Translations under genes and position numbers: made by a program
Part shown: piece by piece, positions 1 through 63,389 of the stretch
Numbering within the stretch: position 1 is the first letter of the stretch
How the letters are laid out: each line of letters opens with the position of its first letter
Assembly (NCBI GenBank): GCA_021325385.1
Contig: JAJPHH010000119.1
Coordinates: 1 to 63,389 of the forward strand
DNA: 63,389 nucleotides
Source: Alphaproteobacteria bacterium
GTDB lineage: Bacteria > Pseudomonadota > Alphaproteobacteria > Rhizobiales > Beijerinckiaceae
Direction of reading: 5' to 3'
Notes under the pieces: model-generated
Databases searched by the model: none
Told to the model about the DNA's origin: nothing
Seen by the model: only the letters and a program-made list of their open reading frames with translations

Positions 1-1
1 C

Positions 2-184
2 AAAATCCTGACCCTGGTTTCGGTCGTCGGCATCCCGCCGACCTTGATCGCCAGCATGTACGGGATGAATTTCAAGGACATGCCCGAGCTCAGTTGGACC
101 TATGGCTACCCTTACGGCCTGGCGGTGATCGTGCTCAGCGCGCTGATCCCGCTCGCCTGGTTCAAATGGCGCGGCTGGTGGTGA
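2..184 (+). CDS. corA: CorA-family Mg2+/divalent cation channel, C-terminal end (5' truncated by window)
   Basis: Only the last 60 codons are present, read in frame from base 2 to a TGA at 182-184. The fragment begins inside the penultimate transmembrane helix and contains the family signature YGMNF, the GMN motif that forms the ion selectivity filter of CorA channels in the inner membrane. It is followed by a short acidic/aromatic loop, a second hydrophobic helix and a basic-aromatic C-terminal tail (KWRGWW), exactly the two-helix topology of the CorA C terminus. CorA proteins are pentameric Mg2+ (also Co2+/Ni2+) channels. The N-terminal cytoplasmic domain lies outside the window, so a ZntB-like or other CorA subfamily cannot be excluded. 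Confidence 0.9.
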   Translation, partial: KILTLVSVVGIPPTLIASMYGMNFKDMPELSWTYGYPYGLAVIVLSALIPLAWFKWRGWW

Positions 185-594
185 GGCGGCGCGAACGAGA
201 CGCCGAAGCCTGCTTGTCATTCCCGCGCAAGCGGGAATCCAGCAGCTCCCGCGCCTGCGGAGAGAGCGTACTGGATTCCCGCTTGCGCGGGAATGACAGT
301 ACTTTCGTTTCGTGAGACGACTACGAGCTGCCGACGGCAGTTTTCGTGCTATGCGCGCGCGGATTCTGGAGATCATCTCGCCAGGCGGATCGAGAGCTAC
401 TTCGTGAACCCGCCGCGGTGCCGAGGGCCGACCCGCCAGACCGGCAACGCTTCGCGTCGCTTTGCGGCCGCGATGAAATCGACGTGGACATGAGCAGCGC
501 GCCGAAGCTCGTCGAGCGTTTTGGAGTGCGTTTGCCGCCGTGCCGCAGTGACGGCGGGGAGCGTCGCCACGATCGAGGCGCGCCCGACGCCCAA
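185..594. other. intergenic region without a convincing gene
   Basis: About 410 bases between the corA end and the convergent dehydratase gene. It carries a family-A palindromic repeat (216-297). The rest shows no gene I can support. A minus-strand 65-codon reading frame (397-594) has a faint resemblance to HicB-type antitoxins but lacks clear motifs or a ribosome binding site. Confidence 0.5.
216..297. repeat. palindromic repeat family A, copy 1
   Basis: Two 27-base arms in inverted orientation (216-242 and 271-297), each itself nearly palindromic (TTCCCGCGCAAGCGGGAA), separated by 28 unrelated bases. The outer ends are GTCATTCCC and GGGAATGAC. The same paired-arm unit recurs at 15929-16011, 20845-20927 and 62522-62604, always in non-coding gaps and with different spacer sequence. 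Confidence 0.9.
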
Positions 595-1596
595 TTAAGC
601 GCCTTTAGCGTTCGACGAGGAAGTCGGCGCCTGCTCCATCACAACCCGCGAAAATACGGCGAGATCGACATTGCCGCCGCTGAGAATCATGCCGACACGC
701 TTTCCTGCGATCGGATAGAGGCCATTGAAGGCCGCGGCGGCGCCGAGGCAGCCGGTCGGCTCGACAATCATCTTCATTCGCTCGGCGAAGAATCGCATCG
801 CCTCGACCAATTGCGCGTCGGATACGACGACGATGTCGTCGACGAGGTCTTTGATGATCGGAAAGTTGTGCGCTCCCAGATGCGTGACGATGGCGCCGTC
901 GGCAATCGATTTGGGCGGCGCGATATGGACGATCTCGCCGCGACGGAGCGATTGGCGGCCGTCGTCGCCCGCCTCCGGCTCGACTCCGACGACCTTGACG
1001 TCCCGGGCGAGCCGCTGAACAGCGAGGAGCGAGCCCGCCAGCAATCCGCCGCCGCCGAGCGGAACGAACAGGACGTCGAGCCGCCCGACCTCCTCGATCA
1101 GTTCCTTCGCGCAGGTCCCCTGCCCCGCGATCACGTCGGGATGATCATAGGGCGGGATGAGAGAGAGGCCCTGTTCGGTCGCGAGCCCGCGGGCGATCTC
1201 CTCGCGGTCCTCGGCGTAGCGATCGTAGAATTGGACGCGGCCGCCATAGTCCCGCGTCGCCGCGATCTTCGTCGCGGGCGCGTCCTTCGGCATGATGATC
1301 GTCGCGGTCACGCCCTGAAGGCGGCTCGCATAGGCGATGCACTGAGCATGGTTGCCGGAGGAATAGGCGACGACCCCGCGCTGGCGCGCCTCCGGCGACA
1401 GGGCCGCGATGGCGTTATATGCGCCCCGAAACTTGAACGCGCCGCCCCGCTGGAAGTTTTCGCACTTGAAGAAGAGCTCCGCGCCGAAGCGCTCGTTGGC
1501 TGTGCGCGAGGTGAGGACCGGCGTCCGATGCGCGGCGCCGGAAATGCGTTCAGCGGCGCGCGCCACATCGTCATATGCGGGTCGGGCGATCGCCAT
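595..1596 (-). CDS. threonine/serine dehydratase or serine racemase-like PLP enzyme
   Basis: A 333-residue fold-type II pyridoxal phosphate enzyme of the threonine ammonia-lyase / serine racemase / threo-3-hydroxyaspartate dehydratase group. The Schiff-base lysine is Lys55 in GGAFKFRGA. SSGNHAQ (79-85) is the substrate-binding loop, GGGGLLAG (near 180) binds the phosphate and SGGNVD near the C terminus contacts the pyridine nitrogen. The length matches the short, ACT-domain-less form, so feedback inhibition by isoleucine like biosynthetic IlvA is not expected. It starts 10 bases after smpB and is probably cotranscribed with it. The exact substrate (threonine, serine or hydroxyaspartate) cannot be told from sequence. 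Confidence 0.88.
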   Translation of the reverse strand: MAIARPAYDDVARAAERISGAAHRTPVLTSRTANERFGAELFFKCENFQRGGAFKFRGAYNAIAALSPEARQRGVVAYSSGNHAQCIAYASRLQGVTATIIMPKDAPATKIAATRDYGGRVQFYDRYAEDREEIARGLATEQGLSLIPPYDHPDVIAGQGTCAKELIEEVGRLDVLFVPLGGGGLLAGSLLAVQRLARDVKVVGVEPEAGDDGRQSLRRGEIVHIAPPKSIADGAIVTHLGAHNFPIIKDLVDDIVVVSDAQLVEAMRFFAERMKMIVEPTGCLGAAAAFNGLYPIAGKRVGMILSGGNVDLAVFSRVVMEQAPTSSSNAKGA

Positions 1597-1606
1597 CGCG
1601 ATGTCC

Positions 1607-2080
1607 TCACCCTCTGTCCCGCAGCAGTCGCGCCTTCTCGCGGCCCCAGTCGCGCTGCTTCTCGGTCTCGCGCTTATCGTGCAGTTTCTTGCCGCGGGCC
1701 AGCGCGAGGGCGACTTTCGCCCTACCCTTCTCGTTGAAATACATCCTGAGCGGTACGATCGTCATGCCCTCTCGTTCGACGCCGCGCGCCAGGCGCGCGA
1801 TCTCGCGGCGATGCAGCAGCAGCTTTCGCGGCCGTTTCGGCTCGTGATTAAAGCGGTTGCCCTGCGTATATTCGGGTATGTTGGCGTTGTAGAGGATCAT
1901 CTCGCCGCTGCGGTCGGCGGCGGCGTAGCTGTCGGCAACATTGGCCTTGCCGGCGCGCAGGGATTTGACCTCGGTGCCCGTCAAGGCGATGCCCGCTTCG
2001 AACGTCTCGCCGATCTCGTAATCGAACCGTGCGCGCCGGTTGTCCGCGACGATTTTATAGGTCGGCTTGTCTTTGGTCAT
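1607..2080 (-). CDS. smpB: SsrA (tmRNA)-binding protein SmpB
   Basis: A 157-residue protein with the complete SmpB pattern: the N-terminal [15 protein letters not shown] segment, the GTEVKSLR core of the OB-fold, the [12 protein letters not shown] strand and a basic C-terminal tail ([17 protein letters not shown]) that enters the ribosomal decoding centre. SmpB delivers tmRNA to stalled ribosomes for trans-translation. The ssrA gene itself is not in this window. In many Alphaproteobacteria smpB lies just downstream of dapA, as here. The gap to dapA holds a family-B palindromic repeat. Confidence 0.97.
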
Positions 2081-2100
2081 CGCAATGGAATCGCGAGGTC

Positions 2101-2185
2101 GTCATTGGGAGGAGCGTAGCGAGGAAGCGATCCATTCATAGGGCTGTACTCTACGAATGGATTGCTTCGCTTCGCTCGTAATGAC
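2101..2185. repeat. palindromic repeat family B, copy 1
   Basis: An inverted repeat with outer ends GTCATT and AATGAC. The right arm reads GGATTGCTTCGCTTCGCTCG, and the left arm (GGAGCGTAGCGAGGAAGCGATCC) is a diverged version of the complement. The central part is near CCATTCATAG / CTACGAATGG. It lies between smpB and dapA. Other copies or half-copies are at 14652-14728, 24668-25037 (arms separated by a gene), 27705-27789 and 59889-59920. Confidence 0.85.
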
Positions 2186-2218
2186 GGCGCGGGGATTTCG
2201 GCCAGGAGCGGTCATTCT

Positions 2219-3112
2219 CTAAGCGTTCAAAATCCCGGCCTGGACCATGGCCCGGCGTATCGCCGCCTCGGTCGCTTCGACAATCGGCACGAGCGGCAGC
2301 CGCATCTCGTTGCGGGCCCGGCCGAGCAAGCTCAGCGCGTATTTCGCGCCGCAGACGCCGGGCTCGATGAAGATCGCGTGGTGAAGCGCGGTCAATCGGT
2401 CCTGCACGCGCAAAGCGTGCGCGTAGTCGCCCTTGAACGTCGCCTCCATCAGTTCGGCGCAAAGCGCCGGCGCGACATTGGCGGTGACCGAAATGCAGCC
2501 ATGCGCGCCCGCCGCCATGCAGGCGAGCGCGGTCATGTCCTCGCCGGAAAGCTGGATGAAGCCCGGTCCCATCGCCTGGCGCTGAAGCGAGACGCGGCCG
2601 ATATTGCTGGTCGCGTCCTTCACCCCGACGATGTTCTTCAGTTCGTAGAGCCGCTTCATCGTCTCGACGGACATGTCGACCACAGATCGCGGCGGGATAT
2701 TATAAATGATGATGGGAACCCCGACCGCGTCGTTCACTGCCTTAAAATGGCGATAAAGTCCCTCTTGATTGGGCTTGTTATAATAAGGGGTGACGACGAG
2801 AATGGCGTCGGCGCCCGCTTTCTCAGCGTGGCGCGCAAGTTCGATGGCTTCATGCGTGTTGTTTGATCCCGCTCCGGCTATAACCGGCACGCGGCCGCGC
2901 GCTTCGTCGATGCAAATGCTGACGGCGCGGCGGTGCTCCTCATGGGTCAAAGTGGGGCTTTCGCCCGTCGTGCCGACCGGGACCAGACCGTGAGAACCGG
3001 AGGAGATTTGCCAGTCGATCAAGCCGCGAAAGGCCTGCTCATCGAGTTTGCCGTCCTTGAACGGCGTTACGAGAGCCGGCAGCGAGCCGTGGAATTTCGC
3101 TTTCTCAACCAT
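2219..3112 (-). CDS. dapA: 4-hydroxy-tetrahydrodipicolinate synthase
   Basis: A 297-residue TIM-barrel class I aldolase that condenses pyruvate with aspartate semialdehyde, the committed step of diaminopimelate and lysine synthesis in the cytoplasm. The pyruvate-binding GTTGE motif is at 47-51, YYNKP at 110-114, the catalytic tyrosine is Tyr137 in IIIYNIP and the Schiff-base lysine is Lys165 in GVKDAT, all at the usual spacing. The length is typical. It is divergent from the lytic transglycosylase gene, with a 126-base gap that must hold both promoters, and it precedes smpB, a common alphaproteobacterial arrangement. Confidence 0.96.
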
Positions 3113-3238
3113 GGGGCCCCGTCAAAGCCGATCCGCTGTCATCGCCAGCAATGGCCGCTCGCTTCAAATGAAGCGGCCAGTCATAGACTGTCGGTCGGTG
3201 AGGGGAAAGGGGGACCAAGGGGCTAAAGAAAAACGCTG

Positions 3239-5608
3239 ATGTGGTTATCATTTGGTAAGCAACAGGGGCGCAAGCTGGGCCTGTGGGGGCTCCGCTTGGG
3301 CAGCTTTTGTCTTCAAACGTCGCTCTTTTTTGTCCTGGCGATCATCGCCCAGGGCCCGGGCTCATCGCCGCCGCCTAAGCCCGCGGCATCGACTTCCGTG
3401 CGGCAACCGGCGCCGCCGCCGGATTTCGGCGTCCTCATCCCCTTCCCTCGCGACGAAGCCCTCGTCCCGACCGAGGGGCGGGCCGCGACGCCCGCGCCTG
3501 TTCCGACCGCGCCCGCTCCAGCGCCGAACAGCGCCGTCTCGGAACTCGCAGCTCCATCGATTGTTCCGCTCGCGCCGAACGCCGACGGCGTGAACAATCT
3601 CGTTCAGCTCGCCGGCTCTGGAGCCCATGAATTGGTCGCTGGGTACCACGCAGCCGCAGCGGCGGGCGAAAGGAGCCTTGCCTGGTTTTTCCGGAAGACG
3701 CCGCTCGCCGGGGCCGATTTCTCGACGCTGAACGCCGCCGCGGCGCTTTACCAGAAGGGCGACATCCCCGGCGGCGACGCGATCGCCGGCCATATCGACG
3801 ATCCGCTCCAGCGCCTCGCCCTCGAATGGGTGGCGCTGCGCGCCGCGCCGCGCGAGGCGGGCATGGCCCGCATCGCCAATTTCATGAAGGCGCATCCCGA
3901 TTGGCCGTCGCGCAATTGGCTCGTTTCCTTTCGCGAAGCGCTGCTCTATGCGGACCGCAATCAGCCGGACGTGATCCACAAGGCTTTCGCCGACGCGCCG
4001 CCAATGTCGCCGGCGGGCGTGCTGGCGCTGGCGACGGTCGAGCGCCAACAAGGCCATCTCGATAAAGCCGCCGCGCTGATTCGCGATCTGTGGCGGAACG
4101 GCGAGCTCGAAGGCTGGCTCGAAGGCTCAATCTTGCGCGATTTCGGTCCGCTCCTCGGCGGCGCGGACCATCGCGCCCGCGCGGTGCGGCTCCTCTACGC
4201 CGAGAAATATGGTCAGGCGCAGCGCATCGCCGCCTTGGCGGGGGGCGACGCGCCGGTCCTCGCCAGCGCCTGGATCGCCGCCTCGCATGGCGCGCTCACG
4301 GACAAGGCCCTCGCCGCGCTGCCCGCCTCGGTCAAGAATGCGCCCGGCCTGCTTTATGCGCGCATTCAGGGCTTGCGCCGCGCGGACCGCGCGCTCGAAG
4401 CCGCGCAATTGATGCGCTCGGCCCCGAAGGAACAGGCCGACCTCGTCGAAGGCGACAAGTGGTGGGACGAGCGTCGGATGATCGCGCGACGATTGCTCGA
4501 CGGCGCGCTGACCAAGGACGCCTATCAGCTTTGCGCCGAACCGGCGGCTTCTTCGACGATCGCGCGCATTGACCAGGCCTTTCACGCCGGCTGGATCGCC
4601 CTGCGCTTCCTCAACGATCCGGAAACGGCGTCGCGTCATTTCGCGGCGCTGGCGAGCCTCGCCCAAACGCCGCTCGCGGCCTCCCGCGCGGCCTATTGGC
4701 AAGGACGGGCCGCCGAGCAAGCGGGACAACCGGAGCAGGCGAAACTCTTCTACGAGCGAGCCGCGGCCTTTTCCTCGGCCTATTACGGCCAGCTCTCGGC
4801 CGAAAAGCTCGATCGGCCGCTCGTCTTCCGCGCCTCCAGGCCGGCCAGAGCCGATCAGCGCGAGGATGCGACCCGCGTCATCGAGCTCCTTTACGACGCG
4901 AAGCTCAACGCTTTCGCGCGCGCTCTGGCGATCGACGCGGCGAAAACCTATAGGGACGAAACCCAGCTCGCCGCGCTCGCCCACGTCGTCGCTCGCATCG
5001 CCGACGCGCCGACCGCGGTCGAAATCGGCAAACAGGCGATGGTGCGCGGCTTCTCGCTCGACGAGGCGGCTTTCCCGACCTATGGCGTGCCGTCCTTCTC
5101 GCCGCTGGTCGGCTCCGCCGACCTGCCGCTCGTCTATTCGGTGGCCCGCCAAGAAAGCGAATTTGCGACCGCGGCCGCTTCCGGCGCCGGCGCCAAAGGC
5201 GTGATGCAATTGCTGCCGCAAACCGCGCGCGACACCGCGCGGCGCGCCGGCATCGCCTTCGATCTGACCCGCCTGATCACCGATCCGGCCTTCAATGTCC
5301 AACTGGGCGCCGCCTTTCTCGGCCAATTGCTTTCCGACGAAGGCGGCTCGATCATTCTCACCCTCGCCGCCTATAACGCCGGCGGCGGCCGCGTTCAGCA
5401 ATGGATCGAGCGCTATGGCGATCCGCGCCAGCCCGGCGTCGATCCGGTCGACTGGGTCGAGCGCATTCCTTTCGACGAGACGCGCGACTACGTCCAACGC
5501 GTGATGGAGAATTGGCGCGTTTACCGGGCGCGGTTCAGCCAGGCCTCCGCTGCGCAGGCGGCCCCCGCGCCGGCGTCACGCTTCGCAAGCAAATTTGACG
5601 TAAACTGA
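3239..5608 (+). CDS. slt: soluble lytic murein transglycosylase (Slt70-like)
   Basis: A 789-residue cell-wall enzyme. Residues 1-40 hold a basic start and a hydrophobic stretch (signal peptide or anchor), followed by a Pro/Ala-rich linker to about residue 115. Residues 130-620 are alpha-superhelical with TPR-like repeats, as in the U-shaped domain of Slt70. The C-terminal SLT domain (about 625-770) carries the catalytic glutamate Glu639 in ARQESEF, then GVMQLLP and LAAYNAGGGRV. It cleaves the MurNAc-GlcNAc bond of peptidoglycan to give 1,6-anhydro-MurNAc ends in the periplasm. The ATG at 3239 is the first start before the hydrophobic segment. Confidence 0.93.
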   Translation: MWLSFGKQQGRKLGLWGLRLGSFCLQTSLFFVLAIIAQGPGSSPPPKPAASTSVRQPAPPPDFGVLIPFPRDEALVPTEGRAATPAPVPTAPAPAPNSAVSELAAPSIVPLAPNADGVNNLVQLAGSGAHELVAGYHAAAAAGERSLAWFFRKTPLAGADFSTLNAAAALYQKGDIPGGDAIAGHIDDPLQRLALEWVALRAAPREAGMARIANFMKAHPDWPSRNWLVSFREALLYADRNQPDVIHKAFADAPPMSPAGVLALATVERQQGHLDKAAALIRDLWRNGELEGWLEGSILRDFGPLLGGADHRARAVRLLYAEKYGQAQRIAALAGGDAPVLASAWIAASHGALTDKALAALPASVKNAPGLLYARIQGLRRADRALEAAQLMRSAPKEQADLVEGDKWWDERRMIARRLLDGALTKDAYQLCAEPAASSTIARIDQAFHAGWIALRFLNDPETASRHFAALASLAQTPLAASRAAYWQGRAAEQAGQPEQAKLFYERAAAFSSAYYGQLSAEKLDRPLVFRASRPARADQREDATRVIELLYDAKLNAFARALAIDAAKTYRDETQLAALAHVVARIADAPTAVEIGKQAMVRGFSLDEAAFPTYGVPSFSPLVGSADLPLVYSVARQESEFATAAASGAGAKGVMQLLPQTARDTARRAGIAFDLTRLITDPAFNVQLGAAFLGQLLSDEGGSIILTLAAYNAGGGRVQQWIERYGDPRQPGVDPVDWVERIPFDETRDYVQRVMENWRVYRARFSQASAAQAAPAPASRFASKFDVN

Positions 5609-5865
5609 AATAATAATGACGATCAACACAGTTCATTGCCTCGCGAGACGTGACCGCTCGCGTTGAGCGAGCGAGCGCCAGGGCAACGTCACCCATAAAG
5701 CGCTCGAACAATTGCTCCGGTTACAGAGAACTGAACCTAATTCATTCATAGTCGGGTAACCGTGCAGCGAGCTCTTTCTCTCTTTATTTGAAACCAGACC
5801 GCGAGTTCTTGCGTCCTATGCTCGTGAGCCTTTTGGCTTTCGTAGAGTGAAGGAGGGCGCGTCCA

Positions 5866-6525
5866 ATGACCGTCAATTGTCGGGGACCATCGTCCTATCG
5901 TCATTTTCTTTGCGGCGTCGGCGCAACCGCGCTTCTTTGCCTTTCGACCTGGAGCCCTGCATCGGCCCTTAGCGTCGGGGTCGGGGTCGGGACTGGCGGC
6001 GCGCATGGCGTCAGTGCGGGCGTCGCCGCGTCGGTCGGCGGCCAGCATGGCGTCACCGCCAAGGCCGGCGCGGCGATTGGCGGCACGAACGGCGTCACTG
6101 CAGGCGTCGCCGCGTCGGTCGGAGGCCAGCATGGCGTTAACGCCAAGGCCGGCGCAGCGATCGGCGGCACGAACGGCGTCAAAGGCGCCGTCGCGAAGGC
6201 GGGCCTGAGCGTCGGCGGCCCTACCGGCGTCGACGCCGGCCTTTCCGCCTCGATCGGCGGGCCAAACAGCGTTGGCGTGAACGCCGACGTCTCGGTCGCC
6301 AATACGAGCCAACTCGGCGCCCAGCTTTCAGGCCCGAGCAGCCCCGCCGACACGAGCGCGACCACGACGTCGTCGCTGTCGTCCATGAGCGCCAACGCGT
6401 CGTCTCAATCCGGCGAAACCAAACTTCGGATCGCGATGAAACGCCTTTGCCCGACGATTCTCGCCGATCCGAGCGGTTACGACGACAATCTCGTCGTACT
6501 ATGCAGCCGAGTCGCGCGCTTGTAG
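5866..6525 (+). CDS. secreted Gly/Ala/Val-rich tandem-repeat protein, function unknown
   Basis: A 219-residue protein with a clear signal peptide (residues 1-35, ending ASA) and a strong ribosome binding site (GAAGGAGG) just upstream of the ATG. Residues 45-115 consist of 14-residue units alternating between a GVAASVGGQHG type and a KAGAAIGGTNG type; the pair of units is duplicated almost exactly at DNA level (84-base period, about 6007-6174). More diverged units follow to about residue 150, then a Ser/Thr-rich linker and a C-terminal domain with two cysteines (near 190 and 213). The alternating small and beta-branched residues with GG turns suggest stacked beta structure. I do not recognise a characterised family; similar short proteins are known as hypotheticals in Hyphomicrobiales. 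Confidence 0.75.
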   Translation: MTVNCRGPSSYRHFLCGVGATALLCLSTWSPASALSVGVGVGTGGAHGVSAGVAASVGGQHGVTAKAGAAIGGTNGVTAGVAASVGGQHGVNAKAGAAIGGTNGVKGAVAKAGLSVGGPTGVDAGLSASIGGPNSVGVNADVSVANTSQLGAQLSGPSSPADTSATTTSSLSSMSANASSQSGETKLRIAMKRLCPTILADPSGYDDNLVVLCSRVARL

Positions 6526-6980
6526 CCGCGATCGAAGAGGCCGCCCCGCCGGGGCGGCCTCGAACTTTGCCCCAGTCAGGCGCGCAAAGGCGCGACGCTT
6601 TGCACCGGTGGGCGGCTCCGCCCGATTGCGGCGGCGCGCGTTCGCGAGACCGTACCCTGCCTCGGCCACGCCTGCGCTGACGGTCACGCGCATCAAGCCG
6701 CCTCTTGCGTCACCCGAATGCGATCGCGCGGCGATTTGATTAAAATACTATGCTCATTTTCAAGTAATTGATGTAAACCATGAGTACTGTTTCGATAATT
6801 ACTTCCGTAACAACCGTTGGACAATCGCGTTAAGCCAAAATACACTAAGCTTCACTTGTGCTGCGGGGTTTGCGTAAAGCGTTATCCTGAGACAGTCGTC
6901 GGACCGCGAAGAAGGGACGCGCTCCGGCGTTTTCTTGGGATAAATGAGCGTCACGCGCCCAGGGCGATTGGGACGGGCGC
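6526..6980. other. long intergenic region with terminator and AT-rich upstream segment
   Basis: About 455 bases. The first part holds a GC-rich hairpin (6537-6561). Bases 6715-6850 are distinctly AT-rich relative to the genome and probably contain the promoter of the downstream diguanylate cyclase gene. No credible reading frame or RNA gene was recognised. Confidence 0.6.
6537..6561 (+). terminator. hairpin terminator after the repeat protein gene
   Basis: A perfect 11-bp stem (GAGGCCGCCCC with GGGGCGGCCTC) and a 3-base loop, starting 11 bases after the stop codon. The following sequence has only a short T run, so termination may be partial or the hairpin may mainly protect the mRNA 3' end. 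Confidence 0.7.
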
Positions 6981-8453
6981 ATGCTCAGCGAAGCGATCGA
7001 CGATCTTTCGATTTTCTCCTCGACGATCCCGGCCGGACGGGAGCAAAAACGGGCGGCGCAGGCCGTCGTCCTCGCCTGCATTCTCATCTTTCTCGCCGCC
7101 GCGCGTTTCGCGCGCCTCGCGTTGCCGGCGATCGCGTCGTTCGTTCCGGCTTATGAGACGGTGATTGCGACGAACTCTCTCATCACCGCGGTGCTGCTGT
7201 TCGGCCATTTCCGCCATGCAGGCTCGCGCGACCACTATATTCTCGCCTGCGGCTTTCTGCTGACCGGCTTTCTCGCCATCGCGCACGAACTATCGTTTCC
7301 CGGCGTCTTCGCCGCGAGCGGGCTGCTCGGCCAACCGGCGCAGACGACGCCCTGGCTTTACATGTTCTGGCACGCCGCCTTGCCGATTTTCGTCATCCTC
7401 TATGCCGCTATGAAAGACGGCGCCGGCATGACGCCTCCGACGCGATGGCGACCGCGTTACGCCGTGCTTATCGCTCTCGCCGCTGCGGTCGCGCTGACCA
7501 TCTTCGCGGTCGTCCTGACCTCGCTGCTGCCCGAAATCATCCCAGCCGATCGCGACGCAATGCTGATGACCGTCATGCTGTCGGACGTCGTCGGCCTGGG
7601 ATTGTTCGCGCTCGCCATTCTCTGGCTGCGGCGGCCCTATTTCGTGCTCGACCTCTGGATCATGGTCGTGATGTGCGCGTCGATCTGCGAAGTCGCGCTC
7701 TCGGCTGCGCTGAACACGGGCCGCTTCGATCTCGGCTTCTATATCGGCTGCGGCTTCGGCCTGTTCGCCTCCAGCGTGATGATCATGGCGCTGCCGCTGG
7801 AGAACGGCCGATTGTATGAACGGCTCAAGGAAGCCGCGGTCGAATTGGGACGACTCGCCACAACCGACCCGCTGACCGGCGTCGCCAATCGCCGGGCTTT
7901 CGAAAAAGCGTTGGACCTCGAATGGCGGCGCGCGGCGCGGCGCAACCTCCCGCTTTCGCTGGCGCTGATCGATATCGACTTCTTCAAGAACTACAACGAT
8001 TGCTATGGCCATCCCGCCGGCGATCAATGCCTCAAGGCGGTGGCGACGGCGCTCGAGAACAACACCCGGCGCGCCGGCGAGATGACGGCGCGCTATGGCG
8101 GCGAAGAATTCGCCGTCTTGTTGCCGCATGCCGACGCCGCCGAGGCGCGCCGTCACGCCGAGCGCATTTGCTACGCGATCGCGGCGCTGAACATTCCCCA
8201 TGCTCGCTCGGACGCCGGCGCGTGTGTCACCGTCAGCGTCGGCGTTGCGACCATGTCGAGCGAAACGGCGGAGGCGATCAGCGCTCATGGCGTCGCCGGG
8301 CCGCGCGGCGTCGCCTCGATCAAACTCGTCGAGGCCGCCGACAAGGCGCTTTATGCCGCCAAGGCCATGGGCCGCAACCGGGTCTGCGCCTTCGCCGCAT
8401 CGCCTGACGGCGTCGCCGCGGAGATCGGCGCGCTGCCAAAGGCGGCGGAATAG
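6981..8453 (+). CDS. membrane-bound diguanylate cyclase (MASE4-GGDEF)
   Basis: A 490-residue protein. Residues 25-280 contain about eight hydrophobic helices resembling the MASE4 sensor domain (a typical stretch is HELSFPGVFA followed by WLYMFWH). Residues 300-470 form a GGDEF domain with the active-site motif GGEEF at 373-377 preceded by RY, plus the DIDFFKNYND metal-binding segment. It makes cyclic di-GMP from two GTP at the inner membrane in response to an unknown signal. The RxxD product-inhibition site expected just upstream of the motif is absent (RAGEMTARY), so feedback control is probably missing. It stands alone with its own upstream region. The window also encodes a PilZ receptor protein and a second GGDEF-EAL protein. 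Confidence 0.92.
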   Translation: MLSEAIDDLSIFSSTIPAGREQKRAAQAVVLACILIFLAAARFARLALPAIASFVPAYETVIATNSLITAVLLFGHFRHAGSRDHYILACGFLLTGFLAIAHELSFPGVFAASGLLGQPAQTTPWLYMFWHAALPIFVILYAAMKDGAGMTPPTRWRPRYAVLIALAAAVALTIFAVVLTSLLPEIIPADRDAMLMTVMLSDVVGLGLFALAILWLRRPYFVLDLWIMVVMCASICEVALSAALNTGRFDLGFYIGCGFGLFASSVMIMALPLENGRLYERLKEAAVELGRLATTDPLTGVANRRAFEKALDLEWRRAARRNLPLSLALIDIDFFKNYNDCYGHPAGDQCLKAVATALENNTRRAGEMTARYGGEEFAVLLPHADAAEARRHAERICYAIAALNIPHARSDAGACVTVSVGVATMSSETAEAISAHGVAGPRGVASIKLVEAADKALYAAKAMGRNRVCAFAASPDGVAAEIGALPKAAE

Positions 8454-8671
8454 AAAAGCCGCCCCGCCCGGCCCGTTGGAAATCGCGAGCCGCACAGTGA
8501 AAAACTGTGCTTGCAGGGCGGAATTTCTCTACCCTATCGCGGCGCGGAACCGCTCGTTGCAAAGGCGACGAGCCGTTCATCCGGTCAAATGAGCCTCGGC
8601 GCAAAAGCCGCGCTTCGCAAAATAGGGGCTAAGTTAGCGCCTGCGACTTTGGCCTCGCCAAAGAAGCCTGC

Positions 8672-8713
8672 TTGACAAAAAAGCCTTCCGGCAGGATCAT
8701 TTGTATACAAACG
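8672..8713 (+). promoter_or_regulatory. promoter and operator of the N-heterocycle operon
   Basis: A perfect -35 box TTGACA (8672-8677) is followed after 17 bases by a -10-like GATCAT (8695-8700). The perfect 12-base palindrome TTTGTATACAAA (8700-8711) lies immediately downstream, a classical repressor position. The surrounding 15 bases CATTTGTATACAAAC match CATTTGTATACTAAC (23699-23713) upstream of the enamidase gene at 14 of 15 positions. The likely binder is the MarR regulator encoded at 20949-21398; this is inferred from context. Confidence 0.75.
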
Positions 8714-8735
8714 AGACCGAGGGAGAGTCGATCTC

Positions 8736-9584
8736 GTGTATGCCCGCCCCGCCGAACTCGAAGCTGCACTGGATTTGCTCGCCGAGCCCGGCGCGCGGAT
8801 CCTGGCGGGCGGAACCGATATCTTCCCTGCGGCGGGCGAGAGGCCGCTTGCTGCTCCGCATATTGACGTGACCGGCATCGCCGCGTTGCGCGGCCTGAGT
8901 ATGGCGCCGGACGAGGTGCGGATAGGGGCCGCAATAACCTGGTCTGAACTGGCGAAGGCCGAGCTGCCGGCCGCTTTCGACGCCCTGAAGGCGGCCGCGC
9001 GCGAAGTGGGCGGCGCGCAAATCCAGAATCGCGGCACGATCGCCGGCAATCTTTGTAATGCGTCGCCGGCGGCGGACGGCGTTCCGCCGCTTTTGATCCT
9101 GAACGCCGAGATCGAGATCGCTTCGCGCCGCGGCGCGCGACGACTGCCGATCCGCGACTTCATCACCGGCAATCGCCGCACCGCGCTCGCGCCGGGCGAG
9201 ATCGTGACAGCGATCATCGTCCCGACGCCGCAACCGACCATGCGCGCGAGCTTTCTCAAGCTCGGCGCCCGGCGCTACCTCGTCATCTCGATCGTCATGG
9301 TCGCCGCTTTGCTCGACATCGCGGACGGCGTCGTCCGCGAGGCCCGCGTCGCGGTCGGCGCCTGCTCGGCCGCGGCCAAACGGCTGCCGACGCTGGAGCG
9401 GCGCCTTCTGGGCGTCGCCGCCCACCCCGGCTTGGGCGATCTGGCCGCGTCCGAAGACCTCGCCTTGCTTTCGCCGATCGACGATTTGCGCGCCACCGCC
9501 GAGTACCGCCGCGACGCCGCCCTGACATTGGTCCGTCGCGCGGTCGAAGCGTGTCTCGCCGGCCAAGCCGGAGGGATCGTCTGA
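8736..9584 (+). CDS. molybdenum hydroxylase FAD-binding subunit (xanthine dehydrogenase family)
   Basis: A 282-residue protein of the CoxM/CutM/XdhB type. AGGTDIFP near residue 25 is the first FAD-binding loop and IQNRGTIAGNLCNASPAAD (about 97-115) is the second, followed by the CO-dehydrogenase flavoprotein C-terminal domain. It passes electrons from the iron-sulfur clusters of the partner to the acceptor. The start is GTG at 8736, preceded by GAGGGAGAG; the ATG four bases later is out of frame. The gene is first in an eleven-gene block and its stop overlaps the next start (TGATG). In E. barkeri the equivalent subunit of nicotinate dehydrogenase is NdhF. Confidence 0.9.
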   Translation: MYARPAELEAALDLLAEPGARILAGGTDIFPAAGERPLAAPHIDVTGIAALRGLSMAPDEVRIGAAITWSELAKAELPAAFDALKAAAREVGGAQIQNRGTIAGNLCNASPAADGVPPLLILNAEIEIASRRGARRLPIRDFITGNRRTALAPGEIVTAIIVPTPQPTMRASFLKLGARRYLVISIVMVAALLDIADGVVREARVAVGACSAAAKRLPTLERRLLGVAAHPGLGDLAASEDLALLSPIDDLRATAEYRRDAALTLVRRAVEACLAGQAGGIV

Positions 9585-12346
9585 TGCTCGACCGCGCGGG
9601 CGTCTCGCTCACGCTCAACGGCGCGCCGGCGCGGCTGGCGTCCTCGCCGCTCGATCGGTTGAGCCACGCCCTGCGCGAGGAATGCGGGCTGACCGGCGTC
9701 AAGGTCGGCTGCGACGCCGGCGATTGCGGCGCCTGCACCGTGCTGATCGACGGCGAGCCGGTCTGCGCGTGCCTGACTGCGGTCGGCCAGGTCGAGGGAC
9801 GAGCGATCGAGACGGTCGAGAGCCTGTCGCGCGGCGGAGACGATGTTCGCCGGCTCAAGGCGGCCTTTCACGCGCAGGGCGCGGCGCAATGCGGCGTCTG
9901 CACGCCGGCCATGCTGCTCGCCGCGACCGCGCTGTTGCGCAAGAACGCCCGGCCGAGCGAAATCGACATCGAGGACGCGCTCGGCGGCGTGCTTTGCCGC
10001 TGCACGGGTTATCGCAAGATCATTGAGGCGGTGAAGATCGCGCACAATTTCGATCCCGCGCCCGGCCCCGCCGCTCCTAGGGACGGCGCTGTCGGCCGCC
10101 GCCTCGCCCGGCTCGACGGCGAGCGCAAAATCTCCGGCGCGGAGATTTTCGGCGCGGATGAATGGCCGGCCGGCGCGCTTCTCGCTCGCGTCGTACGTTC
10201 GCCGCATCATCACGCGCGCTTCTTCTTCGGCGATCTCGACGCCTTTCAGCGCGCGCATCCGGGAATCGTCGCGATCTTCACCGCGAAAGACGTGCCGGGC
10301 GAGAACTGCTTCGGCGTGATCGCCCCGTTCGCCGACCAGCCGGCGCTGGCGGAGCGCGCCGCGCGCTTTCGCGGCGAAGCCGTCGCGCTGATCGTCGGCG
10401 AAGACGGGGCGATGCGCGGGCTCGATCTCGCCGCTTTTCCAGTACGATGGGAGCCGCTGCCGGCGCTGATGACGATCGACGAAGCGGCCGCACCCGACGC
10501 AGAGCTGATTCATCCCGGCCGGCCGGGCAATATCCTGACAAGCGGCCGCGTCGCGCGGGGCGATGTCGAGGCCGAGCTCGCCGGAGCCGACATTGTCGTC
10601 GCAGGCGAGTTCGAGACCGGCTTTGTCGAACACGCCTATATCGAGCCTGAAGCCGGCTTCGCCCGCAGAATCGGCGACCGCATTGAAGTCCAAGCGTGCA
10701 CGCAGGCGCCTTATATGGATCGCGACGACGTCGCGAAGATTCTGGGAATCGCGCCCGAGCAGGTGCGGATCGTCCCGAGCGCGGTCGGCGGCGGCTTCGG
10801 CTCGAAGCTCGATCTGTCGGTGCAGCCGTTCATCGCGCTTGCCGCTTGGAAGCTCAACCGGCCGGTGCGGATGATCTATTCGCGCAATGAATCGATCATG
10901 ACCACCACCAAGCGCCATCCGGCGCGCATTCGCGCCAGAGTCGGCGCGATGCGGGACGGCCGGCTGCTCGCCATGGATTTTGCCGCCGACTTCAACACCG
11001 GCGCCTACGCCTCCTGGGGCCCGACCGTCGCCAATCGCGTGCCGGTGCATGCTTCCGGTCCGTACCGCATGCCGCATTACCGCGCGCTGACCCGCGCCAT
11101 CCATACGCATTGCGTGCCGGCCGGCGCGTTTCGCGGCTTCGGCGTGCCGCAGACTGCGATCGCGCAAGAGCAGCTCTATGACGAGCTCGCGCTGAAGCTC
11201 GGCATCGACCGGCTCGAATTTCGCATTCTCAACGCCTTGCAGGCGGGCGACTCGACCGTAACCGGCCAAGTCTTCAAGGACGGCGTCGGCTTCAAGGCCT
11301 GCCTCGAAGCCTTGCGGCCGCGCTGGCGCGAGGCGCTCCAAGCGGCGCGCGCTTTCAACGAGAGCGCAGCCGGCCCAATGCGCCGCGGGGTTGGCGTCGC
11401 CGGCATGTGGTACGGCTGCGGCAACACCTCGCTGCCCAATCCGTCGACCATGCGGCTCGGCCTGACGCCCGACGGCCGCCTGACCTTGTTCCAGGGCGCG
11501 GTCGATATCGGCCAGGGTTCGAACACAGTCATCCCGCAAATATGCGCCGACGCGCTCGGCGCGCCGCTCGACCTGTTCGATCTCGCCTCGGCCGATACGG
11601 ATACGACGCCGGACTGCGGCAAAACCTCCGCCTCGCGCCAGACTTTCGTCTCTGGTAAGGCGGCGTACCTCGCCGGCAGAGCGATGCGGCGCGAGATTCT
11701 GCGCCTCGCCAATGTCGGCGAGGAGGCGACGATCCGTTTCGACGGCGACGCCGTGCTCATCGCCGGTGCCGGCGGCGAGCGCCGGGTCCAACTTCGTACC
11801 TTACCCATCAACAGCGCAGGCTTCGTCGTCGAAGTTCAGGAGACGTTCGATCCGCCGACCTCGCCGCTTGATGAAAACGGCCAGGGCGAGCCCTACGCGG
11901 TCTTCGGCTATGGCGCCCATCTTGCCGAAATCGAGGTCGATGTCGAGCTCGGCCGGGTCAAGGTCCTGCGCCTGACCTGCGCGCATGACGTCGGCAAAGC
12001 GATCAACCCGACGCTGGTCGAAGGTCAGATCGAAGGCGGCGCGGCGCAAGGCCTCGGCCTGGCGCTGATGGAGGAGTTCTTCCCGGGCAAGGGCGAGAAC
12101 CTCCACGACTATCTCATCCCGAGCGTCGGCGACATGCCGCCGGTCGAAAGCATCCTGATCGAGGAGGCTTCGTCGATCGGCCCGTTCGGCGCCAAGGGAA
12201 TCGGCGAGCAGGCCTTGATCCCGACTGCGCCGGCGATCCTCAACGCCATTCATGACGCGACCGGCGCGCGGATCACGCGCGCGCCGGCGACGCCGGACCG
12301 GGTGCGCGCCGCGATCCTTGCTTTGCGAAAGAAAGACCATGACTGA
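9584..12346 (+). CDS. fused [2Fe-2S] and molybdopterin subunit of a xanthine dehydrogenase-family hydroxylase (candidate nicotinate dehydrogenase)
   Basis: A 920-residue fusion. Residues 1-160 are a CoxS-like domain with two [2Fe-2S] sites: Cys43, Cys48, Cys51, Cys63 (plant ferredoxin type) and Cys103, Cys106, Cys138, Cys140. Residues 165-920 are the molybdopterin domain: GGGFGSK, GAFRGFGVP, the IGQGSNT loop and the catalytic glutamate Glu875 in GAKGIGEQAL. The family hydroxylates N-heterocycles or aldehydes with water as the oxygen source. Adjacency to 6-hydroxynicotinate reductase suggests C6 hydroxylation of nicotinate or a close analogue, but specificity is not readable from sequence. The ATG at 9584 overlaps the previous stop; its 3' end overlaps the reductase start by 8 bases. 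Confidence 0.9.
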   Translation: MLDRAGVSLTLNGAPARLASSPLDRLSHALREECGLTGVKVGCDAGDCGACTVLIDGEPVCACLTAVGQVEGRAIETVESLSRGGDDVRRLKAAFHAQGAAQCGVCTPAMLLAATALLRKNARPSEIDIEDALGGVLCRCTGYRKIIEAVKIAHNFDPAPGPAAPRDGAVGRRLARLDGERKISGAEIFGADEWPAGALLARVVRSPHHHARFFFGDLDAFQRAHPGIVAIFTAKDVPGENCFGVIAPFADQPALAERAARFRGEAVALIVGEDGAMRGLDLAAFPVRWEPLPALMTIDEAAAPDAELIHPGRPGNILTSGRVARGDVEAELAGADIVVAGEFETGFVEHAYIEPEAGFARRIGDRIEVQACTQAPYMDRDDVAKILGIAPEQVRIVPSAVGGGFGSKLDLSVQPFIALAAWKLNRPVRMIYSRNESIMTTTKRHPARIRARVGAMRDGRLLAMDFAADFNTGAYASWGPTVANRVPVHASGPYRMPHYRALTRAIHTHCVPAGAFRGFGVPQTAIAQEQLYDELALKLGIDRLEFRILNALQAGDSTVTGQVFKDGVGFKACLEALRPRWREALQAARAFNESAAGPMRRGVGVAGMWYGCGNTSLPNPSTMRLGLTPDGRLTLFQGAVDIGQGSNTVIPQICADALGAPLDLFDLASADTDTTPDCGKTSASRQTFVSGKAAYLAGRAMRREILRLANVGEEATIRFDGDAVLIAGAGGERRVQLRTLPINSAGFVVEVQETFDPPTSPLDENGQGEPYAVFGYGAHLAEIEVDVELGRVKVLRLTCAHDVGKAINPTLVEGQIEGGAAQGLGLALMEEFFPGKGENLHDYLIPSVGDMPPVESILIEEASSIGPFGAKGIGEQALIPTAPAILNAIHDATGARITRAPATPDRVRAAILALRKKDHD

Positions 12347-13787
12347 CGCCGACGGCAAGATCCGCTGCGACGCCTGTCCCGTCCTCTGCTACATCCGCGA
12401 GGGCATGACCGGCGCCTGCGACCGCTACGCCAACCGCAACGGCGAACTGGTCCGCGTCGATCCGCATATCCTGCTCGAACGTACGGTGAGCGACGGCGGC
12501 GAGGTCGTGCCCTTCGCGGCCCAAACGCAGGAATGGAGCGGCGACATCGTCAACGCGCCGGCGCCTTTCGTCACCGCAATCGGCGCCGGGACGACGTACC
12601 CTGACTACAAACCGGCGCCGTTCATCGTCTCCTCGAAAGTCGACGGGGTCGATATGGTGACGGTCGTCACCGAGGGCATCTACTCCTATTGCGGCGTCAA
12701 GCTGAAGATCGACACCGACCGCCATCTCGGCGCGGAATGCGCCACCGTGCGCGCGCAGGGCGAACCGGTCGGGCACGTGACCACCGGCGAATACGGTTCG
12801 CAAATGCTGTCGCTCGGCGGCGTCAATCACCTGACCCATAGCGGCAAGAAAGAGGGCCGCGTCACCTGCGAGACTTTGCTCGATCTCTGCAACCGCAAGC
12901 CAGTCGAGCTGACCGTCGACGGCGGCGCGACGATTCTCGTCCAGGCCGGCAAGCCGCCGATCGTCAACGGCCAAAGCGAAGAGCGCATGCGGGTCGGCTG
13001 CGGCTCGGCCACGATCGGCATGTTCGCCAAACAATGGTACGGCAAGGTCGACGAGGTCGTGGTCGTCGACGACCACATTACCGGCGTGCTCTCCGAGCAC
13101 CAGGCCGGCAAACTACTCGGCGCGAGGGACACCGGCGTCAAGATGAAAGGCCGGCGCTCGACGCCGGGCCGCTATTTCCATGTCGCCGAGCCGGGAACCG
13201 GCTGGGGCGGCGCAAACATTTCCGACCCGCTCGACATCATCGCCGGCTTCGATCCGAAAGTCGCCTGGCCCGGCCTCACCCTGCTGATGGTCTCGACCAC
13301 CGGCGAGCAGCACGCCTTCTATCGTCTCGACGAAACGTTGCGGCCCGTGCAGGAGCCGCTGCCTGACAACCTGCGCGTCTCGGTCGAGCGCATCCGCGAG
13401 AATTGCGAGCCGGCTTTGTGCTCGGTTCTTTTCATGGCCGGCGCCGGCGGCTCGCTGCGCGCCGGCGTCACGGAAAATCCCGTGCGCTTGACGCGCTCGG
13501 TGCGGCAGGCCTTGACGACGGTCACCGCCGGCGGCGCGCCGGTCGTGATCTGGCCGGGCGGCGGCATCACCTTCATGGTCGACGTGACGCTCCTGCCCGA
13601 CAACGCCTTCGGCTATGTGCCGACGCCGGCGATCGTCGCGCCGATCGAGTTCACCATGCGGCTGGAGGATTACGCCGCTTTGGGCGGCCATGTCGATCAT
13701 GTTCGGCCTTTGCGCGACATTGTCGAGACGCACGCCAAACGGCAAACGAGCGGCGCCGCAACTGCGCCGCTGCGGAGACAGGCGTGA
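12339..13787 (+). CDS. hnr: 6-hydroxynicotinate reductase homologue (ferredoxin-linked, Fe-S flavoprotein)
   Basis: A 482-residue protein that I recognise as the Hnr family. Known Hnr (EC 1.3.7.1) of Eubacterium barkeri reduces 6-hydroxynicotinate to 1,4,5,6-tetrahydro-6-oxonicotinate with ferredoxin and contains several Fe-S clusters and a covalently bound flavin. Here four N-terminal cysteines (Cys10, Cys13, Cys17, Cys27) form a cluster-binding site; further cysteines occur in YSYCGVK, ECATV, CETLLDLC and VGCGSA. The middle part resembles the FrhB/coenzyme F420 hydrogenase beta-like Fe-S flavoproteins only loosely. The C-terminal tail carries TSGAAT (470-475), faintly like an ApbE flavinylation motif. 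The ATG at 12339 overlaps the Mo-subunit gene; the end overlaps the UPF0280 GTG start. Confidence 0.85.
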   Translation: MTDADGKIRCDACPVLCYIREGMTGACDRYANRNGELVRVDPHILLERTVSDGGEVVPFAAQTQEWSGDIVNAPAPFVTAIGAGTTYPDYKPAPFIVSSKVDGVDMVTVVTEGIYSYCGVKLKIDTDRHLGAECATVRAQGEPVGHVTTGEYGSQMLSLGGVNHLTHSGKKEGRVTCETLLDLCNRKPVELTVDGGATILVQAGKPPIVNGQSEERMRVGCGSATIGMFAKQWYGKVDEVVVVDDHITGVLSEHQAGKLLGARDTGVKMKGRRSTPGRYFHVAEPGTGWGGANISDPLDIIAGFDPKVAWPGLTLLMVSTTGEQHAFYRLDETLRPVQEPLPDNLRVSVERIRENCEPALCSVLFMAGAGGSLRAGVTENPVRLTRSVRQALTTVTAGGAPVVIWPGGGITFMVDVTLLPDNAFGYVPTPAIVAPIEFTMRLEDYAALGGHVDHVRPLRDIVETHAKRQTSGAATAPLRRQA

Positions 13788-14764
13788 GAGCGCCGCCGCA
13801 AGTTCAGCGCTTCGGCGACGGCCGGCTGCATCTGCAGGACGGGCCGATCGACCTGATCATCGAAGCGTTCGGCGCCGAGGACGCAATCGAACTCGCCTAT
13901 GCGGCGGCGTGGCGACGCTTCCAGACCGTGCTCGACGAGCTCTGCGCCGAATTGCCGCTGCTCCGGGCCGCGGCGCGACCCGGGGCCTCTCGCCCAGCCG
14001 GCGTCGTGGCCCGACGCATGGCGGCGGCGGTCGCGCCGTTTAGCGCAACCCGTTTCATCACGCCGATGGCGGCGGTCGCCGGCGCGGTGGCCGAGGAGAT
14101 TCTTCAGGCGATGACCGACGCTGCGCCCCTACGCCGCGCTTACGTGAACAATGGCGGCGACATCGCGCTGCATCTTATGCCGAACGAGCAATTTTCGATC
14201 GGGATGGTCGATCGGCCGGATAGGCCGAGCCTCATCGGCGCGGCGACGATCGCAGCGCGTCATCCGGTGCGCGGCGTTGCGACGTCCGGCTGGCGCGGGC
14301 GCAGCTTCTCGCTCGGCATAGCCGACGCCGTCACCATTCTGGCTCGGACGGCCGCCGCGGCCGACGCTGCGGCGACGCTGGTCGCCAACGCCGTCGACCT
14401 TCCTGGACATCCGGCGATTGATCGCGCGCCGGCCTCGTCGCGCGATCCGCAAAGCGATCTCGGCGAGCGGCTCGTGACGATCGCAGTCGGCGCGCTGACG
14501 CCGGCGGAGATCGACGAAGCGCTGGCGCGCGGCGTGGCCGAGGCGAAGCGGCTTAAAACCCTCGGCGCGATCGAGGCCGCCGCCTTGCGGCTCTGTGGCG
14601 AAACGCGGCTTTGCGGCGTCGAGGCGAGGCTGTACAACGGCGCGAAGGAAGGGTTGCGAGCGAAGCGAAACAGTCCAGGAAACACCGGCGATTCCTGGAT
14701 GCTTCGTCGCTTCGCTCCTCGCAATGACGTCGTGAAGAAGAGCAAGCGCCATGCCGTCGGTTGA
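13784..14764 (+). CDS. UPF0280 family protein (ApbE-like superfamily)
   Basis: A 326-residue protein matching UPF0280, a family placed in the ApbE-like superfamily. Visible family segments are the N-terminal GPIDLIIEA, FITPMAAVAGAVAEEI and YVNNGGDIALHL, then GVATSGWRGRSFSLGIADAVTILA. Function is unproven; FMN transfer is a reasonable hypothesis because ApbE proteins attach FMN covalently and the partner reductase family carries covalent flavin. The GTG at 13784 overlaps the reductase stop (GTGA). The last 35-40 codons are not family sequence: they run through a family-B palindromic repeat (14652-14728) and end in RRFAPRND..., so the native C terminus has been replaced or extended by repeat insertion. 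The end overlaps the next start by 14 bases. Confidence 0.85.
   Translation: MRAPPQVQRFGDGRLHLQDGPIDLIIEAFGAEDAIELAYAAAWRRFQTVLDELCAELPLLRAAARPGASRPAGVVARRMAAAVAPFSATRFITPMAAVAGAVAEEILQAMTDAAPLRRAYVNNGGDIALHLMPNEQFSIGMVDRPDRPSLIGAATIAARHPVRGVATSGWRGRSFSLGIADAVTILARTAAAADAAATLVANAVDLPGHPAIDRAPASSRDPQSDLGERLVTIAVGALTPAEIDEALARGVAEAKRLKTLGAIEAAALRLCGETRLCGVEARLYNGAKEGLRAKRNSPGNTGDSWMLRRFAPRNDVVKKSKRHAVG
14652..14728. repeat. palindromic repeat family B, copy 2, inside a coding end
   Basis: Arms GTTGCGAGCGAAGCGAAAC and GCTTCGTCGCTTCGCTCCTC with ends TTGCGAG and CGCAATGAC. It overlaps the 3' part of the UPF0280 gene and ends about 20 bases before the next start codon. Confidence 0.8.
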
Positions 14765-15335
14765 GGAACGCAAGCGTGTCGTCTCGGTCGAAGAGATCTA
14801 TCACGAAGGCGGCCCCGTTGCGGCGAAGCCTTATCGCCGCGCGTCCATTCTCTCGGTCATCAAAAACCCGTTCGCCGGGCGCTACGTCGAGGATATCGTC
14901 GGCTTCTCGGACGACTTGAAGCCGCTCGGCCTCGGTATGGCGCGGGCGCTGATCGCCGCGCTAGGCGGCGATCCCAAAGCGATCGAAGGCTATGGCAAGG
15001 GCGCGATCGTCGGCGCCGCCGGCGAGATCGAGCATGGCGCGCTTTGGCATGTCCCCGGCGGCTACGCCATGCGCGAAGCGCTGGGCGGGGCCAAGGCGAT
15101 CGTGCCTTCGGCGAAGAAGGTCGCTGGTCCCGGCGCGCGGCTCGACGTGCCGATCACGCATATCAACGCCTCGTACGTGCGCAGCCATTTCGACGCGGTC
15201 GAGATCGGGGTCGTCGACGCGCCGCGCGCCGACGAAATCCTGCTCGCGCTCGCCATGACCACAGGTCCGCGCGTGCACAACCGCGCCGGCGGCCTCAAAG
15301 CGTCGGAGATCAAGGGAGTGGACGGGCTCCGATGA
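14751..15335 (+). CDS. 'amino acid synthesis' family protein, paralogue 1
   Basis: A 194-residue protein of the Pfam AA_synth family (named from distant annotation; its reaction is unknown). Characteristic segments are SVIKNPFAGRYVEDI, IEGYGKGAIVGAAGEIEHGA, the Lys/Ser-rich IVPSAKKVAGPG loop, HINASYVRSHFDA and a final GLKASEIKGVDGLR. The next gene is a paralogue with the same landmarks and exactly the same length, overlapping by 4 bases (ATGA), so the products probably act together, perhaps as a heteromer. In this operon the pair sits between the reductase/UPF0280 genes and the importer, which suggests a role in handling the ring compound or its products. That is inference from context. Confidence 0.85.
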   Translation: MPSVEERKRVVSVEEIYHEGGPVAAKPYRRASILSVIKNPFAGRYVEDIVGFSDDLKPLGLGMARALIAALGGDPKAIEGYGKGAIVGAAGEIEHGALWHVPGGYAMREALGGAKAIVPSAKKVAGPGARLDVPITHINASYVRSHFDAVEIGVVDAPRADEILLALAMTTGPRVHNRAGGLKASEIKGVDGLR

Positions 15336-15916
15336 AAGCCAAAATCCGCAAGCTCGTCACCGTTCTCGAAGAAACGCGCGCCGAGATGGACCGCGCCGTC
15401 GATCCGCCGACGCGGCGCGCCGCCGCCATCGCGGTGATCGAAAATCCATTCGCCGGCGGCTATGTCGAGGACCTTTCCGAATTGATCGACATCGGCGAGG
15501 AGCTCGGCGAATTGCTGGCGAGCCGCGCCGTCGCCGCGCTCGGCATCGAAGGATCGGCGGCGGAGAGCTACGGCAAAGCCGCGGCGGTCGGCGAAAACGG
15601 CGAGCTCGAACATGCGGCGGCGATCTTGCAGCCCAAACTCGGCGCGCCCGTGCGCAAGGCGCTCGGCAAGGGCGCGGCGCTGATCCCGTCATCGAAGAAG
15701 CGCGGCGGACCGGGCGTCCCGCTTGATATTCCGCTCGGCCATAAGGACGCGGCGTTCGTGCGCAGCCATTTCGACGGCATGGAGGTGAGGGTTTCAGACG
15801 CGCCCCGCGCGAACGAGATCGTCGTCGCGGTGGCGGTGACGGATTCGGGTCGGCCCCTGCCGCGCGTAGGCGGCTTGAAGAAGGACGAGATCAAGGGCGA
15901 AGACGGGCTGCGGTGA
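15332..15916 (+). CDS. 'amino acid synthesis' family protein, paralogue 2
   Basis: Also 194 residues and a clear paralogue of the preceding gene product: VIENPFAGGYVEDL, ESYGKAAAVGENGELEHAA, IPSSKKRGGPG, HKDAAFVRSHFDG and LKKDEIKGEDGLR align with it. The N terminus (KIRKLVTVLEETRAEMD) is the form usual for single-copy family members. It also has APRANEIVVAVAVTDSGRP, matching APRADEILLALAMTTGPR in the partner. Conserved Lys-Lys-x-Gly-Gly-Pro-Gly and Arg-Ser-His-Phe-Asp suggest the active region. The start overlaps the upstream stop as ATGA, so translation is coupled. The reaction is unknown. A family-A palindrome follows. Confidence 0.85.
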   Translation: MKAKIRKLVTVLEETRAEMDRAVDPPTRRAAAIAVIENPFAGGYVEDLSELIDIGEELGELLASRAVAALGIEGSAAESYGKAAAVGENGELEHAAAILQPKLGAPVRKALGKGAALIPSSKKRGGPGVPLDIPLGHKDAAFVRSHFDGMEVRVSDAPRANEIVVAVAVTDSGRPLPRVGGLKKDEIKGEDGLR

Positions 15917-15928
15917 GTTCCGGTTTGT

Positions 15929-16011
15929 GTCATTCCCGCGCAAGCGGGAATCCAGGCTGAGCTGATCCAGAAGCGCGGCGCTCGTTGGATTCCCGCTTGC
16001 GCGGGAATGAC
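15929..16011. repeat. palindromic repeat family A, copy 2
   Basis: Left arm 15929-15955, right arm about 15985-16011, same arm sequence as copy 1. It separates the catabolic genes from the importer genes within one transcriptional block and could form a strong hairpin in the mRNA. Confidence 0.9.
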
Positions 16012-16080
16012 ACCGGGGGTGATTGGAGATGCCGCGGCCGCCCGACGTGGCGGAAGACGTTTCTGGAGGGAGTGAGGATC

Positions 16081-17289
16081 ATGAAGAGTTTGTCCGCCGC
16101 GCTCTACGCGCTGGGCCTGATCGCGGCTTCGGCCTCATTTGGCGCGCCTGCTTCGGCCGAAGACACGATCAAAATCGGCGAGATCAATTCCTATTCCGGC
16201 CTGCCGGCCTTTACCGAGCCGTACCGCAAAGGCTGGCAATTGGCGCTGGACGAGATCAACGCCGCCGGCGGGGTCGACGGCAAGAAGCTGGAAGTGATCT
16301 CGAAGGACGACGGCGGCAAGCCGGCCGAGGCGGTGACCGCCGCCAACGAGCTCGTCTCGAGGGACGGCGTCGTCATGCTGGCCGGCACGTTCTTCTCCAA
16401 TATCGGCCTCGCCGTCTCCGACTTCGCCAAGCAAAAGAAAATTCTCTTCCTCGCCGCCGAGCCGCTGACCGACGCAATCACCTGGTCCAAGGGCAATCGC
16501 TATACATTCCGCCTGAGGCCCGCCAATTACGAGCAGGCCGGCATGTTGGCCGAGGAAGCCGCCAAACTGCCGGCAAAGAAATGGGCGACCATCGCGCCGA
16601 ACTACGAATACGGCCAGTCCGCGGTCGCCGCGTTCAAAAAGCTGCTCTCGGCCAAACGGCAGGACGTGCAATGGATAGGCGAGCAATGGCCGCCGCAAGG
16701 CAAGATCGACGCCGGCGCCGTGGTCGAGGCTATCGCCAAGACCGAACCCGACGCGATCCTCAATGTCGAGTTCGGCCCCGACCTCGTCAAGCTGGTGCGC
16801 GAAGGCGAGACGCGCGGCTTGTTCAAAGGCCGCTCGGTGGTGAGCTTCCTGACCGGCGAGCCCGAATATCTCGACCCGTTGAAGGATGAAACGCCCGTCG
16901 GCTGGATCGTCACCGGCTATCCCTGGAACGACGTCTCCATCCCTGAACACGCCGCCTTCTTGAAAGCGTACCAGGCGAAGTACAACGATTACCCGAGACT
17001 CGGCTCGGTCGTCGGCTATTCGACCTTGAAGGCCGCAGCCGCCATCCTGGCCAAGGCCAAGTCCACGGACAGCGAAAAGCTGGTCGACGCCGCGGAAGGG
17101 ATCGAGGTCGAGACGCCGTTTGGCAAGGTCACGTTCCGCAAGGCCGATCATCAATCGACCCTCGGCGCTTTTGTCGGCAAGACCGCGCTGAAAGACGGCA
17201 AGGGCGTGATGGTCGACGCCGAGTACCGCGACGGCGCGAAATACCTGCCGCCGGAGGATGAAGTAAAGGCGCTGAGGCCGCAGGATTGA
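16081..17289 (+). CDS. ABC importer substrate-binding protein (branched-chain amino acid / LivJ type)
   Basis: A 402-residue periplasmic protein with a signal peptide (residues 1-24, ending ASA) and the Peripla_BP_6 fold: IKIGEINSYSG at the mature N terminus, ALDEINAAGGVDGKKLEVI, and paired lobes to the end. The family binds branched-chain amino acids, amides, urea or aromatic acids; here the operon suggests the N-heterocyclic growth substrate such as nicotinate, which is inference. The ATG at 16081 is preceded by GGAGGGAG. Longer upstream reading (from 15985) only translates the palindromic repeat and was rejected. The permease and both ATPase genes follow. Confidence 0.92.
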   Translation: MKSLSAALYALGLIAASASFGAPASAEDTIKIGEINSYSGLPAFTEPYRKGWQLALDEINAAGGVDGKKLEVISKDDGGKPAEAVTAANELVSRDGVVMLAGTFFSNIGLAVSDFAKQKKILFLAAEPLTDAITWSKGNRYTFRLRPANYEQAGMLAEEAAKLPAKKWATIAPNYEYGQSAVAAFKKLLSAKRQDVQWIGEQWPPQGKIDAGAVVEAIAKTEPDAILNVEFGPDLVKLVREGETRGLFKGRSVVSFLTGEPEYLDPLKDETPVGWIVTGYPWNDVSIPEHAAFLKAYQAKYNDYPRLGSVVGYSTLKAAAAILAKAKSTDSEKLVDAAEGIEVETPFGKVTFRKADHQSTLGAFVGKTALKDGKGVMVDAEYRDGAKYLPPEDEVKALRPQD

Positions 17290-17307
17290 TGGCGTACGCG
17301 GCGCCCC

Positions 17308-17500
17308 TATCCTCCCCCGCGAACCGGGGGAGGGGGACCATGCGAAGCATGGTGGAGGGGGCTCAGCTCCATCAGGACTATCCTGAACCACCGGAAGCCC
17401 CCTCCACCGGCCTTCGGCCGGTCCCCCTCCCCCGTTTCGCTGCGCTCCACGGGGGAGCACAAAGGTGGTCTATCCTCCCCCGCTATGCGGGGGAGGAAGG
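17308..17500. repeat. palindromic repeat family C, composite
   Basis: A complex inverted-repeat block: CTCCCCCGC...GGGGGAGGGGGACCATGC, then GCATGGTGGAGGGGGCT, answered by AGCCCCCTCCACCGGCC...GGTCCCCCTCCCCCG and a last CTCCCCCGC/GCGGGGGAG hairpin at 17474-17494. It fills the gap between the binding-protein and permease genes. The final arm supplies the GGGGGAGGAAGG that serves as ribosome binding site for the permease gene. Confidence 0.8.
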
Positions 17501-17509
17501 TACGCTATA

Positions 17510-19366
17510 GTGACCTTCTTTCTCGTTCAATTCGTCACGGGCCTCGCCAGCGCCTCATCGCTGTTTCTCGCGGCTTGCGGCCTGTCGATCATTTTCGGCG
17601 TCACCCGCGTCGTCAATTTCGCCCATGGCGCCTTCTATATGCTCGGCGCCTACCTCGCCTTCACGCTCGCCAGCCGGCTCGCGGGCGATGTCGGCTTCTG
17701 GGCGGGAATTATCCTGGCGTCGCTGGCCGTGGCGGCGATCGGCGCGTTGATCGAGATGGCGCTGCTGCGCCGCCTCTACAGCGCGCCGGAGCTGCTGCAA
17801 TTGCTCGCGACTTTCGGCGTCACGCTCGCGGTCGAAGACATCGCGCTGCTGATCTGGGGGCCGGAGGACTTGCTCGGCCCGCGCGCGCCCGGCTTCAAAG
17901 GCGCCGTCAATCTCCTCGGCCAAGCGTTTCCGACCTACGATCTTCTCCTCATCGCGTTGGGGCCGCTGGTCCTCGCGCTGCTCTGGCTGCTGTTCCGCCG
18001 CACGCGCTGGGGCGTGCTGGTGCGCGCGGCGACGCTCGATCGCGAGATGGTCGCGGCGCTCGGCGTCAATCAGAAATGGCTGTTCACCAGCGTCTTCGCG
18101 CTCGGCGTCTTTCTCGCGGCGCTCGGCGGCGCGTTGGAGTTGCCGCGCGAGGCGGTGAGCCATACGCTGGATCTGCAGATCATCACCGAAGTCCTGGTCG
18201 TCGTGGTGATCGGCGGGCTCGGCAATGTGCTCGGCACGTTTCTCGCCGCCATCATCGTCGCCGAACTCAACGCGTTCGGCATTCTGATCTTTCCCAAAAT
18301 CTCGATCGTCTTGGTTTTCTTGGTCATGGCCTTGGTGCTGATCGTCAGGCCATGGGGATTGCTCGGCCGGGCGGAGGCGGCGGCGCGGATGGCGGGCGGC
18401 GCCTCGCTGGCGCGCTGGCGTCCGTTCGATAAGCGCGGCCGCCTGCTTGCCGCGCTCGCCGTAGCCGCCGCCGCGCTGTTCCCGTTCTTCGCCGGCGATT
18501 ACGCGCTAAGCGTCGCGACGGAAGTCCTGATCTTCATGCTTTACGCGGCGAGTCTGCACGCCCTGGTCGGCGCCGGCGGCCTCGTTTCGTTCGGCCACGC
18601 CGCCTATTTCGGCCTCGGCGCGTACGGAGCGTCCCTCGCCTTGAAGCAACTCGGCCTGCCGATGGAGGCGGCGCTCGTCGCCGGCCCGGTCCTCGGCTTT
18701 GCCGGCGCGCTCCTCTTCGGCTGGTTTTCGGTGCGCCTTTCCGGCGTCTATTTCGCCATGCTGACCCTCGCCTTCGCCCAGATCGCCTGGTCCATCGCCT
18801 TCCAATGGAGCGAAGTCACCGGCGGCGACAACGGCCTCATTGGCGTCTGGCCAAGCGCTTGGGCGGAAAGTCCGGCGCATTTCTATTGGCTGGCTCTCGC
18901 GCTCGCCGCTTTGGCGATCGCGCTGCTGCGCGTCATCGTCTTCTCGCCCTTCGGCTACGCGCTCCGCGCCTTGCGCGACAGCGAATTGCGCGCCGAGGCG
19001 ATCGGACTCGACCGCCATCGCCTGCAATGGATCGGCTTCGCCGTCGCAGGCGCTTTCGCCGCGCTCGCCGGCGCGCTGTTCGCCTTTCTCAAAGGCAGCG
19101 TCTTTCCCGACACGCTCGGCATTCCGCTGTCGATCGACGGTTTGGTCATGGTCTTGCTCGGCGGCGTCGGCACGGTCTCTGGCGGCGCGCTCGGCGCGCT
19201 GCTCTACAAGACGTTGTCGATCTGGGTTATCAGCGAGACGGATTACTCCAAGCTGGTCCTCGGCTTGCTCATCGTCGCGCTGGTCGCGCTGTTCCCGCAA
19301 GGGCTGCTCGGCGCCGTCCAAGCCTGGCGCGGCCGAGATGCGCGCTTGCAAGGCGCGACGCCATGA
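17510..19366 (+). CDS. ABC importer permease, LivH-LivM fusion
   Basis: A 618-residue inner-membrane protein joining two usually separate permeases. Residues 1-290 are LivH-like (GLSIIFGVTRVVNFAHGAFYM) and residues 305-618 are LivM-like (GLVSFGHAAYFGLGAYGASL, then VYFAMLTLAFAQI). The junction near residue 290-310 is a short basic cytoplasmic loop. Such fusions occur in the family and form the membrane channel with the two ATPases that follow. The start is GTG at 17510, chosen because the AT-poor stretch before it is repeat family C and GGAGGAAGG lies at the right distance; no ATG is near. The end overlaps the next gene by 4 bases. Confidence 0.9.
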   Translation: MTFFLVQFVTGLASASSLFLAACGLSIIFGVTRVVNFAHGAFYMLGAYLAFTLASRLAGDVGFWAGIILASLAVAAIGALIEMALLRRLYSAPELLQLLATFGVTLAVEDIALLIWGPEDLLGPRAPGFKGAVNLLGQAFPTYDLLLIALGPLVLALLWLLFRRTRWGVLVRAATLDREMVAALGVNQKWLFTSVFALGVFLAALGGALELPREAVSHTLDLQIITEVLVVVVIGGLGNVLGTFLAAIIVAELNAFGILIFPKISIVLVFLVMALVLIVRPWGLLGRAEAAARMAGGASLARWRPFDKRGRLLAALAVAAAALFPFFAGDYALSVATEVLIFMLYAASLHALVGAGGLVSFGHAAYFGLGAYGASLALKQLGLPMEAALVAGPVLGFAGALLFGWFSVRLSGVYFAMLTLAFAQIAWSIAFQWSEVTGGDNGLIGVWPSAWAESPAHFYWLALALAALAIALLRVIVFSPFGYALRALRDSELRAEAIGLDRHRLQWIGFAVAGAFAALAGALFAFLKGSVFPDTLGIPLSIDGLVMVLLGGVGTVSGGALGALLYKTLSIWVISETDYSKLVLGLLIVALVALFPQGLLGAVQAWRGRDARLQGATP

Positions 19367-20124
19367 AAGTTCTCGCCGTCGAAAATCTCGGCAAGACCTA
19401 TTCCGGCTTCGAGGCGGTCAAGGCGGTGAGCTTTTCGCTCCAAGCCGGCGAAATCCTGGCCCTGATCGGCCCGAACGGCGCCGGCAAGAGCACCTGTTTC
19501 AACATGATCAATGGCCAGGTCACGCCGAGCCGCGGCGCGATCGAGATATTCGGCCGCAACGTCGTCGGGCTGACGCCGCGCGCCATCTGGCGGCTCGGGG
19601 TCGGCCGCACTTTCCAAGTCGCCGCGGCTTTCGCCTCGATGTCGGTCGCCGAGAACGTGCAAATCGCGCTGCTGTCGCATCATCGCCGGCAATGGCGCCT
19701 CGCCGGCTGGGCGGCGCGCTTTTATGTGGACGAGGCGGCGTCCTTGCTGTCGCTCGTCGGCATGAAGGAGCAGGCCAAGCGAAGCTGCGGCGAGCTCGCC
19801 TATGGCGATCTCAAGCGCCTCGAATTCGCGCTCGCTTTGGCGAACGAGCCAAGATTGCTGCTGATGGACGAACCGACGGCCGGCATGGCGCCGAAGGAGC
19901 GCGGCGCGTTGATGGCCCTCGTCGCGAAAATCGCACGGGAGCGCAAGATCGGCGTGCTCTTCACCGAGCACGACATGGACGCGGTCTTCGCTTACGCCGA
20001 TCGCATCCTGGTGCTCAATCGCGGCGCGCTGATCGCCGAAGGGCCGCCCGCCGCGGTGAGGGCCGATCCGGATGTGCAAGCGGTCTATCTCGGCGCCGGG
20101 ACCTTGTACGGAGCCGCGTCTTGA
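19363..20124 (+). CDS. ABC importer ATP-binding protein, LivG type
   Basis: 253 residues. Walker A is GPNGAGKS near 34-41, the signature is the divergent CGELAYGDLKR, Walker B is LLLMDEP with a following TAGM, and the switch His is in LFTEHDMD. The GVGRTFQ segment after Walker A is typical for LivG. It energises uptake together with the LivF-type partner. The ATG overlaps the permease stop (ATGA), and its own stop overlaps the TTG start of the next gene. Confidence 0.93.
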   Translation: MKVLAVENLGKTYSGFEAVKAVSFSLQAGEILALIGPNGAGKSTCFNMINGQVTPSRGAIEIFGRNVVGLTPRAIWRLGVGRTFQVAAAFASMSVAENVQIALLSHHRRQWRLAGWAARFYVDEAASLLSLVGMKEQAKRSCGELAYGDLKRLEFALALANEPRLLLMDEPTAGMAPKERGALMALVAKIARERKIGVLFTEHDMDAVFAYADRILVLNRGALIAEGPPAAVRADPDVQAVYLGAGTLYGAAS

Positions 20125-20837
20125 GCGCGCCTGCCAAGCTCAGCGTCAAGGATCTGAACGCCGCCTATGGCCGCGCGCATATCCTGTTCGACGTCTCCCT
20201 TGAGGTCGCCGCCGGCGAAGCCGTGGCGCTGATTGGCCGCAACGGCGCCGGCAAGTCGACGACCTTCCGCGCGATCCTCGGCTTCGTCGCCAATCGCAGC
20301 GGCGAAATCCGATTCGACGGCGCCGACCTCTCCCGCCTCGCGCCGCATGACATCGCCCGGCGCGGCCTCGGCTATGTGCCGGAGGACCGGCGGATTTTCG
20401 CCGATCTTTCGGTTGAAGAGAATCTCGAAGTCGGCCGCCAGAAACAGCGCCCGGGCGCGCCGCGATGGACCACGGAGCGCCTGTTCGAAATCTTCCCCAA
20501 TCTGGCGGAGACCCGCGCGAGGCTTGGCGGCCGCCTCTCGGGCGGCGAACAGCAAATGCTCGCCATCGCCCGCACGCTGATGGGCAATCCGTCTTTGGTC
20601 CTGCTCGACGAGCCGTCGGAGGGGCTCGCCCCGAAAATCGTCGAGCAGATGATCGCGGCGATCCTCGAAATGAAGCGCGAGGGCTTGAGCCTGCTGGTCA
20701 GCGAGCAGAACCTCAACTTCGCCCAGCTGGTCGCCGATCGCGTCGCGGTGATCGAGAAGGGTCGCATTCGGTTTGCAGGTACGATGGCCGAATTCGATGC
20801 GCGGCCAGACATCCGCGACGCTTACCTTGCGCTGTAA
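20121..20837 (+). CDS. ABC importer ATP-binding protein, LivF type
   Basis: 238 residues with Walker A GRNGAGKS, the LivF-typical GYVPEDRRIFADLSVEENL, signature LSGGEQQ, Walker B LVLLDEP and a switch region (VSEQN, with Gln-Asn instead of His, usual for LivF). The only start that keeps the whole N-terminal strand (LSVKDLNAAYGRAHIL) is a TTG at 20121 inside TTGA overlapping the livG-type stop. A rare TTG start with coupling suggests a reduced translation rate. It completes the importer. Confidence 0.92.
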   Translation: MSAPAKLSVKDLNAAYGRAHILFDVSLEVAAGEAVALIGRNGAGKSTTFRAILGFVANRSGEIRFDGADLSRLAPHDIARRGLGYVPEDRRIFADLSVEENLEVGRQKQRPGAPRWTTERLFEIFPNLAETRARLGGRLSGGEQQMLAIARTLMGNPSLVLLDEPSEGLAPKIVEQMIAAILEMKREGLSLLVSEQNLNFAQLVADRVAVIEKGRIRFAGTMAEFDARPDIRDAYLAL

Positions 20838-20844
20838 GACCTTT

Positions 20845-20927
20845 GTCATTCCCGCGGAAGCGGGAATCCAGTACGGCCTATCCGGCAAGCGCCGACGCTC
20901 CTGGATTCCCGCTTGCGCGGGAATGAC
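20845..20927. repeat. palindromic repeat family A, copy 3
   Basis: Left arm 20845-20871 (GTCATTCCCGCGGAAGCGGG form), right arm 20901-20927. It lies eight bases after the importer operon's last stop and just ahead of the MarR gene, and is followed by TTTTTT at 20935-20940, so it may also act as a partial terminator. Confidence 0.88.
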
Positions 20928-20948
20928 ACTGAGGTTTTTTAAGAAGCC

Positions 20949-21398
20949 GTGGCGGATATTATGAGCGATGAAGAGCCAAAGGACCCAGGGAGATACGTCC
21001 TCGACGCGCAGGTCGGCTTCGTTCTGCGTCAGGCGCAACAGCGGCACACGACGATCTTCGCCTCGCTCATGGTCGAAGGCCTGACGCCGACGCAATGGGC
21101 CGCGCTGGCCAAACTCAAGGAGATCGGCCCGTCGTCGCAGAATTTGCTCGGCCGTCACACCGCCATGGACGCCGCGACGATCAAGGGCGTCATCGACCGG
21201 CTCTCGAAAAGAGGCTTCACGGCGACGAAACCTGACCCAGCCGACGGGCGGCGCCTTCTCGTGACGTTGACGGCGGAGGGCGAGGCGCTGTACGACAAGG
21301 CGGCGCCGACCGCCAGGCGGATCACCGAGGAGACGTTGGCGCCGCTGAACGAAGGCGAGAGGGCGCAATTCATCGCCCTGTTGTCGCGGCTGACCTGA
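20949..21398 (+). CDS. MarR-family regulator, NicR/BpsR/HosA-like
   Basis: A 149-residue winged-helix protein. The N-terminal helix VGFVLRQAQQRHTTIFA and GLTPTQWAALAKL match the NicR/BpsR/HosA branch of MarR, whose known members sense hydroxylated aromatic or pyridine acids (BpsR and NicR respond to 6-hydroxynicotinate). The wing is DPADGRRLLVTLTAEG, with Asp-x-Arg typical for MarR DNA contact. The start is GTG at 20949, or ATG at 20961 four codons on. The gene is last in the block whose promoter carries the TTTGTATACAAA palindrome, so it probably represses that operon and the enamidase gene and is relieved by a pathway intermediate. That regulatory link is inference. Confidence 0.88.
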   Translation: MADIMSDEEPKDPGRYVLDAQVGFVLRQAQQRHTTIFASLMVEGLTPTQWAALAKLKEIGPSSQNLLGRHTAMDAATIKGVIDRLSKRGFTATKPDPADGRRLLVTLTAEGEALYDKAAPTARRITEETLAPLNEGERAQFIALLSRLT

Positions 21399-21410
21399 GG
21401 GCAGCCCGTA

Positions 21411-21959
21411 TCATGGTTGGGCGCTCTTGAGCCGAACCATGATCAAATCGAACCCCGTCGCCGTCCCGGATTCCGTGCGGAACGCTCGTTTTCCGCAAAG
21501 CTTGAAGTCGCGCCGCTCATAAAAACGGCGCGCGGAGACATTTTCCTCCCATACGTCCAAAAAGATGCGTCGAGCGGCGGCGGACGCCGGAATTCGCAAG
21601 GCGGCTTCGAGCAAGGCCCCGCCGACGCCTTGGCCTTGGCGTTGCTTCAGAACATAGATCCGGCGCAGTTCCTGATCATCGCGCCCGATCCCGAAAGGGT
21701 AATCTTCCGCTTTAGCTGGCCCAATCTGGGCGAACCCGATCATTTCAGCCGGCGACTGGGCGATCAGAAAGACGTCTTCCCGCAGGAATTCGGCAAAACG
21801 CTCGTCGGACAGGTTCTTCTTGAGATGGGCTTTCAGATCAGACGCGCTGAAGGAGCGCCCGAAAGCGTCGACATAGGTTTTCCGCGCCAACGCGGCGAGC
21901 GGTTCGAGGTCGCTTGCGACGGCGCGCCTGATCCCAATCTCCGTCTTGTCGGGAACCAT
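21411..21959 (-). CDS. GNAT-family N-acetyltransferase
   Basis: 182 residues. The acetyl-CoA binding motif A is RIYVLKQRQGQGVGGALLEAAL, with the Q-x-x-G-x-G pyrophosphate loop (QGQGVGG), and the C-terminal strand VWEENVSARRFYERRDF with the conserved NxxARxFYE follows. The N-terminal IRRAVASDLEPLAALARKTY is the usual alpha1 region. The substrate cannot be predicted. It starts 32 bases after clpS and is probably cotranscribed with it. The ATG at 21959 is the first that keeps the fold; longer readings overlap clpS out of frame. Confidence 0.85.
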   Translation of the reverse strand: MVPDKTEIGIRRAVASDLEPLAALARKTYVDAFGRSFSASDLKAHLKKNLSDERFAEFLREDVFLIAQSPAEMIGFAQIGPAKAEDYPFGIGRDDQELRRIYVLKQRQGQGVGGALLEAALRIPASAAARRIFLDVWEENVSARRFYERRDFKLCGKRAFRTESGTATGFDLIMVRLKSAQP

Positions 21960-21991
21960 GTCGATACTCGCGCCGCCGGGGCGGTCGCCGC

Positions 21992-22297
21992 CTACTCCTC
22001 GGGCTCGGTCGTGAACATCAGTGGATAGCCCTTGGCCCGGCCGGCCTCCGTCGCCCGCGTCGCCTTGGTCTCGGCGATGTCTTTCGCGAAGACCGCAACG
22101 ACGCAGGCGCCCTTGCGATGGGCGGTCATCATCACGGCATAGGCGCGGGCCTCGTTCATGCGGAATTCGGCCTTGAGAATCGTGACGACGAATTCGCGCG
22201 GCGTGTAATCGTCGTTGAGCAGGATGACCTTGTGCAGCTTCGGCCGCTCGGTCTTCGGTTTGGTCCGGGTTCGCGGTTTCGTGGCGATGTCGCTCAT
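21992..22297 (-). CDS. clpS: ATP-dependent Clp protease adaptor ClpS
   Basis: 101 residues. The core KVILLNDDYTPREFVVTIL contains the N-degron-binding Asn-Asp pair, followed by AYAVMMTAHRKGACVVAVFAKDIAETK, the standard ClpS fold. ClpS hands N-end-rule substrates to ClpAP in the cytoplasm. The N-terminal 20 residues are a basic, disordered extension that inserts into the ClpA pore. The ATG at 22297 is chosen because the family begins here; the long upstream reading in this frame has no similarity. clpA is not adjacent in this window. Confidence 0.95.
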   Translation of the reverse strand: MSDIATKPRTRTKPKTERPKLHKVILLNDDYTPREFVVTILKAEFRMNEARAYAVMMTAHRKGACVVAVFAKDIAETKATRATEAGRAKGYPLMFTTEPEE

Positions 22298-22434
22298 CGG
22301 CGGCGCTTTCGGCGATCGAATGTGACGCTTCGAGAGCGCCAAAATCCCATATTCGCCGCCGCCCGTCCATGCGGCGGCGCGGCGGCCGCATGCCGGCTCA
22401 AGATTCCTTGAGGAAACGTTAAGCAGCCGCCGCC

Positions 22435-23631
22435 CTACCCCGTGACGACGCTCGGCACCCGCGTCGCCGGCGGGGTGTTGCGGCTGCGCTGCGAGCGCAC
22501 GATCCCGTCGATCACGGTCATGCCGACGCCGGGCAAATCGCCCAGCGCGACGCTTTCGAGCAGCGTCCTTCCGGCGGAATGTTGGGCGCGGTCGAGGAAG
22601 ACGAAATCGGCGGCGCGGCCGACCTCGATCAGGCCGCAATCCAGCGCCCGCATCCGCGCCGTGTTGCCGGTGGCGAAACACACGGCGATTTCCGCCGGAA
22701 CTTCGCCGAGCGAGGCCAGCAGCGAAATCATCCGCAAGATGCCGAGCGGCTGCACGCCGGACCCGGCCGGCGCGTCGGTGCCGAGTATGACCCGATCGAG
22801 CTGGTTCAGCTCCTTGGCCGCGCGCAACGTGACGAGCGCGGCGCGCTCATTGCCGTTATGGACGAGCTCCAAGCCGCGTTTGCATTGCTCGCAGAGGCAG
22901 CGGATTTGATCATCCGGCAGGGCGGTGTGGCCGCCATTGATATGGCCGATCACGTCCGTATCGGCCTCGAGCACAATGTCCTTGTCGATCAGGCCCGAAC
23001 CGGGAATGGACGGCCCGCCCGTATGGATGGTGGAGTTGATCCCGTATTTACGCGCCCAGGCGACCATTTTGCGCGCGGTCGGGCCGTCCTTGACGCCGCC
23101 CAGGCCGACTTCGCCGAGATAGCGGATGCCGGCTTGGGCGAGTTCGGCGAAATCCTTCTCCTCGAGGCCCGGCTCGATCACCGGCGCGCCGGCGTGAACT
23201 TTGACGCCGCTGGCGCGGAAGGAGGAGAAGCAGCGCTGGGCGTAAATCGCCATGGCCTTGACGCCGACGACGTCGCGCGGCCGGCCGGGCGTGTGGACCT
23301 CGCCGGCCGAGATCATCGTGGTGACCCCGCCATGCAGGCAGGAATCGATCCAGCCGAGCTGGTTCTGGCGCGGCGTCCAGTCGCCGGCGACGGGATGGAC
23401 ATGGCTGTCGATCAGGCCGGGCGCGAGCGTAACGCCATTGGCGTCGATCACGGTCGTCGCGCCGGAAAGGTCGAGGTCGGCGGCGCGGCCGATGGCGCTG
23501 ATCCGGCCGTCAATCGCAACCAAGGCGTCGGCGTCGAGGATCGGGGTTGCAAGATCGCCGCTCAGCATGAGCCCGATATTCCTGACGACCAATTTGCTCG
23601 GGCCGGCCGCGGCCGCTTCCTCGTGAGCCAT
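22435..23631 (-). CDS. ena: enamidase-like amidohydrolase (tetrahydro-6-oxonicotinate hydrolase)
   Basis: A 398-residue metal-dependent amidohydrolase. His77 and His79 (DSHVHP) are the first metal ligands; further ligands are expected in GEVGLGGVKDG (Glu), INSTIHTGG (His), VIGHINGGHT (His) and the catalytic Asp in GTDAPAGSG. The sequence resembles enamidase of E. barkeri, a bifunctional Fe-Zn enzyme that opens 1,4,5,6-tetrahydro-6-oxonicotinate to ammonia and 2-formylglutarate, and the length is close to that enzyme. It is the expected next step after the reductase at 12339-13787. Its upstream region holds the same 15-bp operator-like motif as the operon promoter. Confidence 0.85.
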   Translation of the reverse strand: MAHEEAAAAGPSKLVVRNIGLMLSGDLATPILDADALVAIDGRISAIGRAADLDLSGATTVIDANGVTLAPGLIDSHVHPVAGDWTPRQNQLGWIDSCLHGGVTTMISAGEVHTPGRPRDVVGVKAMAIYAQRCFSSFRASGVKVHAGAPVIEPGLEEKDFAELAQAGIRYLGEVGLGGVKDGPTARKMVAWARKYGINSTIHTGGPSIPGSGLIDKDIVLEADTDVIGHINGGHTALPDDQIRCLCEQCKRGLELVHNGNERAALVTLRAAKELNQLDRVILGTDAPAGSGVQPLGILRMISLLASLGEVPAEIAVCFATGNTARMRALDCGLIEVGRAADFVFLDRAQHSAGRTLLESVALGDLPGVGMTVIDGIVRSQRSRNTPPATRVPSVVTG

Positions 23632-23698
23632 GCTGTTCTCCCAGACCTTCCCTGCTCGGCGACGTTCAGTCGTCCCGTCCCATTGACCGCGCGATATT

Positions 23699-23713
23699 CA
23701 TTTGTATACTAAC
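23699..23713 (-). promoter_or_regulatory. operator-like motif upstream of the enamidase gene
   Basis: CATTTGTATACTAAC, 68 bases upstream of the enamidase start and 150 bases upstream of the divergent ferredoxin reductase gene. It matches the motif at 8698-8712 at 14 of 15 positions, while surrounding bases differ. On the minus strand it sits between TTGATT and GAATAT, a plausible -35/-10 pair spaced by 17 bases, so a repressor bound here would block the promoter. Confidence 0.65.
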
Positions 23714-23862
23714 AATAATCAATGCGCGCTTCAGTTGTTGCGGCGCAACAAACATTTGCCATCTTACTCAGCCTATGGTTTTTGTTCAGAGATACCGGCA
23801 GGCACTCTCCGGCCGCCGCTAACCAGCCTGGAACCCCGAAAAATCGACGCGGATTTCGAGCC

Positions 23863-24636
23863 ATGAGCAATTTCAACCAGGAACAGGTCTTGAGCGTCCG
23901 CCACTGGACCGATCGGCTGTTCAGCTTCCGCACGACTCGCAATCCGTCTTTCCGCTTCCAGAACGGACAGTTCATCATGATGGGCCTCGAAGTGGAAGGT
24001 AAGCCCCTCGTCAGGGCCTATAGCTTGGTCAGCGCCAATTACGAGGAAGAGCTCGAATTCTTCAGCATCAAGGTCCCCAACGGCCCGCTGACCTCGCGCC
24101 TGCAGCACGTCAAGGAAGGCGACAGGATCATCGTCGGCCGCAAGGCGACCGGCACGTTGGTGCTCGACAATCTTTCGCCCGGAAAGAACCTCTATCTGCT
24201 CGGCACCGGCACCGGGCTTGCGCCGTTCCTGAGCATCGTCAAGGACCCGGAGACTTACGAGCGCTTCGAACGCGTCGTCGTCGTCCATGGCTGCCGCTTC
24301 ATCTCCGATCTCGCTTACAGCGATCTCATCGCCAACGAGTTGCCGAACGACGAACTGATCGGCGAGACCTTACGCGAAAAGCTCACCTATTATCCGACGG
24401 TGACGCGCGAGCCCTTCCGTCACAACGGCCGCATCTCGCTGCTCCTGAACAACGGTAAGCTTGCCCAAGATGTCGGCCTGCCGCCGATCGACCCGAGCCG
24501 GGACCGCTTCATGCTCTGCGGCAGCCCGGCCATGCTGGCCGATATCCGCGCCATTCTCGACGCGCGCGACTTCGCCGAGGGCAATAGCGGCGAGCCGGGC
24601 GATTACGTGATCGAAAAGGCGTTCGTGGACAAGTGA
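23863..24636 (+). CDS. fpr: ferredoxin-NADP reductase
   Basis: 257 residues of the bacterial subclass I FNR family. The FAD-binding RAYSLVSANYEEELEF, the NADP-binding GTGTGLAPFLSIVKD and the C-terminal VEKAFVDK-like end (here VIEKAFVDK) are all present. It exchanges electrons between NADPH and ferredoxin or flavodoxin in the cytoplasm and often belongs to oxidative-stress or Fe-S metabolism. The ATG at 23863 is the family start; 47 extra upstream codons lack similarity. Because Hnr-type reductases use reduced ferredoxin, the position divergent to the enamidase gene may be functional, although fpr is also a common stand-alone housekeeping gene. Confidence 0.93.
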   Translation: MSNFNQEQVLSVRHWTDRLFSFRTTRNPSFRFQNGQFIMMGLEVEGKPLVRAYSLVSANYEEELEFFSIKVPNGPLTSRLQHVKEGDRIIVGRKATGTLVLDNLSPGKNLYLLGTGTGLAPFLSIVKDPETYERFERVVVVHGCRFISDLAYSDLIANELPNDELIGETLREKLTYYPTVTREPFRHNGRISLLLNNGKLAQDVGLPPIDPSRDRFMLCGSPAMLADIRAILDARDFAEGNSGEPGDYVIEKAFVDK

Positions 24637-24667
24637 GCACGGGCGGCGCGACACGCGTTTACCTCAC

Positions 24668-25037
24668 GTCATTGCGAGCGAAGCGAAGCAATCCATTCAT
24701 AGAGCGAGGGAGTCGTAAAGGTCTTTCCACTTTGGGTTGACGCCCTGGACCAAAGCGACTTTCTTCGCTCGGCTGCCTGCTTTGATTTGTTTCTCGCGCG
24801 CAATGGCGTCGATCATACGATCGTAGTGCTCGTACCAGACGAGCAGCTTGCAGCCGTACTGCTTTGTAAACCCTCCGAACGCATCTGCTTTGTGCTGATG
24901 GACACGCTGCGCCAGGTTGGAGGTGACGCCCGTGTACAGAGTGCCGTATGGCGCGCTCGCCATGATGTACACGCAGGGTCGTCTCACTTGCCCTTCCTCG
25001 CCCTACGACTGGATTGCTTCGCTTCGCTCGCAATGAC
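24668..25037. repeat. palindromic repeat family B arms flanking a GIY-YIG gene
   Basis: The left arm (24668-24703) begins GTCATTGCGAGCGAAGCGAA and the right arm (about 25010-25037) is its inverted complement ending CTCGCAATGAC. Elsewhere in the window the same two arms lie only 20-30 bases apart; here 300 bases containing one nuclease gene separate them. The nuclease stop codon (24697-24699) is inside the left arm. Confidence 0.85.
24697..24987 (-). CDS. small GIY-YIG nuclease domain protein
   Basis: A 96-residue single-domain protein of the GIY-YIG superfamily (UPF0213-like). The signature is spread as VYIMAS...GTLYTGVTSNL, followed by the Arg-containing helix AQRVHQHKADAFGGFTKQY, LLVWYEHYD and the AIAREKQIKAGSRAKK segment that carries the metal-binding glutamate. 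Family proteins nick or cut DNA; cellular roles of these small members are unknown. The gene lies exactly between the two arms of a family-B palindrome, and its stop codon is provided by the arm, so it moves or evolves as part of the repeat. It is isolated from neighbours in transcription, being opposite to fpr. Confidence 0.9.
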   Translation of the reverse strand: MRRPCVYIMASAPYGTLYTGVTSNLAQRVHQHKADAFGGFTKQYGCKLLVWYEHYDRMIDAIAREKQIKAGSRAKKVALVQGVNPKWKDLYDSLAL

Positions 25038-25177
25038 GCGTGGAAACACGCCCTGTCCTCTGTGGCCCCATAAAAAATTATTCACCCGCCTCTCGTCAAA
25101 TTATTTTGATCGTCCGCGCTCCTGCGTCGCGTCGCAAACTGACTTAGCCTCGCCGCGCTCGAGCAAAGGAGCGATCC

Positions 25178-25782
25178 ATGTCCATGTTCCTGCGAAGCCT
25201 CGCCGCCGCCCTCGTCCTTGTCGCCTCCGCCTCCTTCGCCGACGCGCAGAACGTTCGCCTCCGCGGGACGATCGACAGCGTCAGCGGCGATACGCTCGTC
25301 GTCCACACGCGCAGCGGCGAAACGGCGACGGTGCATTTAAAGCAGCCGGCGCACATCGCCGCCTTGGTCAAGGCGGATCTTGCCGACATCAAGCCGGGCC
25401 TGTTCATCGGGGCGGCCGCCGAGCCGGGTCCGGACGGCGCCTTGAAGGCGCTGGAGGTCCATATCTTCCCTGAATCGATGCGCGGAACCGGCGAAGGCTT
25501 CCGCCCCGTCGATCTGACGCCGAAGAGCTCGATGACCAACGGCAATATTTCCGCGAGGTCGAGGGCGCCGATGGACCGAAGCTGACCGTGACTTACAGAG
25601 GCGGCGAGCAGACGATCGTTATCGACAAAGGGACGCCGATTGTCGCCCTGACCAAAGGCGCCGAGGATGATCTCAAACCCGGCGCCGGCGTGATCGTCTA
25701 CACAACGGGGAAGGACGCCGGCGGCGCGTACGAAGCGGCCCAGGTCGTCGTCGGCCGCAACGGCGTCAACCCGCCGATGTAA
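25178..25782 (+). pseudogene. secreted DUF5666-like OB-fold protein, split by a one-base frameshift
   Basis: The first frame (25178-25585) gives a signal peptide ending ADAQ and a repeat-like beta domain (RLRGTIDSVSGDTLVVHTRSG, ADIKPGLFIGAAA, EVHIFPESMRGTGEGFRPVDL). After SSMTNGNIS the frame degenerates, and the expected continuation EVEGADGPKLTVTYRGGEQ is in the next frame from 25555, running to GRNGVNPPM and a stop at 25782. The two parts together form one protein of about 200 residues, as known for this periplasmic family (function unknown, often annotated DUF5666-like). A single missing base near 25553-25555 explains it. Either a recent mutation or an assembly error; no slippery run supports programmed shifting. 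Confidence 0.8.
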
Positions 25783-25886
25783 TTTTTGAGCGTCACGGCG
25801 TTCGCAATCGGCCGAGTACAAACGCGGCGCCGAAGCCCCTCTCCCGGCGAAGCTACGAGAGCGACTTCAGCGCCGAGCTTTACGCC

Positions 25887-27683
25887 TCACGCCGCCGCTG
25901 CGTCCAGCAAGCGTAATTGCGTCTTTTCGCGTCCGCCATAGCGATTGATCGCCAAGGCGCCGGCGAGGTGGACGAGCTGGCCGCGGCGATCGCCCAAAAA
26001 AGCCCCGAGCGCGCCGCGCGCCGCGCGGAACGCGATCGCCTCGATGATTTGCCCATCGCCCGCCGCTGCGCGCACGCGCATATGGTCGGCGCCGACCTGG
26101 ACCACGTCGACGAGGCGGTGGTTGGCGAAGGCGAAGATCGGCTCGGGATTGCCCGCGCCGAACGGGCCGGCCCGCTCGATGGAATGGACGAGGGCCGGTA
26201 TCGCGCCGCCCGCCGCCAAAGCCGCGTCGATGTCGAGCGCGGCGTTGGCGTTGGCGAGCGCCACCGCCGCGGCCAACTTCTCTTCGAGGAAAGCGCGGAA
26301 CTCGCCGAGCCGCGTCTTCTCCAACGTGACGCCCGCCGCCATGGCGTGACCGCCGCCCTTGAGCAGAAGGCCGGCCTCGACCGCAGCGCGCACGACGCGA
26401 CCGAGGTCGACGCCGGCGATCGATCGGCCCGAGCCGGTCGCGGCCGCGCCGTTCAAGCTCAAGGCGAAAGCCGGCCGGTTGAAGCGCTCCTTCAAGCGCG
26501 CGGCCACGAGGCCGACGACGCCGTGCCGCCAATCGGCGCCGGCGACGACGATCGCCGCGCCGCGCTCTTCGAGGCCGAGCGCCGCCAGCGCCTCGGCCTC
26601 CGCCGCTTCGAGCGTCGCCAGCTCGATCTGCTGGCGCTCGCGGTTCAAGCGATCGAGCTCCTCCGCGATCGCGCGCGCCTCCAATTCGTCGCGGCTCATC
26701 AGCAGCTTGACGCCGAGCGCGGCGTCGCCGATCCGGCCGCCGGCATTGATCCGCGGCCCGACAAGAAAGCCGAGATGGTAGGGCCGCGGCGGCCCATCCG
26801 CCCCGGCAATGTCGAGCAAGGCGGCGAGGCCTGGCCGGCGGCGCCGGCTCATCGCTTGCAGGCCCTTGACGACGAAAGCGCGATTGAGGCCGGCCAGCGG
26901 CACGACGTCGGCTACCGCGCCGAGCGCGACGAGGTCCAAAGCTTCGAGCAGATCGGGCGCTGCTTTGCCGCTCCAGAAGCCGGCCTGGCGCAGCGCGCGA
27001 TTGAGCGCCACCAGCGCCATATAGACGACGCCAGCGGCGCTGAGATAGCCGAGACCGGAAAGGTCGTCCTGCCGATTGGGATCGACCAAGGCGAGCGCCG
27101 GCGGCAGAATTTCGGGCGCCTGGTGATGGTCGAAGACGACGACGTCCAAGCCCAGCGCCTTGGCTTCGGCGAAAGCCTCATGGCTGGTCGCGCCGCAATC
27201 GACCGTGACGACGAGGCTCGCCCCGGCTTCGGCGAAGCCGCGCAGCGCCGCGACATTCGGGCCATAGCCTTCGAAGACGCGATCCGGAATATGGATCATC
27301 GGCTGCAAGCCGCAGGCCTGCAGATATTCGGCCAGCAAGGCCGCCGAGGTCGCGCCGTCGACGTCGTAGTCGCCGAAAATGGCTATCTTTTCCCCTCGCG
27401 TCACGGCCGTCACGAGCCGCGCCGTCGCGGTCTCCATGTCGCGCAGCGCAAAAGGCTCCGGCATCAGATCGCGGATGGTCGGATCGAGATATTTCTCGGC
27501 CTGTTCCGCCGTGACGCCGCGTCCGGCCAGGACCCGCGCCATCAGATCGGGCAGGCCAGCGATCTGCGCGATCGCGAGGGCCTGCGCCTCGCCCGCCGCG
27601 TCCAGCCGCGGCCGCCAAGGCCGGCCGAGCGCCGAACGCTCGACATCGAGGAAAAAGCGGGGCTTGTTGGCGAAGTCGAGCAT
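25887..27683 (-). CDS. recJ: single-stranded-DNA-specific exonuclease RecJ
   Basis: 598 residues. The DHH phosphoesterase core has GDYDVDGATS (Asp105, Asp107, Asp109), a CGATSHEA loop and VVFDHHQAP; the DHHA1 domain has the GGGHAMAAG motif near residue 440 and a C-terminal OB-fold follows. RecJ degrades 5'-ended single strands in recombination and mismatch or base excision repair, using Mn2+/Mg2+. The ATG at 27683 begins the family N terminus (MLDFANKPRFFLDVERS); 34 additional upstream codons in the same frame translate a family-B repeat and were rejected. Confidence 0.95.
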   Translation of the reverse strand: MLDFANKPRFFLDVERSALGRPWRPRLDAAGEAQALAIAQIAGLPDLMARVLAGRGVTAEQAEKYLDPTIRDLMPEPFALRDMETATARLVTAVTRGEKIAIFGDYDVDGATSAALLAEYLQACGLQPMIHIPDRVFEGYGPNVAALRGFAEAGASLVVTVDCGATSHEAFAEAKALGLDVVVFDHHQAPEILPPALALVDPNRQDDLSGLGYLSAAGVVYMALVALNRALRQAGFWSGKAAPDLLEALDLVALGAVADVVPLAGLNRAFVVKGLQAMSRRRRPGLAALLDIAGADGPPRPYHLGFLVGPRINAGGRIGDAALGVKLLMSRDELEARAIAEELDRLNRERQQIELATLEAAEAEALAALGLEERGAAIVVAGADWRHGVVGLVAARLKERFNRPAFALSLNGAAATGSGRSIAGVDLGRVVRAAVEAGLLLKGGGHAMAAGVTLEKTRLGEFRAFLEEKLAAAVALANANAALDIDAALAAGGAIPALVHSIERAGPFGAGNPEPIFAFANHRLVDVVQVGADHMRVRAAAGDGQIIEAIAFRAARGALGAFLGDRRGQLVHLAGALAINRYGGREKTQLRLLDAAAA

Positions 27684-27704
27684 GTGAGTCGGTATGCGCC
27701 GACC

Positions 27705-27789
27705 GTCATTGCGAGGAGCGAAGCGACGAAGCAATCCCTTCACAGAGCGATGTCCTATGAATGGATTGCTTCGCTTCGCTCGCAATGAC
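27705..27789. repeat. palindromic repeat family B, copy 4
   Basis: Left arm GTCATTGCGAGGAGCGAAGC from 27705, right arm GGATTGCTTCGCTTCGCTCG ending CAATGAC at 27789, with CCTATGAATGG before the right arm. It lies 21 bases upstream of the recJ start and may separate recJ from the restriction-modification gene. Confidence 0.88.
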
Positions 27790-27891
27790 GGGAGCGATTC
27801 GGTCTCGCTTCGTTCTAATGGGGGCGCGCCGGATTCGCCACCGGCCCCGCGAGCTTTCCCCAGCGCGAATGCGCGCCGTCTCAGGCGCGCG

Positions 27892-30811
27892 TCACGTCGC
27901 GCCCTCTTCTTTCCCTTCAGCGGCTGCGCGCTCGAGGTTCAGCTTCAGCAATCGGGCGAGCGCGTCCTCGATGGCGATGTCCTCCGGCCAGCCGTAAGCC
28001 GCGGCGACGGCGCGATCGAGCTCGTCATGCGCGTCGGCGAGCCAGCGCGGGCGCTGGTTGTAGAGATTGGTCAGCGTGCGCTCCTTGAGCTTGACCGCGG
28101 CCTCAGCGTTCTTCGGCAAAATACGATCGGGATAGCGCGCCGGCGCCTCGCCCGGCGCGGCGGTCGGCGTGACTTCCGGGACGATCTCGACGAGGTCGGG
28201 CGGGTTGAGCCAAGCTTGCCGCAGATCGTCGAGCTTCTTGGCCGCGGCGGCGATGCGCTTGGCGCGCCGATCGTGGGCGTATTCGCGCGCCGGGATATTC
28301 GGTGTCAGGCCTTCGGGGAAGGGAAAGGTTTCGAACGTGGTGGTGGGCGTGTAGCGCGGCCGGTCTTCTAAGGATGTGCCTAGACGAAGCGACCATTCCT
28401 CGTGAAAGCGTGAATGCAGGATACCAAACGCCGTATCGTCGTCACGAGCGATAACAGTCAGGTTCTTATCGGGTCCCGTCGTCATATCGATCCATACGAA
28501 CACTCGGTGCTTTGCAATTTCAGGAATAACGATCATTCTTGTTACATAAGCGGCGGCGTGGACAAGCTCGGGTCGCGGTCGCCATAACCGCCACCAATCA
28601 AAATCCGATATAGCGCTTGCCTGACGGAAGGGTTTGACCTTTGTAGCCGCGTGTTCGAACGGTTGCTGATATAACGCGGCCTCTTTCTCCGATAGGTTGC
28701 TAAAATCGATCAGCCATTTGTCGCGGCGGCGACGTACCACATCGATCCCGTTCCAATATGGCCGAAGTACATCAGAATTAGGCCTTTTGTTTACGTTGAT
28801 CGGGGCCAGAAGCCAAGAACGAGCAACGGTCCCATCTACGTCAAACGGGCCACTTTTCTGTATTCCCACAAAAGAAGCGCCCTCATTCTCGCGAAGTCGG
28901 GCCGCCGTCGGCAAGTTGGTTCCGGTACTCAAATCCGAATGAATTTTCGCTACCTCCCGCCCATCCAAGCGGCTCGCCTGCTCCGGTATCGACGCAAAGC
29001 AAATCAAGCTCACTCGAACAGCGGCGCCTTCCACCGTCCAAGGCTCATCGGAATGGGCCTCAAAAATCTTCAAATCTCGGGAAATAGCGTCAAGGACAAG
29101 CCGATTCTTTCCCCCTCTAATCGAATTCGTCGCGACAAGCCCTACCCGGCTAGCCTTTCCGGCGGCTACCGCTGAGCGCGCTTTCTCGAACCACCAACAG
29201 ACAAGATCAGAGAATGGAGATAGACGGCCTTCATAAGTTTTCCTCAACGCTCGAACATAGTCGACGCCGAGGCCGCTCATCATCTTCTTTGTACCTAGAA
29301 ATGGCGGATTCCCGATGATGAAATCCGCCTCCGGCCATTCCGCCTCGACGAATCCGTCCCTTCGATCGCTGGCCACCAGCGCGTCCCGGCATTCGATCGT
29401 GTCGAGCTTGCGCAGCACGGGCCGGGGATGATGGCTGATCGCGTTGCGCACGCGCCATTGAATGTCGCCGATCCAGATCGTCGTGCGGGCGAGCTCGGCG
29501 GCCAAAGGATTGATCTCGATCCCATGCAATATTTCCGGCCCGACGCGCGGCACGACGCGGCCGAGATGCAGCTCCTCACATTCGAGGATGGCGCGATATT
29601 CGAGGTCCTTGACCGCCTGCAACGCGAGATAGAGGAAATTGCCCGAGCCGCAGGCGGGGTCGAGAATGCGCAAGGCGCAGAGCCCGTCGATGAATTTGTC
29701 GCGCGCCACCTCCGCCTTGGCGCGCGCCGCCTCGAACCGCTTTTCCAAATTCTTGCTGGCATGGCGTCCGTTCGGCCCTTTTTCGGCGAGAACCGGCGCC
29801 ATGATCGCCTCGATCTCTTTCTTGGCCTCCGCCCAGCGCGCGCGCAACGGCCGCATCACGACCGGCTCGACGATCATCATGATCTTGTCGGGGTCGGTGT
29901 AATGGGCGCCGATCTGCGCGCGCTTGTCGGGATCGAGAAAGCGTTCGAACAACGTGCCGAAAATCGTCGGGTCGATCAGCGCCCAATCGAGGCTGGCCGC
30001 CGCGAAGAGAAGGCCGATTTCGCCCTCCTCCAGCGGCAGCGCGCCGCGGCCGTCGAACAGGCCGCCGTTGAAATGGGCGATGTCCTCTAGGTCGAAGTCG
30101 CCGCCCTTCTCCATATCGGCGAACAGCCGGTCGAGAAACTTCTTCGCTTGGCCCGGCTTGCGCTCCGCTGTCTGCAGCAAGCGCCGCCACAATCCATTCG
30201 GCAATAGGCCGACCGAGTCGGCGAAGAAGCAGAAGACGAGCTGATTGACGAAATGAGCAACGGCCTCGCGATCGGAATTGCGATGCTGCAAGCGGTCGGA
30301 AATCGTCTGAAATTTGTCCGCCGCCTCCTTGGTGAGCGCGGCGCGCGTGCGCTTGGAGCGCAGCGCCTCAGGATTGTGAAAAACCGCCTGGAGGACGGCG
30401 AGATTCTTCGGCTCGGCGAGGTCGTCGATGTCGAACTCGTATTTCGCCGGAACTTCCGTTGGTCCAGCGCGTCTCGATGCGAAAGAGATGCGTATCGCAG
30501 GCGACGTGTATCGGCGGATTTTCAAGCGCGGCTGCGTAACGCGTCAATTGGACCAGCGCTTCGTCGAGGCTGCGCTTCTTCTTCTTGTATTCCCAGGCGA
30601 AGAAGCCCTTTTTCCAGACATCGGCGTAGCCTTCGCCGCCGCCTGTCTTGGGCGCGCCCTTCTCGAACGTGAAATGATCCCCGACCGGATCGTCCTGGGC
30701 GGGCGTCGGATGGTCAAACAACCGGCAAAGGTCGATAAAATGCTCCTGCGCGCTGGCCCGCTCGGTCAGCGCCACCCGTCGCCATTTTCGGATGAATTCT
30801 TGAGGAGTCAT
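27892..30811 (-). pseudogene. MmeI-like type IIG restriction-modification enzyme, disrupted by a frameshift
   Basis: The two frames together encode about 960 residues in the MmeI order. The first frame (30811 down to about 30460) begins MTPQEFIRKWR and has the nuclease site Asp64, Glu74, Lys76 (D-x9-E-x-K). At about 30455-30462 one extra base shifts the frame; the second frame continues from TEVPAKYEFDIDDL through a helical spacer to the methyltransferase: motif I DPACGSGNF, motif IV NPPF, then a target recognition domain and a C-terminal helical part. The fused enzyme would methylate adenine on one strand and cut at a distance. As read, the nuclease is truncated, while the methyltransferase could start from an ATG at 30525. 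The target recognition part (about 28350-29280) has visibly lower GC than the rest. Confidence 0.85.
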
Positions 30812-30947
30812 TCGCGTCCGATTAGCACGAGTCGTCGGGTTCCGACGAAACGGCGCGCACAGAGATGTGGAAAGCGGCGCACCCGGGTTCGACAGTGTCG
30901 CTTGGGCCGCAATAGTATAGCGCCGACCAGCATGAGCCAGAGGCCCG

Positions 30948-31163
30948 ATGACCGTCGGCCAGACGATTTGGGCTCTGGCGACCAGCGTCGGCGCCGTCGC
31001 GCTGCCGGTCGCCTCGGCGCCATTGTTTCTCGCCGTCAACGCCTTGCGGCAGGCGTTCCGGCCGTCGAGCGACGCGCGCGACGCGGCGCGGCTGCATTTC
31101 TGGATGGCGGCGGCGAATGACGGCGCCGCGATCGAGGAGAAAGCCGATGCGCTTGCGGCTTGA
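30948..31163 (+). CDS. small putative membrane protein upstream of ogt
   Basis: A 71-residue reading frame with a hydrophobic helix (about residues 8-33) followed by a short charged cytoplasmic tail. Its end overlaps the ogt start by 17 bases, which suggests translational coupling. I recognise no family. The codon use and position between the divergent restriction-modification gene and ogt make it plausible, but it could be a chance frame. Confidence 0.4.
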   Translation: MTVGQTIWALATSVGAVALPVASAPLFLAVNALRQAFRPSSDARDAARLHFWMAAANDGAAIEEKADALAA

Positions 31164-31683
31164 CCGGCTCGCCTCGCCGATCGGGACGATCCTTCTCGTC
31201 ACGGATGAAGACGGCGCGTTGCGCGCGCTGGATTTCGAGGATTGCGAGCCGCGCATGCTGAAGCTTCTTCGTTGCTATTGCGGCGCGGCGGAGCTTGCGG
31301 AGGGCGGCGCCGCGCCGACATCGGCGAGGCGCGCGCTCGACGCTTATTTTGCCGGCGATCTCGACGGCTTGGCCTCGGTGCGGATCGCGACCGGCGGCTC
31401 GCCCTTCCAACGCGAAGTCTGGACCGCGCTCCGGGCGATTCCGGCCGGCGCGACGACGAGCTATGGCCAACTCGCCGCGAAACTCCGCCGGCCAACCGCC
31501 AGCCGCGCCGTCGGCCTCGCCAATGGCGCCAATCCGATCGCCATTGTCGTGCCCTGCCACCGGGTGATCGGCGCGGACGGCGCGCTCACCGGCTATGGCG
31601 GCGGCCTAGCGCGCAAACGCTGGCTGCTCGACCATGAGCGCCAGGTCGCTTTCGCCACAGACGAGCGCCGCAACTCGGTCTAG
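31147..31683 (+). CDS. ogt: methylated-DNA--protein-cysteine methyltransferase
   Basis: 178 residues. The suicidal acceptor cysteine is in IVVPCHRVIGADGALTGYGG, the invariant PCHRV motif, preceded by FQREVWTALRAIPAGATTSYGQLA (helix-turn-helix that enters the DNA minor groove) and the ASRAVGLANGANP arginine finger region. It transfers O6-alkyl groups from guanine to itself. The ATG at 31147, preceded by GAGGAGA, was preferred over an ATG ten codons upstream. There is no AdaA domain, so this is the constitutive Ogt type. Confidence 0.95.
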   Translation: MRLRLDRLASPIGTILLVTDEDGALRALDFEDCEPRMLKLLRCYCGAAELAEGGAAPTSARRALDAYFAGDLDGLASVRIATGGSPFQREVWTALRAIPAGATTSYGQLAAKLRRPTASRAVGLANGANPIAIVVPCHRVIGADGALTGYGGGLARKRWLLDHERQVAFATDERRNSV

Positions 31684-31756
31684 TCCTGCCGAACATTGGC
31701 CTCGAGGACCGCAAAATGCGAACGTCGAGGCGAGATAAGTCGCGGACCGGCGAATC

Positions 31757-33043
31757 ATGGCGAAAGATCAGTTCGAAGTCGTCGTCATCGGCGGCGGCGC
31801 GGCCGGCGTCGCCGCGGCGCGGCGGCTGCGCGACGCCGGCCTCGACGCGCTGCTGGTCGAAGCCCGCGACCGCCTCGGCGGGCGGGCGTGGACGAAGGAG
31901 GTCGCAGGTTTCGCCCTCGATCTCGGTTGCGGCTGGCTCCATTCCGCGGATGTCAATCCGTGGCGAGAAATCGCCGAGCGCCGAGGCCTCGCGGTCGACC
32001 GCACCCCGCCGCCCTGGAGCCGACCGCAGGCCCAGACCGGCTTTTCCAAAGCTGAGCAAAGCGCTTTCATCGAAACCTTAATGCGCTTTCGCAATCGCGC
32101 CGACGCGGCCGGAGAGGACGGGCCGGACCGGCCGGCGGCGGCGCTGCTGCTCAAATCGGACGAGCGCTGGCGGCCAATGTTGGACGCGATCAGCACGTTC
32201 TATAGCGGCGCCGAGCTCGACCGCGTCTCCGTCCAAGATCTCGCCCGCTACGAGGATACCGGCGTCAACTGGCGCCTCGCCTCCGGCTATGGCGCGCTCG
32301 TCGCTGTCTATGGCGCGGGTCTTCCGACGCGGCTCGGCTGCCCGGTCGAGCGGATCGATCGGCGTGGGCGGCGCCTGCGGTTGGAGACGCCGGATGGTCC
32401 AATCGTCGCCGACGCGGCGATCGTCACCCTCCCGAGCGACGTCATCGCCGCGAAACCTAGTCTGTTCCTGCCCGCCCTGCCCGACAAGACGGAGGCCGCG
32501 GCCGGCCTGCCTCTGGGGCTCGCCGACAAGCTGTTCCTGTCGCTGGCCGAGCCGGAGCAATTCGAGAAGGACAGCCGCTGCTTCGGCCGAACCGACCGCG
32601 CCGGCACGGCGGCCTATCATTTGCGGCCGTTCGGCCGGCCGATGATCGAATCCTATTTCGGCGGCGCTCTCGCCGCCGAACTCGAAAAGGGCGGCGAACA
32701 GTCGTTCTTCGAGTGCGCCGCCGAGGAGCTCGTCGGCCTGTTCGGCGCAGATTTCCGACGCCGGATCAAGCCGCTCGCTTATCACGGCTGGGCGGCCGAT
32801 CCGTTCGCCCGCGGCTCGTATTCCTACGCTCTGCCCGGCAAGGCCGATTGCCGCGCGGCGCTCGCCGCGCCCGTCGACAATCGTCTGTTCTTCGCCGGGG
32901 AAGCCTGCTCGCGCGAAGATTTCTCGACGGCGCATGGCGCGTACCGCACCGGAATGGCCGCTGCGGAGCAGGCGATCGCGGCGCTGCGCGGCGCGAAGGC
33001 GGCGGCGCAGACCCGCGGAGCTAATGTTTCGACGATCGAATAG
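31757..33043 (+). CDS. FAD-dependent amine oxidase family protein
   Basis: 428 residues. The N-terminal dinucleotide fold has VVVIGGGAAGVAAARRL (FAD pyrophosphate loop), the ribose-binding acidic LLVEARDRLGGRAWT with the GGR motif typical of monoamine oxidase/phytoene desaturase enzymes, and near the C terminus RLFFAGEACSREDFSTAHGAYRTGMAAAE closes the FAD site. Members oxidise amines, polyamines or amino acids and make hydrogen peroxide. No signal peptide is visible, so it should be cytoplasmic. The substrate is unknown and the neighbours give no clue. Confidence 0.88.
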   Translation: MAKDQFEVVVIGGGAAGVAAARRLRDAGLDALLVEARDRLGGRAWTKEVAGFALDLGCGWLHSADVNPWREIAERRGLAVDRTPPPWSRPQAQTGFSKAEQSAFIETLMRFRNRADAAGEDGPDRPAAALLLKSDERWRPMLDAISTFYSGAELDRVSVQDLARYEDTGVNWRLASGYGALVAVYGAGLPTRLGCPVERIDRRGRRLRLETPDGPIVADAAIVTLPSDVIAAKPSLFLPALPDKTEAAAGLPLGLADKLFLSLAEPEQFEKDSRCFGRTDRAGTAAYHLRPFGRPMIESYFGGALAAELEKGGEQSFFECAAEELVGLFGADFRRRIKPLAYHGWAADPFARGSYSYALPGKADCRAALAAPVDNRLFFAGEACSREDFSTAHGAYRTGMAAAEQAIAALRGAKAAAQTRGANVSTIE

Positions 33044-33077
33044 ATGATTTCCACAGCGAGATTGGTATGATCTGGCG

Positions 33078-33491
33078 ATGGGGCGGCGCGTCTTTATCTC
33101 TCATGGCTGGTCCGATAGGTGGGTCGCCGAGCAGATCGCGAGGCGGATAAGGGATGATTGCGGCGCCGATATATTTGTCGACGTATTCGACATCGCAAAG
33201 GGCGATGATTTCGAGGACCGCATCTTTGGCGAATTGCGGCAATGCCAAGAGCTGGTGGTCCTCCTCACGCCATGGTCCGTCGACAGAAACTGGGTTTGGG
33301 TGGAAATTGGCGCAGCGCGCGCTTTGGACCTCAGGATCGTCCCGGTTTTGTATCAAGTGTCGCTGGACGACATTGACCGGGAACGCGGTGGGAAAACTTT
33401 CCTCGGCGGAAAAAATGTCGTTGAAATCAACGACCTTGATCAATACCTGCTGGAGTTAGCCAAGCGGGTTACGGAGAGTGGCGATGGCTAA
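33078..33491 (+). CDS. TIR domain-only protein 1
   Basis: 137 residues, a single TIR domain and nothing else. The N-terminal strand VFISHGWSDRWVAEQIA is the variant box 1, DIFVDVFDIAKGDDF corresponds to the BB loop and LLTPWSVDRNWVWVEIGAA holds the candidate catalytic glutamate Glu76 (the W-x-x-E arrangement of NAD+-consuming TIR domains). Bacterial TIR domains often cleave NAD+ or make cyclic ADP-ribose signals in antiphage defence. The stop overlaps the next start by 8 bases, and the next gene is also a TIR-only protein. GC content is lower than in the flanking genes, which suggests later acquisition. Confidence 0.85.
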   Translation: MGRRVFISHGWSDRWVAEQIARRIRDDCGADIFVDVFDIAKGDDFEDRIFGELRQCQELVVLLTPWSVDRNWVWVEIGAARALDLRIVPVLYQVSLDDIDRERGGKTFLGGKNVVEINDLDQYLLELAKRVTESGDG

Positions 33492-33882
33492 AAGAAAAAT
33501 CTTCTTTTCCTACAGCAGCGACGATCGCGCTTTCGCCGACGAGCTTCGTCACGCGGTGACGACTGGGCGCGACGTCCAAGTGTGGGACGCCGCATCTACG
33601 GTGACTCCGGGACACGCATCGGACGAACTGATCAGCGAGAATCTGAGCAGTTCCGACTTGTTCGTTTATATCGTTCCCGAACGAGAAGGCGCAGGCAAGC
33701 TGTCTTTGATCGAGCTCGGAGCCGCCAAAGCGCTCGGCAAGCGAATTGTGGCTGTTCTGCCGAACAGCGCCAGAGTCGCCAATTCCGCTGTTGCCGCGAA
33801 ATTGGCCGATACGCTCGTTGTCAATCAAGATCGCGGGTCTACCCAGGACATTGCGACGACAATCTTGGAAAAAGCGGCTTAG
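33484..33882 (+). CDS. TIR domain-like protein 2
   Basis: 132 residues (138 - 4 if a GTG at 33478 is used). Box 1 reads KIFFSYSSDDRAFADEL, close to the classical TIR start; the BB-loop region is QVWDAASTVTPGHASDEL and the third segment SSSDLFVYIVPEREG...SLIELGAAKALG places Glu77 at the catalytic position. It is only distantly similar to the preceding TIR protein. The ATG at 33484 lies within the end of that gene (ATGGCTAA), so the two are coupled. No sensor, ATPase or membrane domain is present in either protein, so a partner may be elsewhere or the pair may form its own assembly. Confidence 0.82.
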   Translation: MAKRKIFFSYSSDDRAFADELRHAVTTGRDVQVWDAASTVTPGHASDELISENLSSSDLFVYIVPEREGAGKLSLIELGAAKALGKRIVAVLPNSARVANSAVAAKLADTLVVNQDRGSTQDIATTILEKAA

Positions 33883-33918
33883 GCAAACGCGCCGCCGCGG
33901 AGCGCGAACGCGGCCGCC

Positions 33919-35460
33919 TCACGTCATCAGCGGCTGAAACCGCCCGGCCGGCGCGGCGTCGAGTTCGGCCCAATCGATCTCCTCTTGCAGGCGATGATAG
34001 GCTTCGTCGCCGATCGCGCCGTCGCGGCGCAGGCGCAGGAGCTCGTCGCGCTGGCTCTCGATCGCTCTGAGGCGCAGGACGTCGAAATCGGTCGCCGCCT
34101 GTGGTGCGTCGGGATTTTGGGCGACCGTCCGCGCCGCGGCGTATTGCTTGCGCACCAGCATGGCGGCTTTGGACTCGTCGCCGTCGAGGCTGCGGATCGC
34201 GGCGTCCATGATCGCGACGCGGCCGCGCGAGACCTCCGCTTCGACCGAATGGTCCTCCTGGAAGTTCAGCATGGCGAGCAGCGGGCGCAAAGTCAGTCCT
34301 TGAATGACCAGCGTGCCGAGCACCACGCAGAAGGCGGCGAGCACGATCGGATCGCGGCCGGGAAAGCCTTGCGGCAAGGCCAGCGCGGCGGCGACCGTGA
34401 CGAGGCCGCGCATGCCGCACCAGCCGATCAGCAAGTCGCTGCGGGCGTCGCCGCCGCTCTCGGCGCCTCTGGAGCGTCGGTACCCCCGCATCGCCGCGCC
34501 GGAAGCCAGCACCCAAACGAGCCGTACAGCAATCGCCGTCGCCAGCGCCGCCGCCGCGAGGGCGAAGGCGTCGCCCTGCTTATCGTCGGCCAAGCGGGAA
34601 AGGATCGGCCGCGCCTGCAGGCCCATCAGGACGAAGGCGAGGACGTTGAGCACGTAAACCGCCGTCTCCCACACTGAGTACGAGCTGACGCGATTGCGCG
34701 CCGCGAATACGCGCGGCGACCCTTGGGCCAGAGTCATGGCGAAGACGACGACGGCGATGATGGCGGAAAGGCCGATCCGATCGGCGACGATCCAGACGGC
34801 GAACACGGTCACGAATTGCAGGACGTTCGTGCTCGCCGGATCGCTGACAAGCGGAAAGACCCGCCGCATGAACCAAGCGACGATATAGCCGAAAACGACG
34901 CTTCCGGCGGCGGAAAGCAGGAACAGCGGTCCGGCCGTGGCGAGGACGAGCGGTCCCGTCGCCGCGGCCACGGCGGCGCGATAGATGAGCAGCGCGCCGG
35001 CGTCGTTGAGCAGGCTCTCCGATTGCAGGATCGCCATGATCCGCCGCGGCGGCTTGAGCTGATTGAGGACGGTCGCGGCGGCGACGGCGTCGGGCGGCGC
35101 GACGATCGCGCCGAGCGCGATCGCCGCGGCGACCGGCAGACCGACGAGTTTGGCGCCGACATAGGCGACCGCCGCGGTCGTCAAGATCACGGCGACAAGG
35201 GCCAGCGAAAAGATCGGCGCGGCGTAGCGTTTCAGATCGCGCGGCGAGGTGTCGAACGCCGCATCGAGCAGGACCGGCGCGATGAACAAAGCAAGGGCGA
35301 GGTCCGGCTCGATCTCGACCACGGGCGCATGCGGCAGAAAGGCGAGGCCAGCGCCGGCGACGGCCAGAAAGGCGGGATAAGGCGCGGCCAGCCTGCGCGC
35401 GAGGCCCGCGATGACGACGGAGCCGAGGAGGAGCGCGAGGGTGAGTTCGAAGAGGAGCAT
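33919..35460 (-). CDS. Na+/H+ antiporter, CPA1 family
   Basis: 513 residues with about twelve hydrophobic helices up to residue 400 and a charged cytoplasmic tail of 100 residues. The ion-binding helices carry GAIVAPPDAVAAATVL and SESLLNDAGALLIYR (the Asn-Asp pair typical of electroneutral CPA1 carriers), and GWCGMRGLVTVAAALALP is the conserved arginine helix. It exchanges Na+ (or K+) for protons across the inner membrane. It is convergent with the TIR genes, 36 bases apart. The C-terminal tail has several acidic segments that could regulate transport. Confidence 0.92.
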   Translation of the reverse strand: MLLFELTLALLLGSVVIAGLARRLAAPYPAFLAVAGAGLAFLPHAPVVEIEPDLALALFIAPVLLDAAFDTSPRDLKRYAAPIFSLALVAVILTTAAVAYVGAKLVGLPVAAAIALGAIVAPPDAVAAATVLNQLKPPRRIMAILQSESLLNDAGALLIYRAAVAAATGPLVLATAGPLFLLSAAGSVVFGYIVAWFMRRVFPLVSDPASTNVLQFVTVFAVWIVADRIGLSAIIAVVVFAMTLAQGSPRVFAARNRVSSYSVWETAVYVLNVLAFVLMGLQARPILSRLADDKQGDAFALAAAALATAIAVRLVWVLASGAAMRGYRRSRGAESGGDARSDLLIGWCGMRGLVTVAAALALPQGFPGRDPIVLAAFCVVLGTLVIQGLTLRPLLAMLNFQEDHSVEAEVSRGRVAIMDAAIRSLDGDESKAAMLVRKQYAAARTVAQNPDAPQAATDFDVLRLRAIESQRDELLRLRRDGAIGDEAYHRLQEEIDWAELDAAPAGRFQPLMT

Positions 35461-35582
35461 GGCGGAAGGATTACGCTAGTTAATGCGGGAGCGTCCGGGC
35501 GGTTAGCTGGACATACCGAGTCGAGATCAGGCCATCCTGGCGATACGCCAATAACCAAGCCGCAAGAGGTCACGAGCGAGAG

Positions 35583-36038
35583 TCACCCGTTCGCAGCCAC
35601 GATGACTTTCGACGCGCTCGTCGTGCGAAAAGACGATGAGCTTTCGTCCGCCGTTGCCGTCGAGCCATGCATCCCATCCCAGGCAAAGCGCGAAGCGATC
35701 GCCTCGACGAGAGCATCACCGTCATTCGCGGCAAACTGTTGGCCGGGCGCATCATGGAGGCGGCGCATTTCGCCGTGAGCCTCGCGCCAACTGCGGAAGC
35801 GCGCCGAGCGAGCATCCGCTAGCAATATTTCATTCCACCCGTCGCCTTGAACGCTGAAAAAATAGAGCAGCGTCGCTCTCTGAAAAGTACCGAACGAGAC
35901 GACCAAGGCGCGGGCTGCGCTCAGATAATCATGTTCAGGGTTGCTCTCATAGTAAAAGACTGGTCGCGGGTTGTCGGAGAGCCGCCGTCGAAGGCTCGCT
36001 TTTCGTTTTTCGGTTTCATCCCGGTTCAAGAAATTCAT
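35583..36038 (-). CDS. hypothetical protein
   Basis: A 151-residue reading frame with lower GC than its surroundings and no known family that I recognise. It has no signal peptide or membrane helix; visible features are a basic N terminus (RDETEKRKASLRRRL), PVFYYESNPEHDYLSAARALVVSFG with aromatic strands, and a Ser/Thr-rich tail. The alternation of hydrophobic strands suggests a small folded domain. It stands between the antiporter and glmU on the same strand, with its own gaps. It may be a recently acquired gene; the lack of a strong ribosome binding site keeps confidence moderate. Confidence 0.5.
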   Translation of the reverse strand: MNFLNRDETEKRKASLRRRLSDNPRPVFYYESNPEHDYLSAARALVVSFGTFQRATLLYFFSVQGDGWNEILLADARSARFRSWREAHGEMRRLHDAPGQQFAANDGDALVEAIASRFAWDGMHGSTATADESSSSFRTTSASKVIVAANG

Positions 36039-36094
36039 GCGCTATCGCGTGTAGGGACGCCGATATAGTGGACCATGCGCGCGGGTGTTTACGG

Positions 36095-37459
36095 TCACCC
36101 GTGTTTCTTCTCCTCATGCCTCACCCGAAACGCCGCCGCCCATCCCGCCTTCTCCGCCTGCCGTCCGCGCCCCAGCGCGAGCGCGTCAGGCTCAACATCC
36201 TCCGTGATCACCGAGCCCGACCCGACATAAGCGCCGGCGCCGATCTTCACCGGCGCGACCAGCGCCGAGTTCGAGCCGATGAAAGCCTCGGCGCCGATAT
36301 CGGTGAAATGCTTGTCGAAGCCATCGTAATTGCAGGTGATCGTTCCCGCGCCGATATTTGCTCCGGCGCCGACGCGGGCGTCGCCGAGATAGGTCAAGTG
36401 ATTGGCCTTCGCCCCCTCTTCGATCACCGCGTTCTTCACCTCGACGAAATTGCCGATCTTCGCCTTGCGGCGAATGTCGGCGCCCGGCCGGAGCCGCGCG
36501 AAAGGCCCGATCGACACATTCGGCCCGACCTTCGCGCCTTCGAGATGCGAGAACGAATGGATGATTGCGCCATCAGCGATTTCGACGCCCTTGCCGATCA
36601 CGACATGCGGCTCGATGACGACGTCGCGGCCGATTTTCGTATCTTCCGAGAGAAAGACCGTCTCCGGCGCGACCAGGGTTGCGCCTTCGGCCATGGCGCG
36701 CTCGCGCAAGCGCTTCTGCATCTCCGCCTCGGCGGCGGCGAGCTGCGCGCGGTCGTTGACGCCCATCGTCTCGCTCTCCTTCGCAATTTCGACGCCCGCG
36801 CTGAGGCCAAGCTCGGCGGCGATGGCGACGGCGTCGGTCAGATAGAATTCGTTCTGCGCGTTGTTCGAGCCGATCCGCGACAGGATGTCGAGCGCGCGGG
36901 CGCCGTCGAGCGCCATCGGCCCGGCATTGACGAGGTCGATCGCCTTCTCCGCGGGGCTCGCGTCCTTCTCTTCGCGGATCGCGACCAATCGTCCGTTCGC
37001 CAGGACGAGCCGGCCATAGCCGGCCGGATTGCGCGCCTGAAATCCGAGCGTTGCGACGGCTGCGCCGCCGGCGACGACCGCGCGCAGCTTGCGCAAGGTC
37101 GCTGCTGTCAGCAGCGGAATATCGGCGTAGACAACGAGAATGTCGTCGAAGCCCCGCTCGATCGCCGCCCGCGCGGCGAGTACGGCGTGGGCGGTGCCGC
37201 GTCGCTGCTCCTGGACGAAAATGCCGGCGTCCGGATCGAGCCGCTTCGCCTCCGCCGCGACGTCGTCGCGGCCGGGCCCGACCACGATCGCGAGCGCCTC
37301 GGCGCCGGCTTCGGCCGCGGCTTTGAGGACGTGACCGACCATGGCGCGGCCGGCGATTTCGTGCAGAGCCTTGGGGCGCGCCGATTTCATGCGCGTGCCT
37401 TCGCCGGCGGCGAGAACGATCGCCAGGCAGCGTCGCTCCCTCGGAGTCATGATGGCCAT
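36095..37459 (-). CDS. glmU: bifunctional GlcNAc-1-phosphate uridyltransferase / glucosamine-1-phosphate acetyltransferase
   Basis: 454 residues. The N-terminal nucleotidyltransferase domain (1-230) has [11 protein letters not shown] and the QRRGTAHAV and VVYADIPLL motifs; the C-terminal left-handed beta-helix (250-440) shows hexapeptide repeats, [30 protein letters not shown] and [11 protein letters not shown]. It makes UDP-GlcNAc for peptidoglycan and lipopolysaccharide in the cytoplasm. The start may be the ATG four codons downstream (MTPRERR). The gene is single, without glmS nearby, and divergent from opgG. Confidence 0.97.
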
Positions 37460-37739
37460 TGGCGAATCGTCACCCGCCCGTTGAGCTTGGTCGGCGTCGC
37501 GTCCGGCTTAATTTGAAACCGCGGCAAAAGTCCAGGACGTCGCTAGAAAATCGGAACGCGGCGCCGCAATAATAGGTTATAGGGGGCGCGAGCCGTTGCC
37601 CCGTATTGCGATAGAGGGCCAGCACGTGTCCGTAATTGGTTGTTTTCTCGCGCATTTCCCTAATCGACGGCGGTCTTCGCGACAGCCTCCGCCGCGCCCG
37701 CGGCGCGGCGGCCAGAGGCGGCGAGGCGCGTAGCGGCCG

Positions 37740-39275
37740 ATGCGTCCACGCCGCGATTTCCTCAAACTCGCAATGGCAGGCGCCATTAGCGGGGCGACAT
37801 CGGCGTTCGGCGTCGCGCTCGCCGCCGAGACGGCGGCCGACTCGGCCAATCAGCCGACGCCCTTCGGTCCAAATACGGTCCTCGATCTGTCGCGCGCGCT
37901 CGCCAAAAAACCCTACGAGGCGCCGAAGACGACCCTGCCCGATCCGTTCAACAACCTGACTTACGATCAATACGTCGCAATCCGGCCGAAGCCGGGCGCC
38001 GCCATATGGAGCGGCGACAATGTCGGCTTCGCCATCGAGCCGCTGCATCGCGGCTTCGTCTTCTCGACGCCGATGGATATTTACGTCGTCGAGGGCGGCT
38101 TCGCCCGAAAGCTCACTTACGACAGCTCGGCTTTCGATTTCGGCAAGCTCGTCATCCCGGCCAATCTGCCGGATATCGGCTTTTCCGGCTTTCGCGTGTT
38201 GCGGACGAGCGAGGGAGGCTCCTATGAAGTGGCGCTCTATCAAGGCGCGAGCTTTTTCCGCGCCGCCGCACGCGGCCAGAATTTCGGCGTAACCGCGCGC
38301 GGCCTCTCGATCCGCACCGCCGAGCCGCAGGGCGAAGAGTTTCCGATTTTCCGCTCTGTCTGGATCGAAAAGCCGACGCTGACCGACAGTGTTCTTGTCA
38401 TTCACGCGTTGCTCGATTCGCCCAGCCTCACCGGCGCCTATCGTTTCACCTTGCGTCCCGGCGAAGCGACGATCATTGATACGGAGATGACGCTCACGAC
38501 CCGCGCCGCCGTCGATCATTTCGGCTTGAGCGCCATGTCCGGCACCTATGTCTTCGGGCCCTTGGATCACAAGCGGCCGGACGATATTCGTCCCATGGTC
38601 CACGAGGTCGACGGCTTGCAGATGCTCACCGGCAAGGGCGAATGGGTCTGGCGGCCGATCTCGAACCGGAACACATTGCAAATCTCGGCCTTCTCCGACA
38701 GCAATCCGCGCGGTTTCGGCCTGTTGCAGCGCGATCGCTCGTTCGAGGACTATCAGGACGACGACGCGCATTGGGAGGTCAGGCCGTCGCTATGGATCGA
38801 ACCGATCGGCGACTGGGCGGACGGCGAGGTGCGGCTCGTCGAAATCCCGTCCGATTCGGAAAACAACGACAACATCATCGCCTATTGGCGGCCCCGCGCC
38901 AGCTTGGCCGCCAACGCGGAAATCGCCTACGCCTACCGTCAGTTCTGGTCCTGGACGCCGCCGGCGCGGCCGCCGCTCGCAACCGTGGTCGAATCGCGCG
39001 AGGGCAAGGTCGGCGCCAAATGGCGGCGCTTCCTCGTCGAATTTTCAAGCGACGCCTTCGCCAACCCGGAGCGCCTCGATCAAATCAAGCCGAACGCCGC
39101 CGCCAATCCGGGCCGCATCACCGGGGTCCGCTCTTTTCCTTCGAAGGAGCGGAAGACCTTTCGCGTCGTCTTCGATCTCGAGCCGACCTCCGACGGCGTC
39201 TCGGAGCTCCGTCTGGTTCTTGAGGCTGACGGCAAGCCGGCCAGCGAAACATGGCTTTACCGATGGACGGTTTGA
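37740..39275 (+). CDS. opgG: periplasmic glucan biosynthesis protein OpgG/OpgD (Tat exported)
   Basis: 511 residues. The N terminus MRPRRDFLKLAMAGAI is a twin-arginine signal (RRxFLK), which resembles OpgD more than the Sec-exported OpgG. The mature part has the MdoG pattern: PNNLTYDQY-like (here FNNLTYDQYVAIRP), SGDNVGFAIEPLHRGF, RGLSIRTAEPQGEEFPIF, GPLDHKRPDDIRPMVHEVDGL and a C-terminal Ig-like domain. These proteins branch or modify osmoregulated periplasmic glucans. It overlaps opgH by 25 bases, so the two form an operon. The ATG at 37740 is preferred since it places the Tat motif correctly. Confidence 0.93.
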   Translation: MRPRRDFLKLAMAGAISGATSAFGVALAAETAADSANQPTPFGPNTVLDLSRALAKKPYEAPKTTLPDPFNNLTYDQYVAIRPKPGAAIWSGDNVGFAIEPLHRGFVFSTPMDIYVVEGGFARKLTYDSSAFDFGKLVIPANLPDIGFSGFRVLRTSEGGSYEVALYQGASFFRAAARGQNFGVTARGLSIRTAEPQGEEFPIFRSVWIEKPTLTDSVLVIHALLDSPSLTGAYRFTLRPGEATIIDTEMTLTTRAAVDHFGLSAMSGTYVFGPLDHKRPDDIRPMVHEVDGLQMLTGKGEWVWRPISNRNTLQISAFSDSNPRGFGLLQRDRSFEDYQDDDAHWEVRPSLWIEPIGDWADGEVRLVEIPSDSENNDNIIAYWRPRASLAANAEIAYAYRQFWSWTPPARPPLATVVESREGKVGAKWRRFLVEFSSDAFANPERLDQIKPNAAANPGRITGVRSFPSKERKTFRVVFDLEPTSDGVSELRLVLEADGKPASETWLYRWTV

Positions 39276-41476
39276 CCGCCGAAGCCCGCATCAAGCAACC
39301 GGGCATGCCGCCGGAAGCGCCGCTCGAAATGCCGACGCAGTCGCTGACGCATTTTTCGCGCGCCGAGCGGCGCATTCTGCAAGCGCCGGATCTCGCCTAT
39401 ACGCCCTGGGCTTCGCGCCTCTTCATCTTCGGCGGCGCGTTGGCGCTGACCGCTTACGGCGCCAACGAAATGTACGGCGTGGTGAAGATCGGCGAGGTCA
39501 CGCTGCTCGAATGGGTGCTGGTCGCGCTGTTCGTCGCCAATTTTTCATGGATCGCGCTCGCCTTCACCTCGAGCATCGCCGGCTTCCTGTGGCTGCTCTT
39601 TCATCGCGAGAGCGCCGTTTCTCCGCCCGGGCTCAAAGGCAAGACGGCCGTCGTCATGCCGATCTACAACGAAGCGCCGGCGCGGGTTTTCGCCGCGATG
39701 CAGGCGATTTGCGAGGACGTGCGCGCGACCGGCTGCGGCGACGCGTTCGACTACTTCTTCCTGTCTGACACGACTGACCCCGACATTTTCATTGCCGAGG
39801 AGCGGGCGCTGATCGCGATGCGCCGCCGCCTGCCGAGCGAGCGCATCTATTATCGCCACCGCCGCCGCAACATCAATCGCAAGGCCGGCAACATCGCCGA
39901 CTTCGTCACGCGCTGGGGCGGCCGTTATGACCACATGGTCGTGCTCGACGCCGACAGCCTGATGACCGGCGAGACGATCATGCGCCTCGCCGCGGCCATG
40001 GAGGCCGATCCCGACGCCGGCATCATCCAGAGCGTGCCGCTGATCGTGAACCGCAACACGCTGTTCGCGCGGATCACGCAATTCGCGGCCCGGATCACCG
40101 GCCCGGTCATCGCCTGCGGCCTCAGCCTTTGGATGGGCCGCGACGGCAACTATTGGGGCCATAACGCGATCATCCGCACCGTCGCTTTCGCCGCCTATTG
40201 CGGCTTGCCGACTTTGCGCGGCAAGCCGCCCTTCGGCGGCCACATTCTCAGCCACGACTTCGTCGAGGCGGCGTTCATGCGCCGCGGCGGCTATGCAGTC
40301 TACATGTTGCCGACGCTCGGCGGCTCATATGAAGAAAGTCCGCCCTCGCTGATCGACATCGCCATACGCGACCGACGCTGGTGCCAGGGCAATCTGCAGC
40401 ACCTGCGCGTCCTGCCGGCGAAGGGCTTCAAGCTCGTCTCGCGCCAGCATTTCATGGCCGGCGTCATGGGCTATGTCGCCTCGCCGCTGTGGATGGCGCA
40501 ATTGCTGGTCGGCATCGCGCTGGTGCTGCAATCGCACTATATCCGGCCCGAATATTTCACCAGCGAGTTCTCGCTGTTTCCGGCATGGCCGCGCTTCGAT
40601 TACGAGCGCGCGCTCGAACTCTTCGCCGTCACGATGGGCGTGCTGATCGCGCCGAAACTCTTCGGCCTCATCGCCGCGCTGGCGGACCGTCCGACGCGAC
40701 GCGGCTGCGGCGGCGGCTTGCGCCTCGTCGCCTCGGCGGTCCTGGAGACGGTCCTTTCGGCTTTGTTCGCGCCGATCATGATGGTGATCCAATCCGGCTC
40801 GGTCATGCAAATCCTGTTCGGCCGCGACACCGGTTGGAGCCCGCAACGGCGCGACGACGGCTCGATCCCGTTCAAGAGCATCGTTCGGCGCCATCGCGCG
40901 CATATGGCGCTCGGCGTGTTGACGCTCTTCGCCGGCTTCTTGATCTCGCCGTCCCTGGTCGCCTGGATGTCGCCGACCATAGCCGGCCTCGTGCTCGCCA
41001 TTCCGCTTTCATGGGCGAGCGGGCAATTGTGGATCGGCGTGGCGCTGCGGCGCGTCGGCTTGTTGACGACGCCCGAGGAAACGTCGCCGCCCGCCATCGT
41101 GCAGCGCGCCAACAGTTTGACCCTCGATCTCGCGCGAAACGGCCGCGACGGCGAGGACGGGATCAAGGCTCTGCACGCCGACGCCGCTTTCCGCGAGGCG
41201 CACGACGCCCTGCTGCCGCCGGCGCCGCGCCGCAAGCGCGGCGAGTTCGAGACCGAAACCGCCATGGCCGCGGCCAAGCTCAACGATGCGGCGACGCTCG
41301 AAGACGTGCTCAAATGGCTGACGACCAAAGAGCGGATGGCGCTGCTCAACGACCGCGCCCTGATCTCGCTGCTGGCGCGGCTGCCGGCGACAGCGCCGGC
41401 GGAGCCCGAAACCGAGGCGCCGGCGACAGTCCAAGTCGCGGAGCGCGCCTTCAATCAGAGACTGGCGAGCGGTTAG
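39251..41476 (+). CDS. opgH: glucans biosynthesis glucosyltransferase H
   Basis: 741 residues of an inner-membrane GT2 glucosyltransferase that polymerises UDP-glucose into the linear backbone of osmoregulated periplasmic glucans. Two N-terminal helices precede the catalytic domain: VVMPIYNEAP near 130, the DXD-like VLDADSLM near 235 and RDRRWCQGNLQHL (QxxRW family motif) near 375, followed by several C-terminal helices and a charged tail. The start codon is inside opgG in another frame. Confidence 0.94.
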   Translation: MALPMDGLTAEARIKQPGMPPEAPLEMPTQSLTHFSRAERRILQAPDLAYTPWASRLFIFGGALALTAYGANEMYGVVKIGEVTLLEWVLVALFVANFSWIALAFTSSIAGFLWLLFHRESAVSPPGLKGKTAVVMPIYNEAPARVFAAMQAICEDVRATGCGDAFDYFFLSDTTDPDIFIAEERALIAMRRRLPSERIYYRHRRRNINRKAGNIADFVTRWGGRYDHMVVLDADSLMTGETIMRLAAAMEADPDAGIIQSVPLIVNRNTLFARITQFAARITGPVIACGLSLWMGRDGNYWGHNAIIRTVAFAAYCGLPTLRGKPPFGGHILSHDFVEAAFMRRGGYAVYMLPTLGGSYEESPPSLIDIAIRDRRWCQGNLQHLRVLPAKGFKLVSRQHFMAGVMGYVASPLWMAQLLVGIALVLQSHYIRPEYFTSEFSLFPAWPRFDYERALELFAVTMGVLIAPKLFGLIAALADRPTRRGCGGGLRLVASAVLETVLSALFAPIMMVIQSGSVMQILFGRDTGWSPQRRDDGSIPFKSIVRRHRAHMALGVLTLFAGFLISPSLVAWMSPTIAGLVLAIPLSWASGQLWIGVALRRVGLLTTPEETSPPAIVQRANSLTLDLARNGRDGEDGIKALHADAAFREAHDALLPPAPRRKRGEFETETAMAAAKLNDAATLEDVLKWLTTKERMALLNDRALISLLARLPATAPAEPETEAPATVQVAERAFNQRLASG

Positions 41477-41572
41477 CTTCGACCGGCCGCCTGCGGCAAA
41501 GCGCCGGCGCGCCTTAAGTCAATTTTTATGATCGCTCTTTAAGCTAAGCCGATCTCTCCTTGGGAAAGATCA

Positions 41573-43657
41573 ATGCCGCTTTCCTTTAGGACGCCGCTCG
41601 CCAAGCTCTTCTTCGGCGCTGTTCCTGTCCTCGTTCTCGCAGGAACCTGGCTCGTCGCCAAAACGGCGGTCGATCGCCTCCTCTATCATGACGCCGTGTT
41701 GACCGGCCGGAGTTGGACGGCTTATCTCGTTGAAAACATTAAGGACCTCGACGACATCGCCAAGGGCGCGAAGCCATCGGCGGACAGTCAAGCGTTCTTT
41801 GATCGCGCGCAGAAGGCAGGCCAGGTCTTCAGGTGCGTCATCTACGATCCGGCAGGCCATGTGCGACTGGTGGTCGACAGTCTTGAAAAGAGCGCCGACG
41901 GCAGAGACGAGGCGAAACCGAAGGACGCCGAGGAGCGCGACGCGGGCGCCAAAAAGCCGGACGATGACGACGACGAGGATCTCGCCGAGCATAATCCCGC
42001 CGCGGCGCGCGCAATCGCGCTGGGTCAGCCGCTCATCAACGCCGAAGAAGGCGAAGAGCCGGGACGCCCCGAATTCTTCTCCGAAGCGTATCTGCCGGCA
42101 ATCGCGAACGGCAAGACGATCGCGATCGTCGAGACCTATATCGATCAGACGGAGAAAAGGAACGAATTCCGCCGGACCTCGGCGCTGATGAGCGGGGCGC
42201 TGCTCGCCTTGATCGCGATCGCCTTCGGCGCGCCGGGCTTGGCCTGGTTGAAGCGAAGTAACGAGAAACGTCGCGCCGAGGCGCATATTCGCTTTCTCGT
42301 CGATCATGATTCCCTGACCGGCCTCATCAATCGCAATAAACTCGTCGACGAAACCAGCGCGGCCTTGTCGGAACTTGAGCGGACCCCGGAACGCCTCGCT
42401 TTGCATCATATCGATATCGACCATTTCAAGGACATCAACGATACGCTCGGCCACGGGGCTGGCGACGCTCTGCTCTGCGGCGTGGCGCGGCGTCTGGCCA
42501 AGCTCGCCTCGGATCACGACCGCGTCGCGCGCGTCGGCGGCGACGAATTCGTCCTATTGCAGGGCCGTCCAGCAAGCGACGGGGCGATCGCCGCGACGGC
42601 CGCCGAAATCCGTCGGCAACTTTCATCGACCTATGAGGTCAACGGACAGACGGTCAATGTCTCTGTCAGCGTCGGCGTCGCCATTGCTCCCGTCCATGGC
42701 GATACGGTCGTTCGCCTCATGAAGAGCGCAGAACTCGCCCTCTACGACAGCAAGATCGCCGGTCGTGACGGCGTATCAATCTTCTCCAACGAGATGGATG
42801 AGGAACTGGCGGAGCGACTCCGTTTGGAGAGAGCGATCCGCGACGCGCTCGCGAGCGACGGTTTCGAACTTTACTACCAGCCCGTCGTCGAGATGCCGAA
42901 GTCTCGCTTGTGCGGGTTCGAGGCTCTGCTTCGCATGCGCGACGCGACCGGCGCAATAGTTTCGCCAGCGCTCTTCATCCCGCTCGCCGAGCAGATGGGC
43001 CTGATCGACAAGATCGGCGAATGGGTCTTGCGGGAGGCCAGCCGAACGGCCCAAGCCTGGCCCGCCAACCTCAAAGTCGCGGTGAATCTTTCGCCAGCTC
43101 AATTTGCCCGTGGCGAACTGGCGGCGCGGGTAGAACGCATTCTCGCCGAGACCGGCCTCGCCGCAGACCGGCTTGAACTGGAGATCACCGAGGGGCTCTT
43201 GCTGTCGAACAGCGTCGACGTGCTGGCCGAACTCCGCAAGCTCAAGGCGCTCGGCGTAAGCATCGTCATGGACGATTTCGGGACCGGCCATTCGAGCTTG
43301 AGCTATCTTTGGCGATTTCCGTTCGACAAGATCAAGATCGATCGCGCCTTCATGCTGGCGCTTGAGGCGGAGGACCGGGCCAACGCTGAGACGATTGTCA
43401 AGACGATCATCGATCTCGGCCGTTCGCTCAACGTGACAGTGACGGTCGAAGGCGTCGAGACCGTCCGCCAGGTCGATTTCGTTAAAGCGGCGCGGTGCGA
43501 TCAGATTCAGGGCTATTATTTCGGCCGGCCCATGCCGCAGCTCGATCTCGCCGCCTACATCGCGACCGCTTGCCTCGCCGAGTTGGCCGCCGCCAACGAG
43601 GCGGCGGCTCCGAACCGGGCGCCTTCTGACGCCAGACCCGGCCTGGTTGGTGCCTGA
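41573..43657 (+). CDS. GGDEF-EAL cyclic di-GMP enzyme with periplasmic sensor
   Basis: 694 residues. A first transmembrane helix (about 8-28), a strongly acidic periplasmic sensor region (30-205), a second helix (206-226), a GGDEF domain with an intact GGDEF at 322-326 and an EAL domain with Glu450 in GFEALLRM. The EAL metal and substrate residues look complete: VNLSPAQF, EITEGLLL, DDFGTGHSS, IKIDRAF and VEGVET. Both activities could therefore be functional; synthase and phosphodiesterase balance would depend on the sensor. The upstream RxxD inhibitory site is missing (SDHD). The ATG at 41573 follows the opgH end by 96 bases, so it may have its own promoter. Confidence 0.93.
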   Translation: MPLSFRTPLAKLFFGAVPVLVLAGTWLVAKTAVDRLLYHDAVLTGRSWTAYLVENIKDLDDIAKGAKPSADSQAFFDRAQKAGQVFRCVIYDPAGHVRLVVDSLEKSADGRDEAKPKDAEERDAGAKKPDDDDDEDLAEHNPAAARAIALGQPLINAEEGEEPGRPEFFSEAYLPAIANGKTIAIVETYIDQTEKRNEFRRTSALMSGALLALIAIAFGAPGLAWLKRSNEKRRAEAHIRFLVDHDSLTGLINRNKLVDETSAALSELERTPERLALHHIDIDHFKDINDTLGHGAGDALLCGVARRLAKLASDHDRVARVGGDEFVLLQGRPASDGAIAATAAEIRRQLSSTYEVNGQTVNVSVSVGVAIAPVHGDTVVRLMKSAELALYDSKIAGRDGVSIFSNEMDEELAERLRLERAIRDALASDGFELYYQPVVEMPKSRLCGFEALLRMRDATGAIVSPALFIPLAEQMGLIDKIGEWVLREASRTAQAWPANLKVAVNLSPAQFARGELAARVERILAETGLAADRLELEITEGLLLSNSVDVLAELRKLKALGVSIVMDDFGTGHSSLSYLWRFPFDKIKIDRAFMLALEAEDRANAETIVKTIIDLGRSLNVTVTVEGVETVRQVDFVKAARCDQIQGYYFGRPMPQLDLAAYIATACLAELAAANEAAAPNRAPSDARPGLVGA

Positions 43658-43779
43658 CCCTGCCGAGTGTATGTCGCGAGATTGGACGCGGCGGACCCAT
43701 TTCTTCGCAACTCCTTCGCTTCCGACTCGCGGTCGCCTCAGCTCAATCGAGCTGAGCCGTCGCGCTCGATTTATCAGCC

Positions 43780-43805
43780 GGGAACTTGCATCGTGCGGCG
43801 ACGTT
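43780..43805 (+). promoter_or_regulatory. EcfG-type general stress promoter
   Basis: GGAAC (43781-43785) separated by exactly 16 bases from CGTT (43802-43805), the consensus of the alphaproteobacterial general stress sigma factor EcfG. It lies about 115 bases upstream of the DUF2231 gene. Confidence 0.65.
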
Positions 43806-43922
43806 CTGGGTTCCCGCAAAGGACGCCGCGGAGGACGACGACTAACGCGGTGCGGGGGCCGGTCGCTGGAGGCCGGCGCGACAAGTCGAGTCCGGCCTCC
43901 CGCTTTCTCGTGGGAGACGCTC

Positions 43923-44408
43923 ATGAACAATCCGCAAAGCACGGCGAAAATCGCCGATCATCCTATCCATCCGATGCTGATATCCTTCCCGATCGCGTTT
44001 TTCGTCGCGACGCTCGGTTGCGATCTGGCCTTCTGGACGACCGGCGGCGCCGCCTGGGCGCAGGCCGCCATTTGGCTGCTGGGCGCGGGTCTCGTCATGG
44101 CGGCGTTCGCGGCCGTCGCCGGCGTGATCGAAATTCTGGGCGACGGCCGCATCCGCGCGCTGAACGACGTATGGTGGCACGCGGGCGGCAATGTCGTCGT
44201 CGTTCTCATCGAGCTATACAACTGGATATCGAGATATGCCGAAGGGACCGGAGCAATTTTGCCTAAGGGCTTGATCTTGTCAGCCATTTCGGTGGGCATT
44301 CTTTTGTTCACCGGCTGGAAGGGTTGGGAAATGGTCTATCGCCATCGCGTCGCCGTCGCCGACGAGAACGACCGCCCGCGGCTCGGCTCCGCCGGCCGCC
44401 GCCCGTAG
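43923..44408 (+). CDS. DUF2231 membrane protein
   Basis: 161 residues with four hydrophobic helices. The N terminus contains DHPIHPMLISFPIAFFVATLGCDL, the conserved HPxHP start of the DUF2231 family, whose function is not known. A short charged tail follows the last helix. The upstream EcfG-type promoter suggests expression under general stress. The ATG at 43923 follows GGGAGACGC at suitable distance. It belongs to a plus-strand cluster with the ECF sigma, DUF4142 and cupredoxin genes, which start 190 bases later with their own promoter. Confidence 0.85.
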   Translation: MNNPQSTAKIADHPIHPMLISFPIAFFVATLGCDLAFWTTGGAAWAQAAIWLLGAGLVMAAFAAVAGVIEILGDGRIRALNDVWWHAGGNVVVVLIELYNWISRYAEGTGAILPKGLILSAISVGILLFTGWKGWEMVYRHRVAVADENDRPRLGSAGRRP

Positions 44409-44542
44409 AAGCGGCGAGCGGAAGCGGCGGCGCAGCAGCCCAGCGCCGCCCATCGGCCCACGAATCCGCTACTGTCGTCATGGATTCCCGAACCGACCGC
44501 GCTACAAGCGCAGACGTCTATGGCTCGCGGCCCTTGGCGATC

Positions 44543-44571
44543 GGGAACCTTTTCCGCGAAACCGCATCTAA
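44543..44571 (+). promoter_or_regulatory. ECF-type promoter upstream of the sigma factor gene
   Basis: GGGAAC (44543-44548), a 16-base spacer and CATCTAA (44565-44571), resembling the GGAAC / GTCTAA pattern of group 4 sigma factors. It is located 27 bases before the ECF sigma start, so autoregulation is likely. Confidence 0.55.
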
Positions 44572-44597
44572 CATCACAACGAAACGTAGGACGCGCC

Positions 44598-45281
44598 ATG
44601 GCGGAGCGTAGGCTTCAGGCTGACGTCGGAGACGACGGCGAGTTGATCGAACGTGCGCGTCGCAACGACGACGATGCGATTCGCGCGATCATCAAACAGC
44701 AAAATCGCCGGCTCTACCGAATCGCGCGCAGCATCGTCGGCGACGACGGCGACGCCGAGGACGTCCTGCAAGAATCCTACATCCTTGCATTTCGTGAGCT
44801 CGATACGTTTCGGGGCGACGCTCAGCTCGGTACTTGGCTCGCCCGCATCGTGATCAACGTGGCGCTCGGATTTCGACGCCGCCGCAAGCCGATTGCGGAT
44901 CTCGACGGCTGGCGCGGGCGCGGCTTGTCGAAGGCCGAAATCATCCCTTTTCCGAGCCCCAATCCGGATCCAGAGAAGAGCATGGCTCAACGGGAAATAG
45001 TCGTCCTGCTCGAACAGGCTATCGACAAGCTTCCAGAGCCGTTTCGCGTGGTTCTGATCGCCCGAATGGTGGAGGGCCTCAGCGTGGAGGAGACGGCCAG
45101 TCTCTTTGAGATTCTCCCGCAGACCGTCAAGACGCGCCTCCATCGCGCTCGCGTCCTTTTGAAACAATCGATGGAGGCGCAAATCGGCCCGGCATTGATC
45201 GACGCGTTTCCATTCGCAGGAAAACGTTGCGATCGGCTGACGGCGGCGGTGCTCGCTTCTCTGCGAGCGAACAGACCATGA
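44598..45281 (+). CDS. ECF-type RNA polymerase sigma factor
   Basis: 227 residues. Region 2 (about 22-90) has LYRIARSIVGDDGDAEDVLQESY, the family's core-binding and -10 recognition part, and region 4 (about 140-195) has LPEPFRVVLIARMVEGLSVEETASLF followed by the TVKTRLHRARVLL recognition helix. Downstream are DUF4142 and cupredoxin genes; no adjacent anti-sigma gene with a zinc or membrane domain is seen, so control is unclear. Similar sigma genes next to DUF4142 proteins occur in Hyphomicrobiales. The ATG at 44598 (MAERRLQADV) lies downstream of the ECF-type promoter, which supports the start. Confidence 0.9.
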   Translation: MAERRLQADVGDDGELIERARRNDDDAIRAIIKQQNRRLYRIARSIVGDDGDAEDVLQESYILAFRELDTFRGDAQLGTWLARIVINVALGFRRRRKPIADLDGWRGRGLSKAEIIPFPSPNPDPEKSMAQREIVVLLEQAIDKLPEPFRVVLIARMVEGLSVEETASLFEILPQTVKTRLHRARVLLKQSMEAQIGPALIDAFPFAGKRCDRLTAAVLASLRANRP

Positions 45282-45328
45282 AAGCTTGCGCAGTTCGCGT
45301 GGGTTTCTCGAAGCGGAGGAAGAAGAAC

Positions 45329-45850
45329 ATGACTCTCAAATTCATCGCCGCGCCGATGGCGCTGCTGGCGACTTGCGCCTTGGCCTGGAGCGAAGACGCA
45401 AAGCCGAACGACGCCCAAATCGCTCATATCGCCTATACCGCCGGCCAAATCGACATAACAGCGGCGCAACTTGCGCTGCAAAAGTCCAAGAACAAGGATG
45501 TGCGCGAATTCGCCGAGGACATGTCTCGCGATCACAAGGCGGTCAACGACCAAGCCCTAGCCTTGGTCAAGAAGCTGCACGTCGCGCCGCAAAACAACGA
45601 CACCAGCAAAGCGCTGCTTAAACAGGCTAACGCCAAAGAGGCCGAGCTAAAGCGGCTTAGCGGCGCGGCCTTCGACAAGGCCTATATCGACAACGAAGTC
45701 GCCTATCATAAGGCGGTCAATAACGAGCTCGAAAATGTCCTTATTCCTGACGCAACCAACGCGGAGCTGAAGGATTTCCTGAGCACCGGACTCAAGATTT
45801 TTCAGGGTCACGAACAGCACGCGGAAAGCCTGGCGCAAAGTTTAAAGTAA
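45329..45850 (+). CDS. DUF4142 exported protein
   Basis: 173 residues with a signal peptide (about 1-20) and a four-helix DUF4142 domain: FAEDMSRDHKAVNDQALAL and ELENVLIPDATNAELKDFLSTGLKIFQGHEQHAESL. The family resembles ferritin-like bundles; His and Glu residues are conserved but the role is unknown. The ATG at 45329 is preceded by GGAGGAAGAAG. An ATG 17 codons upstream (45278) lies at the sigma-factor end. The sigma factor gene is 47 bases upstream and the cupredoxin follows 8 bases after, suggesting an operon. Confidence 0.88.
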   Translation: MTLKFIAAPMALLATCALAWSEDAKPNDAQIAHIAYTAGQIDITAAQLALQKSKNKDVREFAEDMSRDHKAVNDQALALVKKLHVAPQNNDTSKALLKQANAKEAELKRLSGAAFDKAYIDNEVAYHKAVNNELENVLIPDATNAELKDFLSTGLKIFQGHEQHAESLAQSLK

Positions 45851-45858
45851 CCGAGCCG

Positions 45859-46182
45859 ATGCGTCGAACGCTTACCCTATCGATTCTCCTGGCCGTCGCG
45901 ACTTGCGCGGCGGCGGCGCCCGACGCCGCGGAAACGGTACGGATCAATGTCGATAAGCTTCGCTTTGCGCCGGCGGAGGCGACCGTCCATGTCGGCGACG
46001 AGATCGAATGGACCAACGGCGATTTCGTCGCGCATACCGCGACGGCTCGCGATGGCGCCTGGGATGTCGCCCTGCCCGTCAAGGGGTCGGGCCGCATCGT
46101 CGCGCAGCAGGTCGGGGAGATCGATTATTTCTGCCGGGTCCATCCCAATATGAGGGGTCATATTTCTGTGAAGCCGAAGTGA
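45859..46182 (+). CDS. cupredoxin (plastocyanin/amicyanin-like)
   Basis: 107 residues with a signal peptide (about 1-24). The type 1 copper site is complete: His in DFVAHTATA, then Cys in YFCRVHPNM with the second His and the Met, the C-x2-H-x2-M spacing of small cupredoxins such as amicyanin. It should carry electrons in the periplasm. Membership in the ECF sigma - DUF4142 operon suggests stress or redox control. The start ATG is 8 bases after the DUF4142 stop. Confidence 0.92.
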   Translation: MRRTLTLSILLAVATCAAAAPDAAETVRINVDKLRFAPAEATVHVGDEIEWTNGDFVAHTATARDGAWDVALPVKGSGRIVAQQVGEIDYFCRVHPNMRGHISVKPK

Positions 46183-46481
46183 GCCAGCGTACGCCGCGCG
46201 TGGCGCCTTTTTCCGCCGGGCAGGCGCCGCCCCGATGGCAAAGCGGAAACATTAGCGACGGGCCGAGCGCTTCGCGCAGGGCCTAGGGTGAACTCGGCAA
46301 GCCCGCAAACCCCAAGCGTTCCAGTCAATTGCGCGGCTGACCTGCAGCGAGGATTGGGTTGAACTGACGTTTGAATTGACAGCGGCTTCGATATTTCTTG
46401 TAATCGCGTCATGGGGAAAGCGATCTCCCCACGAGGCGGCATGCCGAAGCATCGCGTCCCGATCCAGCGAGAGGACGCGTC
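46183..46481. other. intergenic region ahead of the chromate operon
   Basis: About 300 bases with no supported gene. It holds a good sigma-70 promoter (46376-46404) and a nearby palindrome GGGGAAAGCGATCTCCCC (46412-46429) that could bind a regulator. Confidence 0.6.
46376..46404 (+). promoter_or_regulatory. sigma-70 promoter of the chromate resistance genes
   Basis: TTGACA (46376-46381), a 17-base spacer and TGTAAT (46399-46404), a near-consensus promoter 78 bases before the GTG start of the rhodanese-ChrB gene. Confidence 0.7.
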
Positions 46482-47306
46482 GTGTCGTCGATCAACGCCA
46501 TTTCCGTCGAACAATTGGCTCGCCTTGTCGGCACCCCGAAATGCCCGGCTTTGATCGACGTTCGAGCAGACGAGGACTTCGCCGCTGATCCGCGACTGAT
46601 CCCCGGCGCCGCGCGTCGTCCGGCCGCAAGCGCTGCGGATTGGGGGGCGGCGCTGCAAGGCCGCTCGGCCGTCGCCATCTGTCGCAGCGGCGAGGCGCTC
46701 AGCCACGGCGCGGCCGCCTGGCTGCGCCGACAGGGCTGCGCGGCCGACGCGCTCGCCGGCGGCGTCGAGGCCTGGTCGCTCGCCGGCCTGCCGATGGTCC
46801 CCGAGGCCAAGCTGCCGAAGCGCGACAAACAAGGCCGCACTGTCTGGGTAACGCGCGAGCGCCCCAAGATCGACCGCATCGCCTGCCCTTGGCTGATCCG
46901 CCGCTTCGTCGATCCGGGCGCCGTATTCCTTTTCGCCAAAGCCTCGGAAGCGATCGCGATCGGCGAGCGCTTCGAGGCGACGCCATACGATATCGAAGGC
47001 GTCCCTTGGAGCCATCGCGGCGAAAAGTGCACCTTCGACGTGATGATCGATGAGTTCGGGCTCGCGACCGAGCCGCTGCTGCGCCTGGCCGCAATCGTGC
47101 GCGGCGCGGACACGGCGCGTCTCGATCTTGCGCCTGAAGCGCCAGGCCTGCTCGCCGTTTCACTCGGCCTCTCGCGGATGTACGACGACGATCTCGCGCA
47201 GCTCGAAGCGGGCATGCTGCTCTACGACGCGTTCTATCGCTGGTCGCGCGACGCGACCGGCGAAACTCACAACTGGCCGACGAACAAGCCGCGCGGCGCG
47301 CGATAG
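46482..47306 (+). CDS. chrB: rhodanese-ChrB fusion (chromate resistance)
   Basis: 274 residues. Residues 1-115 are a rhodanese domain with the active cysteine in AICRSGEALSHG; residues 120-270 match the ChrB C-terminal (chromate resistance) domain: RPKIDRIACPWLIRRFVDPGAVFLF, FDVMIDEFGL and IVRGADTARLDLAPEAPGL. The cysteine in DRIACPWLI is typical of the family. ChrB acts in sensing or handling chromate in the cytoplasm; the rhodanese-linked version lacks the N-terminal regulatory part of classical ChrB. The start is GTG at 46482 after GAGAGGACG. chrA follows 23 bases later. Confidence 0.88.
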   Translation: MSSINAISVEQLARLVGTPKCPALIDVRADEDFAADPRLIPGAARRPAASAADWGAALQGRSAVAICRSGEALSHGAAAWLRRQGCAADALAGGVEAWSLAGLPMVPEAKLPKRDKQGRTVWVTRERPKIDRIACPWLIRRFVDPGAVFLFAKASEAIAIGERFEATPYDIEGVPWSHRGEKCTFDVMIDEFGLATEPLLRLAAIVRGADTARLDLAPEAPGLLAVSLGLSRMYDDDLAQLEAGMLLYDAFYRWSRDATGETHNWPTNKPRGAR

Positions 47307-47329
47307 CCGGGCGGCGTCCAGAGGCGATC

Positions 47330-48541
47330 ATGGCCGAACGCCGCGTTGACGACTTCGATCTGACCCCGAGGGAGCCCGACAGCGGCGGCCTCGGCGAGCT
47401 CGCGCTTTATTTTCTCCGCCTCGGCCTTCTCGGCTTCGGCGGCCCGGTTGCGCTTGTGGGGCAGATGGAGCGCGAGTTGTCTGCCGAGCGCCAATGGCTC
47501 AGCAAAGAACAGATGCGCGAAGCCATCGCCGTCTGTCAGACCTTGCCTGGTCCCTTGGCGATTCAGGTCGGGATTTACGTCTCCTATCTCCGCTGCGGAT
47601 TCTGGGGCGCCTGGATCGGCGGGTGGGCTTTCATCTTGCCGAACTTCCTCATCGTCGCCGCGCTCGCTGCGCTCTACGTTTATTTCGGCGATCTGAAGCC
47701 GGCGACGGCGATATTCTACGGCGTCAGTCCCGCCGTCATCGCTTTGATCCTGCATTCCTGCTATCGGCTGGCGAAGCTCGGCATGGAGGACCGGCTGCAA
47801 TGGGCGGTTGCGGCGGTCTGCTTTGTCGTAACGGTGATGCTGCGCGCCGAGGTCGCCCTGCTGTTCATCGGCGCCGGCGCAATCGGCGCTCTCTATTACG
47901 GCGCCGCCCGGGCTCGCCTCTCCTCGACGAGCTTTGCGTTTGTCGCGCCGATGACCGCAGTTTCCGCGCCAATTGCGTCGACGGCGAAAGCTGCAACGCT
48001 CGGCAAATTGGGGTTGTTCTTTCTGAAGGCGGGCGCGCTCACCTTCGGCAGCGGCCTCGTCATCGTACCTTTCCTCGAACAAGGCCTCGTCCGGCAATAT
48101 GGCTGGCTTGATCAGCGCCAATTCTTGATCGCGGTAGCGATCGGCATGATCAGTCCCGGCCCGGTCGTGATCACGGCGACTTTCGTCGGCTATCTCGTTG
48201 CCGGCTTCCTCGGCTCGCTCGTTTCGACGATCGGGATTTTCCTACCCTCCTTCATCCTTGTCCTGATCGCCGCGCCGATTCTCGCGCGACATCGCAGCAA
48301 TCCTTATGTCCAGGGCTTTGTGAAGGGCGCTTACGGCGCCGCGATCGGCACGATCTTGGGCGCTTGCGTCCTGCTCGGCCGCATCGCCATCGGCGATTGG
48401 CTGACGGCGCTCGTCGCAGCCGCCTCGCTTGCGACCCTGTTCCGCTGGAAGGTGAGCAATCCGCTTCTCATCGCGGCGACCGCCATGGTCGGCTTGCTCG
48501 CCTTCCCGTTCATTCAACCTGCTTGGGTGATGGTGAAGTAG
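47330..48541 (+). CDS. chrA: chromate efflux transporter ChrA
   Basis: 403 residues, the long two-domain (CHR-CHR) form of the family. Each half begins with a related motif: FLRLGLLGFGGPVALVGQME in the first and FFLKAGALTFGSGLVIVPFLE in the second, and each continues with about six helices. ChrA exports chromate across the inner membrane. The preceding gene has the ChrB domain and the following one DUF1259, a known neighbourhood. Confidence 0.93.
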   Translation: MAERRVDDFDLTPREPDSGGLGELALYFLRLGLLGFGGPVALVGQMERELSAERQWLSKEQMREAIAVCQTLPGPLAIQVGIYVSYLRCGFWGAWIGGWAFILPNFLIVAALAALYVYFGDLKPATAIFYGVSPAVIALILHSCYRLAKLGMEDRLQWAVAAVCFVVTVMLRAEVALLFIGAGAIGALYYGAARARLSSTSFAFVAPMTAVSAPIASTAKAATLGKLGLFFLKAGALTFGSGLVIVPFLEQGLVRQYGWLDQRQFLIAVAIGMISPGPVVITATFVGYLVAGFLGSLVSTIGIFLPSFILVLIAAPILARHRSNPYVQGFVKGAYGAAIGTILGACVLLGRIAIGDWLTALVAAASLATLFRWKVSNPLLIAATAMVGLLAFPFIQPAWVMVK

Positions 48542-48591
48542 CGCGGATCGAGCGCTCGGTCCCCGCGCGATCGTTCGAAAGGAGCGCCGAT

Positions 48592-49479
48592 ATGCGCGCA
48601 ACGCTCGCCGCCGTGACGTCCTTTCTGGCGCTGGCCTGTGTTTTACCGGCGAGGGCCGCTGAACCCGATTGGGCGAAAGTAGACCTCATCTTCGCGCGGC
48701 CAGCCGCCGTGACGGGAACGGTCCATCGCTACGGATTTCCGCGCCTCGATCTGAAGGTCAGCCTCGACGGCGTTGAGCTCAAGCCGGGTTTTGCTCTAGG
48801 CGGATGGATCGCGTTTGAGCCAATGGGCGACCAGGTCATGATGATGGGCGATCTCGTCCTCACGGAGGACGAAATTGATCCGGTCATGTCGAAGCTGCTC
48901 AGCGAAAGCCTGCAGATCACCGCATTGCATAACCATTTGCTGAGGGCTAACCCGCCGACTTACTACATGCATGTGGCTGGACTCGGCGACGCGGCGGAGC
49001 TTGCGCAAGCGGTGCGGACGGCGCTCGAGCAGAGCAAGACGCCTTTGAAGCTCGGCGCGGCGGCGCCGGCTTCGGTCGATCTCGGGTTGGATACGGCCGA
49101 AATCGACAAGGCGATCGGCTTCCGAGGCCGAAACAATAGCGGCGTCTATCAATTCGCCCTGCCTCGCTCCGACAGCGTCAAACAGGACGGCATGACCATC
49201 CCTCCCGCCATGGGGCTGGCGATCGCCATCAACTTCGAGTCAACAGGCGACGGCAAGGCGGCCGTTACGGGAGACTTTGTCGCGCTGGCGAGCGAGATCG
49301 ATCCGCTGATCAAAGCGCTCCGCCGCAATGGAATCGAAGTGACGGCGATTCACAATCACATGCTCGAGGACGAACCGCGCGTCTTTTTCGTTCACTTTTG
49401 GGCGAATGACGAGGCAGTGAAACTGGCCAAGGGTCTACGTTCTGCGCTCGACGCCGTCCACGTCGCCGCCCATGACTGA
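48592..49479 (+). CDS. DUF1259 (LppY/LpqO-like) exported protein
   Basis: 295 residues with a signal peptide (about 1-22, ending ARAA) and two homologous DUF1259 halves: GWIAFEPMGDQVMMMGDLVL ... ITALHNHLLRANPPTYYMHV in the first and AINFESTGDGKAAVTGDFVAL ... VTAIHNHMLEDEPRVFFVHF in the second. The HNH-like LHNHLL / IHNHML repeats suggest metal binding. Function is unknown. Presence downstream of chrA is seen in other chromate operons, so the protein may help metal tolerance in the periplasm. The ATG at 48592 follows AAGGAGCG. Confidence 0.9.
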   Translation: MRATLAAVTSFLALACVLPARAAEPDWAKVDLIFARPAAVTGTVHRYGFPRLDLKVSLDGVELKPGFALGGWIAFEPMGDQVMMMGDLVLTEDEIDPVMSKLLSESLQITALHNHLLRANPPTYYMHVAGLGDAAELAQAVRTALEQSKTPLKLGAAAPASVDLGLDTAEIDKAIGFRGRNNSGVYQFALPRSDSVKQDGMTIPPAMGLAIAINFESTGDGKAAVTGDFVALASEIDPLIKALRRNGIEVTAIHNHMLEDEPRVFFVHFWANDEAVKLAKGLRSALDAVHVAAHD

Positions 49480-49504
49480 TCAGCAAAATCACGCCCAAAT
49501 TGGT

Positions 49505-50389
49505 CTACCTCGCCAATGCGCCCGGCCGCCGATCGAAAAGCGGGAAGGCGAGGAATCCCAGGACAAAGCCGCCGACATGGGCGAGCCAGGCGACCGGCCC
49601 ATCGGAAAGGCCGAGCGCCTGCGCGCCGGCGCCGAAGATGAAATTGGCGATGAACCAGACGGCGAGAAACGCCAGCACCCGGCGTTCGCGCAGCAGAAGC
49701 GGCAGCGACGGCGCTGGGACCCAATCGTCCGGCCGCGGCGCCGAGCGCGAATAGCCGGCGCCGCCGAGCGGGCCGCCCGGCTGGAAGACGAAGCGGGTCG
49801 CTGCGGCCATCAAACCAGAATCGCCGGCCGAGGCGCCGATCAAGGGCGTGAAGTCGAGCGGATTGAAGGCCCAGTGGACCAGCGCGCCGGCGATCGTCGT
49901 CGCGGCAAAGATGAGAAGGAAGCGAACGACGCCGAGGCGCCGCGCGACGGGCGGCCCGAAGGCGAAGAGCCAGACCACGTTGAGCCCGACATGCGTCCAG
50001 CCGCCATGCAAAAGAGCGTAAGTCAGCAGCGTCCAGATTTTCGCGCCGTCTTCGACAATGTGAAAGTGGCGCAGAATCGCCGCCTGGCGCAGCGCTTCAG
50101 GAGACTCGTTCGCCCGCGCCAGCACGCTCTGCAATTCGCTCGGCCAAAGCGCGATGGTGAGGCGGCCGGGAATGAAGGCGAGCTGGCGCGCGACGGCGTC
50201 TTGAGCCGCATCCGAAAGCAGGCTCATGCCGAGGTGAATCGCCAACAGCAGGATGGCGAGAGCGACCACGACAAAGGGCGCGTCGAAAATCGGTTCGCGA
50301 TGTTTGACGGCGGCGAATTCGCCCACGGGATCGGCTTCTTCGGGGAGGGGCATCAGGGACCAGCGACCAACGACAGGTCCCGATAACAC
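49505..50389 (-). CDS. rhomboid family intramembrane serine protease
   Basis: 294 residues with about seven hydrophobic helices. The histidine-asparagine segment LLHGGWTHVGLNVVWLFAFG, the catalytic serine in LIGASAGDSGLMAAATRF and the catalytic histidine in WLAHVGGFVLGFL are present. The serine motif is GASAGDSG rather than GxSG followed by a small residue, a version usual in Hyphomicrobiales and probably active. It would cleave transmembrane helices of membrane proteins. The start may be a GTG at 50389 or the ATG at 50353 (MPLPEEADP); neither has a clear ribosome binding site. Confidence 0.88.
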   Translation of the reverse strand: MLSGPVVGRWSLMPLPEEADPVGEFAAVKHREPIFDAPFVVVALAILLLAIHLGMSLLSDAAQDAVARQLAFIPGRLTIALWPSELQSVLARANESPEALRQAAILRHFHIVEDGAKIWTLLTYALLHGGWTHVGLNVVWLFAFGPPVARRLGVVRFLLIFAATTIAGALVHWAFNPLDFTPLIGASAGDSGLMAAATRFVFQPGGPLGGAGYSRSAPRPDDWVPAPSLPLLLRERRVLAFLAVWFIANFIFGAGAQALGLSDGPVAWLAHVGGFVLGFLAFPLFDRRPGALAR

Positions 50390-50808
50390 GACAGCGGACC
50401 AGACGCGAACGACAGAACAAAGGAGGGCCTGGAGCCGAGCCCTCCTCTGTCGCTTTCGCAGCCGATCGTTGCACTTGACCCGACGCGAAACAGCGTCGGA
50501 CGCGGGAGAAGGAGGCGCCTCAAGCGGGGGAGCGGCCCGCGAAGCGTTCCGTCCAAAAGCGAGATTCGCGCCACGGAGCAGACGCGAAGGCTCGTTTCGG
50601 CAAAAGGGAGTGTGGCGCCAGACCCGGCGCGGCGCAAACTGGATGTTGTTTTATCATTAATTTCACCCCTGAAGCTCGCGCATGGCGATTAACCACCCCG
50701 CGCGCGCCCTGGCATATCGCCTGCTGCCTTCCCTCCACCAAAGCCGGCGAACGCGACGAAGCGTACCCAAACAGGACGACGCGTTCGACATCGGGACTGC
50801 GGGGATGA
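50390..50808. other. intergenic region between divergent rhomboid and PAS genes
   Basis: About 420 bases without a recognised gene. A weak hairpin (GGAGGGC/GCCCTCC at 50422-50445) and an AT-rich stretch (50636-50665) that may hold the promoter of the PAS gene are the only visible structures. Confidence 0.5.
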
Positions 50809-51429
50809 ATGATGAAACTTGCGTCGAGCCGCGAATTATACGCCTATTGGACGCGCCTGCGCGGCGCACGCAGCGCCCCGGAGCGCTCCGAGATCGACCC
50901 GACGGCGATCCGCGGCGTGCTCGCCGACACGTTCATTCTCGAAATCGACCAGCGCGCCGGCTATCCGTTCCGCATCGCCGGCGCACGAACGAGTTCGCTC
51001 TTTCAGCGCGAGCTGCGAGGCCGGCCGTTCCTCGACATCTGGCAGGGCGAAGCGCGGCCCGAAATCCTCGAAATGCTCGCCATCGTCGCCGACGAAGCAA
51101 GTCCGGTCGTCGCCGGGGCGACCGCCAAAGCAGCGGGATTTCAGCCGCTCGAGCTCGAGCTCCTCGTCCTTCCTTTGCGTTACCGCGGAGCGACGCATTC
51201 GCGGATCATCGGCCTCTGCTCGCCGACCGTCGCGCCGACTTGGCTCGGTCTGGCGCCGGTCGCGCCCATGGCGCTTCAATCGATGCGCGTGCTCCGCCAG
51301 GGCGACCAGCGCTCCGGTCCCGCCGCCGCGCGCGCCGGCGCCATGCCCGCAAGCCAGCTCGAGGGCGTTGCGCGCCGGGTCAGGCAAGGCCATTTCCAGT
51401 TCTTCTCGCTCGCCGACCGGCGCTCTTGA
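50809..51429 (+). CDS. PAS_5 domain protein
   Basis: 206 residues matching the alphaproteobacterial PAS_5 family: SRELYAYWTRLRGARSAPERSEIDP, the FILEIDQRAGYPFRIAGARTSSLFQRELRGRPFLDIW PAS core, then LVLPLRYRGATHSRIIGLCSP. Such proteins sit next to PilZ proteins in many Hyphomicrobiales and probably sense a small ligand and bind a partner; no output domain is present. The PilZ gene starts about 100 bases later. Translation may begin at either of two adjacent ATGs (50809 or 50812). Confidence 0.85.
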   Translation: MMKLASSRELYAYWTRLRGARSAPERSEIDPTAIRGVLADTFILEIDQRAGYPFRIAGARTSSLFQRELRGRPFLDIWQGEARPEILEMLAIVADEASPVVAGATAKAAGFQPLELELLVLPLRYRGATHSRIIGLCSPTVAPTWLGLAPVAPMALQSMRVLRQGDQRSGPAAARAGAMPASQLEGVARRVRQGHFQFFSLADRRS

Positions 51430-51531
51430 ATCGCTTGCGACGCTCCGAGGTAATGGGGCATTAACGCCTCCAACCTTAATGTCCGCCAGGGTGCGGCGGC
51501 CCGCCGCGCGGAGCGAATTGAGGAGCGCGAA

Positions 51532-52143
51532 GTGATCGCCGAGGCCGCGCCGCTCGTCGACGTCAAAGCGATCGAACGGCGCCGTCATCAACGCGTCAAG
51601 CTCGTCCTGCTCGGCCGATACATGCTCGAGGACCGGCACGAATATCCGTGCCAGACCATCGATATCTCTCCGGGCGGCGTCGCTATAGAGGGCCCGGTCA
51701 GCGGCCAGATCGGCGAGCGGGTCGTCGCCTATTTCAACCAGATCGGCCGGGTCGAGGGGGCGATCGCGCGCCATTTGGACAAAGGCTTCGCCATCCAGAT
51801 GCGGCTGCCGGTGCTCAAGCGGGAGAAACTCGCCGAGCAGCTCACCTGGCTGGTGAACCGCCATGCGCTCGGCCTGCCCGAGGACCGCCGCCACGAACGG
51901 ATCACGCCGCATTTCACCCGGACGAATCTGAGGACGCCGGACGGGCGCGAGTATCCGGCGCGGCTGATCGACATTTCGATTTCGGGCGCGGCGATGAATG
52001 TCGAGGCGAGCCCGGCGATCGGCTCCCCCGTCGTGGTCGGCTCTACGGCCGCGCAAGTCGTCCGTCACTTCTCCGGCGGCATCGCCGTCGAATTCTCCCG
52101 GCTGCTGCCTGCCGATTCGTTCGACGAAAATACGCGGCTGTAA
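51532..52143 (+). CDS. PilZ domain protein, two tandem domains
   Basis: 203 residues with two PilZ domains. The first has RRRHQRVKLVL and DISPGGVAI (about 17-50), the second DRRHERITPHF and DISISGAAM (about 118-158). Both keep the RxxxR and D/NxSxxG signatures for cyclic di-GMP binding, so the protein could be a receptor of the signal made by the two GGDEF proteins in the window. Start GTG at 51532 after GAGGAGCGCGA. The PAS_5 protein lies upstream and may form one unit with it. Confidence 0.9.
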   Translation: MIAEAAPLVDVKAIERRRHQRVKLVLLGRYMLEDRHEYPCQTIDISPGGVAIEGPVSGQIGERVVAYFNQIGRVEGAIARHLDKGFAIQMRLPVLKREKLAEQLTWLVNRHALGLPEDRRHERITPHFTRTNLRTPDGREYPARLIDISISGAAMNVEASPAIGSPVVVGSTAAQVVRHFSGGIAVEFSRLLPADSFDENTRL

Positions 52144-52215
52144 CGGCGATCGATTAAGCCAGCGCCGATTGGGCTCGCGGCGTTCCGCTCCGGGACTCGA
52201 TCTCTACGTAATAAA

Positions 52216-52237
52216 AAGGCCCCCGAAAGGGGGCCTT
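52216..52237. terminator. bidirectional rho-independent terminator
   Basis: A 9-bp stem AAGGCCCCC / GGGGGCCTT with a GAAA tetraloop. On the minus strand it is followed by TTTTTAT, a classical terminator for the porin gene; on the plus strand it closes the PilZ gene with a weaker T run. Confidence 0.88.
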
Positions 52238-52266
52238 CGATAAAATCGCCGGACGAGCGTCAGTTT

Positions 52267-53082
52267 TCAGAAACTGAGGTTCACGCCTGCGCGGACGATA
52301 TTGTCGTGGTTCGTCACCCGGCTGGTGAGCGTGCTGGTGTTCGCGCCATACGTATAGGTGATCGTGTTTTTCTGATTGCCGAGGTCGACGTAAAGATATT
52401 CGGCCTTGAAGCTCCAATTCGGCGCGAATTTCCACTCGCCGCCTACGCCGGTCGTCCAGCCGACGCGCCAGTTGGTCGAGCTGACGGAGGTCGACGGCTC
52501 GGTCGAAGCCGGCGGCCCGCAGGCGGCACAGATGAAGGTCGTCCCGAGCTTGGTTTCGCCGAAGGCCAAGCCGCCGGTGCTATAGACGAGGAAGGACGGC
52601 GTCCACAGGAAGCCGACGCGGGTGCGCAGCGTGCCGAGCGCGTCGAGCGCGCGGCTGAATCGCGTGGTGAACGGCACGAAGCCGGCCCCGCCCGGAAACA
52701 CCGCGCTGGTGCTGCCGCTCGCGCCGACCCAGTCGAAATCGCCTTCGACGCCCATCACCCAGCTTGGGCTGATCTGATAATTGTAGCCGATCGTTCCGCC
52801 GACCAACCCGCCGCTATAGCTCACCCCGACGCTTCCCGGGATCAATCCCGCGATGAGCACCGTGCCGAGACCGCCCGGGCCGGTATCCGTGCCGGTGTTG
52901 AACACGCTGTCGCCGGTCGAGCCCACCCAGCCGCCGTTGACGCCGATATAGAAGCCGTTCCAGTTGATCAGGGCCGCCGGCGGCATTGCAGGCGCCGATT
53001 TGGTGGTCGGCAAATCGGCCGCCGAAGCCGCGCCGACTAACGCAAGCAGAGCTGTCGTCGCTAAAGCCGCTCGCTTGATCAT
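52267..53082 (-). CDS. outer membrane beta-barrel protein (Omp25-like porin family)
   Basis: 271 residues with a signal peptide (about 1-22, ending ASAAD) and an eight-stranded OmpA-like barrel: NWNGFYIGVNGGWVGS at the mature start, IGYNYQISPSWVMGVEGDFDW, RTRVGFLWTPSFLVYSTGGLAFG, and a C-terminal strand ending GVNLSF with the terminal phenylalanine needed for BAM recognition. Two cysteines occur in FICAACG. Such Omp25/31-like proteins are abundant in Hyphomicrobiales. The ATG at 53082 follows GGAGGCGGAA; 27 additional upstream codons were rejected. Confidence 0.92.
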   Translation of the reverse strand: MIKRAALATTALLALVGAASAADLPTTKSAPAMPPAALINWNGFYIGVNGGWVGSTGDSVFNTGTDTGPGGLGTVLIAGLIPGSVGVSYSGGLVGGTIGYNYQISPSWVMGVEGDFDWVGASGSTSAVFPGGAGFVPFTTRFSRALDALGTLRTRVGFLWTPSFLVYSTGGLAFGETKLGTTFICAACGPPASTEPSTSVSSTNWRVGWTTGVGGEWKFAPNWSFKAEYLYVDLGNQKNTITYTYGANTSTLTSRVTNHDNIVRAGVNLSF

Positions 53083-53409
53083 TTCCGCCTCCGCTCTGAA
53101 ATCCGTGACGTTACTGTAGGGCGGATTCTCGTAGAGGCCAACGGTCTGCCGCAGTTTCTTCATACATGTGGCCGCAGCGCCACAACCTGGCCGACTTCAC
53201 GCGAGATGAGAGGCTGAGCTTGAACGAAGGGTACGGTAGCGTTCCGTCTTAAGCATGTCCGGCAGCGCGGATCCGCGTCAGTTCGCATATAGACCGTATG
53301 ATGAAGGATAAATATGATTATCGGCGCCGCGATGTTGAAGGCGAAGAGCAGCGCGGAAGGTTGACGAGGCTGGCGCCCTCGCCATCCGGCGGAGGCCCTG
53401 CTGACCGCG
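53083..53409. other. intergenic region upstream of the porin gene
   Basis: About 330 bases with no gene seen. The part near 53290-53330 is AT-rich and may contain the porin promoter or an untranslated leader. No repeat or RNA structure was recognised. Confidence 0.5.
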
Positions 53410-53715
53410 CTACAGCATATCGATGGTCACAGTCCGATCGCGCTCAGTCTGCTTCTGCCGGATGAACGACAATTCCCGGCAGCACGAGAGGTAGGTGGCG
53501 CTGCCGACGCTCATGCCGAATTTCTCGCAAAAAGCGCGGTCCTCGCTGGCGATCGCCTCCTCCGCTCGCGCTTGCGCCGCCGCACGCATGGTCTGGCCAA
53601 GGTCGTAGGCTTTGTACAGGCCATAGGCCATGCCTGCGATTGTCAGCCAAAATACCAAGCGCGAAACCCACGTCGTATGGGCGAGGCCGGAGAGATGGCT
53701 TTTGATCGCATCCAT
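53410..53715 (-). CDS. small single-pass membrane protein
   Basis: A 101-residue protein with a hydrophobic helix (about 18-37), an Ala/Glu-rich helical segment (AAAQARAEEAIAS) and a cysteine-containing end (FCEKFGMSVGS, YLSCCREL). A strong ribosome binding site (AAGGAGGGG) precedes the ATG at 53715. I do not recognise the family. A degraded-looking relative lies directly upstream (53730-53870). Function is unknown; three cysteines in a likely periplasmic or cytoplasmic tail might bind metal or form disulfides. Confidence 0.65.
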   Translation of the reverse strand: MDAIKSHLSGLAHTTWVSRLVFWLTIAGMAYGLYKAYDLGQTMRAAAQARAEEAIASEDRAFCEKFGMSVGSATYLSCCRELSFIRQKQTERDRTVTIDML

Positions 53716-54046
53716 TCTCGTCCCCTCCTTCGATCCTCATCTATTGCGGCGCGCCAAGCGGCTTGCACGGACGCGAGCGCCTCTTGCGCGGCTGCGCGCA
53801 GGTCCCGACCCGACTGGCAAGCCCTGTATAAACCGCAAGCCCGGCGATGACCCGCCAAAAGCGCCAAATCATCGGAGCGCCGCCCGCGTCGGCCAAGCGC
53901 GACTTCGCCGCGACTTGGCCCTCGTCATTCCGATCCTGGTTGGTCCTTCCGGACAAGCCGCGATATCGAGATTAGACCAAATTCGCGATCGTGGCGAACG
54001 GCGCTCCGGACGCTTGTCGGCCGCGGCCGCTCGGTCCATCCGACCC
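53716..54046. other. intergenic stretch with a possible frameshifted paralogue of the upstream membrane protein
   Basis: On the minus strand one frame gives FWRVIAGLAVYTGL (near 53820-53865) and the next gives DLRAAAQEALASVQAAW (near 53755-53810). In order they resemble the FWLTIAGMAYGLY and MRAAAQARAEEAIAS segments of the 53410-53715 product. No intact gene is present here. Confidence 0.35.
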
Positions 54047-54343
54047 TCACTTCTCGGCCATCGCCGCAAAGCCCTTGCGCAGATCGTCGGCGTTCATGAC
54101 CGGCATGAACTCGACGTGAGCGCTCCAATTCAGAAAGAAGGGTTCGCAGGCCTCGATGATCTGCGACGGCTCGGCCATCTCGAAAAACAACATGCCGCCG
54201 CGCTTGCCGTCGATCGGCGCGAAATACGCCGCTTCGGGCTTCAGCTTGTCAATGACCTCCTCGATGATTTTCGCCATCGAACCATCGAGGAACGCTTTGT
54301 TCGACGTCTCGGCAGGCGCCGAAAATTTCATCATCATCCGCAT
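54047..54343 (-). CDS. small conserved ferredoxin-like-fold protein, paralogue 1
   Basis: 98 residues from the ATG at 54343 (after GAGGAGGGGG). The sequence has KFSAPAETSNKAFLDGSMAKIIEEVIDKLKPEAAYF, a short beta strand GGMLFFEMAEPSQIIEACEPFF and the C-terminal VEFMPVMNADDLRKGFAAM. The pattern of strand-helix-strand suggests a dimeric alpha-beta barrel fold. I know homologues only as hypothetical proteins. The next upstream gene (54432-54728) is a paralogue with the same KPEAAYF and MPVM motifs. The pair and the GYD protein form a run of three similar-sized genes on one strand. Confidence 0.75.
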   Translation of the reverse strand: MRMMMKFSAPAETSNKAFLDGSMAKIIEEVIDKLKPEAAYFAPIDGKRGGMLFFEMAEPSQIIEACEPFFLNWSAHVEFMPVMNADDLRKGFAAMAEK

Positions 54344-54431
54344 GAGTCCCCCTCCTCGCAATCGAGCCTTCTAGATCGCGTACGCCGAAACCGGTCGGCC
54401 GCTTGGGCCATCTCGGCTCCCGCCGCGCCGC

Positions 54432-54728
54432 TCATTCGTGCGGAATTTGCGAGAAGCCCTCGCGCAACTCCTCGGACGTCATCACCGGCATGACCTGGAT
54501 TTCGGCGCCGAGCTCGCGGAAAGCCTCTTCGAACAGGACAGGCATCTCACTGCTCTTCTGCATGTCGAGGACAAAGAACGCGGTCCTCACCCCGTCATCG
54601 ATCGTGAAATAGGCCGCTTCGGGTTTCGCCCGGTCCATGAAGCGGCCGATGACTTGCGACAAGCCGCCAGACCGGAGGGCTTGGCTGCTCTTTTCGGTAT
54701 TGGTTCGCATCCGCACCATGACGCGCAT
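54432..54728 (-). CDS. small conserved ferredoxin-like-fold protein, paralogue 2
   Basis: 98 residues from the ATG at 54728, preceded by GGAGAAAA. Landmarks shared with the previous paralogue are KPEAAYFTIDDG, FFVLDMQKSSEMPVLFEEAF and IQVMPVMTSEELREGF. The N terminus (MRVMVRMRTNTEKSSQALRSG) replaces the other's MRMMMKFSAPAETSNK. Duplication followed by divergence is clear. Function unknown; with the neighbouring GYD gene the set probably has a related role, because both families have a similar small fold. Confidence 0.75.
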   Translation of the reverse strand: MRVMVRMRTNTEKSSQALRSGGLSQVIGRFMDRAKPEAAYFTIDDGVRTAFFVLDMQKSSEMPVLFEEAFRELGAEIQVMPVMTSEELREGFSQIPHE

Positions 54729-54836
54729 GATTTTTCTCCGTCGAGAGAGAGAGCGACCGGTCGTGCTCACGGATCGATATCGACCTTGCCGCGAGCGAGC
54801 GTGCGCTGAACTGGCCTGATCTTTTCGGCTCACCGG

Positions 54837-55160
54837 CTAGTGCGGCGGCGCGTAGACGGCCTTCTGCGCGAGCTTCATGGCCTCGACGCTCTCGGCGGCG
54901 GTGAGCAGCGGCGTCGTATGGAACTTGGCGATTGCGCCGCCCGCCGTGGTCGCCAGCGCGCCCGCCGCGGCCGCGGCATTGTTCGGCAATTCGGCGACGA
55001 GGATCGCGTCGTATTCGCCAAAAGCGAAAAAGAAGGAGAGAACCTTTCCCCCGAGCGATTCCATCGCCGCGCGCGCTGTCGTCTCGCGATTTTGCGGATT
55101 TTTGACCATCGCCTTGGCGGCTTCGGCCGTGTAGGCGAGTTGGATCAGATAGTGGCCCAT
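54837..55160 (-). CDS. GYD domain protein
   Basis: 107 residues with the family's start YLIQLAYTAEAAKAMVKNPQNR, the middle LGGKVLSFFFAFGEYDAILVAELP and the end FHTTPLLTAAESVEAMKLA. The FGEYD segment is the GYD signature. Members have a ferredoxin-like dimeric fold and no established reaction. It is divergent from the regulator-like gene at 55317 and upstream of two small paralogous genes on the same strand. Confidence 0.85.
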   Translation of the reverse strand: MGHYLIQLAYTAEAAKAMVKNPQNRETTARAAMESLGGKVLSFFFAFGEYDAILVAELPNNAAAAAGALATTAGGAIAKFHTTPLLTAAESVEAMKLAQKAVYAPPH

Positions 55161-55316
55161 GGACGCCCCCTTAATCGGCTAGGCGATTTCGGGCGCCACG
55201 CTCCTGAAGCGCCCGATCTCTGACCGCAGCGCTCAAAGAATAGCGTCGGCCCCGCGCAGGCGGTTGGAAAACATTGCGCCTATCGCCCGCCGCTTATACG
55301 CTCAGGACATTCCGGC

Positions 55317-56237
55317 GTGACGGGGGCGACGTTGGAGCAAGCTGAGATAGAACGCCTTGTCGGCGGGCCGCCGCGACTCGCGCTCGACGATATTGTCCGT
55401 CATCCGCGCCTGCCCGAGGCGCGCAGAGCCTATCTCGACGCTTTCCTGGGGCTCTATAGCGGCGATCCCTTCATCGTCCGCCTGCTGATCGAGTCCGGCC
55501 GCTTCATGGTCTATCACATCGCCGCCATTCTCGAAGCCGGCGCCGATCCCGCCCGGCGGGACACCTGGCCGACGATCAAGCGATTGAAGGAGACGATGAC
55601 GCTGTTCGGCTTCGCCAGCGACCGGCATGTCGATCAACTGGTCGCGCGGCTCTGCTCCGTCGGCTTCATGGAGCTCAAACCCGCCGCCGAAGATCGGCGC
55701 GTGCGCATCCTGTCGCCCAGCGAGAAGCTGAGGGCGCATGACCGCGATTGGCTCGCGGCCCACGTCACGCCCCTGACCATTCTCTTTCCTGGTCACGATT
55801 ACGGGCCTGTCATGCGGCGCGAAGGGCCGTTCCATGCCCTGTACCGCCGCATCAGCGTCCCTTTCCTGCCGCTGGGCGCGGAGCTCCTGCTGTCGCTTCC
55901 TGACTCTCTGTTGTTCTTCAACCGCGCCGCCGGCTCCGTCATCGAGGCCGCGCTGCTTCAAGCGGCGATGGCGGCGCCGAGCTACCCGCACGCCGCGGTT
56001 CCCTACGCCGATATCGGCGAGCGCTTTGGCGTCTCGCGCACCCATGTCCGGCAATTGCTGGAGGCGGCCGAACAAGCTGGCTTGGTCAAACTCCACGCGC
56101 GTGGCGGCCGCCGCGTCGAAATTCTGCCGCGGCATTGGTCAAGCTATGACCGCGGCATCGCCGCGGGGATGTATATCCACGACATGGTTTATGTCGCGAC
56201 TGAACGAGCGGCGCGCCACGGGGCGGCGAGCGGCTGA
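55317..56237 (+). CDS. putative transcription regulator with two winged-helix regions
   Basis: 306 residues, GTG start at 55317. The first part (about 85-140) has TIKRLKETMTLFGFASDRHVDQLVARLCSVGFMELKPAAEDRRVRIL, a MarR-like wing with DRRVRILSPSE; the C-terminal part (about 215-270) has VPYADIGERFGVSRTHVRQLLEAAEQAGLVKLHARGGRRVEIL, a second helix-turn-helix. It lacks a recognised ligand domain. Relatives I recall are annotated only as hypothetical or MarR-like. Divergent orientation to the GYD gene would fit a local regulator; this is inference. Confidence 0.7.
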   Translation: MTGATLEQAEIERLVGGPPRLALDDIVRHPRLPEARRAYLDAFLGLYSGDPFIVRLLIESGRFMVYHIAAILEAGADPARRDTWPTIKRLKETMTLFGFASDRHVDQLVARLCSVGFMELKPAAEDRRVRILSPSEKLRAHDRDWLAAHVTPLTILFPGHDYGPVMRREGPFHALYRRISVPFLPLGAELLLSLPDSLLFFNRAAGSVIEAALLQAAMAAPSYPHAAVPYADIGERFGVSRTHVRQLLEAAEQAGLVKLHARGGRRVEILPRHWSSYDRGIAAGMYIHDMVYVATERAARHGAASG

Positions 56238-56298
56238 GGACGAAAGAGGAAGCAGAATCGCCGCGTCCCGCGCGCCCCTTCCGATGACCTTGGCGGCG

Positions 56299-56580
56299 CT
56301 ACAACTTGCACGCTTCGGCGATCATTCGGAACAGTTTCTTATCCCGGGGTACAATCGACGTATGGGCGATCCGTTGACCCGCACTGAGAGAATAGCCATC
56401 CCAATCGGTATCGACCATCGAGGTATTTTCACTGACGCGGATCGTGTCGCCGACACGCTGAAATTTATCGCACTCAATGGAAACCAGCCAAGCGCCGCTT
56501 CCGGCCGCAGCGGAGGCCGCCGAGCAAGAAAGAAGCGCGGCGCAGGCGATGAATCTGTAAATTCGGATCTGGCTGGCCAT
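56299..56580 (-). CDS. small exported protein
   Basis: 93 residues with a signal peptide (MASQIRIYRFIACAALLSCSAASA) and a short mature part with a pair of cysteines (SIECDKF and EACKL) that could form a disulfide. SLSAGQRIAHTSIVPRDKKLF is the most structured segment. I recognise no family. The ATG at 56580 was chosen to give a normal signal peptide; a start 16 codons upstream is possible. Convergent with the preceding regulator-like gene. Confidence 0.6.
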   Translation of the reverse strand: MASQIRIYRFIACAALLSCSAASAAAGSGAWLVSIECDKFQRVGDTIRVSENTSMVDTDWDGYSLSAGQRIAHTSIVPRDKKLFRMIAEACKL

Positions 56581-56628
56581 GGCGTCTTGCCCCCAGTGCC
56601 CGTACCTCGAAACAATTGCCTTGATCAT

Positions 56629-57063
56629 TAAAATTCAACGTAAGCCGCCTCGAAGCAAGAGATTTGGCAGCCCTTGCGCGGAAAACTTTGCGGGTATTTT
56701 GAGGCGCCGAGGCGAATGCCGATCGAGACGATCAACACTCTGATATCGCCTTGGCCGGAGGGGTCCGATCGCTTACCGCATCGCTAACCATGCGCTCGGC
56801 TTTGCCGCCAAGATCATGACCGCCGCCGGCGAAAATTTACCGTGACCGCGACCGCCGCCCGCGCTCGCGTTAAGCCGCGGCGCGCCGAAATATAGCGTCT
56901 TTCGCTGGCATTCAGTCTCTCCGGCTCCCGCGCGATCGGCGTTTTCGCTCTTCGCGTTAGACAGAAATCGTGAATCGAACCGTTAGAATGCCGCCTTTCC
57001 ATTTCGATCCTTAGCAAAAAGCCGTCGCTACCGTCCCTCGCATAAGAAAACGGGGGACGATCG
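56629..57063. other. intergenic region upstream of the transglutaminase-like peptidase gene
   Basis: About 430 bases between divergent genes, no supported reading frame. No clear repeat or RNA structure; both promoters should lie here. Confidence 0.5.
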
Positions 57064-57684
57064 ATGTTGTCCTTTATGCTCAAGGCTGCGGCGGCGACCG
57101 CCGCCCTTGGCGGGATTTTAAGCATCATCCAGCCGGCGAATGTCGGCGGTCCCGACCTCCGCTACGCGGCGGTCGGTCCGCGAACCAGCACGCCTTACGG
57201 CTGGGTCGATTTTTGCGCCCGCTATCAAGGCGAATGTAGCGGCGAACGCCTGCCGGCGGTCGACATCAATTGGACGCGCCGCGCCAAGTTGGATGTCGAG
57301 CGCGTCAATCTTTGGGTCAACGCGCATGTCGCGCCGGTCAGCGACCAGGAGCACTGGGATCTCGTCGATCGCTGGGACTATCCCGTCGACGGCCGCGGCG
57401 ATTGCGAGGATTATGCGCTTCTCAAGCGCAAAATGCTCGTCGATATGGGATATCCGCGGCAAGCGCTGTTGATGACGGTGGTCAAGGACGCCAATCAGGA
57501 CGGCCATGCGCTGCTCACCGTACGTACCAATGCAGGCGAATTCGCCCTCGACAATTTGAGCGACGAGGTCAAGCCCTGGGCGGAGGCCGGCTACCGCTTC
57601 GTCAAACGGCAGAGCCAGGAGGACCCGAATGTCTGGGTCGCTCTAGGCGAGCCGACCGCCGCGCCGCTCTACACCGCGCGCTGA
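57064..57684 (+). CDS. transglutaminase-like cysteine peptidase (BTLCP, LapG-like)
   Basis: 206 residues with an N-terminal signal or anchor (1-22) and the Cys-His-Asp triad of bacterial transglutaminase-like cysteine proteinases: Cys in GRGDCEDYALLKRKML, His in NQDGHALLTV and Asp in EFALDNLSD. LapG-type members cleave the N terminus of large adhesins under cyclic di-GMP control, but single relatives in Hyphomicrobiales often lack the lapD partner, as here. The window encodes GGDEF proteins but none has the LapD HAMP/EAL arrangement, so the target is unknown. Confidence 0.9.
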   Translation: MLSFMLKAAAATAALGGILSIIQPANVGGPDLRYAAVGPRTSTPYGWVDFCARYQGECSGERLPAVDINWTRRAKLDVERVNLWVNAHVAPVSDQEHWDLVDRWDYPVDGRGDCEDYALLKRKMLVDMGYPRQALLMTVVKDANQDGHALLTVRTNAGEFALDNLSDEVKPWAEAGYRFVKRQSQEDPNVWVALGEPTAAPLYTAR

Positions 57685-57737
57685 ACTGCTGGCTGCATTC
57701 GAGGCCGGATCCTCCCCCAGATCCGCTTCGCGCCTTG

Positions 57738-57766
57738 GGCCGACCCGGAAGGGTCGGCCTTTTTTT
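57738..57766 (+). terminator. rho-independent terminator after the peptidase gene
   Basis: A 9-bp stem GGCCGACCC / GGGTCGGCC with a GGAA loop followed by seven T residues, 54 bases after the stop codon. Confidence 0.93.
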
Positions 57767-57797
57767 GCTGCACCCCGACCACGGCGGCTCATCCCAG

Positions 57798-58325
57798 CTA
57801 AAGCGCCGCCATCCCTTTGGCGAAGCGTCGCCAGTTCTCGACATAATGCGCCGCCGACCATTTCAGCTTGGCGATCGCCGCCTCGTCGAGCTCGCTCTTC
57901 ACCCGAGCGGGCGCGCCGACGATCAGCGAATGATCGGGAAAGCTTTTGCCCTCGGTCACCAGCGCGCCGGCCCCGACCAGGCAGCCGCGTCCGATCTTGG
58001 CGCCGTTGAGAACGATCGCGCCCATGCCGATCAGCGAGCCGGCGCCGACCACGCAACCATGCAGGATGGCGTTGTGGCCGATCGTGCAATCCTCGCCGAC
58101 CTCGATGGGAAAGCCCATATCGGTGTGCAGCATGCAGCTTTCCTGCACGTTGCTGCGCGCGCCGAGGCTGATCCATTCGTTGTCGCCGCGGATCGTCGCG
58201 CCGAACCAGACGCCGCAATCTTCGCCGAGCGCGACTTTGCCGATCACGCTGGCGTTAGGCGCGATCCAATAGCGGCCTTCGGACGGAAGCTTGGGACGAA
58301 CGCCGTCGAGAGCATAGAGAGGCAT
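57798..58325 (-). CDS. gamma-class carbonic anhydrase family protein
   Basis: 175 residues forming a left-handed beta-helix of hexapeptide repeats, then a C-terminal helix. The metal-binding histidines are in LHTDMG and GHNAILHG, three in total, as in the gamma carbonic anhydrase of Methanosarcina. Trp and Arg in WFGATIRGDNE are also conserved. Bacterial relatives may be active, or belong to YrdA/PaaY-like proteins with another hydrolase role; sequence alone does not decide. It lies in a minus-strand run with the DUF6163-like and acyl-CoA hydrolase genes. Confidence 0.9.
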   Translation of the reverse strand: MPLYALDGVRPKLPSEGRYWIAPNASVIGKVALGEDCGVWFGATIRGDNEWISLGARSNVQESCMLHTDMGFPIEVGEDCTIGHNAILHGCVVGAGSLIGMGAIVLNGAKIGRGCLVGAGALVTEGKSFPDHSLIVGAPARVKSELDEAAIAKLKWSAAHYVENWRRFAKGMAAL

Positions 58326-58347
58326 CGGGGCTCCGAGAGCAGGCGAG

Positions 58348-58824
58348 CTAGCCGCGCTCGCGCGCGGCCATGAAATTCAAGCCGAAATAGACGACGATCA
58401 GGGCGAGGTCGAGCGCGACGGCGAGGCTGTTGGCCATCGCGGCGCGCGCGCCCAGAATCGGCCCCACAGCTTCGGTCGCGGCGCAGAGCAGCCACAGCAC
58501 GCCGCCCCAGGGCGCGGCCAGCCACAGGCCGACCGCGGCGACCAGGTCGGCCACGGCGAAGAAACAGACCGCGGCCGCCATCGGCCCAGGCAATTCGAGA
58601 ACATTGGCCACCGACGGATCGGCGCCGATCAAGATCGTCCAATTGAATAGGCCCTTGGCGATCCACACGACCGCAATCGTGCGCATGAACCAGACTAAAG
58701 CCAGCGTCCAACGCGCGGCCTTGGCGTCCTCCGGCGTCAGCGCCCCGACATCGGGTATCGCCGGCAGCGGCGCATGCTCGATGAAGCGCGGGACGCCGCC
58801 GTCAGGCGCGGTTTCCGCCGTCAT
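58348..58824 (-). CDS. DUF6163-like membrane protein
   Basis: 158 residues with about four hydrophobic helices (ALVWFMRTIAVVWIAKGLFNW, AAAVCFFAVADLVAAVGLWLA, GVLWLLCAATEAVGPIL, SLAVALDLALIVVYFGLNF). It resembles the Hyphomicrobiales-specific family DUF6163, of unknown function, though I assign this with caution. The start ATG at 58824 overlaps the preceding acyl-CoA hydrolase stop by 4 bases (ATGA), so the two are translated together. Confidence 0.75.
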   Translation of the reverse strand: MTAETAPDGGVPRFIEHAPLPAIPDVGALTPEDAKAARWTLALVWFMRTIAVVWIAKGLFNWTILIGADPSVANVLELPGPMAAAVCFFAVADLVAAVGLWLAAPWGGVLWLLCAATEAVGPILGARAAMANSLAVALDLALIVVYFGLNFMAARERG

Positions 58825-59879
58825 GACGCGGCCGCCGGAAAGACGAGATCGTCCGCGCCGAGCGGCGCGAAATAGGCGTCGATGTCCTGTTGCTTGACTT
58901 CGGCGGCGCTGGCGGGCCGCCATTGCGGCCGATTGTCCTTGTCGACGATCACCGCGCGCACCCCTTCGTAGAAATCGACCCCGCGGCAAATGCGCGAGAC
59001 GATCCTGAATTCGACCCCCATCGCCTCTTCGAACGACAGGGTCGCCCCGATTTGCATCTGACGCAGGGCGATCGCCTGGCTAGTCGGCGATTTGGCCAAC
59101 ATAGCGGCAAGCGCCGCCTTGGCCAAAGCGGCGTCATTCGCGGCGGCTTCGAGCGCAGCCAGACATGCGGGGATGGTTTCGCCGGCGAAGCAACGCTCGA
59201 TCAACGCCGTTTCGGCCGCGAGCGGCGAAGCAGGAGCCGGCTGTTTGAACCGAGCGAGGATTTCCTCGGTCGGCGCGGCGCCTTCGAGCGCTCCCGCAAG
59301 TTCGGCGAGCCGCCTGCTCTCGACGAAGGCGTCGGCGAGGCCAAGGGCGAGCGCGTCGCCGGCCCCGGCCCGCTCGCCCGTCAAGGCGAAATAGCGGCCG
59401 ATCCGGCGCGGCAGCCGCGGCAGGACATAAGTCGCGCCGACATCCGGGAAAAAGCCGATGCCGACCTCCGGCATGGCGAATGTATAGCGCTCGCTGGCGA
59501 CGACCAGCGAACCATGGACGGAAAGGCCGACGCCGCCGCCCATGACGACGCCGTCGAGCAACGCGACATAAGGCTTCCGATACCGTTTGATGCGGCGATT
59601 GAGGATATATTCCTCGCGCCAGAAGGCGAGCTGGCTGGCGTGGTCGCCCGCCCTGCCCTGTTCATAGAGCAGCCGGATATCGCCGCCCGCGCAAAACGCG
59701 CGGCCGCCGGCGCCGGAAATCACGACGCGGGCGACGCCGTCGTCCTTTTCGAATTGGTCCAGCGCCGCGGCGATGGTCCGCACCATGCCGAGATTGAGCG
59801 CGTTGAGCGCCTTCGGCCGATTGAGCGTGATGAAGCCCGCTGCGCCGCGCTTCTCGACGATGACCTCAGGCTCTGTCAT
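58821..59879 (-). CDS. 3-hydroxyisobutyryl-CoA hydrolase / enoyl-CoA hydratase family
   Basis: 352 residues of the crotonase superfamily. The N-terminal hydratase region has LNRPKALNALNLGMV, the oxyanion-hole GGRAFCAGGDIRLLY and GVVMGGGVGLSVHG, and the catalytic glutamate in MPEVGIGFFPDVGATY (here MPE and FPDVG as in the HIBYL-CoA hydrolase group). The C-terminal 120 residues (RICRGVDFYEGVRAVIVDKDNRPQW) are specific for this group. It acts in valine breakdown, splitting 3-hydroxyisobutyryl-CoA. Operon with the DUF6163-like gene. Confidence 0.9.
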   Translation of the reverse strand: MTEPEVIVEKRGAAGFITLNRPKALNALNLGMVRTIAAALDQFEKDDGVARVVISGAGGRAFCAGGDIRLLYEQGRAGDHASQLAFWREEYILNRRIKRYRKPYVALLDGVVMGGGVGLSVHGSLVVASERYTFAMPEVGIGFFPDVGATYVLPRLPRRIGRYFALTGERAGAGDALALGLADAFVESRRLAELAGALEGAAPTEEILARFKQPAPASPLAAETALIERCFAGETIPACLAALEAAANDAALAKAALAAMLAKSPTSQAIALRQMQIGATLSFEEAMGVEFRIVSRICRGVDFYEGVRAVIVDKDNRPQWRPASAAEVKQQDIDAYFAPLGADDLVFPAAAS

Positions 59880-59888
59880 GGCTCAACG

Positions 59889-59920
59889 GTCATTGCGAAG
59901 AGCGAAACCACGAAGCAATG
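59889..59920. repeat. half copy of palindromic repeat family B
   Basis: GTCATTGCGAAGAGCGAAAC followed by CACGAAGCAATG, the left arm only, 20 bases before the adk stop. No right arm follows. Confidence 0.7.
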
Positions 59921-59940
59921 TCGGCCAAGCGGGGGCCGCG

Positions 59941-60534
59941 CTAAACGCGCTCGAGGCGCTCGACGATGGCGTCGATCGCATTGGCGACGCTGTCGATCGA
60001 CGCCATGCCGTCGACGCGGTGCAGTATGCCCTTGGCCTGATAGTAGGGGGTCACCGCCGCAGTGTCGCGGCGATAGGCGTCCAGCCGCGTCTTGAAGACG
60101 GCGGGATCGTCGTCCTTCCGCGCCGGCTCGCCGGCGGCCTTGTGCTCTTCTGCGCGGCGGATGATGCGATCGACGAGCTTCTCCGCGTCGACTTCGAGCT
60201 CGATGGCGGCCTCGAGCTTATGGTTCTTCTCAGCCAGGATTTTGTCGAGCGCCTCGGCCTGCGCGACCGTGCGCGGGAATCCGTCGAGGATGAAGCCGCG
60301 ACGCGCGTCCGGCTGCTCGACGCGTTGGGCGATGATGTCGACGACGATCTCGTCCGGCACCAGCGAACCCGAATCCATGATCGCTTTGGCCTTGAGGCCG
60401 ATCGGCGCGCCGGCCTTCACCGCGGCGCGGAGCATGTCGCCGGTTGATAATTGAGGGATCCCGTATTTCTCCACCAGCCGCTGAGCTTGGGTGCCTTTGC
60501 CCGCGCCTGGCGGCCCGAGCAGGATCAACCTCAT
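59941..60534 (-). CDS. adk: adenylate kinase
   Basis: 197 residues. The P-loop [11 protein letters not shown] is at residues 7-17, followed by the AMP-binding TGDMLRAAV and the [11 protein letters not shown] segment. The LID is the short form without the zinc cysteines of Gram-positive proteins. It interconverts AMP, ADP and ATP. The start overlaps the secY stop by 4 bases, the standard spc-operon end in Alphaproteobacteria. Confidence 0.97.
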
Positions 60535-61868
60535 TTCTTCCTCCCCCTCAGCTTTGCTTTGCGGATCAGGCCTTCATATTGGTGGGCCTGTAAGTGGCCG
60601 TGAATTTGCGCGACCGTGTCCATGGTGACATTGACGACGATCAAAAGCGAGGTGCCGCCGAAATAGAACGGCAAGCCGGTCGAGGAAATCAACAGTTCCG
60701 GCAGAAGGCAGATCAATGACAGATAGAGCGCGCCGATGACCGTGATCCGGGTCAGGATCTGGTCGATATATTGCGCCGTGCGCTCGCCGGGGCGCACGCC
60801 GGGCACGAACCCGCCATGTTTCTTGAGGTTGTCGGCGGTGTCGGCCGGGTTGAACACCGTCGCCGTGTAGAAGAAGGCGAAGAAGACGATCAGGCCGACA
60901 TAAGAGATGATGTAGAGCGGACTGCCGCGGCCGAGCAGGGTCGAGATCGTCCCGAGAACGCCAACGCCGCCATTCTGGGCGAAATTGGCCGCGGTCGCAG
61001 GCATCAGCAGAAGCGAGGATGCGAAGATCGGCGGAATCACGCCGGACGTGTTGAGTTTCAGCGGCAGGAACGAGCTCTGCCCCTCATACATTCGGTTGCC
61101 GACCTGCCGCTTGGGATAGGTGATCGGCACGCGCCGCTGAGCGCGCTCCATGAACACGATGAAGGTGATGACGGCGATCGCCATGATGACGACGCCGAGC
61201 ACCAAAGTCGTCGATATGGTCCCCTGCCGGCCGAGTTCGAAAGTCTGGACGATCGCCGCAGGCAGGCGAGCGATAATGCCGGCCATGATGATCAGCGACG
61301 AGCCGTTGCCGACGCCGCGCGTCGTGATCTGCTCGCCGAGCCATACCAGGAACATGGTGCCGCCGGTAAGCGTCACGACGGTCGACAATCGGAACAGCAG
61401 TCCCGGCTCCGAGACGACGCCGGCTCGGCCTTCGAGACCGACGGCGATCACGTAGGACTGAAACACAGCGAGAACCACGGTGAGCCAGCGGGTATATTGA
61501 TTGATCACCTTGCGGCCCGCTTCGCCCTCTTTCTTCAACTGCTCGAGCGACGGGACGACCGAGGTCAACAGCGAGATGATGATCGAAGCCGAGATATACG
61601 GCATGATGTTCAACGCGAAGATCGCCATGCGCTGAACCGCGCCGCCGGAAAACATATTGAAGAGGTCGAGAACGCCCTGCTTGTGGCCGAGGAAATTGGC
61701 CTCGAAAGCGCTGGGATCGATGCCCGGCAGCGGAATATAGGTGCCGAGCCTATAGATGATCAAAGCGCCGAGCGTGAACCAAATGCGCTTCTTGAGCTCC
61801 TCGGCTTTGCCGAAGGCGGCCCAGTTGATGTTGGCTGCAAGCTGTTCCGCTGCCGACGCCATTGTCAA
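60531..61868 (-). CDS. secY: Sec translocase channel subunit SecY
   Basis: 445 residues and ten transmembrane helices. The plug and helix 2 region has [27 protein letters not shown], the cytoplasmic loop [15 protein letters not shown] and helix 5/6 [23 protein letters not shown], all typical; the end [13 protein letters not shown] is basic. It forms the protein-conducting channel with SecE and SecG. It sits between rplO and adk as in most Alphaproteobacteria. Confidence 0.97.
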
Positions 61869-61989
61869 AGCGCTCCATACGGCGCCGCGCGCCGGTTTTT
61901 ACATGTCAATGGCGGCGCCCGAAGGGCTTCGCCGCCGATGAGCTATCTGGTCGGCGCGGCGTGATTTGTCATCCGTCTTGTCGCGTTCA

Positions 61990-62466
61990 TCAGGCCTGGG
62001 CGGCCTCGCTCGCCAGGACCTTGACGGCGCCGCCGGCCTTTTCGATCGCGGCGACGGCGCCTTTCGACGCGCCGAACACTTCGAAATTGAGCTTCGCCGT
62101 GATCTCGCCCTTGCCGAGAATCTTGACGCCGTCGCGCGCCCGCGCGCAAACGCCCGCCTCGACCAGCGCCTCCACCGTCACCGGCTTCGTTGCGTCCAGC
62201 TTGCCGGCGTCGACCGCCGTCTGAATGCGGCCGAGATTGACCTCGTTGAGGTCGCGCGGCGACGGCGGAAGGAAGCCGCGCTTCGGCAGGCGCCGATGCA
62301 GCGGCATCTGGCCGCCTTCGAAGCCCTTGATCCGCACGCCGGAGCGCGCGGTCTGGCCCTTGCCGCCGCGGCCCGCTTGCTTGCCCTTGCCCGAGCCGAT
62401 GCCGCGGCCGACGCGAATACGGGCTTTGGACGAGCCCGGATTGTCTGAAATGCCGTTGAGTTTCAT
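61990..62466 (-). CDS. rplO: 50S ribosomal protein L15
   Basis: 158 residues with the L15 N-terminal [34 protein letters not shown] basic-glycine region and the [17 protein letters not shown] core. Starts at the ATG at 62466; the 27 additional upstream codons are from a family-A repeat and were rejected. Gaps to rpmD (163 bases, with the repeat) and secY (121 bases) are unusually wide for this operon. Confidence 0.96.
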
Positions 62467-62521
62467 GTTCGTTCCATATCGGTCGCGGACGGCGGAACCG
62501 CCCTTTATGAAAACCTCTTTT

Positions 62522-62604
62522 GTCATTCCCGCGAAGCGGGAATCCACGAACCGCCCCGCCTTAAGGACTAGCCCATTCTGGATTCCCGCTTTCGCGGGAA
62601 TGAC
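62522..62604. repeat. palindromic repeat family A, copy 4, in the ribosomal operon
   Basis: Left arm 62522-62546 and right arm 62579-62604, with GTCATTCCCGCGAAGCGGGA ends. It lies between rpmD and rplO inside the spc operon, so it is transcribed with ribosomal protein genes. Confidence 0.9.
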
Positions 62605-62629
62605 AGCATTGAACTCAGTCGTTCGTGAC

Positions 62630-62815
62630 TTATTCCACGACGCGCACGAGATGCGCGACCTTGGCGATCATGCCGCGTACAGCCGGCGTATCGACCACGG
62701 TGGCGCGCCGGCCGATCCGATTGAGGCCGAGGCCGATCAGCGTTTGGCGCTGCTCGGCGCGCCGGCCGATGGCGCTGCCGACCTGCTCGACGGTGATTTT
62801 CTTGCCTTCGCTCAT
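62630..62815 (-). CDS. rpmD: 50S ribosomal protein L30
   Basis: 61 residues, the usual short bacterial L30. [55 protein letters not shown] shows the complete fold. It starts 10 bases after rpsE ends. Confidence 0.96.
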
Positions 62816-62825
62816 GGCGCGTCTC

Positions 62826-63389
62826 TCAGGAATCCGCGGCGTCGGCTTCGACGCCCTGACGCCGCGATTGCAGCGTCGATACTTTGATGTTGCGGCGTTG
62901 GGCGACGGCGCGTGGGCTGTCCTCTTGGCTCAGCGCGTCAAAAGTCGCTCGGATCATGTTGTAAGGATTGGACGAACCTTGGCTCTTGGCGACGACGTCA
63001 TGGACGCCGAGCGATTCGAATACGGCGCGCATCGGGCCGCCGGCGATGATGCCGGTGCCGGCCGGGGCGGCGCGCAGAACGACCTTGCCGGCGCCGTGCC
63101 GGCCATGGACGTCGTGATGCAGAGTGCGCCCCTCCCGCAGCGGAACGCGGATCAAGCCGCGCTTGGCGGCGTCAGTCGCCTTGCGGATCGCCTCCGGCAC
63201 CTCGCGCGCCTTGCCGTGGCCGAAGCCGACCCGGCCCTTCTGATCGCCGACCACGACCAAAGCGGCGAAGCCGAAGCGCCGTCCGCCCTTCACCACTTTG
63301 GCGACGCGATTGATATGGACGAGACGGTCGACGAATTCGCTGTCCCGCTCTTCCCGATCGCGTTCGCGGCCGCGGCCGCCTTCACCTTC
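62826..63389 (-). CDS. rpsE: 30S ribosomal protein S5 (N-terminal end cut by the window)
   Basis: 188 codons are visible from the window edge to the stop. The sequence runs through [23 protein letters not shown], the double-stranded-RNA-like S5 N-terminal domain, and the C-terminal [58 protein letters not shown]. The start codon is outside the window; an ATG-like start at 63296 is not the true one because similarity extends upstream of it. Acidic-arginine residues at the visible start are the usual alphaproteobacterial extension. Confidence 0.95.

Follow-up and report, generated by a model that had tools for sequence, protein, structure and literature searches.

Does an alphaproteobacterial genome encode the anaerobe-type, reductive degradation of nicotinate described in Eubacterium barkeri, and what might the uncharacterized proteins encoded beside these enzymes contribute? 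We analyzed a stretch of 63,389 nucleotides (the window) together with relatives of its genes in other genomes and on plasmids. The cluster found there very likely encodes a reductive route from nicotinate to ring opening. This reading, already put forward in a first-pass annotation, gains from the grouping of the hydroxylase with a characterized enzyme, the homology of the reductase and the enamidase to characterized proteins, and the retention of three of four BpsR contact residues in the regulator. For aerobic Alphaproteobacteria, gene clusters of this route have been published before, and the window is not new in kind. Comparison of relatives suggests newer points, namely, possible roles for a UPF0280 protein, for proteins of the DUF1185 family, and for the hydantoinase/oxoprolinase pair HyuAB.

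Gene content of the cluster

The genes from the FAD subunit to the MarR regulator (8736 to 21398) run in one direction in the order of Table 1, and all reading frames of the named genes are intact. The molybdenum hydroxylase, 6-hydroxynicotinate reductase (HNR), and enamidase that the first-pass annotation placed in one region are thus present as intact genes with domain or homologue matches, and its complete importer (16081 to 20837) consists of a substrate-binding protein, a fused permease, and two ATPases. The fused hydroxylase chain scores 1.6e-74 against MoCoBD_1 and 1.8e-23 against Fer2_2 (Pfam); an alternative start ATG at 9584 is possible. The enamidase gene lies on the opposite strand, behind a GNAT gene (identified with Pfam) and a ClpS gene (identified by eye), and is divergent from the gene for a ferredoxin-NADP reductase (FNR). 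The UPF0280 gene, both PF06684 (DUF1185) genes, and the FNR gene were absent from the first-pass annotation. Judged by their relatives, the UPF0280 gene and both PF06684 genes are members of the system.

TABLE 1 Cluster genes and adjoining features, with positions in the window
Feature	Position	Strand	Evidence
Nicotinate dehydrogenase, FAD subunit	8736..9584	+	PF00941 3.5e-44, PF03450 8.2e-16
Nicotinate dehydrogenase, fused [2Fe-2S] and molybdopterin subunit	9551..12346	+	PF02738, PF20256, PF01799
6-Hydroxynicotinate reductase (HNR)	12339..13787	+	41% identity to HNR of the E. barkeri cluster
UPF0280 protein, divergent ApbE relative	13784..14764	+	NF003322 ("hypothetical protein" model), over cutoff
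AAs1, PF06684 (DUF1185, "AA_synth"), HNR-side subfamily	14751..15335	+	PF06684 6.4e-70; tree
AAs2, PF06684 (DUF1185), enamidase-side subfamily	15332..15916	+	PF06684 1.1e-72; PDB 2qtp 1.9e-87
ABC importer substrate-binding protein	16081..17289	+	PF13458 1.2e-69
Fused LivH/LivM-type permease	17465..19366	+	ORF; homologues in HNR loci
ABC ATPase 1, inferred start	19363..20124	+	ORF; homologues in HNR loci
ABC ATPase 2, inferred start	20118..20837	+	ORF; homologues in HNR loci
MarR regulator, BpsR type	20949..21398	+	BpsR 6pcp 1.4e-26
Enamidase	22435..23631	-	PDB 2vun 3.7e-107
Ferredoxin-NADP reductase (FNR)	23722..24636	+	NF008178 2.4e-50, below the model's cutoff

Nicotinate as the likely substrate

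We placed the Mo subunit of the hydroxylase in a midpoint-rooted FastTree phylogeny of 60 sequences, in which NicB and the unlinked paralogues carry a long-branch warning. A branch with a support of 99 separates 41 alphaproteobacterial HNR-linked Mo subunits and 10 others from the unlinked paralogues and NicB; these 10, which include E. barkeri NdhL/NdhM, come from nine Bacillota and one deltaproteobacterial locus. The tree therefore supports a grouping of the window's hydroxylase with the nicotinate dehydrogenase of E. barkeri.

The regulator, described in the first-pass annotation as NicR/BpsR/HosA-like, matches 2nnn best among PDB chains (4e-39), followed by BpsR. A report on BpsR names Tyr15, His23, Arg26, and His32 as contacts to 6-hydroxynicotinate and describes Pseudomonas putida NicR as lacking those residues (PMC6837509). 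At these places the window protein has Y16, F24, R27, and H33, so that three of four contacts are kept and only His23 is replaced, by Phe24. Across 30 relatives in the fetched loci (E ≤ 1e-15, window counted), the Tyr and Arg are present in all 30, the second-place His in 6, and the last-place His in 18, with Ala or Asn at the last contact in 12. The MarR protein probably responds to 6-hydroxynicotinate.

Further hints come from plasmids, among which 26 records with HNR were found and 8 were fetched and annotated. NicAB-like hydroxylases lie near HNR in three of these eight loci (Neorhizobium, La 6, and Comamonadaceae), those of Neorhizobium and La 6 having been named nicA/nicB by their depositors. 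Their large chains all combine Mo and cytochrome c domains, a pairing that we take to be a mark of NicB. Strain SG-6C, whose genome holds the cluster, is reported to mineralize nicotinate and 6-hydroxynicotinate, with no metabolite detected after 6-hydroxynicotinate (PMC3511419). Given the grouping of the hydroxylase with the E. barkeri enzyme and the three of four BpsR contacts present in the regulator, nicotinate is the likely substrate of the cluster.

HNR and its proposed UPF0280 partner

Searches with HNR gave no Pfam or NCBIfam match at E ≤ 0.001, and no chain in the PDB scored below E 0.6. Its AlphaFold2 model (pLDDT 82, pTM 0.79) has no PDB match at E ≤ 0.001; only a faint resemblance to a GCV_T C-terminal barrel was noted. 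Its identity derives from the E. barkeri locus (L090), which was found by a search with the solved enamidase. The identity of only 41% to E. barkeri HNR speaks against our main reading, as does the missing fold match. Six Cys (C10, C13, C17, C27, C221, and C356) are invariant in all 57 sequences compared.

To follow the gene across relatives, we surveyed 289 alphaproteobacterial genomes, the window's own (G000) counted. HNR matches occurred in 48, from which G053, G059, G078, and G181 were dropped as matching only ~35 N-terminal residues, leaving 44. UPF0280 was found at E ≤ 1e-10 in 44 of these 44 genomes and in 0 of the other 245 (Fisher 4e-53, kinship ignored), the zeros of the survey holding at the depth of the best few candidates scored per genome. 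In the E. barkeri cluster, too, UPF0280 directly follows HNR. Among open reading frames outside the reference set, further conserved families near HNR were sparse, only two reaching as many as 4 loci.

UPF0280 resembles the ApbE flavin transferases remotely: against the Pfam ApbE model (cutoff, 25.6 bits) the window protein scores 16.6 and its E. barkeri homologue 29.5, and the GGD, TSG, and ADAxxT motifs of ApbE align in part, in what is a weak alignment. ApbE uses a His (PMC12052999), whereas no invariant or nearly invariant His occurs among 28 UPF0280 sequences. In the same weak alignment UPF0280 is ~18 residues shorter than ApbE between TSG and the Asp/Thr site, the stretch that bears the His. 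The target motif, canonically D-x-x-[ST]-G-A-[ST], is likewise missing from HNR, with [ST]G[AS][ST] in 0 of 57 sequences. We considered T225 in the HNR motif GCGSAT as a flavinylation site for ApbE and rejected it as a general rule, with Ala there in 8 of 57 sequences. Alhapel et al. in 2006 are said to have reported a covalent flavin on E. barkeri HNR. Because UPF0280 is ApbE-like and E. barkeri HNR reportedly carries this flavin, we propose UPF0280 as a putative maturation (flavin) factor of HNR, although canonical ApbE features are missing. A search of open-licence literature found nothing that links UPF0280 to flavin, an absence that proves little.

Predicted ring opening by enamidase or HyuAB

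Residues H77, H79, H203, H230, and D286 of the enamidase are conserved in 31 of 31 sequences and E174 in 29; as members of the amidohydrolase family suggest, these are the presumed metal ligands. Of the 289 genomes, 19 have a close enamidase (at least 69% identity), and all of these except G082 also have HNR. A second group, HyuA, defined by at least 55% identity to a Sagittula protein and thus by similarity, not by a tree, occurs in 28 genomes, 25 of them with HNR (exceptions, G114, G217, and G095); four more genomes without HNR have HyuA at 51 to 53% (G011, G120, G182, and G224). The 44 HNR genomes divide into 18 with enamidase only, 25 with HyuA only, none with both, and one with neither (G226, 70% complete). 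Among HNR genomes, identity values leave a gap between 69 and 45% for enamidase and one between 55 and 51% for HyuA, where the lower value belongs to a second copy in G122. Distant enamidase relatives occur in two of the 25 HyuA genomes (G104, 42%; G064, a 38% fragment); of the 18 enamidase genomes, 14 contain other HyuA paralogues (≤46%). The stretch fetched around HNR includes HyuA in 16 of the 25 HyuA genomes.

The first-pass annotation had called for a survey of whether dehydrogenase and enamidase co-occur with the reductase. The tree of Mo subunits holds 41 alphaproteobacterial HNR-linked ones; enamidase accompanies HNR in 18 of 44 genomes and HyuA in 25. Used as a marker of the route, enamidase would therefore miss 26 of the 44 sampled alphaproteobacterial HNR genomes, more than half. 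On a quick IQ-TREE phylogeny of 57 HNR sequences, the enamidase/HyuA label changes about 9 times, at least 4 to 5 of these changes being forced by strong branches; in this tree 11 of 54 inner branches are open, 6 of 63 matches (including G028 and G231) were omitted as too short, and plasmid and Bacillota rows were labeled from the fetched stretch only. The alternation, as this tree reads, is therefore not confined to a single lineage.

A relative of HyuAB within its family, OplAB, opens the six-membered delta-valerolactam (PMC11033972). Since the HNR product 1,4,5,6-tetrahydro-6-oxonicotinate (THON) is also a six-membered lactam, an exchange in which HyuAB opens THON in place of enamidase is chemically plausible. 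In open-licence literature we found no paper that brings nicotinate and 6-hydroxynicotinate together with hydantoinase, which proves little, and among the open-licence matches listed no title or abstract opening tied nicotinate dehydrogenase to a hydantoinase/oxoprolinase.

The DUF1185 proteins

The two DUF1185 proteins of the window belong to different subfamilies. AAs2 is common to the window, E. barkeri, and a deltaproteobacterium, and at 69% identity or more it is present in all 19 genomes with a close enamidase. It is not exclusive to enamidase: three of the 25 HyuA genomes have it at 57 to 68% (G080, G195, and G104), the remainder having nothing over 52%, and it is found in four of six HyuAB plasmid loci (Neorhizobium, La 6, Sagittula, and Pseudosulfitobacter). 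AAs1 forms a separate group of 36 rows in the tree, 20 from HyuA and 16 from enamidase genomes. A PF06684 neighbor accompanies four of nine distant enamidase genes (≤45%; G000:C32, G060, G202, and G210:C1) and is missing at the other five (G104:C5, G185:C104, G210:C15, G064:C450, judged by contig, and the second one of G279:C50). No PF06684 protein was matched in five of the 44 genomes with HNR (G066, G184, G196, G233, and G281), and 17 of the 245 genomes without HNR have a DUF1185 protein.

Two DUF1185 structures have been solved. In a fold search with AA_synth, the matches at E ≤ 0.001 were three chains from the family itself; those that followed had TM scores of about 0.3 or less, and for that reason the fold gives no function. 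We hypothesize that DUF1185 may handle an enamine or imine after ring opening; trigonelline degradation also releases an enamine. One homologue, TgnF, acts in trigonelline degradation, according to a report that also describes failed attempts to show a stimulating effect of HcdD, a homologue from a coumarin pathway (PMC7913881). The role proposed here, if true, would also fit TgnF. Formylglutarate decarboxylase was set aside as a function, since E. barkeri, which has AAs2, reduces formylglutarate.

Electron supply and lower pathway

The FNR of the window is a probable electron supply for HNR. It is the genome's only match of its kind at E ≤ 1e-10; it therefore likely has a general role as well and may be no more than a housekeeping enzyme, which lends no support to FNR as a dedicated cluster gene. 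FNR lies ≤12 kb from HNR in five of eight plasmid loci (Sagittula, Pseudosulfitobacter, Sulfitobacter mediterraneus, Comamonadaceae, and Neorhizobium) and in 0 of 49 other annotated whole-genome stretches, a set that includes short stretches and stretches lacking HNR.

The first-pass annotation had found the E. barkeri steps after formylglutarate missing from the window. In the whole genome (98% complete), the protein of L090:11837-13696, which from its place in the cluster we take to be 2-methyleneglutarate mutase, gave only partial matches (32 to 34% over about 125 to 160 of 620 residues), and the E. barkeri lower route looks absent genome-wide. The nicotinate route of Azorhizobium is reported to run through glutarate (PMC3511419). 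Because the mutase gives only partial matches, 2-formylglutarate is most likely converted to glutarate as in Azorhizobium and not by the E. barkeri mutase route.

Genomic surroundings

The first-pass annotation called the region an island, a claim that our scans do not support: GC content runs from 0.62 to 0.69 along the window in 3-kb steps, no tRNA was found in the window, and no integrase or transposase occurs among 20 flanking proteins scanned. Neighbors of the cluster include SmpB, a DapA-family protein, and SecY. The sample holds three further genomes of this bacterial family, all without HNR, and a gain of the cluster in this lineage is therefore possible.

Proposed pathway and alternative readings

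From gene identities, relatives, residue conservation, and co-occurrence we infer the following route, in which the enzyme activities, electron donor, effector, and downstream fate are predictions. Nicotinate would be taken in through the ABC importer and hydroxylated to 6-hydroxynicotinate by the Mo/FAD/[2Fe-2S] enzyme. HNR would reduce this product to THON, with electrons probably passing from NADPH through FNR to a ferredoxin, and the enamidase would open the THON lactam to give 2-formylglutarate and ammonia, with glutarate as the most likely sequel. 6-Hydroxynicotinate would lift repression by the MarR protein. UPF0280 would be a dedicated factor needed by HNR, most likely for its covalent flavin, and AAs2 may aid ring opening or deamination, perhaps by handling the enamine or imine; our confidence in these two roles is lower than in the route itself. 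A broader picture, which we offer tentatively and with slightly less than even confidence, is that of a modular cassette with three parts that have gone unrecognized, in which UPF0280 is a dedicated, noncanonical flavin transferase that attaches the covalent flavin at an HNR site without the ApbE motif, HyuAB, as an ATP-dependent lactamase, replaces enamidase as the opener of THON in most sampled alphaproteobacterial HNR genomes, and DUF1185 acts on an enamine or imine that ring opening sets free.

Three other readings have to be weighed. HNR and enamidase might perform the same chemistry on the matching cyclic enamide of another N-heterocyclic acid, such as a substituted nicotinate or other pyridine carboxylate. 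The substrate is assigned by homology only, and a distant enamidase-AA_synth pair (45 to 46%) at G000:C32 in the same genome suggests that these families serve further pathways. However, the grouping of the hydroxylase with nicotinate dehydrogenase, the BpsR-type contacts, the NicAB-like hydroxylases at three of eight plasmid loci, and the growth on nicotinate of SG-6C, which carries the cluster (PMC3511419), all point to nicotinate and make another substrate quite unlikely. It is very improbable that the complete E. barkeri fermentation, through methyleneglutarate mutase to pyruvate and propionate, is encoded elsewhere in the genome: the first three enzymes are indeed common to both organisms, but the mutase has only partial matches in a genome that is 98% complete, and the Azorhizobium route is reported to lead through glutarate (PMC3511419).

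UPF0280 and DUF1185 might also be operon passengers with functions in transport, storage, or general stress, untied to the chemistry of HNR and enamidase. Neither has an assigned function, and three observations on DUF1185 favor such a role: among the 245 genomes that lack HNR, 17 have it; 5 of the 44 with HNR do not; and five of nine distant enamidases have no PF06684 neighbor. Yet the genomes with UPF0280 are the very 44 that carry HNR, with none among the 245 others (E ≤ 1e-10), it directly follows HNR in E. barkeri, and AAs2 is present in 19 of 19 close-enamidase genomes, so that we regard passengers as rather unlikely and prefer UPF0280 and AAs2 as putative accessories of the reductive nicotinate route.

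Comparison with known systems

The first-pass annotation named a reductive route in Azorhizobium as the closest precedent, and rightly so: the same cluster has been described in Azorhizobium caulinodans, Bradyrhizobium japonicum, Rhodopseudomonas palustris HaA2, and strain SG-6C, and we found no difference in kind from these Azorhizobium and Bradyrhizobiaceae clusters, gene order being outside that comparison (PMC3511419). In the window, the enamidase stands apart, on the minus strand behind the GNAT and ClpS genes and adjoining FNR. In open-licence literature we found no paper joining 6-hydroxynicotinate reductase with enamidase, although absence there proves little. Taken alone, the window is a further genomic example of an anaerobe-type pathway in aerobes, a use that is published but has received little study.

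The E. barkeri cluster shares nicotinate dehydrogenase (structure 3hrd), HNR, UPF0280, enamidase (structure 2vun), and AAs2; there the gene directly after that of the enamidase encodes a PF06684 protein that shares 56% identity with AAs2 of the window. Its hydroxylase consists of split chains, whereas the window has a fused [2Fe-2S]-Mo chain; AAs1, the ABC importer, and the BpsR-type regulator of the window were not seen in E. barkeri L090, and E. barkeri 2-methyleneglutarate mutase has partial matches only in the window's genome. BpsR of Bordetella is likewise a MarR protein, sharing three of four contacts to 6-hydroxynicotinate, but its contact His23 is Phe24 in the window, where the regulator sits in a reductive cluster. 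UPF0280 appears remotely homologous to the ApbE flavin transferases, with a score over the Pfam cutoff for the E. barkeri homologue and one below it for the window protein, but UPF0280 lacks the conserved His and HNR the canonical target motif. The ATP-dependent lactamases OplAB and caprolactamase CapAB belong to the family of the relatives' HyuAB pair, which is absent from the window and would act on THON. One group of hydantoinase/oxoprolinase pairs would in this way be tied to a specific lactam, and the comparison makes this group, UPF0280, and DUF1185 testable.

Additional genes in the source genome and in related loci

Besides the window, its source genome (G000) carries on contig C32 a second, distant enamidase-like gene at 45% identity, which is adjoined by a gene of the PF06684 (DUF1185/AA_synth) family at 46%. 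6-Hydroxynicotinate reductase (HNR) was absent from the 20 kb fetched around this pair, which perhaps belongs to another N-heterocycle pathway. Within the window, the MmeI-like gene is possibly part of a restriction-modification gene, and GC content is slightly lower (0.618) in the stretch that holds it. A Pfam scan of the Gly/Ala/Val-rich repeat protein returned no family at an E value of ≤1e-5.

Coordinates of additional features
Feature	Location	Strand	Remarks
Enamidase-like gene with adjoining PF06684 gene	G000:C32:57634-59368 (L089)		
Importer-side protein, 470 to 490 aa	L039:4743-6206; L038:6122-7531		
VanA-type Rieske oxygenase gene	L034:15526-16596		
HNR in two overlapping frames	L083:8512-10271 (G028)		
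MmeI-like DNA methyltransferase/target-recognition protein, 740 aa	window 27895-30114	-	MmeI_Mtase, 6e-29
Repeat protein, 219 aa	window 5866-6525	+	Gly/Ala/Val-rich repeats, judged by eye

Among relatives, the split HNR of genome G028 apparently reflects a frameshift, either real or introduced by sequencing; the rest of its cluster is of the HyuA type. In several HNR loci (L035, L038, L039, L042, L043, and L059), the 470- to 490-aa protein adjoins an alternative, split-permease importer; its Neorhizobium copy had no Pfam match, and no copy was found in the initial 26 kb of the window. Several HNR clusters (L034, L037, L047 to L049, L065, L067, L069, and L071) include the VanA-type oxygenase, which perhaps supplies the route with substituted nicotinates.
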